Under the pieces are notes generated by a model, which saw only the letters and a list, made by a program, of their open reading frames with translations, was not told the origin of the DNA and did not search any database. From Norana najaformis (lineage: Eukaryota; Annelida; Clitellata; Crassiclitellata; Hormogastridae): a DNA stretch of 64,000 nucleotides. The stretch spans positions 8,609,306 through 8,673,305 of the forward strand of contig OZ029921.1 of the NCBI GenBank assembly GCA_964023275.1, written 5' to 3'. The position numbers and the translations under genes were made by a program. Shown piece after piece: positions 1-64,000 of the stretch. Numbering within the stretch: position 1 is the stretch's first letter; every line of letters starts with the position of its first letter.

Positions 1-141
1 GGTCTGTCGAATTCGGATACGGATGGCTGGTCACGGTCGACTGACTGCCCGCGCTCTGTTAAACGGGTGGAAGTAATAGAACCGGAAGTGGACACCGCTG
101 GTAGCCATCTATCGGCAATTCACATCCGACACAGCGCGAAG
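1..141 (+). CDS. Candidate exon 1 (5' truncated by window edge), cytoplasmic N-terminal segment
   Basis: Frame 1 is open from the window edge, beginning GLSNSDTDGW and ending HIRHSAK. After codon 47 comes AAG|GCAAGT, which matches the GC-AG donor consensus. If not spliced, the frame reaches TAA at 181-183, so this could instead be a 3' terminal exon of another transcript. The encoded segment is hydrophilic and has no recognisable domain. It ends in phase 0, as the exon at 10898 requires. The open part is short, so the call rests mainly on the donor and the phase match. Confidence 0.45.
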
Positions 142-1020
142 GCAAGTAACGGCAAGAAACAGGCACCAGTCTCGTCGCTTTAAAGGCGCACTTGGCCAAA
201 GTGGTAATGTAATGCAATGCTGTGTAGCCGAATGTAACTACAGTTTAAAAAACAAGGTTGTATAATGTTACTGGAGGGTAATCAGGCCTTTATGTAGCGA
301 CAACTAATTGAAGGGCGCTAACTAAATGCATTCGAAACTGAATGGAAGAATTCTCGTCAGGAGGAACGTCATATGTCGAAGATATGGCGAATGTGACACA
401 TTAAACACGGATGTTGCTTTTGAGAGGTATTTGAAAGACGCTATATAAATGTCCAGGTACAACAGTCAACATATGGGCTCCATGTGTTTCATCGCGGAGG
501 TTTAGCAATTGATGTGATAGAAAAGTAGGCCTAGTCTTTTTTGTCCATGTCTGTGATTAAGCCAAAAGATCTTTTCACTTCGGACTACATGCGAATGTAG
601 AATAAAATGTAAATGTACACGGTTTTATATAGCGCAGCATCTGGAGCCTAATACATCTGGAGCCGGATGACTTCTTTTGTGCCGACTGGTGTCTTGGCAT
701 TACCACAAATGTTGTCAAATGTAAACATATTTATTTAAATGTATATTTCGAGTTTACGATTACGATTAGACTCGATTACATGCCGAAACCACACAGATTT
801 TAATAACTAGAACACTCAGAAATATTGGCCATCAACCCACGTCCTTTAAACTTCTAAAGCTGGTCAGAAAAGAAAGAAATATTTGACATTCGTCATCTGT
901 CGTTGTCTCTATCTCCGCCTTTAAATTTCATTTATGCACAAGATTTACATATAATATTAAGAATAAACTAATTTATTCCCTGTATATCTTTAGCGTCGTG
1001 ATAGATGTTCATGGATGTAT
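142..1020. other. Intronic/unassigned, AT-rich, no feature seen
   Basis: No convincing exon, repeat or RNA gene is visible. AT-rich single-copy-looking sequence. Confidence 0.4.
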
Positions 1021-1034
1021 TTATAGTTAAGTTC

Positions 1035-1215
1035 AGAGTGACGAAGAGAGAGAGGACAGGGTGAGGGAGGGAGAGAGAGGGAGAGGGAGAGAGTGACGAA
1101 GAGAGAGAGTGACGAAGAGAGAGAGTGACAAAGAGAGAGAGAGAGAGAAGGAGAGGGGGAGAGTGATTGAGTGACGAAGAGTGACGAAGAGAGGGACGGA
1201 CGGACGGACACGGAC
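1035..1215. repeat. Purine-rich imperfect tandem (GAGAGAGTGACGAA-like)
   Basis: Nearly pure purine run made of GA repeats alternating with GTGACGAAGAGA blocks, ending in GGACGGAC repeats. Overlapping minus-strand serine/leucine-rich frames are low-complexity artefacts. Confidence 0.85.
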
Positions 1216-1220
1216 AGAAA

Positions 1221-2040
1221 TTGTGATTGATGTTTTGGAACCTTTTGTTAGGAGTAGCTGTGGTAAGCAGCGTCTGGAATAAAAGGTTACGCACTTTCTA
1301 AAAAGATTTCCTGAACGATAATAAGAGAATTTCGTCTCTTCAAACGACCAATTAAGCTTTGACCCGACCGCTGCCATTGGTCGCAGGGGTATTCTATCTT
1401 TTGTTTGCGTGCATAAATTTGCATAAATTGCTCAGGAGCGCGCAGGGGTTCGTCGTTTGTCCGTTGGACGTCAGACTGTTTATTTGCCTACGATTTATAC
1501 GGAATTTTATTCGACCGACCGAATGAACTTCCTAAAACCAAAATTGGCGTCACTGTTGTGACATCATCAAAAGGCAACGCGGAAGTGATGTTTTGTTCTT
1601 GTGTGTGTGTGTGTGTGTTGTCGTGGATTCCGTTGGAATTTCAAGACAAATGGCGTTTAGCGGAGGATGGAGGTTTGATTGCGTTCAGCGAAGTTGTTCA
1701 TCTACGATCGTTGGTCTTTCTAAGAAACGTTACCATACAGATTTGGACGCAACAAAGCATTTCTAATGCACCTACGGCTGCCAGATGCTTCCTGTGCGTG
1801 TGTGTGTGTGTGTAGGTAGGTGTATGTGTGTGATTGTTTTCAAGAACATCGCATTATTGACGTCGCCATCAAGATGGTGACCGTTAGTTGATAGATTTCA
1901 TCGGACATTCCTACACGCACCACTTACGCCTATACTGAAACGCAACGCCTCCCATCCATCAGCTGTTTTCTACCATTTTGTTCGACCCTGGTTTGGGTCT
2001 TCATGTTGCGAGCGCCACTGAAGAGTTTCCCACTTAAGGC
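1221..2040. other. Unassigned intronic sequence with short (GT)n tracts
   Basis: Two short (TG)n tracts at about 1598-1620 and 1794-1815. An 85-codon frame between them is bounded by the repeats and has no recognisable content. Nothing else seen. Confidence 0.4.
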
Positions 2041-2041
2041 G

Positions 2042-2530
2042 CTATATAAACAGGCTTACGATTACCGCTAGAGCAATGACTAATCGCCGATGGCAAATGA
2101 AAATTGGGTAACTTGTGGGTTTAATCGCTTGACAAAAGTAATATGACATGTGTTTTAGCTTGAGGTTCTGAAGACATTTGATTTGTGATATGACCCCTGA
2201 AAATAGCCACCAGTGTTTAATAGCCAGTCCTTCATAGCTTCTTAAAAGCTGTGATAGTGTCCGGTGTGACACTCGATCATCCAAACTATTCCACAAGTCT
2301 ACGACTCTTGCGCTGAAGAATTTTTGCCCTAAAGTTCCTTTTGGTTTCTTAAATAATTTATATTCTTAATTAATTTATATCTGTGGTCTTGGATCGTCTT
2401 GTTTAGTGCTAATTAAAAGAACCTCCCACTGCACTGCCTCGTTTTCATTGATAATCTTATGAGTGTCGATCAAGTCTCCCTCGTTTCTTCTTCTTTCCAA
2501 TTTTGTGAACCTACTTCTGGTCAGCCTTCT
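2042..2530 (-). pseudogene. LINE reverse-transcriptase C-terminal relic (jockey/CR1-like)
   Basis: On the minus strand the segment around 2340-2250 reads KFFSARVVDLWNSLDD, followed by a serine/arginine helix-like tail. This resembles the conserved 'FF..RVV..WNSLP' end of non-LTR retrotransposon ORF2. Upstream on the minus strand, around 2500-2400, RRNEGDLIDTHKI resembles the 'RRLRGDLIETYKI' motif of the same ORF2 region. Stops break the frame between the two motifs, so it is a decayed 5'-truncated insertion. The 3' side contains AAGGCGCTATATAAA (2036-2050 on +), a sequence found near other LINE ends in this window. Confidence 0.65.
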
Positions 2531-2559
2531 GTAATTGCAGCCCAGATCCTTCTATTCAA

Positions 2560-4190
2560 ATCATTTATCTAACTATTCTCTGCGCTTTCTTCAGAAACAA
2601 CCGAGCAGAAAATTCTCCTGATGTGAGAGTATCTTGCAGAGGATTTTCTGAAATTCGAATTCGATTATTTGGAGCCGTTGAATGAGTTCGCTCTCCAGCT
2701 GTCATTTGGACAGAATCCACGAATCATTTCGTACGAATCATTTCGGAATCAAGAAACAGGTGTAGGCGCCCATATGCAACCGTAATCTTATCTCAATGTT
2801 AACAAATGATTTGTGAAATAAGTTGGAACACACGGCTTTAAGTGGTTCGCTTTAACGGAGAAAATTTGCAGTATAGGCCTATTTACCAGCAAAGTTCGAT
2901 TTTCAATTATCTGTTTGTATATCCTGCTGCAACGATCGATTAAGAGCTTCTGATCAGTATAGGGCCTACATGTATGATCAATGAGGCTTTCGGAGGGAAA
3001 GTGATAGTGAAAAGATTTGACCCCATGATGAGAACGAATCGACTCCATCGCAGCAGCGGGTTTCCTAAAGATACCGGAAATCGCGGATCATGGATCCGAC
3101 AATATGTTCGATGACAAGATGGTTCGTCGGGTACAAGTGGCTTTCAGCGTGTGTCCAAATGGCTTGATCTGATTCGCTTATGGCTTGACAGGAGCTCAAC
3201 AGTAATTGTATCAGGCGAATACAGATTGGATCTCGATGGGAAAAGCCACGACGGCTGATCTTATAAGTTTATGCAAACCTCGTGCGTTGCACGTCAGACG
3301 TTTCACGACGAGAAACCCAATTGTCCTGCAAAGAATCGTAACAGCTCGAACCTCAGGCCAAAACAATATCCTTCGTCGATATTTTTTAGATACAGCAAGC
3401 ATATATTTAAAACTAACATTCGTCTGATCGACCTTATATACAGGATTGATTTGTGTGTGTGTGTGTATATATGTGCAAATATCAATCGTAGGCCTATATA
3501 TTGCGAGCTATATGTAGAACGTTTTATACAAAGTTAGTTTTAAATATAACACACTTGCTGCGTATATCCACGAAGAATCTTGTTTTGAATCTTGTTATAG
3601 AACCTTGTTATATATAAGAATCTTGTTATCTATATATACATGTACAATGGCAAATCGTCATATGCCAAATGCCACACATTAAATATCTTGATGCATTGTT
3701 GTGCGATTACGAATTTGACGACGTAAAGTAGGAACAGACTGACGCGCATGTCATAGGCCTTATAATTATGTAGGGCCTACAAGCGTAATTCTGGCATATA
3801 CATACCCTACATATGAATATATATATATATTATGCACATGCATGTATATATGCTATATATACACTGGACATATACAAGCGTTTTATATTTTCATATTATG
3901 CAGGTATAGGCCCTTTACCCGCACGGAGCCTACATCCTATACAATAGCGGATGTTGTACTACCACTTATTCATCTAATATACCGTCCACAATAAATTGTG
4001 GACAAGTTTTCTTTGTAATTTTTATCACCTAAATTACTATAGACCTATATAATATATATAATATATGTATATATTATATGCATAGTCTACATATATAAGA
4101 CATGCATTCAAACATAAAATATAGATGAAATGAAGGACATCAACACACTAAAAACTGATTCAAAGATAATAACATTGTGAATGTTATATA
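2560..4190. other. Intronic sequence, no gene seen
   Basis: AT-rich sequence with TAGGCCTA-type words and short (TATA)n and (GT)n tracts (3450-3470, 3815-3860, 4050-4080). Short ORFs here have no supporting signal. Confidence 0.4.
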
Positions 4191-4204
4191 TTTCATTCGG
4201 TTAG

Positions 4205-4490
4205 GTATACATTGGTTAAAGCGTACGTCAAGGCGCCTCGTTGCTTGGGATGCCGGTTCACATATCGATTGTGTCTATATTTCAGTGATTTTAATCTCGG
4301 GCTAGCACGGTCCGTATACTCGGGGACCTTAAATGGCGTGGCATCCATTCAAACGGGCAACGGTGGTGAAGGATCTCGCCCAATAAATTCATTGAAAAAT
4401 GAGCAAGGTCGAGGCTTTACGATGTCTATAGAAAAACGTGTACACTTACATATACATTTACATGTACATATACAATATACATTTAATAAG
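4205..4490 (+). mobile_element. tRNA-like SINE, family A copy 1
   Basis: Begins with a tRNA-like head: an A-box-like ATTGGTTAAAGCG and a B-box-like GCCGGTTCACATATCG. A conserved body follows: GATTTTAATCTCGGGCTAGC, CACGGTCCGTA, a GGCATCCATTCAAACGGGCA stretch, GTGGTGAAGGATCTCGCCC and a CTATAGAAAAACGTGTACA 3' end. The same order recurs at 15240, 26455 and, inverted, at 24920 and 31370. The 3' end runs into TACATATACATTTACATG, a candidate seed for (TACATA)n arrays. Confidence 0.75.
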
Positions 4491-4499
4491 GCTCTATGG

Positions 4500-6900
4500 A
4501 AAAGTAAAGCTAAAACGGTTAGCGAAATTCTATTCTTTATCTTGACTTCGTCTTCCAAGTCTTCATCGGGAGGTCTCGATAGAATTAAAGAACACGAAAT
4601 ACACAGAGCGAACCACCAGTCAGCAGGATAAAATGCCGAATGGGGTGCATCCGACTGTAATAACATCTTCAGATCCCACAACATATTTAAATCGGTACGA
4701 AAAATTCCTCCTTCCCTCTCGATCGGATCCCTCGAAATAATAGCTCATTCCCTAGAGGTCATTACTTTTTCTCTCTAAGTAATAATATCTTGTTCCTCAG
4801 GAATATTAATTTGTTTCTTCAACACCGTATCTTAATATCCTGTTCCCGCGAGATGATGCCTGTAGTTCCTTCAAGATTATTGTCTGTTCCGATGACATAT
4901 TCATGCAACCTTAACCGTTGCGACTGACAAGAAAGCCAGGCCTATGTAGAAACCTCTGATTTTAACCCTGCCGGCCAATCGGGGACCTACATGTCTTGTA
5001 GTGTATACCAGCAATCCAACAACAAGCTCAGCATTAACCTGACCGACAGCTAACCTTCTGTGCTGACCACTGTAAATGCCCAGATGTCCTGTCGGCTGCC
5101 TTGACTTGGAGAATTCTCCGTTACTTTTAGAGCTGAATTCCTCGATGGGGCAGATGAAAGCATTCTCACAGGGGCGTCGAACGTCCGCTGAGATTGTAAA
5201 GAAAGGAGACACGTTTGTAAATGTGCCCCCTTCTAGAATCTTGACTAGAACCGTTCTTGATGGACTCGAGATGACAGAGCAGGGAGTTGTGAAGGCCTTA
5301 TGCGTCTCAAGAGCTCAGACATGAATTGAAACGACTGCAAGTGTAAAGCTTCAGGGCCTATGGTGATGTCATCTGACAAGGGATCTGAGGCTTTAGAGCC
5401 TGCTGGCCGACTCTCATCCGTCCTACTGTCGCTCTGTATGTCTTTCTCTCTCTGTCTCTGTCTCTGTCTCTCTCCCTCTCTTTCATGTAGTCTTCCATAG
5501 CATTTCGGCTAGACGATTCAGAGTAGAGTAGCTAACAGGACAACACCAAGTTACCCGACCTCAGTATAGGCCAATATACCGAAGCCATTCAGTGATGTCG
5601 GCTCGATTGAAGCGAGTGTCTTTTGGTTTCTTTAGTGTTTTGGCCTCTGCGTGGGACAGGGCAGAGGGACATTCGGTGACTGCAGCGTGATGGGGCAACT
5701 GGCAATGGATCTGAGAGACTGCAGGCGACTGACACATAAACAACCAAGTTTTCTCGACTTTAGCGATTGTCTTTTCGTGCTCCTGGCTTCCGTCTGGGAT
5801 CTTGACTGGAAATGTCTGGTGGATCATGATCACAGGCTTATGATCTAGAGGGGCTGAGGAGCAGACTTCGGCAATTAGCAACTTTGTGTAAACAGTTCTC
5901 TAGAAATTTACGACTCGTCGGGTGATGTATGTGAAAGGTCGTGCACCTGCTCCTGTTGTGGTGACTTGGTCACGTATAGTCGGGCTAAGGTGGTCTGCGC
6001 ATTGCACCCCGTTAAGCAAATTTATGTATTCTTCTTCTTTCTGCTTCTTCTCTCTTCCGTCAGGTGTGTGCCGATGATGGGGGTTGAACAAGAAGTTTCA
6101 TTTCATTTGAAATTTATGTAATAATATAAGTAAAGCTGGGTTTGACAACTACCGAAATAGTTACAGAATTTATGTTATTAGAACAAAGGTGTTTGTTTAA
6201 GATGACAGTTATTAGTATACACTAAAGCGTTTTAATCAGTTGTTAAAAGTTCTTAAGTATCTACTATCCGATTCAATGGTAATTATCTACTATCCGATTT
6301 AATGGTAATGCCATTCACCGCTTAAAAGTAAAGATATTCGTTTTTAAGTCCAGTTGTTATGGGATATCCAGAGTTGCATATTTGTACTGCAGAGAGAAAC
6401 AACGATCCAGCATCTGTCTGAAAGCTGGAAATAATGATACAAGTATCAATATTTCTTATGAAATACTATGAAATTCAATATTTCCATGACTTGGCTGCGA
6501 ATCACTGGTTATCATAAGCCAAACCAGTTAAATAGTACAGTTAAATGCTGAACTCGTTAAGCAAACAGGTTAATAAACATCTAAAAAACTAGGGCTATTG
6601 ATTGAAGCACTGATATCCAGCATTTTCTGGCGGACCATTATTATTTTAAAACTCATTTGCCCGAGGTACCTATGATCCTTTGGGACTTGTAAAAAGGCTC
6701 TGGAGAAATAAAAATTGTTAATTTTTTACCCGAGGTACATATGATCCCGCAGGAGAGAAAACATTGTCCCGAGAATAGTAAACGTAACGGGTACGTGTCA
6801 TCCATTTCTGGCAAGGAGAAAGTACTGCGTTAAGCAACGGCATTGAAGAGCTGAATTGTTAATGAGAGGCGTTGAAACAGATGGCTAGTTTCTCTCGCGT
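4500..6900. other. Intronic sequence, no gene seen
   Basis: Mixed-composition sequence with a short (CTCTGT)n tract at about 5440-5480 and ACCCGAGGTACNTATGATCC repeated at about 6660 and 6727. The several ORFs of 60-140 codons overlap one another on opposite strands and carry no recognisable motif. Confidence 0.4.
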
Positions 6901-6934
6901 CTACGGAAGTGCGAGTTAGATTGCGTCCGAAGTC

Positions 6935-7460
6935 TTAATGAATGCTAGACCAGTAATTTTGATATAAGGGGCAAAGGGTTTCAAAGGCCAGAGGAACAAA
7001 GCCGTGTGTTGCGAGGAGTGGGCTGCATTTAGCATCTTTCCTGGTAGCTGCCAGATCCGCCGCAGCACCAGCAGCAACTGACGTTGCTGGTAAGTAAGAA
7101 GAAGCCAAGGCGTCTGTCACCGTGGCTTCCCATATCAGGCGGCGCCCGGAGCGCCAGGGAATCAAAGTGAGACCGTCCGGTCTCTTGCCATCTGTACAAG
7201 AGAATGGCAAGAAAGCCTGCGCGAGTTAAACAGCGGCAGATAAGGTCGTTAAATGTGTCATGACGGGCTGTTCGACCAAGGCCAAGAGGACAAGAAAGTC
7301 TATCGGATCCATCAGCGGTTACAAGGGCACCGCAGGCGCAGTTGTGTGGCTCACAAAGTGCAATTCCAAAAAGAAGGCCAACTGATTGATTGAAGAATTA
7401 AAGTCAGCTGCAGCCTTTTCGATTAGTGGCCTGTCCAGTATGATTGCCTATGAGCCATTG
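6935..7460 (-). pseudogene. Non-LTR retrotransposon ORF2 C-terminal fragment
   Basis: The minus-strand frame 7210-6935 contains [17 protein letters not shown], then [14 protein letters not shown], and later [12 protein letters not shown]. This order matches a C-terminal tail widespread in invertebrate retrotransposons (KRPDG.T..PW, then W(D)VTV.DT...SY, then F.P.A.ETLG). Further upstream on the minus strand (about 7375-7230), broken frames read a cysteine-containing CACGALVT stretch and TARHD(T)FND, also typical of that tail. At least one frame shift separates the parts, so it is a relic. Confidence 0.75.
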
Positions 7461-7529
7461 TCAGGTTGTAGAATCAACGATTCTGCCTGCCAGAGGGGTA
7501 GCGTGACTTCGAACAGCGGATCTGAGGAA

Positions 7530-7530
<1 letters not shown>

Positions 7531-7573
<43 letters not shown>
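7531..7573. repeat. (TTA)n microsatellite
   Basis: About 14 uninterrupted ATT/TTA units. Confidence 0.95.
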
Positions 7574-7574
<1 letters not shown>

Positions 7575-7579
7575 TAGCA

Positions 7580-8940
7580 ACTTCTATGAGTCCGGTGTCT
7601 AATGCACAAGGCATCAATGGATGGCGCACCAAAACCAGTGACTTCGGCGACTGAATGGAGTCGGTCAACTGCAGTTCGATTTCTGAAGGCATAAATTCAC
7701 ACAAAGGTCGCTTTCTGTTATGCTTGTTTTTATCACATGATGGACAAAATAGTCTGCAGCCCTTTCGTCATCGATGCAGATGCTTTCGAGAATAGGGTTT
7801 CGATCTTAACACCATCTCATCGACATCTCACGTGACAGGAAGGACTGATAGGCACCGCCCACTGATTAGCAGCGATTCTGAGACAGCTCAGGCCTGTCTC
7901 CTAGTGTCTCCCAAAGGGTCTAATTTCAATCTGGGTGAAGATGGGTAAATTTTTAAATTGTCAGTTACTGTACAGGATCTCCTACGAGAAACCCTTATTG
8001 CGGAATTCGACCAAAGACAAGACCCCGTTCCAGACAATGCGCCGGCGAATATGCAGCGTGTTTTCTATCGGTCCTCGTAGGTTGGGGGTTGGGGGTTGGG
8101 TCGGTGAATCAGGAAAGGCTACGGACAAACCCCATGGTCGTATGGGTGGAGATGCAGGAACTGGAAGGCAGAGCGAGAAGCTATTTGGCAAAGGAAGAGG
8201 TAAAGTGAAAAGAGGACTGGAAGGATTGCCTCACTGGAGATGGATTCTCGGAGATCCGGCTAATGAACTTGATTGTCTAAAGCATTTCGCCTTTTCCAGC
8301 GCTGATTGTGGCCACTCGTACGTCTGATATGATTGCCTTACTCCGTTCCTGGAACCGTCCCAAACCTTCCCGCATAGATCCCTCCGTCCACTCTGCCTCC
8401 AAACGCAGCAGACGGCAGCGCATGTGCTTTCGACTACCTGTTAAATCCGCTTTGAGTGTAATTCCACATTTCTCCGGCGTCGCGAATACTGATGCCCGTT
8501 ATTATCGAGTTACGTCTGAGTTGCTGGCTGCCGCATCTTGTTCCAGCTCTTAACTCTTATTCTAGTTCTCTAGCGAATGGACCAGATGTCTGTGTTGCAC
8601 GACGACGCTGTCTTCCTGCGTCCCATGAGCGATCACAAACTGTCTCCCTGCTCATTTCAGTGTCTGGTATAACATATGCTGCCTGCAAAAAGCTATCGAA
8701 TGCTTTGCAGTCTTACAGTGCTCACCGTTTTCGGCTGTCCTGTTCCCAGATGACGCCATTCACTTTCGCTCTGTCTTATGATCTGTCTGCCTCACTGTCT
8801 CCTCCTCTACGAAGGATGTCAATCAGAACCGTGATGACGTCATGGTCTCGGTGACATCAGTTGCGTGTTCTTATGGTTTTGCGCTCATAGGCCGTTTCTT
8901 CCTTCCTGTCCTCTCCTTTCCTCTTCTCCACTCTACTCTC
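7580..8940. other. Unassigned; several overlapping ORFs without support
   Basis: Frames of 130, 81 and 120 codons lie at 7935-8327, 8308-8553 and 8492-8854. None shows a domain, splice-phase partner or start context, and they overlap. They may be remnants of a repeat I cannot identify. Confidence 0.3.
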
Positions 8941-8955
8941 TTCTTCTCCACTTTA

Positions 8956-9403
8956 TTCTCCTCTCCTCTCCTCTCCTCTCCTCTCCTCTCCTCTCCTCTC
9001 CTCTCCTCTCCTCTCCCCTCCCCTCCCCTCCCCTCCTCTCCTCTCCTCTCCTCTCCTCTCCTCTCCTCTCCTCTCCTCTCCTCTCCTCTCCTCTCCTCTC
9101 CTCTTCTCTCCTCTCCTCTCCTCTCCTCTCCTCTCCTCTCCTCTCCTCTCCTCTCCTCTCCTCTCCTCTCCTCTCCTCTCCTCTCCTCTCCTCTCCTCTC
9201 CTCTCCTCTCCTCTCCTCTCCTCTCCTCTCCTCTCCTCTCCTCTCCTCTCCTCTCCTCTCCTCTCCTCTCCTCTCCTCTCCTCTCCTCTCCTCTCCTCTC
9301 CTCTCCTCTCCTCTCCTCTCCTCTCCTCTCCTCTCCTCTCCTCTCCTCTCCTCTCCTCTCCTCTCCTCTCCTCTCCTCTCCTCTCCTCTCCTCTCCTCTC
9401 CTC
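8956..9403. repeat. (CTCCT)n pentanucleotide array, ~450 bp
   Basis: Almost perfect 5-bp repeat with two variant patches (CCCCT at 9014-9035, CTTCT near 9103). All cytosines and thymines are on the + strand. The 300-codon LLSSP frames across it are artefacts. It is followed by a degraded CT/GTCT-rich region to about 9760. Confidence 0.97.
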
Positions 9404-9514
9404 TAGTTTGTTCTATACTTTTCTCATGTACTCTACGCTTCTCTATTCGACCTACACTTTTATACTTGACTATAGTTTACTCTATTCTAGTCTGTTATAT
9501 TCTACTCTCGTATG

Positions 9515-9760
9515 CTTCGTTGTGTCTGTCATTCTTTCTCTCTCTCCCTGTCTCTGTTTCTCTCTCTTTCTCTTTGTCTCTCTCTCCCCCTGTCTCTCTC
9601 CCTGTCTCTCTCCCTGTCTGTCTGTCTCTGTCTGTCTCTGTCTCTCCCTTTCTCTCTCTACATCTCTGCCCCGTCTCTTTCTGTGTCTCTGCCTGCCGGC
9701 CTATGTCTGTCTATTTCTCAATGCCCGTCTTTTGTTTGTCTGCGTGTCTGTCTGTCCAGT
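9515..9760. repeat. Imperfect (CT)n/(GTCT)n pyrimidine-rich tract
   Basis: Runs of TCTCTC and TGTCTCTC with interruptions, continuing the pyrimidine bias downstream of the pentanucleotide array. Confidence 0.85.
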
Positions 9761-9994
9761 TTTATTGTAGTTTGTCGTCGTTCTGTTCCCCTTCCAGTCT
9801 GGTTCCCTGCTCGCAGAGTCCGTCGTCTTTCTAGGTAGATTTATGCGATCGGTGGCGACCTCTCAGAAACCACAGATCACGTGGCTACAGTCGACATTCG
9901 AGATGTCCAGAGCCGACTTTCAGAACGAGCAGACTCTGTCCCCAGCCACCCTTCTTTCATCTCATGTCTTCGTTGCCACTTTGACTTCTAATCC

Positions 9995-10175
9995 TCTTCC
10001 TCCCCACCTCCTTCTCCACCACCTCCTCCTCCTCCTCCTCGTCTTCCTCCATCTCCTCCTCCTGCTCTTCTTCCTCGTATTCCTTCTCGTCTTTCTTCTT
10101 CTCTTCCTCTTCCTCCTCTTCTTCCTCCTTCTCCTACTCCTCCTCTTCCTCCTCCGACGATTGCTTCTCCTTTCT
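9995..10175. repeat. (CCT/CTT)n trinucleotide-rich pyrimidine tract
   Basis: Mixed TCC/TTC triplets. The Leu-rich + frame and Arg-rich minus frames are low-complexity artefacts. Confidence 0.9.
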
Positions 10176-10897
10176 GTCCGCTGAGAAGAATCACGGTCAT
10201 TGTCCAAAGCAGGAACAGATAAATCCCTCTTCCTCAACAGGCATTAGGCTGTTCCTGCAGTCTCATCTCTTTGTCTTTGTATTATGTTAGCTTGTTCTTC
10301 TGCGCATGTCCGTCTGTCTGAAACCCGTTTTAAACTCAGCCTCTCATTTTCAAACTGAAGTTTTCTTATTCGGGCAGATCTATCTGCTAATAAATTGACC
10401 CAATGCGAAATCTGGGTCTGCATTGTTCTTCCCTTACGTTGCTTATAATCGGTGCTAAGATATTGCCAGAGATTGTCACAGAACTTTCCTGTTCTACAGG
10501 AACTAGCGGGACGGTTGGCGTCCTACAGGATAAGCCTCGTATGCCGAAAATAACGAGGTGTAGAATGACAAAACAGAAGAAGTCCATAGCAAAGTAGGTA
10601 CACAAGAAAAAGCGGCTGTGGTCGATATGAGAACTATGGACAATATCCTCAGAACGTTTTGGTTGATATCTTTCCTCACGGTTGTTTGACTTGCATATAA
10701 AGGAGAAGGAAGGAAGTTAGAAGTCGTTTTTCTGCGTATATTACAAAATGTCGCGTATTAGTTTATTAAGTTTATTTATTCGTATGAACACGGAGTCCAA
10801 ATTCTAGCCATTTTCGCAACTGCGCGGACTCGAGTACGAGTCGACGCAGTTGCACAGAATGAAATCAAGTCAACATTGTTGTGATGGTATCTTTTAG

Positions 10898-11050
10898 GGT
10901 TATGTAGAAGTCCGTGAATCCCCCGCTGAAGACCGATCGATTAAGATCCAGGTGTCGAGAGAAGCGAATTCCCTGGAAGAACTCGATGACGTTTCAATCT
11001 CCAGTTACCTGTCCAACAGCGACAGTGGCTCCGTTTTTGTGCTGCAAGTC
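10898..11050 (+). CDS. Candidate exon 2, cytoplasmic N-terminal segment
   Basis: Acceptor ATCTTTTAG|GGTT and a strong donor GTC|GTAAGT. The 51 codons are open in only one frame (phase 0 in, phase 0 out): the other two frames hit TAG or TGA within a few codons. The product starts GYVEVRESPAEDRS and ends SDSGSVFVLQV. It is acidic and serine-rich with no domain I recognise. Phase matches the GC donor at 141 and the acceptor at 25382. Upstream of TM1 in the model, so predicted cytoplasmic. Confidence 0.6.
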
Positions 11051-11680
11051 GTAAGTTGCACAATTTACCTGTCACAATAAAATTTTATGTACACCTATAG
11101 ATATTAGATATAGATATTGATATAGATAGCTGATATTCGGTCTCGATATGTTATTGTTATAGAGGAACTTACACACATTTAAGCATAGTTGCTTCGTCTT
11201 AACATAAATAGCTAGGGCCCATATAATGCTTCTTGCTAACTGATTTTCGATGCAGGCCTAACTCATTATAGTTCACTATTTCATTTTACAGTACTTCATT
11301 ATTTTCTTTTGAGTTTGTTCCGGGTCGAGCCCTCGTTCTGCAGGCGTTCAAAATCATCCCATTTCCGTCTATGTTCTATTTCTCGATGTCCCTGCTATTT
11401 ATTCTCCTGTGCAAAATGAAATTCCCTCTCCGGTTCTTTATATATTTTCCATGAATTAGCAGAATATCTCTTTCTTGTTCTTTCTGTATTAACGCAGCCA
11501 ACTAAAACCCGTTTCAGCTTCAGCACCTTTACGTCGCACAAAGTAAAATTTAGATTCATCCAGTTTTCCTGGTGAAGTATGTATGTGTGGATCTGGACGT
11601 TTGCATAGCGCCTTTTAAGGACCACACAGAAGCACTGTGATCATAGCAGCAAGCCGGTTGCCATATATGTATATATATAA
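11051..11680. other. Intronic sequence, no gene seen
   Basis: AT-rich, with short TAGATATAGATATTGATATAG-like words near 11100. No exon or repeat supported. Confidence 0.4.
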
Positions 11681-11686
11681 CACAAG

Positions 11687-11842
11687 TTTCATACTACACT
11701 ACATAAATATAAAAACATAGGCCCTATATATAGAATGGGCAGAATGGGCAAATATATATTCGCCCACTGGCGTATATATATACGCCAGTGGGTGCCACCC
11801 ATCTACCCATTCTATTTATATTTATTGTAGTGTAGTATGAAA
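11687..11842. mobile_element. Foldback (palindromic) element
   Basis: TTTCATACTACACTACA at 11687-11703 is the exact reverse complement of 11826-11842. The interior is also largely self-complementary: TAGAATGGG...CCCATTCTA arms, and a perfect centre CACTGGCGTATATATATACG continuing to CCAGTG. The whole 156 bp can form a long hairpin. No coding capacity; a MITE-like or foldback element. No clear target duplication. Confidence 0.8.
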
Positions 11843-11849
11843 GCAGTGT

Positions 11850-12940
11850 CGTAATCATTAATCATAATCATAGACCTGTATTAAAAGTAGCCCCTATAGA
11901 AACCCTGTAGGTTCTTATGGTCCGGCGGATGATCTTAAAGCTGAAGCACAAACACGACATTAGCAACCGTACAAATGACCTAATGCACAGAAAGCACCGA
12001 TGACCCATAAAAAGGCTGGCTGTCAGAGGATGTGACCCTTTTCGATGCATGAGTCATATACATATATTTGTTGTTGCTATCCTTCCTTTCTTCCTAACGA
12101 ACCATAGTGAGGCGGCCTAAACTTGTGACGCTATAAATAGTTCTTTTGCGTTTTTACGTTCTTTTACATTACGTCATATTTGATTACAAAATAATCTCTC
12201 TCGCTTCTGCGCTTTCTCTTATATAATTTGTCGCAGATTTTTCATTTCCTTCAACTTTTATTAATGTATTGCCCTTTCACAAGTCGCCTCACGTACTGAT
12301 TATGCAAATTGTAGACTGATGTGTATACATTTGTGTATACCCAATATATACATACATATATACATATAGGTATGCATTATGGCGTAGCATAGGTTTATTT
12401 AGAGCAAATGCATTCGGAGCAATGGATCACGCAACTCATACGAATGCCAAGCTGACTTTAATTCAGTTGTTGCCAAGTCTCCCTTGCTGCCGGATCGAAA
12501 GAAGAAGAAATATGAGCTGCTTTCTTCGCACATCCGGAACTTCCGAAGAAACAGCTGTAAAGAAGAAATCTCCTCTTGTCTGTCTTTGTGTAGCTTTATC
12601 TTATGGCCTTTTTCTTACCTCTGTCTGCTTCTGTGTCTTGGTGTTTTTGTGTCTGCCTGGCTTTGCATCTGTCTGTGTGTCTCTGTGTGTGTCAGTGTGT
12701 CTATCTGTGTGTGTGTCTGTCTGTCTGTCCACTTTGCAGAAACGTCCTTAGAGAGTTGAAGGCATGCAAACCAAGAAACACGTATTTGTCGGGTGGATCG
12801 ACTGAGTGTATACTTAGATGAGAAGCTTCGCGGATAATTTAGGCGACACCGTCGACTTGTGTATGCGGGTTCAATTCCCAAGTCAATTGCTTCTCTATAT
12901 CTGTCAGTCATGTCGTCTTCTGTCGGGCATGCCTTATTGG
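11850..12940. other. Intronic sequence with (GT)n/(CTGT)n tract
   Basis: TACATA words at 12340-12370 and a TCTGTGTGTCTGTCTG-rich tract at 12620-12730. Overlapping cysteine/valine-rich frames derive from the repeat. Confidence 0.5.
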
Positions 12941-12947
12941 ACGACGG

Positions 12948-13015
12948 CGGAGGAGGAGGAGGAGGAAGAGGAGGAGGAGAAGAAGGAGGAATAGGAGAAG
13001 GAAAAGGAGGAAACG
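12948..13015. repeat. (GGA)n purine tract
   Basis: GGAGGAGGAAGAGGAGG type repeat of about 65 bp. Confidence 0.9.
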
Positions 13016-13844
13016 GATGACATATGTAGGTCTATGCATCCACGATCGAAAATGTCATGTATAGTTGTATATTCGGCTACCTTCATTGGCTGCGAAATGC
13101 CACGAAGGGGAGTTGGGAGCTTCGACCCCAGTTTTTCAGAGGTGACCCTTGAGATTCATGCAAAATATTCGGCTAGAAATTATTTATGCGCAGAGGTTGC
13201 TCATGCCAGCGACGTTTCATACTTCTGTTGTTGCAGCTAAACTCTGAACTTCTGAAGAAGCGGTAATGCTGATCCTTGTCCTTGTTTTTTCCCCACTGTT
13301 GTAACCGTCTTTGCCACTGGGATGACGTAACATATTTGAAGGCCAGAGTCACTGCTGGTAATCCATCGAAACAATCCTTCGGGGATTCAAAGTGACCTTT
13401 CCCAAAGAACAAGGCATTCAAACTGTCTTGCAATCACGAAGCCACACAACCTGTCGGAGGTTGTACACACAGCGCAACACTTTGACTACATTTGTCCGAC
13501 TGCCTACAAGAAACGAAGGGACATCTGACTACATATTGCATGTTTTATTGCCAGTCGAACAATATCGTTGTTTAGAGTTTTAGCAAGACTACTTTCAACG
13601 GTCAGTGGGAATTACCCTTACAGGTTTAAATATTTATAGTTTAATCTGACTCCAGTCTAATAGCTCGTGTAGCGACAGAATCGGATTTGCAGTCGGTAAC
13701 GCGTCTGAGTCTTGCAAGAGGTTCGTGCATTCCACAGAAGGTCAGGAGTCCATGAGACTGAAATATGGAGGACGAAGAAGACTTAGACTTAAGGCTCTCT
13801 TTATCCGAAGTGCAATATTTGCCCCTAGACGTCACTCTGTTGGC

Positions 13845-13932
13845 AATCTCTCTTTCTCCCTCTTTCTCTCTCTCTTTCTCTCTCTCTGTCTGTCTGTCTG
13901 TATGTCTCTCTCTGTCTCTCTCTCATCCTTCT
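13845..13932. repeat. (CTTTCTCT)n/(CTGT)n pyrimidine-rich tract
   Basis: Imperfect TCTCTCTTTC and GTCTGTCTGT units immediately 5' of the solo LTR. Confidence 0.85.
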
Positions 13933-13950
13933 CTCTTTCTGCCCGTTTAC

Positions 13951-14428
13951 CTGCGTGTCACGGCCAAGATCTCCAGTCAGCAAGAAGGCGATTACAACAC
14001 CCGCCTGAGGTCGCCATTATGTCATCGGAGAACAGGCGAAGGTCTTCGATGAGCCTCTCTGGGGATAGAGACCTGAATCCCCCACAGACTCCGACAGCGA
14101 CAGCGAGGGACATGTATAGAGACAGCGGTATAGTCGTGAATAGACACCCCGTATACATCCAACGATCCCAGGGGAAGGGGACCATGTTCGGCGGACTTGG
14201 ATAAAAGGGGGTTGCGCTCATGCGAGAGGAGATTAAGATTCGAACAGAGATCGGACAGAATACAGCAGTGAAAGCGAGATAAGAAGAACTGACTGGATCG
14301 AACGATAACTTTCTTTCGCTAATTTCATTAATTATTATATTCTTTATTAAAATATCGCTTCGTACTAAGCGAACCCATCACGTCTTGTTCCTGCTACACC
14401 AGAGGGGAATCAAGGACGTGACACTGCG
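13951..14428 (+). mobile_element. Solo LTR with 5-bp target site duplication
   Basis: The LTR occupies 13956-14423 (468 bp). It starts TGTCACGG and ends ACGTGACA, giving a perfect 7-bp terminal inverted repeat with the canonical TG...CA. It is flanked by direct repeats CTGCG at 13951-13955 and 14424-14428. Internal promoter-like GGATAAAAGG lies near 14199 and a TTATTAAAATA polyadenylation-like site near 14345, about 150 bp apart, giving a plausible U3-R-U5 order on the + strand. No gag or pol sequence is adjacent, so the element has recombined to a single LTR. Ty3/gypsy-type affiliation is a guess based on 5-bp duplication and size. Confidence 0.9.
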
Positions 14429-14644
14429 TTGCCCATGACTAGGCCTACTCACTCTCTTTGCCTTTTATTTATCAAATTGTGTCTTTCTCGCACACTTTCT
14501 ACGACATTTTCACTTTGGTTTTCCTATTTTGGTTAAAGTTTCCTGTTTCTTCTCATTTGTTTTCTATACAAGTATTTTCATAGCCGTGCTTTACAATTTC
14601 TGTGGACAAATTCGCAGAGGGGGCCCCAAGTTCAAATGTAGCTA

Positions 14645-14965
14645 AAGCATGACTGGATTGCCTCTCCCTTATATCTGCCCTTGCTTTCGTTTGCCTTACT
14701 CTTGCTCGTCCCTAGTCACTGTCCGTCTGAAGTTCTCTAACCGACACATATCCTATAATGTTCCTGGACTTTGGAACGATCTCGCACCTGATTTCGGCAA
14801 AATCTTTTTTCCTCCGCCCATCCTGTTGTTCCGCTGGCGTCATTTCCTCTAACTCGTCCATCCATCACTCCTCAGGCTTTTCACCCAAATCTAAAGTCCT
14901 GTCTCTTCAAGAAATCTGGCCTTAGTTCATCCAGCCCGTCACCTTTACTTTCTTTCTACCTAAAT
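14645..14965 (+). pseudogene. LINE ORF2 C-terminal relic
   Basis: Plus-strand frame includes FSNRHISYNVPGLWNDLAPD, resembling the 'R....AP.LWN.LP' end of non-LTR ORF2, followed after a frame shift by FHPNLKSCLFKKSGL ('F..LK..LF..'), the usual next motif. The 3' region ends in generic AT-rich sequence. Broken and 5'-truncated. Confidence 0.6.
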
Positions 14966-15239
14966 GCAGTCAACCCGGCCAACCATAACATCTCCAATGT
15001 ATCTCTCGCTCCCTCTCTGATCCCTCAGCAAATGGTTTTTGCGCTAAACCCACTTTATTCGCTAGCCGTGTGTCAAACCAGAGATTGACCTTACGTATAC
15101 GGCCGATGTTTGACACTGGTACTCTGCATTTAGTCTTTGTGTAGCGCTTTAAAATTTAGACTTTACGGTTAAGTTTACGTTTGCTGTGACCGCAATTCAA
15201 TTGAATGATTCTTCAACTCTGTAGTATTGGTCTGTTTGG

Positions 15240-15500
15240 CTACATTGGTTAGCGCATACATCAAGGCGCCTCTGAGCGTGAGGATGCCGGTTCGCGTTTC
15301 GCGTCCCAGTCATGGCTTATTTTAGAGATTTTAATCTCGTGCAAGCACGGTCTGTACACGGGACCTCAAATGATGTGGCGTCCATTCAAAGGGGCAGCAG
15401 TGGTGAAGGATCTCACCCGATTAATTCATTAAAATATGAGCAGGGTTGAGGTCATACGGTTGCTATATAACACCGCGTACATGTACATTTTACACTGTTA
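15240..15500 (+). mobile_element. tRNA-like SINE, family A copy 2
   Basis: Best-preserved head: ACATTGGTTAGCGCATAC (A box) and GATGCCGGTTCGCGTTTCGC (B box). It continues with the family body (GATTTTAATCTCGTGCAAGC, CATTCAAAGGGGCAGC, GGTGAAGGATCTCACCCG) and the CTATATAACACCGCGTACA end. Confidence 0.8.
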
Positions 15501-15649
15501 AAAAAGTGAACACTGACCCTTGAATTCCTCGCAAATGAACTTCTTTAGATTACTCTGCCTTACCCTTTCCTCATTCTGCCTAGTTTTCCATTTATTCAGA
15601 ACATTTTAATAGCGCCCGTTTAGGCACCCGATTATCCTTAAATGGACTA

Positions 15650-18277
15650 TTTCACTGGCCAACAGAAAATTTTTTTTCTTGTTGCCTTCGGTTTTAGACC
15701 TGTTCTTGGGGTAATTTTGGGCGCTGATTCAGAAAATGTCATTGGATTGAGTGCATCAGGTCTAGTTTCTGAGATACCGTCGATTTTGTAAAGAAAACCC
15801 AGTCCACTCTTTAAACGATGTCTTTGGCAAAACTAAAATGTCATAATAAGCTTTATTTATGGCTAATTATAATTCTTGCTGATTCATATAATGCCTACAT
15901 CCTTATAATGTAAAATCAGCATATCTTGCCGCGTGCTGAGATATTGCTGATTCAACGAAATAACTATTCCGTAGCCTACAGCTTACTCAGCACTAAATTC
16001 ATGGCCTCATTTAGAATTTATTTGTGCTTATACAGCGTTTCATGGTTTCGAACTATGTAAATAGATTATGCTGAAGTCAGCATTTATAGCCTATATACAC
16101 CGCCTCCTGAAAGCTAGAGCAGCCGCAGTCGTCTTAGGGCATATTAAGAGTTGGTCGCAAGAACAATCTGTGAATGTGAGCATTAAATAACTACATGTTC
16201 TTACTATTTTTAGGTTAGTCATTTAATTCCTCAGATGCGAACATCCTTAAGGTTATGGCTACTTCCAGACGGAGCTGCATTAACCATCCAGACATATTCT
16301 GCTACATTTGTGGGGAATACGCACTAAAAGCAAACAGGAAACCGATTTCTGAGTTTGTAAAAAGAGCATATGTAGGTTATTTTGGTGTCAAACTTGGAGA
16401 TCAAGATAAGCAATGGGCTCCTCATACAGTATGCAAAACTTGTATTGAACAATTGCGCCACTGGACAATTGGAAAGAGAAGCTGCCTGAAATTTGGTGTA
16501 CCGATGGTTTGGAGGGAACAGATAAACCACTTCGACGACTGTTACTTTTGTATGGTTAATATCATAGGCATCAATCGAAATAATCGTCACAAGTTGTCTT
16601 ACCCTGATATACCTTCAGCCAGGAGACCTGTTCCGCATTCGGATATTGTACCAGTTCCACCTTTTCGCGAACTACCTCAGCTCTCAGACGATGAGACTTG
16701 CATGTCCAATATCGGACAAGATGACGAAAGTGAAGAAAGTGGGGGCAGTGACAGTGATTTCCAATCAACTTCACACAGTGAACGTTTTGACCAAAAAGAG
16801 TTGAGTGATCTGATCAGGGACTTAAATCTTTCCAAAGAGTCCTCTGAATTGCTTGCGTCCAGACTAAAGGAAAAGAATGCACTTCAGCCTGGAACGAAAA
16901 TTACAATTTATAGAAACAGAGAAAAGGATTTGCTGCCATTCTTTACCGAAGACAACAACCTAGTATTCTGTAATGACATCAGCAACTTATTGAAGAAAAT
17001 TGGTCTGTCGGATTACAGCCCAGATGAGTGGCGTCTTTTTATCGACAGTTCAAAACGTAGTCTGAAATGTGTGCTTTTAAATAACGGCAACAAATTTGGT
17101 TCTATTCCAATCGGTCACTCCACCAGGATGAAAGAAGAGTACAATGCCATCTCTTTAGTACTGGAAAAGATAAAATACAAAGAACATCAATGGGTAATTT
17201 GTGTAGACTTGAAGATGGTAAATTTCCTCCTTGGTCAACAAAGTGGCTACACAAAGTATCCCTGCTTTTTGTGTCTTTGGGACAGTAGAGCCAAGCATGA
17301 ACATTGGACAAGAAAAGATTGGCCTTCGAGGAAAGACATGGTGGTTGGAGCTCAAAATGTAATCAAGGAATCTTTGGTGGCACGAGATAGGATCATACTG
17401 CCACCACTACATATAAAGCTAGGCCTGATGAAACAATTTGTCAGGGCTTTGAATAAAGAAGGTTCATGCTTCGAATACATAGTACACAAGTTACCAGGAA
17501 TTACAATGGAAAAATTGAAGGCTGGAATCTTCGATGGTCCACAGATCAGGCAACTTATGAATGACCCACTTTTCATACCATCAATGAATGAAATCGAATC
17601 TTGTGCCTGGTCTTCCTTTGTTCTTGTAACTAAAAATTTTCTTGGCAACAAGAAGGCAGACAATTATGCACAACTAGTAGAGGATATGCTTCTTCATTTC
17701 AACAAGCTTGGCTGCAACATGAGCATTAAAGTCCATTATCTCCACAGTCACTTAGATCGCTTTCCAGAGAATCTTGGTGACTTCAGCGAAGAGCAAGGTG
17801 AAAGATTTCACCAAGACATCAAAACAATGGAAAATCGATATCAAGGAAGATGGGATGCACACATGATGGCAGACTATTGCTGGAATATTATGCGCGATTG
17901 TTCCGGCAGATGCCACACTCGGAAATCGTACAAAAGGAGCTTCTTCGGTGTCGAATGACTTGAAATTTTTATAACAAACTTGTTCTGTTTGGTATCATAT
18001 AAGTACAGTTTCAGGTACTACCATTTTCTTTTAAGTATTTGTATTATTATGTTTATTTAGTGTATCACATAATAAATTGAGCACTACATAATTATAGCTA
18101 TAGCCTTATGTTTTATGGGCGAGCAGAGGCAAGGACTGGTATATGGCATAATGTTCTATATCTCGAAAACTAGACCTGCTGGGAGAAAACTGGTGCCTTT
18201 TCTGGAATCAGCAGGTCAAATATACCCAGAAACAGTTCTAACATTTGAGGCAACAAATTATGTGTTGGCCAGTGTTT
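15650..18277 (+). mobile_element. Complete DNA transposon with CACTG termini (CMC/CACTA-like)
   Basis: The element runs 15653-18274 (2622 bp). The first 12 bases, CACTGGCCAACA, are the exact reverse complement of the last 12. Imperfect similarity continues inward for roughly 120 bp on each side, for example CAGGTCTAGTTTCTGAGATA near 15757 versus an inverted CAGGTCTAGTTTTCGAGATA near 18165. The flanks are TTT at 15650-15652 and 18275-18277, a possible 3-bp target duplication (weak on its own because both sides are T-rich). One uninterrupted ORF fills the middle. CACT-starting ends and 2-4 bp duplications are known for the CMC (CACTA, Mirage, Chapaev) superfamily; that placement is inference. 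Confidence 0.88.
16255..17958 (+). CDS. Transposase-like protein of the CACTG element, 567 aa
   Basis: Single-exon, intact ORF from ATG at 16255. N-terminal cysteine pairs (C16xxC19, C60xxC63, C96xxC99) with WAPHTVC, VPMVWRE and DDCYFC motifs suggest a zinc-binding N-terminal domain. An acidic serine-rich linker (about 150-180) follows. The C-terminal two thirds may be an RNase H-like catalytic core: D264 in LFIDSSKRSLK, D318 in ICVDLKM, then a CxxC knuckle (C337, C340 in YPCFLC), and E512/E516 in SEEQGERFHQD. Proteins with this motif order are common as uncharacterised products in arthropod and cnidarian genomes (from memory). Location between matched inverted repeats makes a transposase role likely. 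Residue assignment is inference. The frame is undisturbed, suggesting recent activity. Confidence 0.85.
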   Translation: MATSRRSCINHPDIFCYICGEYALKANRKPISEFVKRAYVGYFGVKLGDQDKQWAPHTVCKTCIEQLRHWTIGKRSCLKFGVPMVWREQINHFDDCYFCMVNIIGINRNNRHKLSYPDIPSARRPVPHSDIVPVPPFRELPQLSDDETCMSNIGQDDESEESGGSDSDFQSTSHSERFDQKELSDLIRDLNLSKESSELLASRLKEKNALQPGTKITIYRNREKDLLPFFTEDNNLVFCNDISNLLKKIGLSDYSPDEWRLFIDSSKRSLKCVLLNNGNKFGSIPIGHSTRMKEEYNAISLVLEKIKYKEHQWVICVDLKMVNFLLGQQSGYTKYPCFLCLWDSRAKHEHWTRKDWPSRKDMVVGAQNVIKESLVARDRIILPPLHIKLGLMKQFVRALNKEGSCFEYIVHKLPGITMEKLKAGIFDGPQIRQLMNDPLFIPSMNEIESCAWSSFVLVTKNFLGNKKADNYAQLVEDMLLHFNKLGCNMSIKVHYLHSHLDRFPENLGDFSEEQGERFHQDIKTMENRYQGRWDAHMMADYCWNIMRDCSGRCHTRKSYKRSFFGVE

Positions 18278-18279
18278 TC

Positions 18280-19710
18280 AGCTGCGTGTGATTATCCGCC
18301 TGGTTGTTTATACGTCCAAAAGCATCGAAAGGAATCAAGATTCAAGAACTTTTTATGTGGCGATTGTCTGCTTGCTGTCCACGTAGAAGAAGGCGAGTGC
18401 GCACTGCAGCATTTTTCCATCATTATTTTGTGCCGGGCAATTTTGCGGCCCTAGTCGATTAGAGAAAGACAGAAAGTGATTGAAACTCGCTAAATTTCCA
18501 ATCGCGCGTTTCCATTGGCGAGCATAATTCGTTAAGCGTTCGCGCGAATCCCGTGGGCCAATCAACAGCAGCAGCAGCAGCAGCATTATGACGATAAAGA
18601 AGACGCTGCCAGCGCATCACACATCTCGTGCTGATAACTAGCTGCAAAAGCCACGCTTGGATGCACGTCCAAATGTTCAATGAGCGTGACGCAAAATCTC
18701 TGGTAATACTGCAGTTCAGTCTTTGTGCTCTATGCAATGGCCATGCAGCCAGTTTTTCTGTCTAGATGCCAGAGATAGGTGGCTACAGCAATGCCTGACT
18801 AGACAACAATGACCATTGTTTATTGCCGAACAGCTGACGGGTATGTACGCAACTCAGTCTAAGTAGTGCTGGTTTCTAGCAGACAGTGGACCCGAATGTG
18901 TGGCCAACGACTGCTGCCATCTCGTCGTCGCCAGAACACGTCCCGAGGCTTCAGTGACCTATTCCGAAGATAATATCTAATCAGCAACATCTGTAGTCGG
19001 CTTTATCCGGTGGCGGCAAGAGCTCGAAAGAAGAACTGACCGGAAATCGGAGCGAGATAAAGGCGGCGTTTGAAAAATGCTTCCGTCAAATATGAGGCTC
19101 CATCTGGTGACCGGAGGCATATTCTGGATCTTCCCTCAACCGAAAGTTTTAGTTTAGTATTATAACCGACTGGCATTGTAAGGCTGACAAAGTTCCTTTA
19201 CTGCGTTAAAATAGACCATGGGAGCATTTGGCTAATGCATACGCAGCGCCTATCGCTGTAAACTGGCGCTATATAAAAATATGAACCTGCCAGTTTCGTG
19301 CCAAAGACGCTGTGGAAAGCGTATACTCTGTGGTAAAACCCTTGAAATTAAAACATATTGCACAATCAAAGATTTAAAGTGGCAAAGTGCATAGTGTCCA
19401 TCTAGCCATCATGAATATGTAAAGAGAGGACTATCTACGCATATCTATAAAATATAATTTATGATGATCTGGACATAAACCGAAATGAGTCGAGTTTCTC
19501 CTGTTCATCGGTCAATCTACCGTGAAAGCATCTTTATGTTTCTGCTCTCAATGAATATCAATGGCCGTGCGTCTCTATGGCAACAGCGTTCTCAGAGCAA
19601 CGCCGACGTATACACGCAAACACACATCACATTGAGTAGGATAATCGCCTTGAAACTACAGAGCATTTATACACAGAGCCAAAATTAATACTACTGCAAA
19701 AGCACTCATC
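18280..19710. other. Intronic sequence, no gene seen
   Basis: Contains a short (CAG)n at 18564-18582 and GGCGCTATATAAAAATATG at about 19264. A GC-richer patch at 18890-18960 with an upstream TTCTAG lacks a usable donor, so I do not call it an exon. Confidence 0.4.
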
Positions 19711-19714
19711 ATTT

Positions 19715-19900
19715 ATAATATCAAATCATACACTTTATATCCTATCCTGACATCCCTTCTTCCTCTTATCTTTCTCTCCTCTTCAACCCCAAACACCATC
19801 CCCCATAGCTGCCACGCTTTCTCTCCGTCTGACTTTTGGATCTTGACCTGGAACCGAACCCTTTTGCCTATCAATTTTGTTTTGACTGAGCGCATGTGAA
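19715..19900 (-). repeat. Dispersed repeat family D, copy 1
   Basis: The reverse complement of this segment (CGCTCAGTCAAAACAAAATT, GATAGGCAAAAGGGTTCGGT, then GATGGTGTTTGGGGTTGAAG and AGGATAGGATATAAAG) aligns in the same order with 28010-28170 on the + strand. An interspersed element, probably part of a retrotransposon 3' region; class unknown. Confidence 0.65.
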
Positions 19901-19904
19901 TAGG

Positions 19905-21520
19905 CTGCCCCGCGACGTGGCTTTCTTTGAGAGCTGTAGAAATCTCGGAATTACGATTACGATATAGATGAGGACATTTTCTCAAATATATGTTTATAGT
20001 TATTGTGCATTTAGATGACGCAGTTCTCATGTTTAGAAGATCTTTAATGAATCTGACCAATTTTCAAGGCTTAGATCTAGTTTTAAAGAACAGTTCTTCG
20101 TGGTTTTTGAGCGGACGAGGTTCGAAATTGAACGATGAATTTTGAGTCGAACACCATTGCAAATGTTTTTTATCGCGGTTCTTTATTAAGCGAAACCGCG
20201 TGAGTTTCAGCTCTGAATCCTGATTCTCAGCACAGCCAGTGCAGTTTGTTCGAGTGATCATTGGTTATGATGGTTTCCCGCGCAAAATCGCGCATCTGGT
20301 GAACAGAGATCAGATTTCAGAAGCGGCTGATTACATGGACAGTCTGCACGAAAAACTGTCCGAAATCATCTAATTTCGGCATCGGCCTTTGATCTCTTTG
20401 TCCTCTGACGGTCGGTGGCATCGGAGGCCGTTGTCTGCGACCGGCGCCTTTCAAGAGCCGCCCTAGTAAATTCGGCGCCAGGGACCGTTCTAAGAATACA
20501 AAATGAAGATGGAAAAAAAGGAAAAGGGGCTGTGAAGATGAATGCAGCGTACCCGGTGGCCGGCTCTGCTGCCTCTGCTCCACCCACCCGTCCCATTCAA
20601 CTCTTCCAACAGGAAATTAATGAGTCTCCTACGAATTCTTTGTCTCGCCCGACTGAGGCATCAGACAAACAGCGCAGAACGTGACTTCCCTCTACTTGCT
20701 TACTTACTATCATGCGAAACAGACTCTGGCCACACTGGACCCTCATCGATCGGTGGTCGACCTCCGATCTTAATGTCTAGTGTGAACAAAAACTTCCTAT
20801 AAACAAAGCTTGTCAAGTGATCATTGTGGCTGAGAACCACTACTTATAGATAGCTATCTTACAGCGCCTTTTGAAGTTCCTAAAAGGCGCTACATAAGTG
20901 TTCATATACACATGTATATGCACACACAAATACACACGTGCATACATACATATAATTTAGCGTGGTCTCTTGTCAGACATACATTAGTTTCTATTTATAT
21001 GTATGTATATATATAAATACATATATACATACATACATACATAGGGCCTACATAGATACATACATACATACATACTGATCTATGTCTATCTAAAGACAGT
21101 TGTAAATTGTAAAGGAATTCCACGGTGAAATGCGCTTTCCACTATTAGGAAATTCATGCTGGCATAGATAGACCAAACGTGTGCATGCTGTCAGCATACG
21201 ATGCTGTAGACCGCCCGGAGACTGCACGAACGTGGCGTCATAGAAGTCAATGGATTAGACACACAGTACTCGGAGCGCCTACTCCTTGGCCGACGGATAT
21301 GCCATTTTTATAGCGCCTGCAACAAGGTTGAGCTGAAGCCTTTGTTTGCTTTCGAACGAGGCGAAAATTAATGAAAGTTGCCGGGGAATCGCTCAGGCGG
21401 CGCGACCAGCAAATCGACTTTTCTCGCCTGTTCTCTAGGAAGAGGTTCACTCGTCAGCTGCGCTGGGAAAATAAAAGAGAACGCCGTCCAATTAAACTTG
21501 TTTATATTGTCTGATTGATG
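19905..21520. other. Intronic sequence, no gene seen
   Basis: A GC-richer patch (20360-20700) gives overlapping 65-90-codon frames on both strands with no motif. TACATA/CATA words at 20900-21080. LINE-tail-like AAGGCGCTACATAAG near 20883. Confidence 0.35.
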
Positions 21521-21526
21521 AGGAAA

Positions 21527-21574
21527 CGTCGAGGATTATGGGTAGTGTAGTTATCAATCCCATAATCCTCGACG
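21527..21574. other. Perfect 16-bp hairpin
   Basis: CGTCGAGGATTATGGG at 21527-21542 and its exact reverse complement at 21559-21574, separated by a 16-nt loop. No T-run follows and there is no neighbouring gene. It could be the tip of a short foldback element. Confidence 0.75.
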
Positions 21575-21824
21575 ACAAACGAATTATGACTGGATAAATA
21601 GTCGGCTGCGGCGGAACTTCAGGTCGAGTTATATGACGCACTTCCGGTGAATTTCAGAGAATAAGGACCATTCTGGAAACAAGAACGCCTTCTGTTCTAG
21701 TGCAACTTCTATAGCGCTTCATTCTTACTTTATCTGCTCTTCGTCTGATTACTCTGCTACACTTCTCAGTTACACTTCCGCATTCTCAACATAGTTTCTT
21801 TTATTTCAGATTTATAATCTGCTT

Positions 21825-22030
21825 CTATTTTTCACATAATCTGCTTCTATATCTCACATAATCTGCTTCTATTTCTCACATAATCTGCTTCTATTTCTCA
21901 TATAATCTGCTTCTATTTCTCATAATTTGCTTCTATTTCTCATATAATCTGCTTCTATTTCTCATAATTTGCTTCTATTTCTCATATAATCTGCTTCTAT
22001 TTCTCACATAATCTGCTTCTATTTCTAGCT
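21825..22030. repeat. Tandem repeat, ~22-bp unit
   Basis: About nine copies of a unit like CTGCTTCTATTTCTCACATA plus AT, with CATA/TATA/TA variants at the end of each unit. Confidence 0.9.
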
Positions 22031-22639
22031 CGGTCTGTTTCTATTTCTGCCCTGAACTTCTGTTTTTCTAAATCATTAAATTATTCAGCTACTACTATTT
22101 CCAAATTCCTCCACTTATTTGTCCAAATCTCTTATATTTTTCGTCAGCCTTGTTCCGATTTCTTTCCACTCATATCTCCTACATTCTGCTATTTTTCTCA
22201 TAACCTTTGAAAGTTTCGAGAAAGTAGTTCTTATTTCTGGAGAAACTTGCTGTCATTTCTTTCCAAACCTGTTTATCCTTGATTATAACAAATTCTTTTC
22301 TTATTTTCCTAAAAAATCACATCAATGCCATTTGCAAGTGGTCACATAATTATTCGTGATGTAAGCCTAATTAATATTAATTAGGCGTCATGGTACATGA
22401 GTTATCTATAAGCAAGTGCTTTTATTACTCTCCCGACGTCTGGATTACTGTTCTCCTCTGTTTTCAAAATGGTTCGGAATCCCTTGGCTGTAGCTGCTAT
22501 TACGAAAACAACAAGACACGAGCAGATAACAGAAAGACGCTTAAGCCACTGCACTCGGTATCCTTTGGGTCCGTTCTAAGTCGGACTGATAAGAGAAAAA
22601 CGTTGCAATATGATTACACGGAATATTAAAATCAATCCT

Positions 22640-22996
22640 TATTCCCACGGCTGGCGCCAGAGTATTTGGCGCCCTAGGCGGTAAGTGCGATAACTAATTA
22701 ATATTAAATTAACTAAGTTAATATAACCTTCACACAGGAATGCAGTCGAATGCTGCATCTTTAATTTAGTATCGTTGTTCATTATAATCATCCACGAATC
22801 ATTATTACTTCTAAATGAAACAAAAATATGGCTTTTAATAATTTTTAAATTTTCGTATAATTCATTTATTAATAAATGGTGGCAAAACGGCGGCAATGTT
22901 TACAAAAATATTTCTTTATGTAACTTTTCTGTGGCCCCCAGAAATGTGCCGCCCTAGGCGGCCGCCTAGTTCGCCTAGTGGTTAAGCCGGCCCTGC
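22640..22996. mobile_element. Possible non-autonomous DNA transposon remnant
   Basis: GGCGCCCTAGGCGG near 22670 and GCCGCCCTAGGCGGCCGCC near 22947 bracket about 270 bp of AT-rich filler. The right end reads TGGTTAAGCCGGCCCTG, whose reverse complement CAGGGCCGGCTTAACCA resembles hAT-like termini seen in many invertebrate genomes (from memory). Inverted similarity is short and no target duplication is seen. Confidence 0.35.
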
Positions 22997-22999
22997 TTA

Positions 23000-23480
23000 T
23001 TCCACAGATTCAACGATGTTCAACAGCATTCAATATTCTTCTCCCTGATATTAAGACCTACTGACTTAGCTGGCGTGATGAGTGCTCTAAAAATGAACAA
23101 GTGAACTAAATCCTCCGACTGCTTGATTATTTGCAGCCCCGAGAGTTAAAACTGCTATGGTTAGATGCGATTTTTCGGCTGTTGATCCAGTTCTCTGGAA
23201 TTTTCTTTGAAGCTATTAGTTAAGCTCAATGCATTTGACACTGGCGCCATAGAAGTTACTATATTATGATCGTTTAACCTATTTTTCTCCTACTCTGCTC
23301 ATATTTATCTCGAGTTCTGCTTCCATTTCTCTTATTCTTCTGCCGTTTTGTTCCCAGCCGCGAGTTCCCATGTCTTTCTGATGATACCAATATTTATCTA
23401 TTGCCATGCTCCTTTCGTTTCCTGGCCATGCTCATGTTTGTCTCCTGCCACACTACTTGTTCTGTCATGTCCTACTCATG
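23000..23480. other. Intronic sequence, no gene seen
   Basis: Nothing recognisable. Confidence 0.35.
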
Positions 23481-23499
23481 TCCCTCGTGTCTTTTTCTA

Positions 23500-23850
23500 T
23501 TTTCCTCATGCCTTGATTCTATTTCTCTTATGCCCAGCTTCTATTTCTATCCTGCCTTGCTTCTATTTCTCTCATGCCCTACTTTTATTCCTCTTATGCC
23601 CGGGTCTTAATTCTCTCATGTTCTTTTTTCCTTATGCCCTTATTTCTCAGACGCTCCTTTTTCTTTCATGCCCTGCTTCTATTTCTGTCATGTCGCACTT
23701 CAGTTTCTGTCACGTTCCACTTCCATTTCTCCGACGTCCTGCTTCCTTTCTTTCATGCCCTGCCTTTGTTCCTCTCCTTTCTTTCATGCCCTGCCTTTGT
23801 CCCTCTCCTTTCTTTCATGCCCTGCCTTTGTCCCTCTTGTGTCCTGCCCG
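23500..23850. repeat. Imperfect tandem repeat of CATGCCCTGCTTCTATTTCT-like units
   Basis: Units of about 21-30 bp with the shared core CATGCCCTGC, pyrimidine-rich spacer and frequent CTTTCTTTCATGCCCTGCCT. Related in wording to the repeat at 21825 (CTTCTATTTCTC). The 180-codon + frame across it is Phe/Ser/Cys-rich repeat translation, not a gene. Confidence 0.8.
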
Positions 23851-23859
23851 TAGATCTCT

Positions 23860-24910
23860 TCAACCCTATGCGCGTATTGGTCCTTGTTAAATGAACAGTC
23901 GACTCTTCTCTGCCATAATTAAATGACCGGCTCTTAAGAGATTAGCTGCCGATTCCTTCTTCTTGTCCGGCTGCATCTGTTGCTTGGCCCTGTCCATCTG
24001 CCTTCTATGTCCACTCTGCTCTAACGCCGATAAGATTCAGGACATCGCAGATGACCAAGTGGTCACTGACCACACCAGCAACAAGACAATCGCACTGCAC
24101 CCCGTCAGATTCATTACCAAAAACTCTACTTCTAACACCACCAACTCTAGCAATTGCATTCTGAGGATAGTGTCTGTTTGCATCAGACATTATTGTGAGC
24201 ACACTTAGCACATGTAGGGCCTATGCTTACCATTTAATAATAAAACCTGTTAATAAGCACATTTGTCTCGTTGTTATGAAATTCATAAATGGCATTCGGC
24301 TACGGTTGCATGGTACATGCACCACTATCGTTAGCATAGCAGTAACGTTTGCTGCTATCAGCCATATTTACTGCTACAGGCTGTCTAAGGGCGTTATGGC
24401 CACGCTAATGTTTGCTGCAAGCCTATATAAAAGCTATACCTTTCCGCACGCAGTGCGATTGTTGCATTCGCCACAATGCACTTCGTAATCAATGTAATCC
24501 GGCTCTTAATCTCCAGTTCCTGAAATTCGTCTGTGACTGATGTGAATTATTTATGTAGCGCCTTTTCCCGACGATGTACAGACGATTGTCGTGGTTGCGA
24601 TTGCGGTCCAGAGGCAGGACGTTCCCGAAGTGAGAGAGATAGATGGATGCAAAGCGTCCCGGGAGCTATAGAACACGCGAGGCACGACCACGGATGCTAG
24701 AGAGGATGGGCTGAGCAGTCGCGTGGCCAAGGGCAATTGTTGCGGGAAAATATCGCTAGCAACGAAAAAGTCATAAAACGATATGACGACTGTCGAAAAT
24801 ATTTGAACGACTGAACCAATGAACGGATGAATGAAAATAAACGAAAGAGCGAACGAAAAACGAACGACTGATGCAAGTATAAGCCTACACAACATCTATT
24901 AAATGCGACG
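23860..24910. other. Unassigned intronic sequence
   Basis: A frame at 23963-24208 begins with a hydrophobic SGCICCLALSICLLC stretch followed by NxS/T-rich sequence, resembling a small secreted product. It has no ATG and no phase-compatible splice signals I can defend, so it is left unannotated. Confidence 0.3.
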
Positions 24911-24919
24911 ATACATTAA

Positions 24920-25110
24920 ATGACTTTGTAAATGTAAATGTACACGATTTCTGTAGCGACCCTATGGCCTCGACTCTGCTAATTTTTCAATGAATTAATC
25001 GGGTGAGATCCTTCACCAAAGCAGTCCGTTTGAAACAGGCGCCACGCCTTTCACGGTTTTTGTACGTCTTTGTACGGACCGTGCTAGCCCGAGATTAAAT
25101 TCTCTAAATG
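24920..25110 (-). mobile_element. tRNA-like SINE, family A copy 3 (head lost)
   Basis: Inverted copy: the reverse complement reads CTAGCACGGTCCGTACAAAG, GGCGTGGCGCCTG, a GTGAAGGATCTCACCCGATT block and the GTGTACATTTACA 3' end. The tRNA-like head is replaced at the 5' side by (GCATACATAC)n. Confidence 0.7.
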
Positions 25111-25235
25111 CATACGTACATGCATGCATGCATACATACATACATATAAACATACATGCGCGCAAACATACATACGTATATATATGCATACATACACGCA
25201 TACATGCATACATATATACATGGATGTACATACAT
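25100..25235. repeat. (CATA)n/(GCATACATA)n array
   Basis: Imperfect ACATACATACATGCATGC units on the 5' flank of the inverted SINE copy. Confidence 0.9.
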
Positions 25236-25381
25236 AAATATAAAGCCACGACATCATATCGCATCATTTTTTCAAACTGCATCACATTCCAACCAATTGC
25301 AATATTGCGCACGACATAGCAATGCGTTGCACTGCAATTCTTAAGACTTCATCAGAGTCTCTTTGTGGTCTTTGAACGCAG

Positions 25382-25604
25382 GGCAGCCAGAGAAGACGCA
25401 GGACACGAGCTTTGGTCGTCGTTTTGGGCTGCCTAGGAGTGGCGATCGCTCTGATCTCCGCAGCAATCGTCACTTGCATCCATCGCAGCCTTAAAAACGA
25501 CATCGAAGATGCGGGAGATCAAAGCGGCAGCAGCAGCAGCCGAGGGAACAGCATCTCTCAACGAACGACAACACATCCATCATTTGACCTCGCAACATCA
25601 ATCG
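25382..25604 (+). CDS. Candidate exon 3, basic motif plus first transmembrane helix
   Basis: Acceptor TTTGAACGCAG|GGCAG and donor ATCG|GTAGAT; phase 0 in, phase 1 out. The 74 codons start GSQRRRRTR, followed by a ~24-residue hydrophobic helix (ALVVVLGCLGVAIALISAAI plus VTCI, residues about 10-33), then HRSLKNDIED and a Ser/Thr-rich stretch. The RRRR cluster before the helix predicts cytoplasm-in orientation by the positive-inside rule, so the N terminus would be cytoplasmic and everything after extracellular. The out phase equals the in phase of the exon at 46060. The donor is only moderate. If unspliced, the frame stops at 25610-25612. Confidence 0.6.
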
Positions 25605-25619
25605 GTAGATGACATACAC

Positions 25620-25835
25620 ATCTTACGTACATGCATTCATGCATACGTACATGCATACATACATACATACATGCATGCATGCATACATACATACATACAT
25701 ATATACATACATACATGCATGCATACATGCATACATACATGCATACATAGATACATACATATATACATACATACATGCATACATACATGCATACATACAT
25801 GCATGCATGCATACTTAAATATAAATGCATATTCA
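25620..25835. repeat. (TACATGCATA)n array
   Basis: About 210 bp of TACA/TGCA units, directly 3' of the candidate donor at 25604. Tyr/Ile/His and Met/Cys/Val frames here are artefacts. Confidence 0.95.
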
Positions 25836-25839
25836 CATT

Positions 25840-26440
25840 AGTCTGTATGCATATCTAACCTATAGCGTAGTAGGTAAGTAGGCTTGTTTGTATGTGTATA
25901 TGTATGTATGTGTGCAGGTATGTATATATGTAGGTACCAATCGTGGCATATATAGCATATATACATACATATATGCAATTTTTATATGCATGTATATGCA
26001 CCCATATACATGCATGTAATACAGTCAGGGCTTATTATTTACAAATTTATTTGACTGCTGCCAAATCGCAACTTTCAACATGATTCGAAAATTCTCGAGA
26101 AAATTGGTGCTGCTGGTTGGTTGAATCGACTTACCGATAGTTCTCTTCATTTCCTGCTTTGTAATTACCATTCCACTGACGAGGCACTATTTGCTGTTGA
26201 CTGCATCTGTGTGGAAAAAGGAAGGTCACTGCTGCAATTTCTCTGAGCCTAACGAATTATAGGAAGTCTGGAAACAGCCAAAAATTCAAGAGTGAGAAGT
26301 CAAATGTTCAGTGGAAGTGTTGAGAAGCAGTGGCTTAATAAGCGGTTGTTATCTCAATGCGTTATCAATGATTGTTGCTTTAAGGTGATCGACAGTTGTT
26401 ATGCGTTGTTGTCGAAGTCCAGTTGATATAAAATAGGTCT
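25840..26440. other. Intronic sequence, no gene seen
   Basis: TATG/TACATATA words to about 26010, then unremarkable sequence. Confidence 0.4.
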
Positions 26441-26454
26441 GCAAGACCAGAATT

Positions 26455-26660
26455 CAGGTCCGGTTCGCATATCGATCGTGGCTTATTTTATGAGATTTTA
26501 ATCTTGGGATATCACGATATGTACGCTGGGACTTTAAATGGTGTGGCGCCCATTCAAACGGACAGCGGTGGTGAAGGATCTTACCCGATCAATTCAATGA
26601 ACAACAAGCAGAGTCGAGACCATACGGTCGCTATAAAAACACATGTACATTTTAAAGTTC
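26455..26660 (+). mobile_element. tRNA-like SINE, family A copy 4 (5' truncated)
   Basis: Starts within the B-box region (GGTCCGGTTCGCATATCGAT). It continues GATTTTAATCTTGGGATATC, GGTGTGGCGCCCATTCAAAC, GTGGTGAAGGATCTTACCCG and ends CTATAAAAACACATGTACAT. Confidence 0.75.
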
Positions 26661-26669
26661 CTGTGGGTA

Positions 26670-27545
26670 GGGAAAACGAACCAGACGACTTCTGAAATTT
26701 AGACCTGAATGACATGAAATGTGACGGATATTGTTCAGTTGCCATGTGATATCTTGTAATTACGTTTAACTCTTTTATTAACTACCAACTACCATAATAG
26801 GCCTACGATAAAAAAATCAACGGAGAGTCACTGCTGAAACGTCTATCTTTTAATCGTAATGTCTGCTCTGCGACGCCGAAGCTCTGACGTCACATCAACG
26901 ACTATATATCAACCAGAGTCATCGTAACTACGAATGAGTCTAATCTATGTCCAGTCCTTGACAAACTGAGCTTTTAATTCCCGAAGCATCATTCCAGCCA
27001 TCGAGAACACCAAGAGCATCAAACTATCCATGTCCGAGACAAAACAAGATTCAAAGCAATCGAGTAAAACATTTGTCTGATCTGAGGGTTGAGCAATGAA
27101 AAAAACAGGGCGGCAGATTTGATTATAATGTCTCGTAAGCTGTGAGGCAGATTTTATATTGAATTCTCGGTCTCACTATGCAGTCAGTGTCTTCTCTAAT
27201 GAAACTCAGATGTGTTCATGTCATACTTCGACCGAAAACACTATAGGACTCGCATGTTTTCTCAGTTTGCTGTTCACTTTCATCCGCTGCTTTAATTTTC
27301 CGATGTTATTGAGATAAATTTGTCTTTTTCTCTTATACTCGCTTTTTTGTCACTACTGACCTGTGTAAAAAATGGACGCCTTAATGTGTGCTAAAATAGA
27401 GGTGCTATAGAATATTCCAGATTAATTTAGACAGGATTCGATTAGTTTAGACGCATAAATATATGTTACATCCATATGAAGCATAAGCAACTGCGGTGTG
27501 TAAACATATACTATATATAAATCATATAATGTTTCATATCTCTAC
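26670..27545. other. Intronic sequence, no gene seen
   Basis: AT-rich, no exon or repeat identified. Confidence 0.4.
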
Positions 27546-27550
27546 ATATA

Positions 27551-27936
27551 TACACTGTGTCCGGAAAAATTCCAAGGCTTTACGGTAAATATGAAAATAA
27601 TTAGTAAACATTAATCGATTTTTAAAATTCCAAAAACAGTTTAATCCTGAAATATATAATTACCAACAAAATTCTTTGTAATTTATTAACGGCCCCCGTT
27701 TAAAATTACGTCACAGTGACGTATTTGAATTTTATATTTTGTAAAGAAAGTTGCTAGAAAAATGGCGTTCAGCGAGGAAGACAAAATTGTTATAAAATTT
27801 TTACGCCAAAACAACAATTATAGTGCAAATAATATTTCAGGATTAAACTGTTTTTGGAATTTTAAAAATCGATTAATGTTTACTAATTATTTTCATATTT
27901 ACCGTAAAGCCTTGGAATTTTTCCGGACACAGTGTA
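27551..27936 (+). mobile_element. Tc1/mariner-type MITE with ~110-bp inverted repeats
   Basis: The element is 27553-27934 with TA on both sides. The left arm CACTGTGTCCGGAAAAATTC, continuing through GGCTTTACGGTAAATATG and AACAGTTTAATCCTGAAATAT, recurs essentially unchanged and inverted at the right end, about 110 bp per arm. The interior keeps a transposase start: ATG at 27762 then AFSEEDKIVIKFLRQ, resembling the first helix of Tc1/mariner-like transposases. Coding is lost where the right arm begins. An internal-deletion derivative of an autonomous element; near-identical arms suggest recent insertion. Confidence 0.9.
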
Positions 27937-28009
27937 TTTTAGTATTTAATCGTAAACTCGTGATTTCTACAGCGCCCAATGAAGGCTAAGTCGGAGGAAC
28001 CAACTTGTT

Positions 28010-28800
28010 TACAGGTGCTCAGTCAAAACAAAATCGATAGGCAGGAAGGGTCGGATTCGGTTCCAGACCAAGATCCAAGTGTCAGTCAATCGGCTACGGT
28101 GGATGGTGTTTAGAATTGGAACGGCGACAGAGATAAGGGGAAGAGGAGGAATCCGGATAGGATTTGTGCAAGAGGAATGTTTTCAGTTTTGAGTGAAACA
28201 GCTGCGCAGAAATTGCAAAGGGTGTATGTAGTGTTGGTGAGTTCGTATGATGGATCAGATAATTGTCGTAATTCTGTCGGGAGTTTATTCCAGAGGGGTG
28301 GAGTGGCTATATGGCTGTGGAGCGATTTCCAAATTTAGTGTGAGGTGATGGGAGGGCGAAGAAGTGTTAGAACAGAAGAGGATCGGGTTGAATGAAGTGG
28401 TTGGATTGTAAAAAACTGACGAAGATAGGAGTGTTGGAAGGATTAAAGTGTGTTGTAGGTAAGTGATAGAACTTTGTACCCTATTCTTTAGGTATTTTAA
28501 GCCAGTGAAGTTATTTGAGAACAGGAGTTATGTGATGGTGTTTGGGGTTTTGTTAACAGCACGCATTCTGGATAGCGTGAAAGCGGTTTATTTGGGTTGT
28601 GTCTATATTCAGGAAAAGTGAATTGCAGTAGTCTAATTCAGCATGGACTATGGATATGACGATGGTAGGTGCGTTTTGGAAGTCAAGCACAGAGCCGATT
28701 CAGTGAAGGTCACAGATATGTCTGAAGCGCGAGCAGAAAAGATGGGTGATATGATTAGAAAAGCTTAAGTTTTGGTCGAAACCGTGTTTAAACGCATTTA
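28010..28800 (+). repeat. Dispersed repeat family D, copy 2
   Basis: 28010-28170 aligns with the inverted copy at 19715-19900 (GCTCAGTCAAAACAAAATCG, GGTTCCAGACCAAGATCCA, GATGGTGTTTAGAATTGGA, GGATAGGATTTGTGC). The following 600 bp (TTTATTCCAGAGGGGTGGAG and so on) is non-coding and looks like the body of the same interspersed element, but no second copy of that part is in the window. Confidence 0.5.
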
Positions 28801-28809
28801 AAACGTGAG

Positions 28810-29555
28810 CCTGTTCTCTCTGGTTGTAATGTTTTGTCGTGTATACTGATGTACATCGTTCATGCATATTTTCGACGCTATAGCACGGTATCTACATATA
28901 CCGATCGTCTATGTATACGCCTTCTAGTAATAGGTGTATAAATGTATATATTTGCGTGTTCAGACAGAAGCTTAATTCATGTAAATGTTGTATGAGCTGG
29001 AGTCATTCCATGTGGCACCTTCGCTTCCGTTAATTTATGGGATGCGGTTGGTGTGGAAGCGAAGGAACAACGACTGAGGCACTGCATGCTTCTTATCCCG
29101 GGCACGTTTCTCGAGCACGCCGACGAGAGGAGGAAGAATGAAATCAAGAAATGAGGAAGACAGACGTGTGGAGGAAAAGAGAAGGACGAGGAGCAACGGT
29201 TGACGAAGATAGAGGCTGTTTCTCTCTGATAGACTCATTGGCTCAGTCACTTACCCAAACACCCACTTACTCACCCACTCACTCACTCGCTCACTTGTTC
29301 CTTCACTCGTTCTCACTCACTGACTCGCTGCCTCGCTCTTTTTGACTCGCTCAGTCGCTCGGTCGCTGAACGACCTACTCACGCTGACCTGACCTGAAAA
29401 TGATTACTTCAGCATCTGTAATTTAACAGGTGCAATGAACGAAAAATCATTGCATGTCATCGAGGGAAAAGAATGTATCAACTAAGCCTTGCTTTCAAAG
29501 TCGCCTAATTTTAATGTATAAACTTTAAACTAGCTCATTTACAAATCAGACATCC
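28810..29555. other. Intronic sequence with (ACTC)n patch
   Basis: CACTCACTCACTCGCTC-type repeat at 29255-29330; otherwise nothing recognised. Confidence 0.4.
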
Positions 29556-29559
29556 TCTA

Positions 29560-29880
29560 TCATCCCGATGAATACTTTTGTCAAAATGAGCATCATCGCC
29601 TTTGTCTATAGGATGTTTGCATCTTGAAATGACCTGGACCCACTATTCAGGGGTGGCAGACAACCGATTAACGCTTTCCAGCTGCAGCCACACAAGGAAT
29701 CTTTGACCCCAGTCGAAACCGGTGCCAATTCCAATGGTTGCTGACCGTGGCAATCGTGCGTGAACAACTTGTCTAAAATCGTTACGCTCATCATGCTCGA
29801 ATTCACAATCGCTGGATCACGAGGCGAGCGCGTTACTGATTGGGCTACCGCGTCGTTTTTGCCCAAAACGGCCACTTACA
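29560..29880 (-). mobile_element. tRNA-like SINE, family B copy 1
   Basis: On the minus strand a tRNA-like head (GCGGTAGCCCAATCAGTAAC, GCGCTCGCCTCGTGATCC, GTGAATTCGAGCATGATG as B-box-like region) is followed by a conserved body including GACAAGTTGTTCACGCACG, CAGCTGGAAAGCG and CTGAATAGTGGGTCCAGGTC. A closely similar copy lies at 37665-37980. The minus-strand ORF (VTRSPRDPAIVNSSM) is a repeat translation. Confidence 0.8.
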
Positions 29881-29949
29881 CGCCCGATCGTATAAACCTT
29901 GCATTTTTACGCACTAAACTGTTTAAAAAAGATTGTTCATAAAATAAGC

Positions 29950-30500
29950 CGTAATTGTGTGAGAACGTGATTTGGCCTCTGTGTAGTAAATCGCCTCATT
30001 TTTTGTGCACATTGTATTTGTCTTGTAATAGCTTTGTCCAGCGCAGCGGCGTTCGCTGCGGGGTCTCCAGTTCCAGACCGAAACAGGCGGTACCATAAAA
30101 AGACGGTCCGCTCACAGACAGCCGACCTCTCGCTGTCATAGACGACGACTACGATGATGTGGTCACCGAGTCTTAAGATGCCGATAATATTATATTTACT
30201 CAGGCCGTCCAACTTAATGGACATTCTCGAGGCGACATCTATTTACCTATGCTGCCAAGGCACTATATACATGTACTTATGAATTTATGTATATTGCAGT
30301 CCATTACATTTATACACGCGCGCATGTATATGCGTTGTGGAACTATGATTTATTTGAAGGTACTGGATATACATATGTATGTTATTGACATGAATTCGTG
30401 TATATGCAGACACATGTATCGTTGCATATGCGTGGACGTCTGTGTCCCTAATATCCGATGTTGTAAATTATTGCGAGTCGCTGCTTCAAATTCCTCCGCA
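29950..30500. other. Intronic sequence, no gene seen
   Basis: Nothing recognised. Confidence 0.35.
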
Positions 30501-30513
30501 TGATGTGTGCAAC

Positions 30514-30666
<153 letters not shown>

Positions 30667-30824
30667 AATACACATGTGTATGTGTGCGTGTGTGTTTTAT
30701 AAGCTCGGACGCATTAGTGTATATCCATCACAGTCTATTTGCACAGTTGCATAAAGTGTGTGTATATATACTACTTACACGGTATATATTAGCATTTAGA
30801 GAGATAAATGCACAGAAGACTAAG

Positions 30825-30910
30825 ACAGCCAGCCAGTCATCCAGACAGACAAAGAGACAGACAGAACCAAAAGATGCACAGACACATACATACAGACAGA
30901 CAGACAGATG
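30825..30910. repeat. (CAGA)n-rich tract
   Basis: Imperfect CAGACAGACAAAGAGACAGA units. Confidence 0.8.
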
Positions 30911-30914
30911 ACTT

Positions 30915-31365
30915 AGTCAGAGAGGTAAACAATATGTATTATGGATGTAATTTGCAAGACCCCGTGGAGATGGCGTCGTGCTTATGACAGCCTGGACCGA
31001 TAGCCACAGTCAGATTATTATCCTTGCTCCTTGGCAGAGGTCGTCGGAAGACTAGGAGTCGACGCTGGACCTTACTTAATCATAATAATATTACATCAAT
31101 TTTATATGTAATCGCACATGGCTGCACAGGACGACGTATAAATAAACCTTAGCGCTGTCCATTTGCATCTTACTGAAGGTCTTAAGAGTACAATGAAATC
31201 ATACGTAGGCCTATTTAAGTGATAAATCTAGGTGTTTATGTAAGGAAGGCATTACATGCAGAACATTTTGGTTTAACCGGTGCAGACTATATTTCATCTG
31301 TGGTAGAGTAGACTGTGTGTATACTCTTGATTCAGTGTAGCTTTTAGGTAAAAGCTATTGTAGTA
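30915..31365. other. Intronic sequence, no gene seen
   Basis: Nothing recognised. Confidence 0.35.
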
Positions 31366-31369
31366 AATG

Positions 31370-31535
31370 TATATGTAAATCTACCACAGGTTTTCTATAG
31401 CGACTGTGTTTGACCTCGACCCAGCTCATTTTGCATTGAATTTATCGGATGAGATCCTTCACCACCGCTGCTCGTTTGAATGGGTGCTACACCACTTAAG
31501 GTCCCCGTACACGGACCATATCCAGTGATACAGTA
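31370..31535 (-). mobile_element. tRNA-like SINE, family A copy 5 (head lost)
   Basis: Reverse complement shows GGTCCGTGTACGGGGACCTT, GTGTAGCACCCATTCAAACG, GTGGTGAAGGATCTCATCCG and AGTCGCTATAGAAAACC. The 5' head is missing and LINE relic sequence abuts it. Confidence 0.75.
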
Positions 31536-31539
31536 ATGT

Positions 31540-31593
31540 AATTCATACTAATCCACAAGTCTACAACTCTTGCACCGAAGAACTTCTGCCTTA

Positions 31594-31691
<98 letters not shown>

Positions 31692-31900
31692 CTCTCTCTC
31701 TCTCTCTCGTTTCTTAAATAATTAATACGTGTGGCCCAGGTCGCCTTGTTTGGAACTATTTAAGATAAACTCTTCAACGGTAATCCATCCTTACCAGTGA
31801 TCATACGATAGGATCAATAAAGTCTCCACGGCTCCTTCTTTCCAATGTCGTTAGCCAACACGTTTTCAGCTCATATCCTTATAACCCCGAGTCATATTTT
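31540..31900 (-). pseudogene. LINE RT C-terminal relic split by a (CT)n tract
   Basis: Reading the minus strand: RRSRGDFIDPIV (near 31840-31800), then TRRPGPHV (near 31750), then after the microsatellite TLRQKFFGARVVDLW (near 31595-31550). These are the same motifs in the same order as the relic at 2042-2530, so both derive from the same ORF2 region. Several stops. The + strand beyond 31900 may contain more of the same element but is too decayed to assign. Confidence 0.65.
31597..31708. repeat. (CT)n microsatellite inside the LINE relic
   Basis: About 110 bp of CT with a few TATC interruptions. It lies exactly where the related relic at 2330-2345 has CCTTTTGG. Confidence 0.95.
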
Positions 31901-31904
31901 AAGA

Positions 31905-32800
31905 TTTACTTTCCTCAGCACTTTTTCCCAGCGTAATTTTTTAGAAGTTTACTCTGCACTTGTTCTAGTTGTTCTATGCCCTATATTTCCGATATGGAGT
32001 CCATACTTCTTTCCAGTGTTGTTCAGCCTTTCTTCTTCCATGAGATCTTTATAATCCCAAATCAGTTTTGCAGATTTCTTCTGTATTTTCTCCAGTTGCT
32101 CTATGTCCAGTTTCAGGCTGTGTTATTGCTGTGCATACTTCCAGGGTGCAGTCTTCCAATGGTGGCCTGACTCGGGATTTGTTTAACCAGACTACGACAT
32201 CTTTGTCATTATCTACTGTTCTCTGGATCACGACGAGGGTTTCGTTAGCCGTCTTCTCTATTTAAGAACATTATATTGCGTTGTGGTTTTGCACCATAGG
32301 CATACATACAGCAGATTTGTTACACAGGCCTATTATATATATTATATATATTATATATATTAAATATATTAACTATATGCCTGATCAATGTTATTCTTTC
32401 TTCTGCATTTTCTGCTTGTACTTTCTCTCTCTTCGTATTCTACATACAGTATGCTTATAAGAACTTTGCTGTGTTTTTGAGTTGAAGAAAAAAGGAGACT
32501 AACCTGGAAATCAAGAGATCCTCAGTCTTCTCCTGGTCCCATAGACAGCATCACCATCAAGGTCAGTGTACCTTCCTGATCACTTCATCCTTCTTCTCTT
32601 TCATTTTCCTCCTTATTCTCATTTTATTTCAGCATGTATGCTGTTCGTAGCCTTTCTCAACTTCTCTTCATCCTTCTCGCTCCACTTTACTTACCATCAC
32701 CTTCTCATCTTTCTTTTCTCATCTCTTCTCTTTGTTCTTGTTCCTAATTCTGTTCCTCCTCTTCCTTCACCTCCTGTTCCTCTTTCTCCTCCTCTTCGCG
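31905..32800. other. Unassigned, pyrimidine-rich
   Basis: Possibly the continuation of the minus-strand LINE relic to about 32260. Short (TATATTA)n at 32335-32365. No gene supported. Confidence 0.35.
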
Positions 32801-32804
32801 TTGA

Positions 32805-32958
32805 CCTTCTTTACCTATGACCTTCTTTACCTATGACCTTCTTTGCTTATGACCTTGTTTACCTATGACCTCCTTTGCCTATGAACTTCTTTACATATGA
32901 CCTTCTTTACCTATGACCTTCTTTCCCTATGACCTTCTTTACCTATGACCTTCTTGAA
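32805..32958. repeat. 16-bp tandem repeat (GACCTTCTTTACCTAT)
   Basis: About nine copies of a 16-bp unit with small variants (TTGC, TTCC, GTTT). Confidence 0.95.
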
Positions 32959-32959
32959 A

Positions 32960-33740
32960 ACAACCATCATGGCTACAAACAATGTCTTTATGCAACACTT
33001 AATACGTTGCAACTGCCCTTTCTTCGCTTGACTTCATCATGATTATAATCGGTCGTCATCATCACGACTTGTCTAATCATACATGTTGTTATAATCGTCG
33101 CTTTCATCATACCTACAAGGTCTGGTCACTGTTACAAATCCTTACCTAAAAGGTGACTGTTAGACCAGAAATAAAACTCAACATACCTTTGTAAATTGCC
33201 AATATGTTTACCACTGTGCCATTACAACGGAGCACAACTATTTCTGCCTCATCAACAGGCAACGACGCAAATGATAACGAAACCACAGCTTCTTCATCTT
33301 AGTGATGACGACAACGACAAAGAATTATAAAATGGCATGATCTAGTTACTGCAAAGAGTAAGAACTCTGACGCAGTTTACAGCAATTTCTGATTGATAGA
33401 TTGCCATTCATGTAGATAATATGTACGTGCGTCTCACATGCATGTATATTTATGATCTGTGTGTATAAGAAATGTTTCATATAATGTGCATTTACATCTG
33501 GATAAGCCGTGACACGTGTCCCGATTTATCCATCAGCAGCTGAACAAAGAATTTCCGAAATCTTTTCTCTTTCCTCTTCCTTTCCCTTGTCCCTTACCAT
33601 CATCTTCCACCGCTTCCTTTAGTGCAGTCATTTCTTCACGACCTCTCTGCCCCATCGTCCCTTGTTCCAAAGCCTATAGTCACATCCTGTTCCCTTTAGA
33701 ATGCCCTGCCTTCCTCAAATTCATCGTCCTTGCACCATTC
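32960..33740. other. Intronic sequence, no gene seen
   Basis: Nothing recognised. Confidence 0.35.
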
Positions 33741-33749
33741 ATCTATCAA

Positions 33750-34020
33750 CTCATCTACTTCCTCCTCTTCTTCCTCCTCCTCTTTTTCCTCCTCCTCTTC
33801 CTCCTCTTCTTCCTCTTCTTCCTTCTCCTCTTCTTCCTCCTCTTCCTCTTCCTCATCCTCCTCTTCTTTCTCCTCTCCTTCTTCCTCCTTTTCCTCCTCC
33901 TTCTTCTCTTCTTTCTCCTCCACTTCCTCCTCCTCTTCTTCCTCCTCTTCTTCTTCCTCCTCTTCTTCCTTCTCTTCTTCCTACTCCTCTTCTTCTTCCT
34001 TTTTCTCCTACACCTCGTCC
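33750..34020. repeat. (TCC/TTC)n pyrimidine tract, ~270 bp
   Basis: Triplet-rich pure pyrimidine sequence on the + strand. Ser-, Leu- and Glu/Lys-rich frames are artefacts. Confidence 0.95.
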
Positions 34021-34241
34021 TCATGCTCCTTTTCTTCCTGTTTTCCCTTCCTTTCTGCTTCGTCCTCTTTCTTTTCCTACTGCCATCATGCACCCGTGTC
34101 CACGGACTCCTTGACTGATTCTCCAACTGGCTTATATCAGATACGCTGGCATGAGCACCAGCCAACCAACTCCACTTTACTACACAACGGATATTTAATA
34201 TGAACATGTATATATATGTGGTGTGTGTGTGCTTGCGGCAT

Positions 34242-34420
<179 letters not shown>

Positions 34421-34769
34421 CGTAAAATGTGTGGAAGGTAGTTGCATCATAATCATAACTCAAATATACGAGCGTTTAGCAGCGATATAATGCTAAACAA
34501 CCGCTTGTAAATAATTATTGAAGCAATTACGCAGGCGATACAGCCACATAACACGATATTACGCTCTAATACTTTACATTACGCTGCATTAGATTTTCTT
34601 ATATACCTCGGCCATATTGGTCCTTCTAATATCGTCCACTCAGCTCTTGCTTCTCTTGCTTCTAATAAAAAACCCATTTGGATCTTGTTTCTTCTAATAT
34701 CGCCCAGTTGGCCAGTAAACGTTTTCGCGGAAAACAATTTAACCGAGGTTCCTATGTCCCTTTAAGATG

Positions 34770-35205
34770 TGAGTATGTATAAATGTATATATGCATGTAT
34801 GTAGGTATGTAGGCTTGTTTGTATGTGTGTATTTATGTGTGTATGTATGGACATATATGTACGTATGAATGCATGTATTCATATATACATGTATGTATGT
34901 ATGCATGCATGTATACATGCTTGTATGTATATATGTATGTATGTATGTGTGTGTGTATTTTGACCTTGAAAGGTCACTGTACTAATGCTCAGAATGAATG
35001 AATGAATGAATGAATGAATGAATGAAAGAAAGAACGAATGACCGAAACTTGTAATCAACACGAGACCGCAGCTTTGATATATAGGCTTGTTTGTACGTAT
35101 ATATGAATGTATGTATGCATATATGTAGGTGTGTAAGCCTGTTTTATTTGTATGTGTATTGATGTATTTGTGCACGTATGTATGTATGTATATATGTGTC
35201 TTTCC
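34770..35205. repeat. (TATG)n and (AATG)n tracts
   Basis: Imperfect GTATGTATGTAT words at 34770-34955 and 35090-35195, with a pure GAATGAATGAATGAAT run at 34992-35025. Confidence 0.85.
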
Positions 35206-35209
35206 TACT

Positions 35210-35630
35210 CGAGCTTATCTTTTCGGTAATATGTCAGTTTGATAAGTAGGTTTATTTGCTACCACATCCAGAATAGACTGTGGGCGCCGTACCACCATTT
35301 CTGCCCTGTTGCCGATGTCTATTGCATTTATGACAAGGCGCCTCGACTACTGCAACTCATTTCCTACTGACATCTGAAAGGCGAAATTGACGAAACTCAA
35401 AGAGTTTATAACTCATTGGTCATAGATATAATGAAAACCACAACGTCATCGATCCTTGAATGATTCCAATGGCTTTTCAAGATGTAGGAAATAACTTTCA
35501 AAACTGGTCTAATGGTTTACAATCTTCGGCGGTGTCTTCATTCTATACTGAGTCCGAAATCTAGACTTTATCCTCTGATTGCCAAAAACGTATTCCTACG
35601 AAACACTTGGGAAAACCTAGGCGAGACCAA
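35210..35630. other. Possible retroelement relic
   Basis: GCGCCTCGACTACTGCAACTC at about 35339 resembles the 'RLDYCNS' motif of non-LTR RT (CR1/L2-like). The preceding CCATTTCTGCCCTGTTGCCG and the following CTTCATTCTATACTGAGTCC fit a decayed copy, but the frame is broken throughout. Confidence 0.4.
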
Positions 35631-35649
35631 GACGTTCATCTAGCAGTCC

Positions 35650-35955
35650 GATACGAGACCGAGACCTTGGGTCTTCGAGACAAGACTAAGACCTAAAGAC
35701 CCGAGACTAAGACCTAGAGACTCGTGACTAAGACCTAGAGACTCGAGACTAAGACCTAGAGACTCGAGATTAAGACCTAAAGACTCGAGACTAAGACCTA
35801 GAGACTCGAGACTAAGACCTAGAGACTCGAGATTAAGACATAGAGACTCGAGACTAAGACCTAGATACTACTATACGAGACCGAGATCTTAGATCTTCGA
35901 GACAAGACTAAGACCTAGAGACCCGAGACTAAGACCTAGAGACGACGAGACCGAG
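35650..35955. repeat. 21-bp tandem repeat (GACTAAGACCTAGAGACTCG+A)
   Basis: About 13 copies, some with ATTAAG, CTAAAG or ACATAG variants and one GAGACCGAGATCTTAGATC-type interruption. Confidence 0.93.
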
Positions 35956-35959
35956 TTCA

Positions 35960-36590
35960 AGACGTCCATTAAAGTACATTTTATTGTCAGCACTCGGCAT
36001 TTATATTACTGTTTTAATGTAGGCCTATATATTGACTTGCGTTTACTGTTTCGCAATAGCCTGATCTTTCAATGATTGCTTTGCATTCAGAGACACATTT
36101 TTTCAGACGGCTGTGAAATATTCCTGGGACGAGCCCTGATTTCTCAGAGATGTATCATTTTATACTCCAAACTTAATTTGGACGCTGGACACAGTTGGAG
36201 AGGAGTTGGAAAAGGAAGCGAGTCTCACAGCCATCTCCCGAGACTACTGAAATGCCATTCCCAAGCTCCGAAACAAATTCTGCACCCCCCCCATTTATAA
36301 GACCAAGGGTCTTTTTAAGGCAATGGGAACAACTTGTGGGTGGTAGGCAGCAGTGCATATTTGGCAGACTTATGAACTGCTGCCTGTTCAGCTGCAGAGC
36401 TTGCTGAAATCGCTGACTGTGACAAGTAGGAGGTAGCATGCCAGGTCATATATTTACCAGCAGCCCAAAGAACAACTGTAGCACCATCGGGCTCCTCGCC
36501 GTCGGTCTGCAGAAGACCCGTTGGCTCCTCCGCGCTTTCAACGTCTGCATCCTGGAGTGAGCGCTATATGATATCGTTTATGGCATGATG
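35960..36590. other. Intronic sequence, no gene seen
   Basis: Overlapping ORFs at 36076-36439 on both strands have no supported function. Confidence 0.35.
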
Positions 36591-36592
36591 GC

Positions 36593-36593
36593 G

Positions 36594-36648
<55 letters not shown>
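36593..36648. repeat. (ATT)n microsatellite
   Basis: About 18 ATT units. Confidence 0.97.
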
Positions 36649-36659
36649 GGCCACTGTTA

Positions 36660-36945
36660 TTATTATTCTGGCTTAGTAGTAAGCCACTCAAGATCTCCTG
36701 TTTGTCCCTCGCATGCGTACCGCTGCAGCCCAGTCCAGAAGCTTTGCCTACGTTGGTCCCACTTGCTGGAATCGTCTCCCTCAAGAATTGCGACTTGAGC
36801 TCCTTTCTCCCCCTCTCGGTGTTCCGCAGGCGCCTGAAGACTGTACTGTTCAACAGTGATTTTACTTTTTCGGGTCGGAAGCACCTCTGTTAAGTTTATC
36901 CTCTAAGAGGCGCTTTATAAATCTCAAGTTACAATTACAGTTACA
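36660..36945 (+). pseudogene. LINE ORF2 C-terminal relic with 3' tail (CR1/L2-like)
   Basis: Plus-strand frames read FAYVGPTCWNRLPQELRLEL, then after a frame shift GVFRRRLKTVLFNSDF and a stop. This is the 'SF...A...WN.LP..LR', then 'F...LKT.LF' end of CR1/L2-type ORF2. The 3' UTR contains GAGGCGCTTTATAAATCTCA and simple TTACAATTACAGTTAC repeats, as expected of a 5'-truncated insertion. Confidence 0.75.
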
Positions 36946-36949
36946 AACT

Positions 36950-37655
36950 AGTATTTAGCGATGATTACGCCGCTTTCAAAGCACTGAATACAGTTCTTTC
37001 TAAAGAATAGCTATTAGAGTCACGAAGGCCTGCTGCTCTTACCGGAAACACAGTTTTATGGTGTATTGAAAATGAAACGCTAATTGAAATGAACAACGGA
37101 CTGCAATTAAGCGCTGATTAATTAGCTATCCTTATGATGGCACCGTAGGACCTACCTGGTAAATTTTTTTGTGACTGGCTCTGAAATATTAGTCTAGAGT
37201 CGGACTTTCACTTTTTCGAATTATTATTTAATGAAATAACGCATTCAGTTCTTTTTATGGTATATCCTTTGTATCTTTTATGTAAATATTCCAAGCAGTT
37301 CTGGAGATATTGTGAGTTGTACATCATGACCATCAAATTTATAATTCTGAGAAATGTGCGATTTTCGGTGGGACGCGTTATCCTCTTCGCAATCGGTACC
37401 CTTAAATAAAGCCCTCTTTCGCCAGCGCCTGGAAGTGTAATTGTGCCAGCTAATATTTCAAATGGGCAGACAATGACCTTTCAAGCAATAAATAAACTGT
37501 CTATGTTGTTTGGTAGTTGACTGCTAGATTTTGACCCAAAAATAAAGTCTTTAATCTCCGCTCATCACTTTAAATGCGTAAAGTGATCAAATTTAAGTAA
37601 CGTAGCGTCAAAAATGCTGAGTTTAAGTGAAAACGTATAGAAGACTTTTCCGATT
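36950..37655. other. Intronic sequence, no gene seen
   Basis: Nothing recognised. Confidence 0.35.
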
Positions 37656-37659
37656 TTGC

Positions 37660-37980
37660 GGCTTTAATCCCAATGACTGCTTTTGTCAAAATGAACATCA
37701 TTGCCTTTGTATATAGGATGTTTGCATCTTGTAATGACCTGGACCCACTATTCAGGGGTGGCTGACAATCGCCTAACGCTTTCCAGCTGCAGCCACACAA
37801 GGAATCTTAGGACCTTTGACCCCAGTCGAAGCCGGTGCCAATTCCATAGGTTTGCTGACCGTGGCAATCATGCTTGAACAACTTGTCTAAAATCGTTACG
37901 CTCATCATGCTCGAATTCACAATCGCTGGATCACGAGGCGAGCGCGTTACTGATTGGACTACCGCGTCGTTTTTTAAACC
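37660..37980 (-). mobile_element. tRNA-like SINE, family B copy 2
   Basis: Closely matches 29560-29880 in the same orientation: the ATGTTTGCATCTTG start, CCCACTATTCAGGGGTGGC, TTCCAGCTGCAGCCACACAA, and the tRNA-like head ending near ACTACCGCGTCGTTTTT. It has a short GGAATCTTAGGACCTTTG insertion-type difference relative to copy 1. Confidence 0.8.
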
Positions 37981-37984
37981 AACG

Positions 37985-39100
37985 AACACCACAACGATTG
38001 ATTCATTCCACTCGAGTTGTGAGATTGGGCGAATTAATTGATTCTGCTCTGAATTCGGACAACGGCCGTCACGATCGAAATCGTTTGCTAATATTGACGG
38101 ATTTCGGATGTCCTGTGACAGCCACACATTTTTCCGATGGACGCACAGCGTACAAAAATCATTATGATTGATATTTCACAGGGCTGAGCCACCTCCTGAC
38201 CTCACAATGGCAACGACAGAGAATTCAAAAGGCAGAATTACATGCTTAAAAATGCTGGACAGAGGAGACGCTCCCATTCCCAGAACAGTGAAAGACATAA
38301 ATTTACTGGTAATGGGGCACATTAACTGTCTAACTGTGGCCTATTGCCAGACAGTAAAGTGGCCTTTATGAGTAACTGGACAATTTGTCTAACACCAGAC
38401 AAGCATCAATTAACTGTGGACTGTTGCCAGACAGCAATGTGTCCTGTTTAAGTAACTGGTCAATCTTGTCTGAAATCAGGCTAGCATGAATGTGTTCTGA
38501 AATCAGACTGTCAGTATTAATGAGTATTCTAGTCATTTCTGTCCCCGCCTCACTCTGCCGTCGTTCAGCTAGTGACGAGAGGCTTTGATCGAAGCCTGCA
38601 ACAAATACCGTCAAAATTCATGCGATATCCAAAAGAGGCTCGTGTAAATAACGACGAAATATCTACTCATTCACCGTAGAAGTCCGAACATGCAAGAATT
38701 ATCAAGCAAGTTCGGCTTTAAGACGAACTTTAAGAGGAACTGACAAGCACCAGTAAACAAACGAGCAACATGGCCGCATCCATGTATTATCTTTGACAAA
38801 CAGACCAATTCTGTTAAGTAAAATTAAACTCATCCCGCACTTCATACACAGACATAAGCATCTTAAGAGTCATATTAATTATATGAAGTTAACAGACTTT
38901 CAAAAACTTTAGCATAGCAACATATTTTATAGACAGGAAGACCCCGTAAAAATCCTCTTACTGGCTCTCACAAATGAAATTCAAACACTTTAATTGCTTG
39001 ACTGGTTAATTTGCAAAGTAGGAGCCCAGGGATTTCTTTTAATTTTCCGACCCAGTCTTCAAACCGCAACTATGGACGATAATCAACAAACGTCCTAGAG
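37985..39100. other. Intronic sequence, no gene seen
   Basis: A short direct duplication (TGTGGNCTNTTGCCAGACAG near 38335 and 38407) is visible; nothing else. Confidence 0.35.
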
Positions 39101-39109
39101 GTGTGGTAT

Positions 39110-39332
39110 GATGACGGTGCTGGTAGTGATGATATTCGTGATGGTAGCGGTGATCACAGTACATCTGGTGGAGGAGAAGGCGGTGGTGGTGAACAAGTAA
39201 ATCGCCACATGGGTTGATGATGATAATGGTGATGACAGTGATGACGGATGAAGATGATGATGACAGTGATGATGATGGTGATGATGAGGATGATGTTGGT
39301 GATGACAGTGATGATAATGATGACTGTTTAGG
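39110..39332. repeat. (GAT)n/(GATGACA)n imperfect repeat
   Basis: TGATGATG units with GACAGTGATGA variants. The Asp/Met and Ser-rich frames across it are artefacts. Confidence 0.88.
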
Positions 39333-39339
39333 GAATGAA

Positions 39340-41380
39340 ATCTGTGTAAAAACCAAAATGTCTTTGCTCAGCTGTTGCTTGAGATCTGCGTTAAGACTCA
39401 ACTTAACAACTCTGTGAGTTAACTGATTCACAGATGGATTTTAACGAGCATTTATTAAGTTAAATCAATGACTAAAGACCGATCTTTCACTTTCTCGCAT
39501 TTCTCCCCTTCAATGGCTGTCTCTACGTCTTTGTCCAACTGGGTTTCGACCGAGCTCATCCGGATTTTATCGATATGACGCAGATGAAAAGACCGTCGAT
39601 TGATGCCTTGCTACACTGGCACTGCAGACGTTTTTAGTTCCAATCAGACCAGATAGAGCGTGTCTAGCAGGAGACCGCCGCTCGAGGAGGATCAGAGGGT
39701 TGCGGGTCAGTTTTCAGTCGGTTCTCGTTAGAATTGCATCGAATATCAAAAGCCGTTAAAATGGAAGGCTGTATTGAACAGAGGCCGAGCCAAATGGCAA
39801 CCTCGTCCCTCTGATCGGCCCTCTAGATATCTATAAAACATGCATATTATGACTATTTTGTCTAATGTCGTATGTAATATTACATGATCTGTCTAAGATT
39901 TGTTCGATGGGGTTTCTATTTTAAAAGTACAAACCATTTAGACGTTTATCCGTTGGCGGCGCTTTTGAAGACACGTCGAATGATGCCAAAATGAATGGGT
40001 TTCTAGCCAAAGGAAAATTTCTTTCATTTCTCTTTTGAAAAGACAGAATGCAAATGTCCTTTGAGTTCTGACTAATTGGAATATGATTTTGAATATGATT
40101 TTGATGGCTCCAAAGATCTACTTTCATACTTACTTTATTTGTGCTTCATTGTCTTTATCTCTCATCCTTCTTTCCTTCCCTCACACTTTCTTTCCTTTCT
40201 TATTTTATTCCTTTTGCCCTTTCCTTCCTTCCATCCGTCCTTTCTTTCCTCTTGGTCTTCGCTCGTCTGGAACCAATGACTACTGTCCATTTCTATGGCA
40301 ACGAGGTTGTAATGAAACCATGCTCAACTTAAGACAGTATTTGTCCTGTTCATACAAGACCGACAGAGGGACGCCGAGGTAAACACAGGGGGTCAGACAG
40401 GAGCACGGAGGGATATTCGGTGAAATGCAGAGGGGTAGAGAGGAAAACAGGGGGAGTAATGTGTGGGAAGCGAAGGAAAAGCAGAAGAGAAAGACACTGG
40501 GAGAACGACTGGCAGAAAAGTTAGAAATGGATCAAGGGAAGGATTAAGAGAGCGTGAAGGAAGAAAATGATGTTGCTTCGGTTTCTTATATATTCAAGAT
40601 ATATAGGTTTTTTATTTTACATACATCGAAATTAATATGCAATATATTATGCACAATATATAATATATATCATTGATACGATATTATATAGAATTTATAT
40701 GACTGACTAGTATATATTACTTGTATGTATTACAGTATAATATGCATGATGGAAGAAGACCGCAGATGTAGGCTCTAAGTGAAGAAACGACGCATGCTCT
40801 TCAGATACTCATCCTCATTTTAAAGCAAATTTGAAATATGTTGAAAAGAAATTGGTTTGATGAAGACGCAAGACAACGCATATACTATAAGCTGTAAAGG
40901 ACGGAGATTAAGACAGCCAACCAACTGGCCAGGCAGACAAACAAGACAGCCAGCCAGACAGACAGACGGAAAGGCAGGCACACCCTCAGCGCATCCACTA
41001 AAAATTGTATCTCTTTTTTACAGTGCCCTTCAAACTTCTCAACCCTCTTTCATTGGCCTGCTATTCACTACCCAACCGCCCTGATCTGCTAGCTCTTCCT
41101 CATACCTTGCTCCGTCTCGGCCTCCAGTCTGTCTCAGAATCTGCAACCCCTCCTTAATCTACCCAGAGCGAACTCCCGAAAGTCGTCCGCCAATCTGCCC
41201 ATCGCTCTTTCTCGCCTGTCAACAAGAGCACTTCTCCGCTTTGCCTCTCTCCTCCAGCCTTCCACTCAAGACCGAAAACCGAACTTTTCGAGGTATCCTG
41301 CTTCCTCTTCTGTACGATCCCATAACAACCATCACAAACAATTTCAACCATGTCGTCTCCCGGTTAGCACCCCCTCGGAT
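39340..41380. other. Intronic sequence, no gene seen
   Basis: CCTTCCTTTC-rich patch 40165-40260, (TATA) words near 40640-40690. Short ORFs show no motif. Confidence 0.35.
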
Positions 41381-41530
41381 TCTTACGTGGCACCGAAACT
41401 GACCAATCAACCTGGCTCTTGCAGACTTCAGTTGATGTGGCGCCAGTGAAATAAGCGCATCCCCTTGACGTTTCCTTGACGCGGCTTTTGTGCGGTGCTG
41501 AAAAATTTCGGAGATTTACATTACAAAGCA
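41380..41530 (+). repeat. Dispersed repeat family E, copy 1
   Basis: GGCACCGAAACTGACCAATC, GGCTCTTGCAGACTTCAGTT, then TTTTGTGCGGTGCTG and AAATTTCGGAGATTTACATT appear in the same order at 62415-62540. Possibly a retroelement 3' end. Confidence 0.6.
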
Positions 41531-42149
41531 TTTTTACAGAAAAAATACAGAAGGACATAGTCTACGACACGGACATGCAGAAGGACAGAAGGACAGAAGG
41601 ACAGAAGGAGGTGTCTGCAGCTGCATATTAGCTCATGTCAATGGCTTCTTTCTCTCTGGCTGGGGTCGGGATATCAACTCATATCTAGAAGCGAGTTCGT
41701 TTGTTCGCCTAGTTGTGACAATTCGTGTCCAAGTTGCCACCGACATATTGCCTGCTTTTATTGCCTCTGACCTGTTTTATTGCGTCCGCGCAAAGTCCGT
41801 CGGTCGGGAAGAGTGTCACAATCTCTCCATCCAATCCGCCTCACTCCAAGGATGCCACTGACCTACGCAGCATCCATCGCTGTTCCGCCTTCAACAGCCG
41901 CATCTAACCATCAGTTTAGCCCGGGTACGATACGCGGTCGGGCACTGAAGAGGCGTTTGTTGCGATTTCGCTGCATCACCATTCTGCAATATTTATTGAC
42001 GCCCTTCCGGTGGTTATAAAGGCGATTGGCAAAGTCCTTAAATCACGGTTTATCACGACTTCAAAAACACTTTTCCACATCAGTTCTACCGACTATATAT
42101 TCTTCCATCCATCAGTCTGTCTCCCTGGGATTTTCGTCCAATCTTGTGG

Positions 42150-42200
42150 CTTCGTCCGTCCGTCCGTCCGTCCGTCCAAGCGTCCGTCCGTCCGTCCAAT
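42150..42200. repeat. (CCGT)n tetranucleotide repeat
   Basis: GTCCGTCCGTCCGTCCGTC units with an AAGCGT interruption. Confidence 0.9.
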
Positions 42201-42306
42201 CGTCTGTGCGTCGATTAAACATTGATGCCTTGTTACGATGGCGGCCATTTTAGAAATGTACTCAGATCGTAACTTTAAGAGATGACCTGTTTGCTTTTTA
42301 TTCCAG

Positions 42307-42627
42307 GTGGAAGAGGAACTTGAAGAAGAGGACGACGAAGAAGAGGAGAAGAAGGAAGCGGTCGATGGGAATAAAGGGTCGTCACACGCACTGGATGGGG
42401 AAAAAACGTCAGCTGGGAGGTGCTACAGACCGGAAGCAGAAAGCAGGGGAGGAGGAAGAGGAGCAGAAGGAGGAGGAGAAGTGGGAGGAGGAGGGGGAGG
42501 AGGCAGCGGATGGCAGTCGTTGGTCGTCGGCGGCGGCGGCGGAAGAGCGACGCTGCTTATCGTCTCCAGCCTCTGCCTCGTCTCGGTCTTTGCAGCATCC
42601 TCCTCCTGTGCTGTAGACCCAGGTGCA
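42307..42627 (+). CDS. Low-confidence exon candidate, acidic/Gly-rich with hydrophobic tail
   Basis: Strong acceptor TTTTATTCCAG|GTGG and a possible donor CCAG|GTGCAAGT. In phase 0 the 107-codon frame starts VEEELEEEDDEEEE, runs through Gly-rich sequence and ends with a hydrophobic ATLLIVSSLCLVSVFAASSS stretch. It is 0-in/1-out like the exon at 25382. It is incompatible with inclusion after that exon, because phase 1 meets TGA within six codons, so at most it would be an alternative to it. Purine-rich composition makes chance opening likely. Confidence 0.25.
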
Positions 42628-42741
42628 AGTAGTGATGCGGGAGGAGGAAGGTCGAGAGGAGGAAGGATTGATATCGTCCTCAGCATTCCTCCATCGACTG
42701 ACGTCGGTTGGTGCATCGTCAGTTCCGCTCCATCTGAGATT

Positions 42742-42810
<69 letters not shown>
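42742..42810. repeat. (CT)n microsatellite
   Basis: About 33 uninterrupted CT units. Confidence 0.97.
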
Positions 42811-42814
<4 letters not shown>

Positions 42815-42898
42815 CGCTGCAGATTCTGCTGCTGGTTTCGTGCAGATCTTTATTTGTGGTGGAAGCCAGTAGAAGAAGACCTCTGTCGGGTAGGAAAC

Positions 42899-45565
42899 TG
42901 AATGGCTGAGAATAAATCTCTCGGTGAGGGATGGCCTGAGCCAATGAAGGGCTTGTTCCTCCCTTCCGAATGGCTGAGAATAACTCTCTCGGTGAGGGAT
43001 GGCCTGAGCCAATGAAGGGCTTGTTCCTCTCTTCCGAAAGGCTGAGAATAACTCTCTCGGTGAGGGATGGCCTGAGCCAATGAAGGGCTTGTTCCTCTCT
43101 TCCGAATGGCTGATGAATAAATCTCTCGTGAGGGATGGCCTGAGCCAATGAAGGGCTTGTTCCTCTCTTCCGAAAGGCTGAGAATAACTCTCTCGGTGAG
43201 GGTTGGCCTGAGCCAATGAAGGCCATGTTCCTCCCTTCTCAATAGCTGAAAATAAATCTCACGGTGAGGGATGGCCTGAGCCAATAAAGGGCTTGTTCCT
43301 CCCTTCCGAATGGCTGAAAGTAAATCTCTCGGTGAGGGATGGCCTGAGGCAATGAAGGCCTTGTTCCTCCCTTCCGAATGGCTTATGAATAAATCTCTCG
43401 GTGAGGGATGGCCTGAGCCAATGAAGGCCATGTTCCTCCCTTCTCAATAGCTGAAAATAAATCTCTCGGTGAGGGATGGCCTGAGCCAATGAAAGCCTTG
43501 TTCCTCCCTTCCGAATGGCTTATGAATAAATCTCTCGGTGAGGGATGGCCTGAGCCAATGAAGGCCTTGTTCCTCCCTTCCGAATGGCTTATGAATAAAT
43601 CTCTCGGTGAGGGATGGCCTGAGCCAATGAAGGCCATGTTCCTCCCTTCTCAATAGCTGAAAATAAATCACTCGGTGAGGGATGGCCTGAGTCAATGAAA
43701 GCCTTGTTCCTCCCTTCCGAATGGCTTATGAATAAATCTCTCGGTGAGGGATGGCCTGAGCCAATGAAGGCCATGTTCCTCCCTTCTCAATAGCTGAAAA
43801 TAAATCTCTCGGTGAGGGATGGCCTGAGCCAATTAAGGGCTTGTTCCTCCCTTCCGAATGGCTGAAAGTAAATCTCTCGGTGAGGGATGGCCTGAGCCAA
43901 TGAAGGCCTTGTTCCTCCCTTCCGAATGGCTTATGAATAAATCTCTCGGTGAGGGATGGCCTGAGCCAATGAAGGCCATGTTCCTCCCTTCTCAATAGCT
44001 GAAAATAAATCTCTCGGTGAGGGATGGCCTGAGCCAATGAAGGGCTTGTTCCTCCCTTCCGAATGGCTTATGAATAAATCTCTCGGTGAGGGATGGCCTG
44101 AGCCAATGAAGGGCTTGATCCTCCATTCAGAATGGCTGATGAATAAATCTATCGGTAAGGGATGGCCTGAGCCAATGAAGGGCTTGTTCCTCTCTTCCGA
44201 ATGGCTGAAAGTTAATCTCTCGGTGAGGGATGGCCTGAGCCAATGAAGGGCTTGTTCCTCTCTTCAGAATGGCTGATGAATAAATCTCTCGGTAAGGGAT
44301 GGCCTGAGCCAATGAAGGGCTTGATCCTCCCTTCAGAATGGCTTATGAATAAATCTCTCGGTGAGGGATGGCCTGAGCCAATGAAGGGCTTGATCCTCCC
44401 TTCCGAATGGTTGAGAATAACTCTCTCGGTGAGGGATGGCCTGAGCCAATGAAGGGCTTGATCCTCCCTTCCGAATGGCTTATGAATAAATCTCTCGGTG
44501 AGGGATGGCCTGAGCCAATGAAGGGCTTGATCCTCCCTTCAGAATAGCTGATGAATAAATCTCTCGGTGAGGGATGGCCTGAGCCAATGAAGGGCTTGTT
44601 CCTCTCTTCCGAAAGGCTGAGAATAACTCTCTCGGTGAGGGATGGCCTGAGCCAATGAAGGCCTTGTTCCTCCCTTCCGAATGGTTGAGAATAACTCTCT
44701 CGGTGAGGGATGGCCTGAGCCAATGAAGGGCTTGTTCCTCCCTTCCGAATGGTTGAGAATAACTCTCTCGGTGAGGGATGACCTGAGCCAATGAAGGTCT
44801 TGTTCCTCCCTTCCGAATGGTTGAGAATAACTCTCTCGGTGAGGGATGGCCTGAGCCAATGAAGGCCTTGTTCCTCCCTTCCGAATGGTTGAGAATAACT
44901 CTCTCGGTGAGGGATGGCCTGAGCCAATGAAGGCCTTGTTCCTCCCTTCCGAATGGCTTATGAATAACTCTCTCGGTGAGGGATGGCCTGAGCCAATGAA
45001 GGTCTTGTTCCTCCCTTCCGAATGGTTGAGAATAACTCTCTCGGTGAGGGATGGCCTGAGCCAATGAAGGCCTTGTTCCTTCCTTCCGAATGGTTGAGAA
45101 TAACTCTCTCGGTGAGGGATGGCCTGAGCCAATGAAGGTCTTGTTCCTCCCTTCCGAATGGTTGAGAATAACTCTCTCGGTGAGGGATGGCCTGAGCCAA
45201 TGAAGGGCTTGTTCCTCCCTTCCGAATGGTTGAGAATAACTCTCTCGGTGAGGGATGGCCTGAGCCAATGAAGGGCTTGTTCCTCCCTTCCGAATGGTTG
45301 AGAATAACTCTCTCGGTGAGGGATGGCCTGAGCCAATGAAGGTCTTGTTCCTCCCTTCCGAATGGTTGAGAATAACTCTCTCGGTGAGGGATGGCCTGAG
45401 CCAATGAAGGCCTTGTTCCTCCCTTCCGAATGGTTGAGAATAACTCTCTCGGTGAGGGATGGCCTGAGCCAATGAAGGTCTTGTTTATCACTTCCGAATG
45501 GCTGAAAAATAAATCTCTCGGTGGGGGATGGTATGAGCCAATGAAGGGCTTGTTCCTCCCTTCCT
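42899..45565. repeat. Minisatellite, ~68-bp unit, about 39 copies
   Basis: Unit approximately GAATGGCTGAGAATAACTCT, CTCGGTGAGGGATGGCCTGA, GCCAATGAAGGGCTTGTTCC, TCCCTTCC. Units differ at a few sites (GGTTGAGAATAA, CTTATGAATAA, TCTCAATAGCTGAAAATAA, GGCC/GGGC/GGTC). In 43230-44020 the TTCTCAATAGCTG variant recurs about every 205 bp (three units), a higher-order period. The minus strand of the unit has no stop in any frame, so artefactual ORFs of up to 330 codons (repeating GREEQ.LHWLRPSLTER) appear. Unit length is not a multiple of three, so these frames rotate and should not be annotated as genes. Confidence 0.97.
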
Positions 45566-45569
45566 CGTG

Positions 45570-46050
45570 CTAATCACTGCATGATTTCACTCATTTGGTG
45601 TCGCATTTCTTCCGTTTCACTCGTCTTCCTTCATTTAACCCTTTGTTACTTCTGACATCCACTGAATATCGTCTGAATCATTCAGTTATTTATCTTTTTT
45701 CAACATTTTATGTTTCTACTGTTGTAGCTAATGTTTACTTAATTATCATAAAAATGCTCACCAACACAAATAACAATAAGTTGATTACCATAGCAGGTGA
45801 GTAATAAAAACATATTAATGACAGTAACAGGTTAATAATAAAACCAGGCTAATAACAACAACAGGTTTATAATAGCAACATGTTAATATTAACAACAGGT
45901 TAATAATTACAATTATCAACATGTTAATAATAGTAACAGGTTAACAACAACAGCGAGACAGGGACAAACACAGAAACACTAACAGATGGAAAGTCTAACA
46001 TGGAGACATAAATCGCTAAATTTTATGTGGATTATTCGGAGTAAATGATT
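45570..46050. other. Intronic sequence with imperfect ACAGGTTAATAATA repeats
   Basis: CAGGTTAATAATAACAACA-type words recur at 45790-45955. No other feature until the exon at 46060. Confidence 0.5.
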
Positions 46051-46059
46051 TTCTTTCAG

Positions 46060-46155
46060 GAGAGATTCTGCTCTTCTTTGATGAGAAATTTGGTAATCGT
46101 GTCATTATCGACGAAAGAAATTATTCCCGAAATCGATCTCGTATCGGAATCTACG
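46060..46155 (+). CDS. Candidate exon 4, start of ectodomain
   Basis: Acceptor ATTTTCTTTCAG|GAG and donor TACG|GTGAGA. In phase 1 the product is EILLFFDEKFGNRVIIDERN followed by YSRNRSRIGIY, with two overlapping-region NxS sequons (NYS, NRS). Length 96 nt, phase 1 in and out. It follows TM1 in the model, so it is the first clearly extracellular segment. Another frame is also open, but phase continuity with 25382-25604 and 50122-50316 selects this one. Confidence 0.65.
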
Positions 46156-46159
46156 GTGA

Positions 46160-46610
46160 GAGGAGAGGATGTTTCATTTATGAGGAAGAGGGCGAGGACA
46201 ATGAGGAGCAGGAAGAGGAGGAAGAGGAGGAATTTAAGAGGATGAGTAAGAGGAGAAGTCCAGGAAAATGGTGATGAGAAGAAGCATGTGAGGAAGAGAA
46301 CTAGGAGCAGGAGGAAGAGATATGTAGGAGGAGGAGGAGGAGGAGGAGCAAGAGTAGGAGAAGTGGAGAGATTTAGAAGAAGGAGCAGGGCCTAGAGGGG
46401 GCGATCGAAGACAATAAGGAGGGAGCAGGAGGTGGAGGAAAATTGAAAGAGGACAGCAGCAAAGAGGAGCAGGAGGGAAGTGTTGGAAGACGAGGGAGGA
46501 TCGAGAAGGAGAAGGAGGAGGTTGACGGAGATGCAGATGAAATGAAAGCAGATGATGACGACGACGACGATGACGACGACGACGACGATGACGACGACTG
46601 GATGAAAGTA
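46160..46610. repeat. Purine-rich (GGA/GAA)n and (GAC)n tract
   Basis: GAGGAGGAAGAGGAG-rich sequence to about 46530, then GACGACGACGAT repeats 46553-46600. It starts immediately after the exon 4 donor. Glu-, Arg- and Asp-rich frames are artefacts. Confidence 0.88.
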
Positions 46611-46939
46611 ACGCTTGGACGCTGTCCTTGTACGATGCGCCGAACGATTTCAGTCGTAAGTATCCCAAAGGAAATCAGCCCAACTATATATCGTACCCAG
46701 TATATGCAAAGCCTATATACAAAGCCTATGATAAGCCCATGTATATGTGTACATGTATATCATCTGCACAGTTACACGTGTTCAATGACTTAGACTTCGT
46801 CGATGTTGTAATTTCATGACTCCCTTTAGGTAGCCATAGCTATGAGTGTATTGCGCCTTTAGTAGTCATTCAACTACCCGATACACGTTTTATGCAGCCA
46901 CGTCTGGTAGTAGCCGTGACGCAGTGTCTGTCTGTGTCT

Positions 46940-46969
46940 GTCTGTATGTATATATGTATGTATGTATGC

Positions 46970-47002
<33 letters not shown>

Positions 47003-47015
47003 TGTATGTATTTAT
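46940..47015. repeat. (TATG)n microsatellite
   Basis: GTATGTATGTAT run with a few ATAT and TTTA interruptions. Confidence 0.95.
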
Positions 47016-47099
47016 GTATCTGGCTATACGCATAATGACAACTACGAACGTGACGAAAGCTCTCCTGGTTGTCATAACTGACGCTAAATTTTGCTAAGA

Positions 47100-48195
47100 A
47101 CAACAAGTTCATCCGAAGGTAAATTAGACTCGAATGACTGGAAAAAGTCTGGAATGGCAGACTCTCGAACACATGTAGAACTTAATAAGCAAATGAATGT
47201 TTTCGCTGATTGACAGTTAACGTCTAATTCAGAATTTCTGGTCTGTTTTGCAATATGTTGCATTAGTCTGCGTTAGGTTGCATTGAATGATGACAGCCGA
47301 ATGACGTGTTCGGTAATGGCTACCGACTGGCTCTCCCTGGTTGATGGTGTAGCGCGCCGCATTCCGAGATCCATCACGCTTCCAGGTTTTTGCTAGTACA
47401 CTTCGTCAGTAGCTGGTGGCAGGGCCGCCTGGTTACTGGACGACGAAGACCTCTATATAATTGGACGGTCAGTGCCATTCCAGGAACCCTCCCAAACGCT
47501 GTTCCATCACCACATCGGTGATTTTCCTTTTCGCAGACGGAGTGATTACCGTCCGATTGCAAACAGAATCCGAGTCAGACCGCAAGAATAACTTTGATGC
47601 GATGACTTAGACACAGACTGAAGTAGCCATGGCTATCTGAGGCTGTGACGCGCTTGACGGAGGGATGGGAGTGACTGGGACTTGGACACAGACTGAAGTA
47701 GCCATGGAGCGATGAGTGACTCTTGAATAAAATGGGAAAAACCTCAAGAGTTGAGTTGTAACATACCGAATTAAATCTGTTGATTTCTAACGACACACTT
47801 AACAGAGCCGTACTTTGACCAGACAGTCTATATTTAGCCACTGCGATGACGTGGCATGGTTGAAGTAATCGTGAAGGTGACGCGCTCTCTGGGGAGCCAT
47901 AGCACTTTCTGTAACGCAGTTCATGTAGCCATCGGTCATGAGTGACTTGATGTGGTGAACGTTGTGAGTCTTGGTGAGAAATACGAAGCGACGGAGGCGT
48001 TGAGATTGAATTTCATCGTATCATTGATTGCTTTTTGTGGTCAGAGGTGTTTCTTTAGATGCATTGGAGACGTATAATTAATTCTGCTCGAAGTCCTAAT
48101 TTCATTCCCTGTGTATCAGACTGAGACTCGTCGCAGTCATTCATTTTCGGAATTAGACATCACTGCGATCAGCAATTAGAAAAATTTATTTCCTC
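47100..48195. other. Intronic sequence with a short duplication
   Basis: ACACAGACTGAAGTAGCCATGG occurs twice (about 47611 and 47685), with related GACGCGCT and GGAGGGATGGG words between. No exon seen. Confidence 0.45.
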
Positions 48196-48200
48196 GTCTA

Positions 48201-48341
48201 CCCCGGCCGCTAGAGGCGCTGCTCTACGCCTAGTGTTTATCCCCAGCCGCTAGAGGCGCTCCTCTACGTCTAGTGTTGTCCCCGGCCCCTAGAGGCCCTG
48301 CTCTATGCCTAGTGCTTATCCCCGACTGCTAGAGGCGCTGC
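48201..48341. repeat. ~40-bp tandem repeat, 3.5 copies
   Basis: Starts at 48201, 48241, 48280 and 48320. Core GGCCGCTAGAGGCGCTGCTC then TACGCCTAGTGTTTATCCCC. Unusually GC-rich for this intron. Confidence 0.92.
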
Positions 48342-48344
48342 GGT

Positions 48345-49100
48345 TCATGTCCGTTAGGGGTTCGGCTTCGTGGCTGGCCGGTAACTGGACGGCTGCTGGA
48401 CGGACAATAATTCCCATGTTCGATTCGGAACGATCGAATATTCTGAGAGATCAATACGACGACGAATATTAATATCGTAGTATAATGGCACGTTCACACT
48501 GCCGTTGGCTTCGCGGGATTTGTCCGGAGTGACTGATTTATTGAAACGTTGCATGACGTGCAATAATGAGGCGTTCAATGTCCTAGTTTTCACGAGACGA
48601 ATTATAAATCACACTCTTGACAGACGGTGATCTCATAATACTGAATATAGTGTCCTTATATTGATGATACTGATATTTATGACGATATCGGAGATCATCT
48701 TGACAGAAGTAGTCGATAGTCATCTATATCAGTCGAATAAATTTAACGACAGAATTAGGAGCGTAGCTGTTTTGCCAATCCTAGGATCAATGACCTGTAT
48801 GCGCCTCATCGCACCCGATAGATTGGAGTATCAATAAGACGCATCGGCCGAGAGGGATTACGTACAGCAGCCGGGAGGGGTTTGGCCAGTGTGACGGTGC
48901 CATGAGTTTTCCAATCGGGCCGGTGCTGTGCGACTGTCTGTTAAGGCGATTAACGACGTGGGGCGACGGGGGGGGAGGCGTTGTCCACAGGGACCGAATC
49001 CCACGGGAAAACTCACCAGCCTCTGCCACAGCAGCAGCAGCAGCAGCAGTCTGAGTCAATCGACGACGGTTGATGCTCGACGGTCGAATCCATTCCTCAG
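48345..49100. other. Intronic sequence, no gene seen
   Basis: Short (CAG)n at 49030-49050; nothing else. Confidence 0.4.
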
Positions 49101-49105
49101 ATCCT

Positions 49106-49131
49106 ATATATATATATATATGTATATATAT

Positions 49132-49199
<68 letters not shown>
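49106..49199. repeat. (TA)n then (GA)n microsatellite
   Basis: TATATATATATATGTATATATATG followed by about 65 bp of GA. Confidence 0.97.
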
Positions 49200-49203
<4 letters not shown>

Positions 49204-49299
49204 ACGCTGAATTTTCTCTGCCGCCCTCTCCCCCCCTACTTATTCGGAGATGTAATTGGCAAGAAAACCTCCAACATGATGACTCCTGACTACATGTCC

Positions 49300-49560
49300 A
49301 CAGTATGTATGTATGTATGTGTATATCTTTGTGTATGTGTGTATGCATATAAGTATGTTTATGTCTATTTATTTTTATATATGTGTGTATGCATGTTTGT
49401 GAATGTATGTATGCATGTAAGAATGCTTATGTGAATGTATATTTATGTGTATTTTATGTATGTAAGTATGTTTGTGAATGTATGTATGTTTATGAGTATA
49501 TATGTATGTTTATGTGTATGCATGTATGAATGTATACATTTATGTATGTATGAATGTATC
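49300..49560. repeat. Imperfect (TATG)n region
   Basis: GTATGTATGTAT and TTTATGTGTATG words. Confidence 0.85.
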
Positions 49561-49561
49561 T

Positions 49562-49690
49562 AGTAATTTAATATAGCGTCTTTTACCGCCTCACAAAAGT
49601 TCTGCCTACTCTGGATTAAATGATGTTGAAGCTATTGAGAACAATATGTTCATCAGTATGCAGAGCTCAGATAACTAGAAAACTCGCAAC
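49562..49690 (+). repeat. Dispersed repeat family C, copy 1
   Basis: TTTAATATAGCGTCTTTTAC, then AACAATATGTTCATCAGTA and GCTCAGATAACTAGAAAACTC. Related blocks with CTTAGATAACTAGAAG lie near 61005-61115, and CTCAGATAACTAGAAGATTC near 56330-56430. Interspersed repeat of unknown class. Confidence 0.65.
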
Positions 49691-49699
49691 TTGCGGTAA

Positions 49700-50110
49700 T
49701 ATTAATTATTACCCGCTGTTTAAATAATTAATATTAATAATGAGAGATTAATGTGCCAGAGGTCAAACTTAGACCAGAGACGGTTAGGGCAGTCGCTTAG
49801 TGGAGGGAATAGTGGAAGGCTTAAGACGAAACTTAGTAACTGAAGAAATTACTGAAATAAAAAGTTTTCAATTGCCGCTTGAAGGATGCAGCTGGTGGAG
49901 GAGACCTTAAAGATTAAGGAATGTTGTTCCAGACGATGGGTGGTGAGGTTGAACTAAAAGCACCCTAACCAACGGCCTTACCCACAAAAGGATGTCAAAG
50001 TTTCTGAGACGTGTACCGTGTAATTCTGGCTGCCACGTGACAATCAATTAATGATCGGAATTAGGCACGTAAATAGGTCGTTTAGACTCTTGATGAAATA
50101 GTGTCTGCTA
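49700..50110. other. Probable repeat-derived sequence
   Basis: AATGTTGTTCCAGACGATGG and surrounding text look like interspersed-element sequence, but no second copy is in the window. Confidence 0.3.
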
Positions 50111-50121
50111 ATTTCTTTCAG

Positions 50122-50316
50122 ATTTGCCATCTTCGGTGCTTAAGGAGGTCGAAGGTTGTAGGACTGAGCACCAGTGTCCTTCTTTGTCGGTGGAGAACCA
50201 GCGTCCTCCTGCGTCGACTGCAGAGAACCAGCCTTTGGTTGTCGTCTGCCGTTCCAACCCGGAGTCATGCTTCTGTCCGCGAGGGTATGACATGCATGAC
50301 GACGAATGTCACGCGA
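50122..50316 (+). CDS. Candidate exon 5, EGF-like cysteine cluster
   Basis: Acceptor AATTTCTTTCAG|ATTTG and donor GCGA|GTAAGA, 195 nt, phase 1 in and out. Starts LPSSVLKEVEGCRTEHQC and ends with VVVCRSNPESCFCPRGYDMH then DDEC. The C-x4-5-CxCxxGY spacing followed by a later Cys resembles the second half of an EGF-like module. A Pro/Asn-rich linker precedes it. Cysteines and phase 1-1 borders fit a modular extracellular protein. Confidence 0.75.
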
Positions 50317-50319
50317 GTA

Positions 50320-51010
50320 AGACAAACATTCAACTAGATTATTAAGTGAATTTTATCGCTTTATCGCCTTTTGCAGCCTTTTGCGCTGCACTTCCGGATG
50401 AGGTAAATGTTACCTCTATGCTCATAAGACCAACACAAAGTCTCCAACTATCCATGCCCCATGTGGCATATCAGCCCTCTCGCAGTACCCGGGATATACC
50501 AGGTTTCCAGTGAATTACTCATCTGACCCCTCAAACCTTTAGCAAATTCATCCTTGGATGGTTTTGCCGGAGGGTTTTAGCAGTCAAAAGTCAACACCAA
50601 GCTGTGATTTAAAAAATCTGCCGGGAATGCGATTCTTAGCCCTCCTTTAACCCCTGGAGAAGTTCAGTCCCTCTAATTATCCATTTTGCTTATGTCCACA
50701 TTTTACATAGTGCAAATGCAGAAGTATAACGCGGCTGATGGGAGATTGTCGTGGAAGTTTACCACTCATTTTGTGTTGTTTGATTGCTTTTAATTAAGCC
50801 ATGAAGCCGATGCTGCTGTCCATGTAAGTCTACATTTCTGCAGATCTACAAACTCTGCTTTGCGTTGCTTACAGACAGATAGCTGGAGATCTGGATCTGA
50901 CGATCGTTGACCTTCCTGCTGTGGGAGCCTATCTCTCGTTTCTTTACATTTCCTAGTTTCAAAGAGTGGTTCTACTTCGCATTTTCCTGTTTTCCTGTCT
51001 CTGCTTACAT
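50320..51010. other. Intron, no feature seen
   Basis: Nothing recognised. Confidence 0.4.
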
Positions 51011-51016
51011 TTTCAG

Positions 51017-51070
51017 GTAATGGAAACCATCGTCAATCGATCGCCGGTGACCAAATGGAAGATCAAACAG
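51017..51070 (+). CDS. Candidate micro-exon 6 (18 codons)
   Basis: Acceptor TACATTTTCAG|GTAATG and donor ACAG|GTAGGA. In phase 1 it reads NGNHRQSIAGDQMEDQT, polar. Length divisible by three with phase 1 on both sides, so it can be skipped without frame change. Phase 0 is also open (VMETIVNRSPVTKW), so the frame rests on its neighbours. Confidence 0.5.
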
Positions 51071-51079
51071 GTAGGAACT

Positions 51080-53000
51080 ACGGAATACATGACCTCTGGA
51101 TTTTCAGTTACAGAGGCACTTGACTCACGTTTGTTTCGTTTACGCTTAAGCAATAAAGAGAATATTCATAGACCCTTGCAAAATTAAAGTCATTAAACTT
51201 TTTAATTCAGGATGGCAAAAGCAATTAGTATTAACAAAGACGTTAAATTGTCTGTTAATATATTAGTAAGTATTTTTATCGAAATGCATCCAAAGTGTTT
51301 CACAGCAAAGACTTTGCGTTGAATTCCGGCTGACTGAGCTTAATCATAGCTGAAACGTTGAAACAAAATGCCACAGCCAAAACTAACTGTATATTTTGTT
51401 AACTTTTCTTTTCACATGAACTGCCCTACGCAGTAAATGCCTAATTTTACTGCATTTGATTTTCACATTTTCCATGCGGTTAAATTGGCTGAATTGGCCT
51501 GGGCTATATAGTCAGTCTTGGTTACTCGGGCCTCGTTGAAGAATGGATATTTAGGCCTATATTAGTTTAATATTTAGAATATATTTATACATGTCACAAA
51601 ATATACGTTTATAATTTGGTTGGCTGAAGAAGATTATCTTGAGGCATCGCAAAAAGTTTTATGACCGGCCATTCGGAATGCTCGCTTATTGCAGCGGGGA
51701 CATGTTTTTCTAGTTTATTCCAGTTGAGATAACAACAACGTTTTGCTGTAGGCGTCGACTGTGTTGCACAGCAGCCGTGCCATAGAAATACAGTTATGGC
51801 TGTTCGGCATTCCATCCATTAATACGGGCAGTTATCCTTTCGTTGTCTTCCGCAGATGTCTACCACTCGCAGGAGTTTTCGGCGTTCCATAGCCTTAATA
51901 TTCTCAGAAATGATTCCCTTCCAGCTTCCAAGAAGTAAAATTAACTGGTTTTACTGGAAAGTAGTGTGATACATATTCATAGCTTTGGCGTTCCATAGGT
52001 GCTAAGCATAATTATGAGTTTTGGCGCTCCATAGATGTTACTGGTAATGGTTATAGCTATTCTGCGTTCCGACGGATTACTTGTGAATAATTTAGGTCGC
52101 GTGGATTGTGCTTTGAACTAGAATCGCTCTCTTAATGGATCGCCGACGGTATCCAAACGTAGCTTCATGCGGCCTTTTCCGCTTTTTTCGTAGTTGGCGA
52201 AAATTTATGGTCGACATTAATGAATATTTCTGTATCGTTCGAGAAAAAACTAAGCTAGGCAGTCAGTTAAAATGCACCAGATCTACGACACAGCATCATC
52301 ATGATCATATTCGTCGTCATCATCATCTTCCTCTTCTTCATCAGTCGTAGTCGTCGATTTCTTTGAATTGTCCGGTGTCGGTTCTTGGGTTAGAAGACAT
52401 CGACGATTGGATGTGAGTTCGTGGATTCGGTTGTGCAGTGAAGACCCAAAGACCTTGGAGTGGCAGTGACGAACAGGAGACCGCGGTTCATCTACAGGCC
52501 TAGGAGCATAACTTGTTAAACATTATAACGACTATCACTGCACTGCTATTCAGTAGATGGCAGTATCAGTAATGGACTTCTTAATTTATTCGTTAGAGGG
52601 CAGGAGTGTGTACTCTTACAGTGATATATAATTTGAGTTTGACTATGGCGATGAAACAGTCCGGCCTTTTCATTTTGATTATCTTTAAAGAAAATAAATA
52701 AACTGTGTTTGTATATTCGCTGAATAACTTTATCATAACTACTGAACTGGACAAAGGACGTCCTACCCCAGTTATGGATCAGGCATGGACTCTGAATACG
52801 GCGTCAGCTGCCGTTAACTGCCGATAGTATACTGTTGGTCGGTTTTCCGTGTCTGCGAGTGCTTTATGGCGGAAGCCTTCTCATGCTGTATATGCGAACA
52901 CCATTCTACTAGACACGAATTATTTTTGATTTTGCGCAACTGTAATATAATTCACTGCAGCGCCTACAAATGTAAGCCGTTGAGAGGTTTCAAGGCGCTA
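51080..53000. other. Intron, no gene seen
   Basis: GGCGTTCCATAG words recur at about 51880, 51988 and 52023, hinting at a decayed short repeat. LINE-tail-like AAGGCGCTACAGATAAG near 52992. No exon supported. Confidence 0.4.
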
Positions 53001-53009
53001 CAGATAAGG

Positions 53010-53125
53010 TACTTATGATGATGATAGTGACGACGACAACGATGATGATGATGCTGATGCTGATGACGACGATGACGATGATGATGACGAGAGTGATAAC
53101 GATGCTGATGATAATGATGATGATT
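53010..53125. repeat. (GATGAT/GACGAC)n imperfect repeat
   Basis: TGATGATG with GCTGATGC and GACGACGA variants; a second short patch lies at 53308-53350 just before exon 7. Confidence 0.9.
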
Positions 53126-53365
53126 GTCGCGAGCTAGTCGCAAAGTCAGATTTCAGAAATAAGTCAATACAATAACTTTTCACGCGTTTCTTCTTCTCGT
53201 TGTGCAATCTCAAACCGCCATAACTCGAGTCTTCCTCTAGACTGTCAACCTGCCCCTTGTATATGAAATTTAGTAAGTAATTGGGACCTGCCCACTCCTT
53301 GGTCCTGAAAATGATGACAGTGATGATGATGACGATAATGATGATGATATTGTTTTTTTTCACAG

Positions 53366-53425
53366 ACGTCGCATATCCTTCACTAGTTTCAGCAAATCAC
53401 AGCCTGATCAACGTAATCTCCGAAG
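53366..53425 (+). CDS. Candidate micro-exon 7 (20 codons)
   Basis: Acceptor TTTTTTTTCACAG|ACGTC (strong pyrimidine tract) and donor GAAG|GTAATT. In phase 1 it reads VAYPSLVSANHSLINVISE with one sequon (NHS). 60 nt, phase 1 in and out. Confidence 0.6.
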
Positions 53426-53429
53426 GTAA

Positions 53430-54870
53430 TTCGTCTAAATAGAATTTATTAACTGTAATAAATCATTGGATCTTTCTTTTGTGTCGAGGAGCTAAATTGT
53501 TCTAACTCACCAAATAATAACCTGAACTAATAAACGAATTCAAATATTACAAAAAAACAATTATTTATTACAAATACTCCAACCCACACACACGCACGTA
53601 CATGCGCACGAGTGGAAAGTAGAACTTGACTGTCCTTTCAACATTATCTAAATCAGATGTAAACTACTTTTGCTAAATAAATTCTAGTTAAATTTCTTCA
53701 GTCTTCTGGCCTAATTACATCTCGGGTTGGTGACCACCCCATCTGCTGGTTTCCCTCGACTGATCGTTGTCGCTCTCCTAACGACCTTTTAGCATCAAAG
53801 TTGTTTGCACTTATCACTCTCAACCTCCTCGGGCTCCTGGCTTCCACCACTCTCTGGTCTTGAAGCTTAAGAAGAATTACATTGCATTTCGTGTTGCAGC
53901 CTTTTTCCAGGTAGATTGAATACTGGGTCATGGTGTCTACAGTAGAACAGTTCAGCTAAGCTTGGTAGGCATCCTTTCCGCACTGGTCTAGCCATCACGC
54001 TTTCAGTTTCGCTGAATCACGAATTGATCACGTGTTACCCAAAGCTACAAGTACACCTGTATTAAAAATATGTGATCTGTCGTTGATTTACCAGAATAAT
54101 TCTCTCGTTAGGTCTCTATCAGAATCTCTGTTCCTGATCCTCTTATTGGATCCATCCTCCATCCTCCATCTTTTATTGTGCCACTTTCTGATATACCATA
54201 AATCTAATTAAATATAAAGCTGGTATAAAAGATGCAGTAGTCATAATCATATTCGCCATTTACGTGGTCTCCCAACCTAACAACTCTCTAGATGCACGAT
54301 CGAAGAGTGGTTTTCAAATGCTGATGGAAAAGAGATCGAAAAGGGAAAGGAGTTCAAGTCGGGTATTGTAGGAATGATGGGTCGAACACAGCAAAGTCCT
54401 TGTGCTACACTGCGGAACTTCAGATTCAGGGTTCAGGGAACAATCACCAAGTGACTTTGTGCTACGCAACTAAGATAGACGAAGCGCAGCCAACCGTAAA
54501 ATTCCACATAGGCAGTAAGATCTTGAACTTAACGCATCATTGCCAGTACAGGATATTGCTTGGAATCTAGCACTTCTCTTTTTCAATTGTCTTAAAGATG
54601 GCCAGACGAACGGTCACACACATACATACACAAACATCTATGCACACATGCAGATACACACACACACTGATGTTTTCAGCTACTTCATTCGTCAATGTAG
54701 TACATTTTATGATTATCATTGTGTATGTATGAAGGTATCACCATGTTGGGCGATATATCCTGAACTTCTTCTTCAATAAACAGCCTTATTTGGTATTTAC
54801 GACCAAATATGCAATTATTTGCTTAGCATTGCTTCTGTTTAGCCCATGGACGCCGTTGTAAACTCTCTGC
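53430..54870. other. Intron, no gene seen
   Basis: ACACACAC words at 53584-53600 and 54617-54668. Nothing else recognised. Confidence 0.4.
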
Positions 54871-54883
54871 TTTCACTTTTCAG

Positions 54884-54925
54884 CTTTCTCGACTGTTCAG
54901 CTTCCGATAACAAAGAGAAGAAAAA
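54884..54925 (+). CDS. Weak candidate micro-exon 8 (14 codons)
   Basis: Strong acceptor CTTTCACTTTTCAG|CTTTC, weaker donor AAAA|GTCAGT. Phase 1 in and out, 42 nt, reading FSTVQLPITKRRK. May be skipped or spurious: the neighbouring exons 7 and 9 also join directly in phase. Confidence 0.35.
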
Positions 54926-54934
54926 GTCAGTTAA

Positions 54935-56480
54935 TACTGAAATCAGATAAGTCACTAGATTAAGTGAGACATAGGCCTAACCATTTCCTCACCTCCCCTC
55001 GACTCACATTATATTGCCTTCTCATTTAATTGTTTATGTTGACGTGATGGGCGATAATAAGTTTGAGTAGTTTTCGGAAGACGTTAGAATTAATAACAGA
55101 ATTACGAAAATATAAAAAAGAAAACTGTTAATAAAAGTATTTGCTATACAAATCGCCATCATTTCACGTGGTCATATGTCGCATAATGGTTTGCTTGCGG
55201 CTACTAACTCTATCTAATAAGACGCTGACCCAGATGTTTTCTATGACCACAAATACTTTGCGAGACACGATTTGGACTACTGGGTTATAATAGCAGAAAT
55301 GAGCAGAGTCGATCTGAGTAAGTGTGTTGTTGGTAGTATAATACACTGCACAGTAGACCTAGCTACTACAGAAGTTGTTGGAGTTGTGAGGAAAGAAGGA
55401 GGAGAGTAGAGATAGACAGGATACATGTAGTCAACAAGTGGATGAGATTAAATACGACTTCAAGAAGCGAGCGCCACCTAGGAATCGCGCGACCAGCCTG
55501 GAAGACGCCACCTCAATTAAGAGGTGAGTGAAGTATACCGGGTGGCTCATCAAGATACTCTATGCAAAAACGACGCCTTCCCAGTAAAGCAGTCTGTTAG
55601 TTGAGACTAACCGCAGGGTTCGCCAAGAGAGACGCTAGGAATAGAAGTAGCATAAGATTAGATTGACATCACCACATTGGAAATTCATAGCGTAAGCCCA
55701 AAAGGTAAAGACCAATCAGAACTCAACACGTACCACTTAAGAAGCCCAGAGGAAATAAACTTAAGAGAGGAGTCAGAAGTGAGATAGCACTCAGTGAGAG
55801 CAGTCAGTCAAGGCAGTCAGTCAGAGTAGTCAGTCAGTAGGAGATACAAGATACAAGATAGCCGATGGAGTATTTCGGACACTAGGAGTAAATCGTTTTG
55901 GGTAGAATAGGTTATAAGTTCGTCAAGGCTAATGTTCTCCCTCTGTGTAATGTAGCCCAGTCAATCTAGTAAGCATTCGGAGAACATTAGCTTTCGAAAG
56001 ACATTCGTATTCAGAACGACAATAAACCACAGAACAGTCATCGACAGATGGTGCAGAACCGATTCTGACACAACCCCTAACAATCCAATAGATCTTCGGC
56101 GATGCTCGACAAAGACAACTGTACTAATTGACAAGGAAAGGCGAGATTTAAGTGTCGCACTCTGTCTAAAATTGGGCTCGTTGCGATGTCGCAACGCCGC
56201 TAATTTCTTAGGATTAGTAACGACTAAAAGCCTCACTTACTGGCTGTGTACTGTTATAAAGCCAGGCTTTAATATCTTCTTTAATTAGTTAGTTAGTCGT
56301 GTAGACATTTAACTTTAGGTACCTGAAAAAGCGCTGCCGTATACGCTCGCCTAAATGCTGCTAAGGTAAAGCTAGAACAAAAAGTCCATCAGTAGGCAAA
56401 CATTGCTCAGATAACTAGAAGATTCATCACAATCAGACACTGTTGCTAAGAATGTCATCAAGAGACGTCTACGAATTCTT
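54935..56480. other. Intron, no gene seen
   Basis: GTCAGTCA repeats near 55800-55840. A family C repeat fragment lies at 56330-56430. No other exon seen. Confidence 0.4.
56330..56430 (+). repeat. Dispersed repeat family C, copy 2 (partial)
   Basis: CCATCAGTAGGCAAACATTG then CTCAGATAACTAGAAGATTC, matching the family C core near 49645 and 61080. Confidence 0.55.
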
Positions 56481-56487
56481 TATCCAG

Positions 56488-56764
56488 GGATGCGAGTGGA
56501 ATCGTCTTCCAACGTGTTTATGGAAAACCTTCACGGTACCAAGAAACTGGAGACTACATTCTACGTGACTGATCGCAAACAGCTGACGGATTTCTTTTGG
56601 TTTCGCGAGTCTGGAATCCGGGTGAACATCGGACTCCAGAACATCAACGTCATCCCAGTCTATGAAGACGTCGACCATTTGAGTGACAACAACTTCGTCC
56701 TCGGAAATCCTAACACCATCGAAGAGAAGGAACAGTTCAGAACCATCACGCAGACACACTGCAG
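56488..56764 (+). CDS. Candidate exon 9, ectodomain
   Basis: Acceptor TTCTTTATCCAG|GGATG and donor TGCAG|GTGACC, 277 nt, phase 1 in, 2 out. 92 codons: MRVESSSNVFMENLHGTKKL, then ETTFYVTDRKQLTDFFWFRE, SGIRVNIGLQNINVIPVYED and an acidic C-terminal part ending QTHC. The alternating hydrophobic pattern suggests beta-strand structure. No family recognised. The codon composition is clearly different from the AT-rich introns on either side. Confidence 0.8.
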
Positions 56765-56769
56765 GTGAC

Positions 56770-57870
56770 CGGCTGGCTCTGCTCAGCTCTGCTGCGACTG
56801 TACTGTTCTTGGCTTTGTTCCGCTCTGTACTGCCTCATTCTGTTCTATTCTCTATATTCCACTCTGTTGTGCTGTGGCTAATACATAAATGCCAACTAGT
56901 GTCTTAAATACCTGCGATTCTAAAAACAAGGACTTAATACATGAGTAGAATTTTTAATAACATCTTAAATACTACGTAATGTGTCATTATTATTCGTCAA
57001 ACTAGACTTGTTATAAACAGAACAGAACTGAATTAAGTTGAAAAGAATTGAACTGAATTGAATTGAAGTAAATATTGAAAAAAAAAACAATATTAGCCAA
57101 AATAATCTAGTATATATACATATATAGTCAGATATCTAACTGCAATTCGTAGTAATTTATCATTACCATCAATGTGCTAACAATGTGCTATGGGTTTAGA
57201 AGAGGAAATGGAGTTTTAACCCTCTGTAAATTCTCGGAAATCAATATGTTAACGGCCATATGGTTTCAATAGAGGAAATGGGGGCTTGACCCAGAAACCT
57301 CTGAACTAAACGAATTGAACTTTAATAGAAGTGATGATGCCGATATATCCACCTATAAGAAGTTTAAAAGCGATTGAGTAACTTGGGTTACCGACGCCCA
57401 ACATATATGCAATGTGTCTTCTTAGTCAGCTACTTCTCGGACTCAGTCGCCTAGACCAATTTTGCGCACTACGGCTCATTCGACCTTATAAGATTTCAAA
57501 AAGGTCAAAAACTTGTCTTTTAGACAAAAGGTATAAAAATTGCAGTAGCTCCCTCGAGCAAAGCTTTAGAACGATTTTCAAAGCGATTGCACTCAACAAT
57601 GCAGAAACGCGCAAGCAGTCAAAAGGCATTGTAAATTTGGAGTAAATCTTAACTTCGGTGATTTTTTCAAAGATCTGAACTAAGAATGCTACGTCTAAAA
57701 GCAATGGTATTTTATGCAGACAGCCGTAAGTAAGTAAGTAAGTAATGCCTTTGTTAACACGCCATATGTCCATCGGCTGAGCGAAGAATCGTAGACGCCG
57801 CTCCGGTGGGCTTTACTTTCGCAGCGATGAACGATTGCGCAGAACAACATCAGATTGTCCTGGGTTCGTT
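56770..57870. other. Intron, no gene seen
   Basis: Contains GAATTGAATTGAA words near 57040 and a GAGGAAATGG duplication (57203, 57273). Overlapping ORFs at 57412-57773 are unsupported. Confidence 0.4.
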
Positions 57871-57874
57871 GTAG

Positions 57875-58049
57875 GCATCCAATGCCCGACTTCTACAGCC
57901 TGACGCTTGAAATATCGAAGGACCGAACGACGTTTGTTCGAAGCGAAGTCTGCAGCGTCGAGATGTTCAGTCGCGGAGGCTGTCCTGAAGGCGCCTCGGT
58001 CGGAGAGAGGTTTCTGCGACGCTCACTGAACGAACCCTGCCATGACATG
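57875..58049 (+). CDS. Candidate exon 10, ectodomain with cysteines
   Basis: Acceptor GTTCGTTGTAG|GCATC and donor CATG|GTAGGC, 175 nt, phase 2 in, 0 out. Reads HPMPDFYSLTLEISKDRTTF, then VRSEVCSVEMFSRGGCPEGA and ends LNEPCHDM. Three cysteines. GC-rich coding-like composition. Confidence 0.8.
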
Positions 58050-58059
58050 GTAGGCCTCA

Positions 58060-58200
58060 TCGTGCGCTACATGATGAGGCTCATGGTTGAGATGATGATG
58101 ATGACAATGATGAAGATATGCTGGTGGCAATGACTACTACTACTACTTCTACGACTACTACGACTACTACTACTACAACGACGACGACGACGATGGTTAT
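58060..58200. repeat. (GAT)n then (CTA)n/(CGA)n triplet repeats
   Basis: GATGATGATGATGACAATGAT at 58090-58115, then CTACTACTACTTCTACGACT-type triplets to 58195. Confidence 0.9.
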
Positions 58201-58421
58201 GATGATCGATTCTTTTCTTCATCTTTCCTGAGCTTCTGCCTTTCTCAACGTGTTTCTATCGTGTATCTTGTTTGTCTTGGGTCTTTAAAGTCTGCCTGCG
58301 TTGTTTACTTTTTGAGTAATAATAATGATAATGCTAACAATAACAACATAATAATAATAATAATTTAATTTATATATGTTTACTTCTGTCAGTCAGTGTC
58401 TGCGTGTTTGGATGTGTGTAG

Positions 58422-58611
58422 GGCAGCTTTCCAGACGCTCTCCGTCCGGCGGCCAACAGCATCGTCTGCTCCGAGGGCAACCACCTGTTGCGTCACCTGT
58501 TCAACACCACTCCAGCCCCTGTCCGTCCCATCACCTTCCCTCCGAAGCACTGCCGCACCGCCACAGCCTCCTGCAAACACTGCATAGACCTCAAGCAATG
58601 CCACGACACAG
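58422..58611 (+). CDS. Candidate exon 11, Cys-rich ectodomain, GC donor
   Basis: Acceptor GTGTGTAG|GGCAG and donor ACACAG|GCAAAC (GC-AG class), 190 nt, phase 0 in, 1 out. Starts GSFPDALRPAANSIVCSEGN and ends CRTATASCKHCIDLKQCHDT. Six cysteines, of which five fall in the last 22 residues, plus one sequon (NTT). Without the GC donor the frame runs into a (CAT)n His run and then Val/Ile repeats, which looks non-coding. No GT donor near the end restores phase with exon 12. Confidence 0.75.
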
Positions 58612-58614
58612 GCA

Positions 58615-58780
58615 AACATCATCATCATCATCATCATCATCATCGACGTCACCTCGTCATCGTTGTCGTAATCATCACCATTATCATATATACATCGTCT
58701 TCATTTTCATCGTAGTCGTTGTCATCATTATCATGGTCGTCGTCTTCATCATCTTCTTCGTCATTGTCAGTTATGTCGTC
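58615..58780. repeat. (CAT/CGT)n triplet repeat
   Basis: ATCATCATCATCATC run then TCGTCATC/GTCGTC variants directly after the GC donor of exon 11. Confidence 0.88.
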
Positions 58781-59010
58781 GTCGTTATCTTGATCATTGA
58801 AAAAGCAATGTCTTCGTCAACAACAGTGTGGTCGTCGTTAATTTCTTCGATTCTTATGACATCTAAAAGAGATTTTAAAGAGATTATCGTTTCGTTTGAG
58901 TCATATGCTAAAGAATATTGAAGCGTTTTGATTTATATTTGCGAAGTATTACAGTGTAATAATGTTTTTCGGATTTCAATTTCTCTGACCAGTTGCTGTT
59001 TGCCAAATAG

Positions 59011-59106
59011 GGGCTGATTGCTGTCAGCTTGACTGCTTTAGTACTCCAGACTGCAAGCTAAGTGCGTCGAACGAGTGTAGCAACGTGCCAATTACATGTG
59101 CTATGG
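59011..59106 (+). CDS. Candidate exon 12, Cys-rich ectodomain
   Basis: Acceptor TTTGCCAAATAG|GGGC and donor ATGG|GTAAGC, 96 nt, phase 1 in and out. Reads ADCCQLDCFSTPDCKLSASN, then ECSNVPITCAM: six cysteines in about 32 residues, presumably disulfide-bonded. Confidence 0.8.
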
Positions 59107-59109
59107 GTA

Positions 59110-59711
59110 AGCGACAGGATGTCACATCATATTGGGTATGGTGCGTATGATATGGTATGTTATGCAGTGGTGTAGCTAAGGGGGGTCAGTGGACGGCATT
59201 GTTTGGAGTTTGCTGCAGCTGTTGCTCTTTTCTATCACAATTTCCTACACTTAGTTTCTGTTGGTTTATTTCTGATAAAGACAAGCGACGAGCACAGAGT
59301 GATGAACAAAACACACTAAAATTGGATGATACACCTTTTTATAATATTTCACGACTTTTTGACTCATGCCTACAGTAATACAGTGGCCTCGCTAAACTTC
59401 TCCTAATGCCGGCCATCCCAGCCAGCACATGCGCAATGGAGCAGTGTTGGACTAACGTTTCTCCAACATTGTCCCAGGGTGCGTTTGTGCTGGCCGGGTT
59501 GGCCTTAGGGAAAGTTCAGCAAGGCGAATGCCTAGGGCCTCAGTCTTATGCTAAGACCTGACGCTTTGGTCCTGAAGCTATAGCATGCTTATAGTTGGTT
59601 GTTGAAAGATAGATGTTCTTCTTTATTAACCCAGAGAGGGATGAAGTTTTGATCTGATACGAGCAATATTGCAATATTTCATCCTGCAAGACAGAGAGGG
59701 GGATAGGACGC

Positions 59712-59798
<87 letters not shown>

Positions 59799-59930
59799 GG
59801 TCAATTCAACTCCAGAACTGAAACACGAAAGGCCCATTTTCAGCTCAATCAATAACAATGGATTGAAGTGAAAATGAGCCTCACACAGACATAAAGTGAA
59901 CTGTTGCGATACATTGCTTGGATCGTTTCA
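59110..59930. other. Intron with a long (GA)n tract
   Basis: (GA)n occupies 59715-59795. The preceding 73-codon ORF at 59157-59378 is unsupported. Confidence 0.6.
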
Positions 59931-59931
59931 G

Positions 59932-60564
59932 GAGAGGCTTATAGGTTCACCCTGCAACCTGTCTTCCTGAATCTCCAGCGCGAGTATCGCTGCCACATTC
60001 GCCAGGTGGCGCCGGATGTCCTCTACCAGCTCTGGTTCTACGTGACGGTCACAACGTCCGACTTCGAGACGCCTCGGGTGTTCGTCACGATCCGCCAGAG
60101 AGATGTCGCCAGTCTGCGCTCTGGGCGGTTCCAGTTCCACTTCCTGTCGGTGGAACACAGCAGCGGACTGCGCACCGACGATGAGCTGATCCTCAGCGGA
60201 CACTTCCACCATCCCACTGGCACCTGGAACTACTCCACTCGTCCTACGCAACCAGAGCGTCCTTCCGGTTCGGCCACCGGAAGTGCCCTGCCCAACGCGA
60301 CGAGCGTCCACGGCATCTCAAATAGCGTCTTCATCCTGTCGACTGAATTCGACGAACCTTTCGCCTACAGCACTTCGACCTGGGTCGACGAGGACAGCTG
60401 CCAGAAGGACGTCCGGAAGTTCCGCCCCGCTGGGTCGTGGGCCTCGGCCTCGGCCTCCGCTGCCGAAAGCGTGAACATCGTTTCGCAGACGTCCACTGAG
60501 AAAGCCTTCGAGTTCGCTCTCAAGTCAGTCGCCAACCCACCTGTCATGAGGTTCACAGTACCAG
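59932..60564 (+). CDS. Candidate exon 13, largest ectodomain exon (211 codons)
   Basis: Acceptor ATCGTTTCAG|GAGAG and donor CCAG|GTCACC, 633 nt, phase 1 in and out. Begins EAYRFTLQPVFLNLQREYRC, then VLYQLWFYVTVTTSDFETPR, VFVTIRQRDVASLRSGRFQF and a long Ser/Thr-rich part ending NPPVMRFTVP. Repeating hydrophobic/polar alternation suggests a beta-sandwich. Sequons NYS and NAT. Distinctly GC-rich with strong codon bias, unlike the flanking introns. No family recognised. If unspliced, the frame ends at 60621-60623. Confidence 0.88.
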
Positions 60565-60599
60565 GTCACCCGCTCGCTTTTCTATTATATAGTCTGTTC

Positions 60600-60840
60600 A
60601 TGTTTGTTCTGTATCAATCTTAGATTACCCAGTCTTTTAATTGGTTGGACCATCTCTTTGGAATGACCATCCTTTGTCCTTCTGGCCAGGGATGCTATGC
60701 ATGCATCTCTCATCATCAAGGAAGCAGCTCTGCGTCGCTCGGGCTGGGCTGGGTGGGAGCGCCTCTTAATAGGTATGTTGAAAGGGTGCTATATAAATTC
60801 TTTGAATGAATGAATGAATGAATGAATGAATAAATGAATC
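60600..60840 (+). repeat. Probable LINE 3' tail with (AATG)n
   Basis: GGGTGCTATATAAATTCTTT followed by a GAATGAATGAATGAAT run (60806-60830). Similar GCGCTATATAAA-like words end other LINE relics here, so this is likely a 5'-truncated non-LTR end with its tandem tail. Confidence 0.5.
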
Positions 60841-61004
60841 ATGTATGTTCCCTTCTCTATGATGCGTTTTTCTGTTTTAATATTCCAATTTATTCTTTTA
60901 TATTCTATGGTTTTATGTTTGTTCTGTTGGTACCGTTATGTTCTGCTGTGTTTCTCTTTTCTTTATATTCTAATGTGTTCTGTTGCGATAGTTAGCTATC
61001 CAAA

Positions 61005-61115
61005 CACTTAATATAGCGCCTTTTAGGTACCCCCTACACTAGCCTAACTGTTATTAAAGTCAGTAATAAAGAAACGTTCGTCAATAAGCCAACAATGCTT
61101 AGATAACTAGAAGTG
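61005..61115 (+). repeat. Dispersed repeat family C, copy 3
   Basis: CACTTAATATAGCGCCTTTT, then GTCAATAAGCCAACAATGCT and TAGATAACTAGAAG, aligning with 49562-49690. Confidence 0.65.
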
Positions 61116-61119
61116 TCAC

Positions 61120-61855
61120 CACTGACGGACCCCCGCACACACGAGACACCCAACCGACGGAGTCCCATCCAGAGTTTACAGGTGACACAATGTTCGGGTG
61201 GCCTGGACCGACTTGAAATCGAAGACGACGAACGACGATGGGCGATGATGTCCACGCTACACGATGCTACCACCGTCCACCAGTCCCTCCCTCGTAAATG
61301 GTAGAAGACAGAAACCTCCCGAACACGACATGCATTTACCGCACGTTGCAGAAGGTACCTCTCGGTGATTGACGGTCTACACCATTCCTAAGACCTCTTG
61401 CCCTTCCGTCACCGAATCCAAGATTTCCCAGTCACAGACGGCGTAAATAGGTATGTAGGTTGAGGCTCGACTATCCGGCTGAGAACCTGAAAAGTAACCA
61501 GTCCAACTTTAACCAGTTCGTCTCAACGTGGATTCGATGACACGCGACCGAATTACGTCGGAAACGTTTAAAGAATATATAGATCTAAAAATGCCGACTT
61601 AGTGACTGTGGTAGTCCGAACATATAAGAACTATCGAGAAAAATCCAGGTTGAGACGAACAATTTGCCAGAAACAGCAGAATTCTGATAATTCTGATAAA
61701 TTTGATTCTGTTCTGTTCTGCTTGTCTCCACTTCATCGATTACTGAGTGCCTTGCTGTGCGTCGACTGAAGACTGAGTCACGTGATAATGTTGACGGATC
61801 TGATCAGATGCATCAGATCCGTTCAAATCCTTTGAGAACAGTTCTTCTGTTTCTT
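61120..61855. other. Intron, no exon accepted
   Basis: A GC-richer patch 61113-61304 is open for 63 codons but its phases do not fit (see rejected items). Confidence 0.4.
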
Positions 61856-61861
61856 TAACAG

Positions 61862-61984
61862 CCAATGCGTCTTTGTTGCGCTGGTGGTTCGAGGACAAGG
61901 AATCGTCTCTTCTCCTCGACGACTCCTTCTCCACCAGCCTCGTCCTCAACGCTGACACGAAACTCTGGCAGATTCTTGTCTCCG
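61862..61984 (+). CDS. Candidate exon 14, ectodomain
   Basis: Acceptor TGTTTCTTTAACAG|CCAAT and donor TCCG|GTGAGG, 123 nt, phase 1 in and out. Reads NASLLRWWFEDKESSLLLDD, then SFSTSLVLNADTKLWQILVS, with a sequon at its start (NAS). Another frame also lacks stops for a while, but only this one fits both neighbours. Confidence 0.8.
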
Positions 61985-61989
61985 GTGAG

Positions 61990-62900
61990 GCATCATTTTC
62001 AGAGTCCCTCAAGAGATCGATTCGTTACAATTAATCTTCTATTGCATGTAACTATTACTCTCCCCGACTGTAATCTGCTGTAATCTAGTCTAAAGACTTC
62101 TATAGCGCCGTTATCATAATGCTCAGGGCATCAGTCGATGTTCGCTTCAAGTCAGAATTGCAGTCAAAATCACAATCCGTTGGAGAAGCTAGGCTGAATT
62201 CCGATAGGTCAGAGAAGCCAGAAGCCAGGTAACGGTGGATATTGTATTGTATTGTATTTGTTAACTTATATAGCGCTTCTTACAGAACAAAAACTACTCA
62301 TAGGCGCTTCCAGCATGAGGACAAGCCGTTGAATGCAGAATTTCAAACCAAAACAACGCGTCGCCCAACTTCCGGTCTTCTCAAGATGACTTTACCCCTC
62401 CCCCCGGATTCCAACCTGGCACCGAAACCAAACAACCAGGCTCTTGCGGACTTGATTTGATATAGCGCCGGTGTTAAGTTGGTCTTCCAAAAGCGACTTT
62501 TGTGCAGCGCTGATAAATTTCGGAGGTTTACATTTACATTACATTATAGGATATATTTAAAACGCTGCTATCGGACCCAATCTGATCTCATGTTTTTTTT
62601 TTTTTGGTTGGCTTCAATCTGATCTAAACTGATCTAATATTACATGATCTTGTTCTGTCTACTCCGTTCTGTTCTATTCCACTGACTTCTTCAGCATCGT
62701 TGTAATAACGAGTACGCCTACAAAAAGTGCCAAGACATCGATCTCAAGACAAGACATCGATCTCAAGACAAGACATCGATCTCAAAGTCGCAAAGCGAAA
62801 CCCTGCATATGGCATTTTATCGCCTCGCATAAAACTGCTGAAGAATGTGTATCGGATGCTTTGAATAGATTTTGACCTGAAAGCGTCTTCTTTGCATGTC
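61990..62900. other. Intron with repeat family E and an 18-bp triplication
   Basis: (GTATT)n at 62240-62262, family E copy at 62415-62540, a T11 run at 62593, and CAAGACATCGATCTCAAGA repeated about three times at 62731-62782. Confidence 0.6.
62415..62540 (+). repeat. Dispersed repeat family E, copy 2
   Basis: GGCACCGAAACCAAACAACC, GGCTCTTGCGGACTTGATTT, GACTTTTGTGCAGCGCTGAT and AAATTTCGGAGGTTTACATT, same order as 41390-41530. Confidence 0.6.
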
Positions 62901-62903
62901 CAG

Positions 62904-64000
62904 GGTACGTGGTTCCGTGTCCAGGATACTTTTCGGTGACGGTCGTTGATCGAACCGACAGAGAAGAACTCTTCAACTTCGACGTCCTCGTCTCCTGTCC
63001 CTCCTTCTTCAACCTCTCCTTCTTCCTGCCGACCGGATGGACGACCGGCCCCTCCTCGTTCGATGACCGAACCTTCGAAGTCACTTTCAACGACGGTAAG
63101 CGAAGCCACAGCGTCTTCCTGACCCACTTCCACTTCCGTTCCTCAGCCTCGTCGTCCCGCATAAAGTCCAGCACAGACCACGAGGACCTCGCCATTCCCG
63201 ATTCCCCGACCTTGACCCTGACCTTGTACCTGCTTGTCGTCGCAGTGACGCTGACCTGCGTCGTCTATCCGGCTGTTCGCGTGTCCCTCGTCGTAGGAAA
63301 CGCCGTTGCTATTTCCAAGCGTCGCCATGACTACGGTAAAACCGAGTCGGCGCGATCCGACGATCCAGAGAATGCTGTGGCTGGGATACTTCCGGTTACC
63401 GGTGACTCTTCTGCGGCGGTGGATCTGGAACGTTGGAAGAATTGTCAGTCGGAAATGGAGGGTGGTAAATTGTGTGAATGTGTTGACAGTTCGTTGGCGA
63501 AGCCCCGCTGCACCCCCGCCCGCCTCAACATCTACGACAGACCCCAATCGACTGACGTACGGCTCCCGAATAACACAGACGAGGCCGTCGATGAGAGGAA
63601 GGAAAACTCCACCGACGGATCTATGGAAAATCATTCCGATTCCATCAGAACGACCGAGGCCGAGAAACGAGTTGTCCATCGGTCGGAAGAGCAACAACCG
63701 GGTTTCATCGATCCAAAAACGACGGATGCTGCTGCGGCTGATCAAAGCGACGAGACAAAGAAGGCTCGAAAGCTGACATCAAAGCAGCCGACGCCGCCTC
63801 GTGTCTTACTCGTGTGCTACGTAGTGTTACGCGTAACTTGCGCTGTTACGCTTACGTTTACAGTGGCGGCATCTGTGGTCGGATACTACCTCGAAGCTGG
63901 GTTCAAATCCGACTTTCCCGCTGTGCTGCGTTCGCTGTATCTTGGACAAGGCGCAAGGCTGGGTCAGCTGGCTGTTCGACACATAGAAGAAGAGGTTCTC
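62904..64000 (+). CDS. Candidate exon 15 (open at window edge), TM2, cytoplasmic loop, TM3
   Basis: Acceptor CATGTCCAG|GGTAC, phase 1. 365 codons are open to the last base of the window. Begins YVVPCPGYFSVTVVDRTDRE; residues 1-100 are beta-like ectodomain with two Cys and a sequon (NLS at 36). Residues about 102-131 (TLTLTLYLLVVAVTLTCVVY and following) form TM2. Residues about 132-298 are a charged Ser/Asp/Glu/Lys-rich loop starting SKRRHDYGK, predicted cytoplasmic. Residues about 299-328 (RVLLVCYVVLRVTCAVTLTF and following) form TM3, then YLEAGFKSDFPAVLRSLYLG. No stop or donor before the edge. Composition and length make this the most secure part of the gene. Family not recognised. Confidence 0.88.

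Follow-up and report, generated by a model that had tools for sequence, protein, structure and literature searches.

A gene family for candidate five-pass cell-surface proteins with a constant ETxV end in the annelid Norana najaformis

Overall, we believe that the gene described here probably encodes a five-pass cell-surface protein, a member of a family with at least 15 loci, and that this protein would act as a PDZ-docked adhesion or receptor protein. The window, by which we mean the whole stretch of 64,000 nucleotides analysed (C9:8609306-8673305, in a searched genome of 608 Mb and 17 contigs, eukaryotic as its spliced genes show), carries the front part, that is the 5' two thirds, of a real animal gene. 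Eleven exons, N1-B-C-D-E-F-H-G-X1-X2-X3, join in phase to give 1,646 codons without a stop, followed by a stop after TETKV. They are listed here in window numbering, with identities to two paralogue regions of 30 kb each, P1 (C9:9123001-9153000) and P2 (C16:12208001-12238000).

50122-50316, + strand, phase 1-1: N1, N-terminal Cys-rich exon ending in CRSNPESCFCPRGYDMHDDECHA; supported by one paralogue (P2)
56488-56764, + strand, phase 1-2: B, 61% and 67% identity to P1 and P2; 15 genome loci
57875-58049, + strand, phase 2-0: C, ectodomain; 55% and 60% identity to P1 and P2
58422-58611, + strand, phase 0-1: D, ectodomain; 54% and 52% identity to P1 and P2
58993-59106, + strand, phase 1-1: E, Cys-rich; 47% and 35% identity to P1 and P2 (over 34 and 31 residues)
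59932-60564, + strand, phase 1-1: F, ectodomain block of ~210 residues; 40% and 46% identity to P1 and P2
61862-61984, + strand, phase 1-1: H, includes LLRWWFEDKESS; 41% and 55% identity to P1 and P2
62904-64476, + strand, phase 1-2: G, still open at the window edge (the window stops at 64000); membrane-proximal ectodomain, TM-a, a loop of ~170 residues, TM-b and the start of the first outer loop
67577-68679, + strand, phase 2-1: X1, beyond the window
69997-70173, + strand, phase 1-1: X2, beyond the window
71679-72058, + strand, phase 1-stop: X3, beyond the window

The case for the gene comes chiefly from elsewhere in the genome. All + strand open reading frames of window positions 18001-64000, together with those of the 10-kb continuation, were compared with the P1 and P2 regions, and in both regions exons B, C, D, E, F, H and G are present in identical order and strand. 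The preliminary description had proposed a single spliced gene of fifteen phase-compatible exons, without exon coordinates, so that its list of phases had to be matched to the sequence afresh; the last seven phases in that list (1-2, 2-0, 0-1, 1-1, 1-1, 1-1, 1-open) correspond exactly to those of B through G, the exons confirmed by the two paralogues, and the single gene is borne out by the order of the exons in P1 and P2 and by the open joined frame. Exon N1 was located with the N1 peptide of P2, which scores 56 there vs 36 at the next-best place in the window; the splice scores of the exon are 5.8 (acceptor) and 1.3 (donor). The left edge of exon E was placed at a weak acceptor (0.7), and exon D ends in a donor of the GC type (CACAG/GCAAAC), its boundary being set by phase and homology. 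Most of the remaining rows of the comparison are repeats and low-complexity matches.

Exon B, the most conserved block of the ectodomain (VESxSxxFMENxHxxxxLETTxYVTDxKQxTDFxWFRxSGIRxNxGL), occurs at 15 genome loci including the window; the other 14 show 49-70% identity and none has an internal stop. The protein encoded by exon G (358 residues in the window) matches 12 other loci with E values of at most 1.8e-5, a count that leaves out two matches at E 0.77 and 0.88, and these matches span the first 68-123 residues of the exon. Exon F is found at 13 other loci, nine near full exon length and four in pieces, leaving out one match at E 0.82; the piece at C2:31.11 contains two internal stops. The exon B loci on C5 and C12 are missing from the exon G matches, and the one on C12 also from those of exon F. 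These matches point to an animal multigene family whose loci in this genome number at least 15. Relatives outside it were sought in IMG/VR and GTDB genomes and none was confirmed, but these are viral and prokaryote collections, and the result therefore makes no statement on other animals.

Codon positions were compared with the paralogues for exons B, C, D and H. Exon B is identical at 0.75-0.79 of first, 0.76-0.86 of second and 0.40-0.46 of third positions, and exons C and D follow a similar pattern, with the third position free; in these three exons the bias is thus the one expected from selection on protein. Exon H has almost no codon-position bias (0.57/0.68/0.55 over 40 codons), and was chosen by the exon-chain search as well.

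In the joined protein, the stretch from N1 to TM-a is 676 residues long and contains 26 Cys as well as 5 N-glycosylation motifs; this Cys-rich ectodomain of ~680 residues is in keeping with the large Cys-bearing one (~790 residues) that had been proposed. Five hydrophobic segments start at residues 677, 869, 1221, 1378 and 1546, with TM-a and TM-b in exon G, TM-c and TM-d in X1 and TM-e in X3. P1 and P2 also have five, in matching exons, when overlapping matches are merged and one match is omitted that lies in P2 at the acceptor, where the reading frame of X3 begins. The loops from TM-b to TM-c and from TM-d to TM-e measure ~330 and ~150 residues, and the putative inner loops of the window gene ~170 and ~140. 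What the preliminary description called TM2, a loop of ~165 residues and TM3 was recovered in one long exon, G, and the continuation that it anticipated is supplied by the end of G and by X1, X2 and X3. Should a signal peptide bring the chain into the ER, both large loops and the ectodomain would face outwards.

The C termini of all seven members examined read ET[KDN]V, on tails that are otherwise divergent.

Window gene, C terminus: TETKV
P1, C terminus: SETDV
P2, C terminus: CETNV
C2:30.9, C4:17.2 and C3:40.6, C termini: SETKV
C15:3.4, C terminus: CETNV

The last four of these were taken from open reading frames with a hydrophobic segment and an ending of [ST]x[VIL], a selection that favours the motif, and their exons were assigned by place, hydrophobic segment and ending only. 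Each of the four stretches has one ETxV ending, and two of them also hold one other open reading frame each that lacks it. As a control, none of 538 window open reading frames of at least 50 amino acids ends in ETxV, and 21 of the 538 end in [ST]x[VIL]. Dlg, PSD-95 and Scribble prefer ETxV. The class I PDZ ligand is given as X-S/T-X-V/I/L-COOH in the source used here (PMC4381219), a form that the C termini of all seven members take. ET[KDN]V is accordingly a predicted class I PDZ ligand, for which a PDZ partner may be supposed; tags of this type usually attach membrane proteins to intracellular scaffolds. That this docking end stays constant while the tails diverge suggests PDZ scaffolds, and hence junctions or synapses.

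The general mode of action that we favour can then be outlined. Consider a nascent chain that a signal peptide directs into the ER and that reaches the cell surface. Its Cys-rich ectodomain would bind either a ligand or a partner carried by another cell, and the ETxV end would attach the protein to Dlg-, PSD-95- or Scribble-type PDZ scaffolds, fixing it at a junction, a synapse or some other polarised patch. In the paralogues, EGF and TNFR-like modules would vary the binding, and the membrane part and the docking end would remain constant. A bolder version, which we put forward tentatively and hold to be possible rather than probable, is that of an undescribed animal receptor family of at least 15 loci, in which a large, conserved ectodomain with a fold of its own is combined with a five-pass part that is prominin-like in plan and unrelated in sequence, a constant ETxV end, and exchangeable EGF/TNFR-like fronts.

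The preliminary description could not assign the gene to a family, and profile search (Pfam) and comparison with the PDB likewise yielded no credible relative. Neither the conserved core (~600 residues) nor the membrane half has a Pfam family above its cut-off, and no PDB match was obtained for exon G or for the core and membrane-half alignments. Weak Pfam matches (XS, JSRP, Toxin_18, ZrgA, VirB8 and others) lie below cut-off and were discarded. Exon X1 gave five PDB matches, TOM22 the best of them, none with an E value below 0.072; the stretch includes an acidic run, and the matches were taken as chance. The family of the conserved core is thus uncharacterised as far as the databases searched here (Pfam, PDB) extend, and the titles and abstracts of the literature searched announce no such family. 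A family of large surface proteins at 15 loci, whose core has neither a Pfam domain nor a solved relative, is a real annotation gap.

The nearest likeness in plan is to prominin-1 (CD133), for which the account cited here (PMC10967083) gives five TM segments between an outer N terminus and an inner C terminus, two large outer loops and, in some splice variants, PDZ-type ends. The window family has a PDZ-type end and, in the window gene, P1 and P2, five hydrophobic segments; with a likely signal peptide read in P2, it may also have the N-out, C-in plan with two large outer loops. The window gene might encode a diverged prominin or tweety-type protein, with a five-pass part that bends or organises membrane protrusions and an added ectodomain; the likeness in plan and the recurrence of five hydrophobic segments in three members speak for this origin, and yet we consider it unlikely. 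The prominin profile PF05478, run exon by exon over the genome, gave 18 matches, nine of them above cut-off (on C16, C11, C5, C12 and C10; best E 3.2e-99), whereas none fell at any of the 15 exon-B loci, and hmmscan with the membrane half of three members returned no PF05478 at E<=1. The membrane half has no Pfam match above cut-off and no PDB match, the outer N-terminal domain of the window family is large and Cys-rich, unlike that of prominin-1, and the inner loops of this copy (~170 and ~140 residues) are larger than in prominin-1 and not small. By sequence, then, the family does not belong to the prominins, though it may act like prominin in the membrane.

Tweety homologues (TTYH), with five TM segments according to PMC8327215 and paired with prominin 1 in PMC11405016, resemble the family in that number, but the family has no Pfam or PDB match. 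If the likeness to prominin and TTYH holds structurally, the five-pass plan would have arisen, or diverged, more than once. A further comparison is with the receptors built from TNF and EGF modules (PF00020, PF07645), which the N termini of P1 and P2 recall in their EGF_CA and TNFR-like Cys modules. TNF receptors, however, cross the membrane once, in contrast to the five hydrophobic segments found here, and the core fits neither family.

The reading that we prefer, an N-out five-pass protein, depends on the gene start. The 5' end was read in one paralogue, P2, whose first exon has an ATG, encodes MHRVTLLVFCLTGVIMSSTYALC..., signal-peptide-like as judged by eye, and contains no 19-residue segment above the TM threshold. 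It exits in phase 1, in phase with the acceptor of N1, which starts at position 6743 of P2. A likely signal-peptide exon leading into N1 would thus make this an N-out five-pass protein. The preliminary description had begun instead with a cytoplasmic N terminus and a TM1; as a type II start from an exon near 25.4 kb, this would yield a six-pass copy. One exon could correspond to it.

25382-25603, + strand, phase 0-1: doubtful exon, open, with RRRRTR and a hydrophobic segment; probably the TM1 of the preliminary description

This exon is open, is hydrophobic after RRRRTR, and exits in phase 1, as N1 requires. Moreover, no convincing signal-peptide exon for the window gene was found in the scan from 18.3 to 50.1 kb (among non-repetitive candidates the highest score, -0.2, was that of one at 20542, which was dropped). 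Against the 25.4-kb exon, its acceptor is weak (1.6), its donor falls below the cut-off of -1, a genome search found no second copy of it, and the intron to N1 would measure 24.5 kb unless further exons lie between. Since the one exon that fits is unique in the genome, and P2 opens on a likely signal peptide, the proposed cytoplasmic start and its TM1 lack support and are unproven or probably wrong, and we give the type II start little credence.

The front of the gene also bears on whether this copy is decaying. P1 and P2 have, in their N termini, an EGF_CA module and two short Cys modules: EGF_CA (PF07645) scores 40.9 bits in P1 and 39.4 bits in P2 against a cut-off of 27, and TNFR_c6 (PF00020), whose cut-off is 29.4, reaches 30.7 bits in P2 and 28.8 bits in P1 on manually joined peptides, the P2 score itself spanning a manually made exon join. 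In the window gene, a search between N1 and B found no EGF or TNFR-like exon. One might therefore regard the window gene as a pseudogene that has lost its start along with these exons, since neither the 5' exon nor the three others expected were found. Several splice sites are also weak (D acceptor -0.6, F donor -0.1, X2 donor -0.1, and the GC donor of D). We judge this very improbable: the 1,646 stop-free codons run through to an intact TETKV end, and, because N1 is left and B entered in phase 1, loss of the modules preserves the frame. A living gene, as we prefer to see it, may simply be one for which these modules do not matter.

That the exons are a chance chain of open segments and no gene at all, as phase-compatible chains of 23 to 33 segments in shuffled sequence could suggest, is next to inconceivable in view of homologous exons, ordered and with codon-position bias, at other loci, and for B, C, D, E, F, H and G it is already refuted by that homology. 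It may nonetheless hold for most of the first seven exons of the preliminary description, whose model proves about half right: the last seven exons stand, and N1 is supported by one paralogue, but the first three (0-0, 0-0, 0-1) and about four of the 1-1 exons could be matched to no paralogue.

Phases alone prove little. With permissive splice sites and without a real coding score, chains that fit in phase run at best to 32 segments on the + strand and 18 on the - strand, and it is because four dinucleotide shuffles reach 23 to 33 that phase compatibility was rejected as proof of a gene. With a coding score trained on exons F and G, both outside the scored stretch 1-59800, and an exon penalty of 6, the + strand reaches 81.7 and the - strand 22.4, with six shuffles at or below 24.8. 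Low-complexity and minisatellite segments near 42-45 kb contribute a share of the + strand excess.

Genes of the family, which encode predicted five-pass surface proteins and are counted here as exon-B loci, occur at least twice on each of five chromosomes (C2, C4, C9, C15 and C17, the window lying on C9). Close pairs stand on C4, at 17.22 and 17.37 Mb, and on C15, at 3.43 and 3.51 Mb; the members on C17 and those on C9 are spaced on the megabase scale. A tree of 12 exon-G sequences contains one group of five members, one from each of the five chromosomes (support 0.924), and given this one-per-chromosome group, the family looks as if an old pair of members had been copied onto several chromosomes.

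Within the window gene itself, exon D, whose predicted end is at 58611, appears to splice at a GC donor (CACAG|GCAAAC) that is immediately followed by a CAT run. Close 3' of the gene, in the DNA to the right of the window, a long open frame (75857-77092, window numbering) resembles, on visual inspection, an intronless seven-pass receptor.

The window also carries the following repeat and transposon-like stretches:

15653-18276, + strand: DNA transposon-like element of ~2.6 kb, with ends CACTGGCCAACA/TGTTGGCCAGTG
27487-27986, + strand: segment that encodes MAFSEEDKIVIKFLRQNNNYSAN... and shares 97% identity, across 72 residues, with a segment of the 30 kb around a paralogous gene (C9:9123001-9153000)
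42900-45564: minisatellite, 68-bp unit, 39 copies, 92% match

The segment at 27487-27986 resembles a transposon remnant. The element at 15653-18276 holds a single ORF of 567 aa (1,704 nt), for which zf-AD was the top Pfam hint, below threshold. At least 40 genomic places, the window copy included, match this ORF at ~100% (40/40 of the places scored, out of 913 candidates), and seven other copies of the element are 99.6-99.8% identical across 2.46-2.63 kb; identity this high, in both ORF and element, points firmly to a very recent burst.
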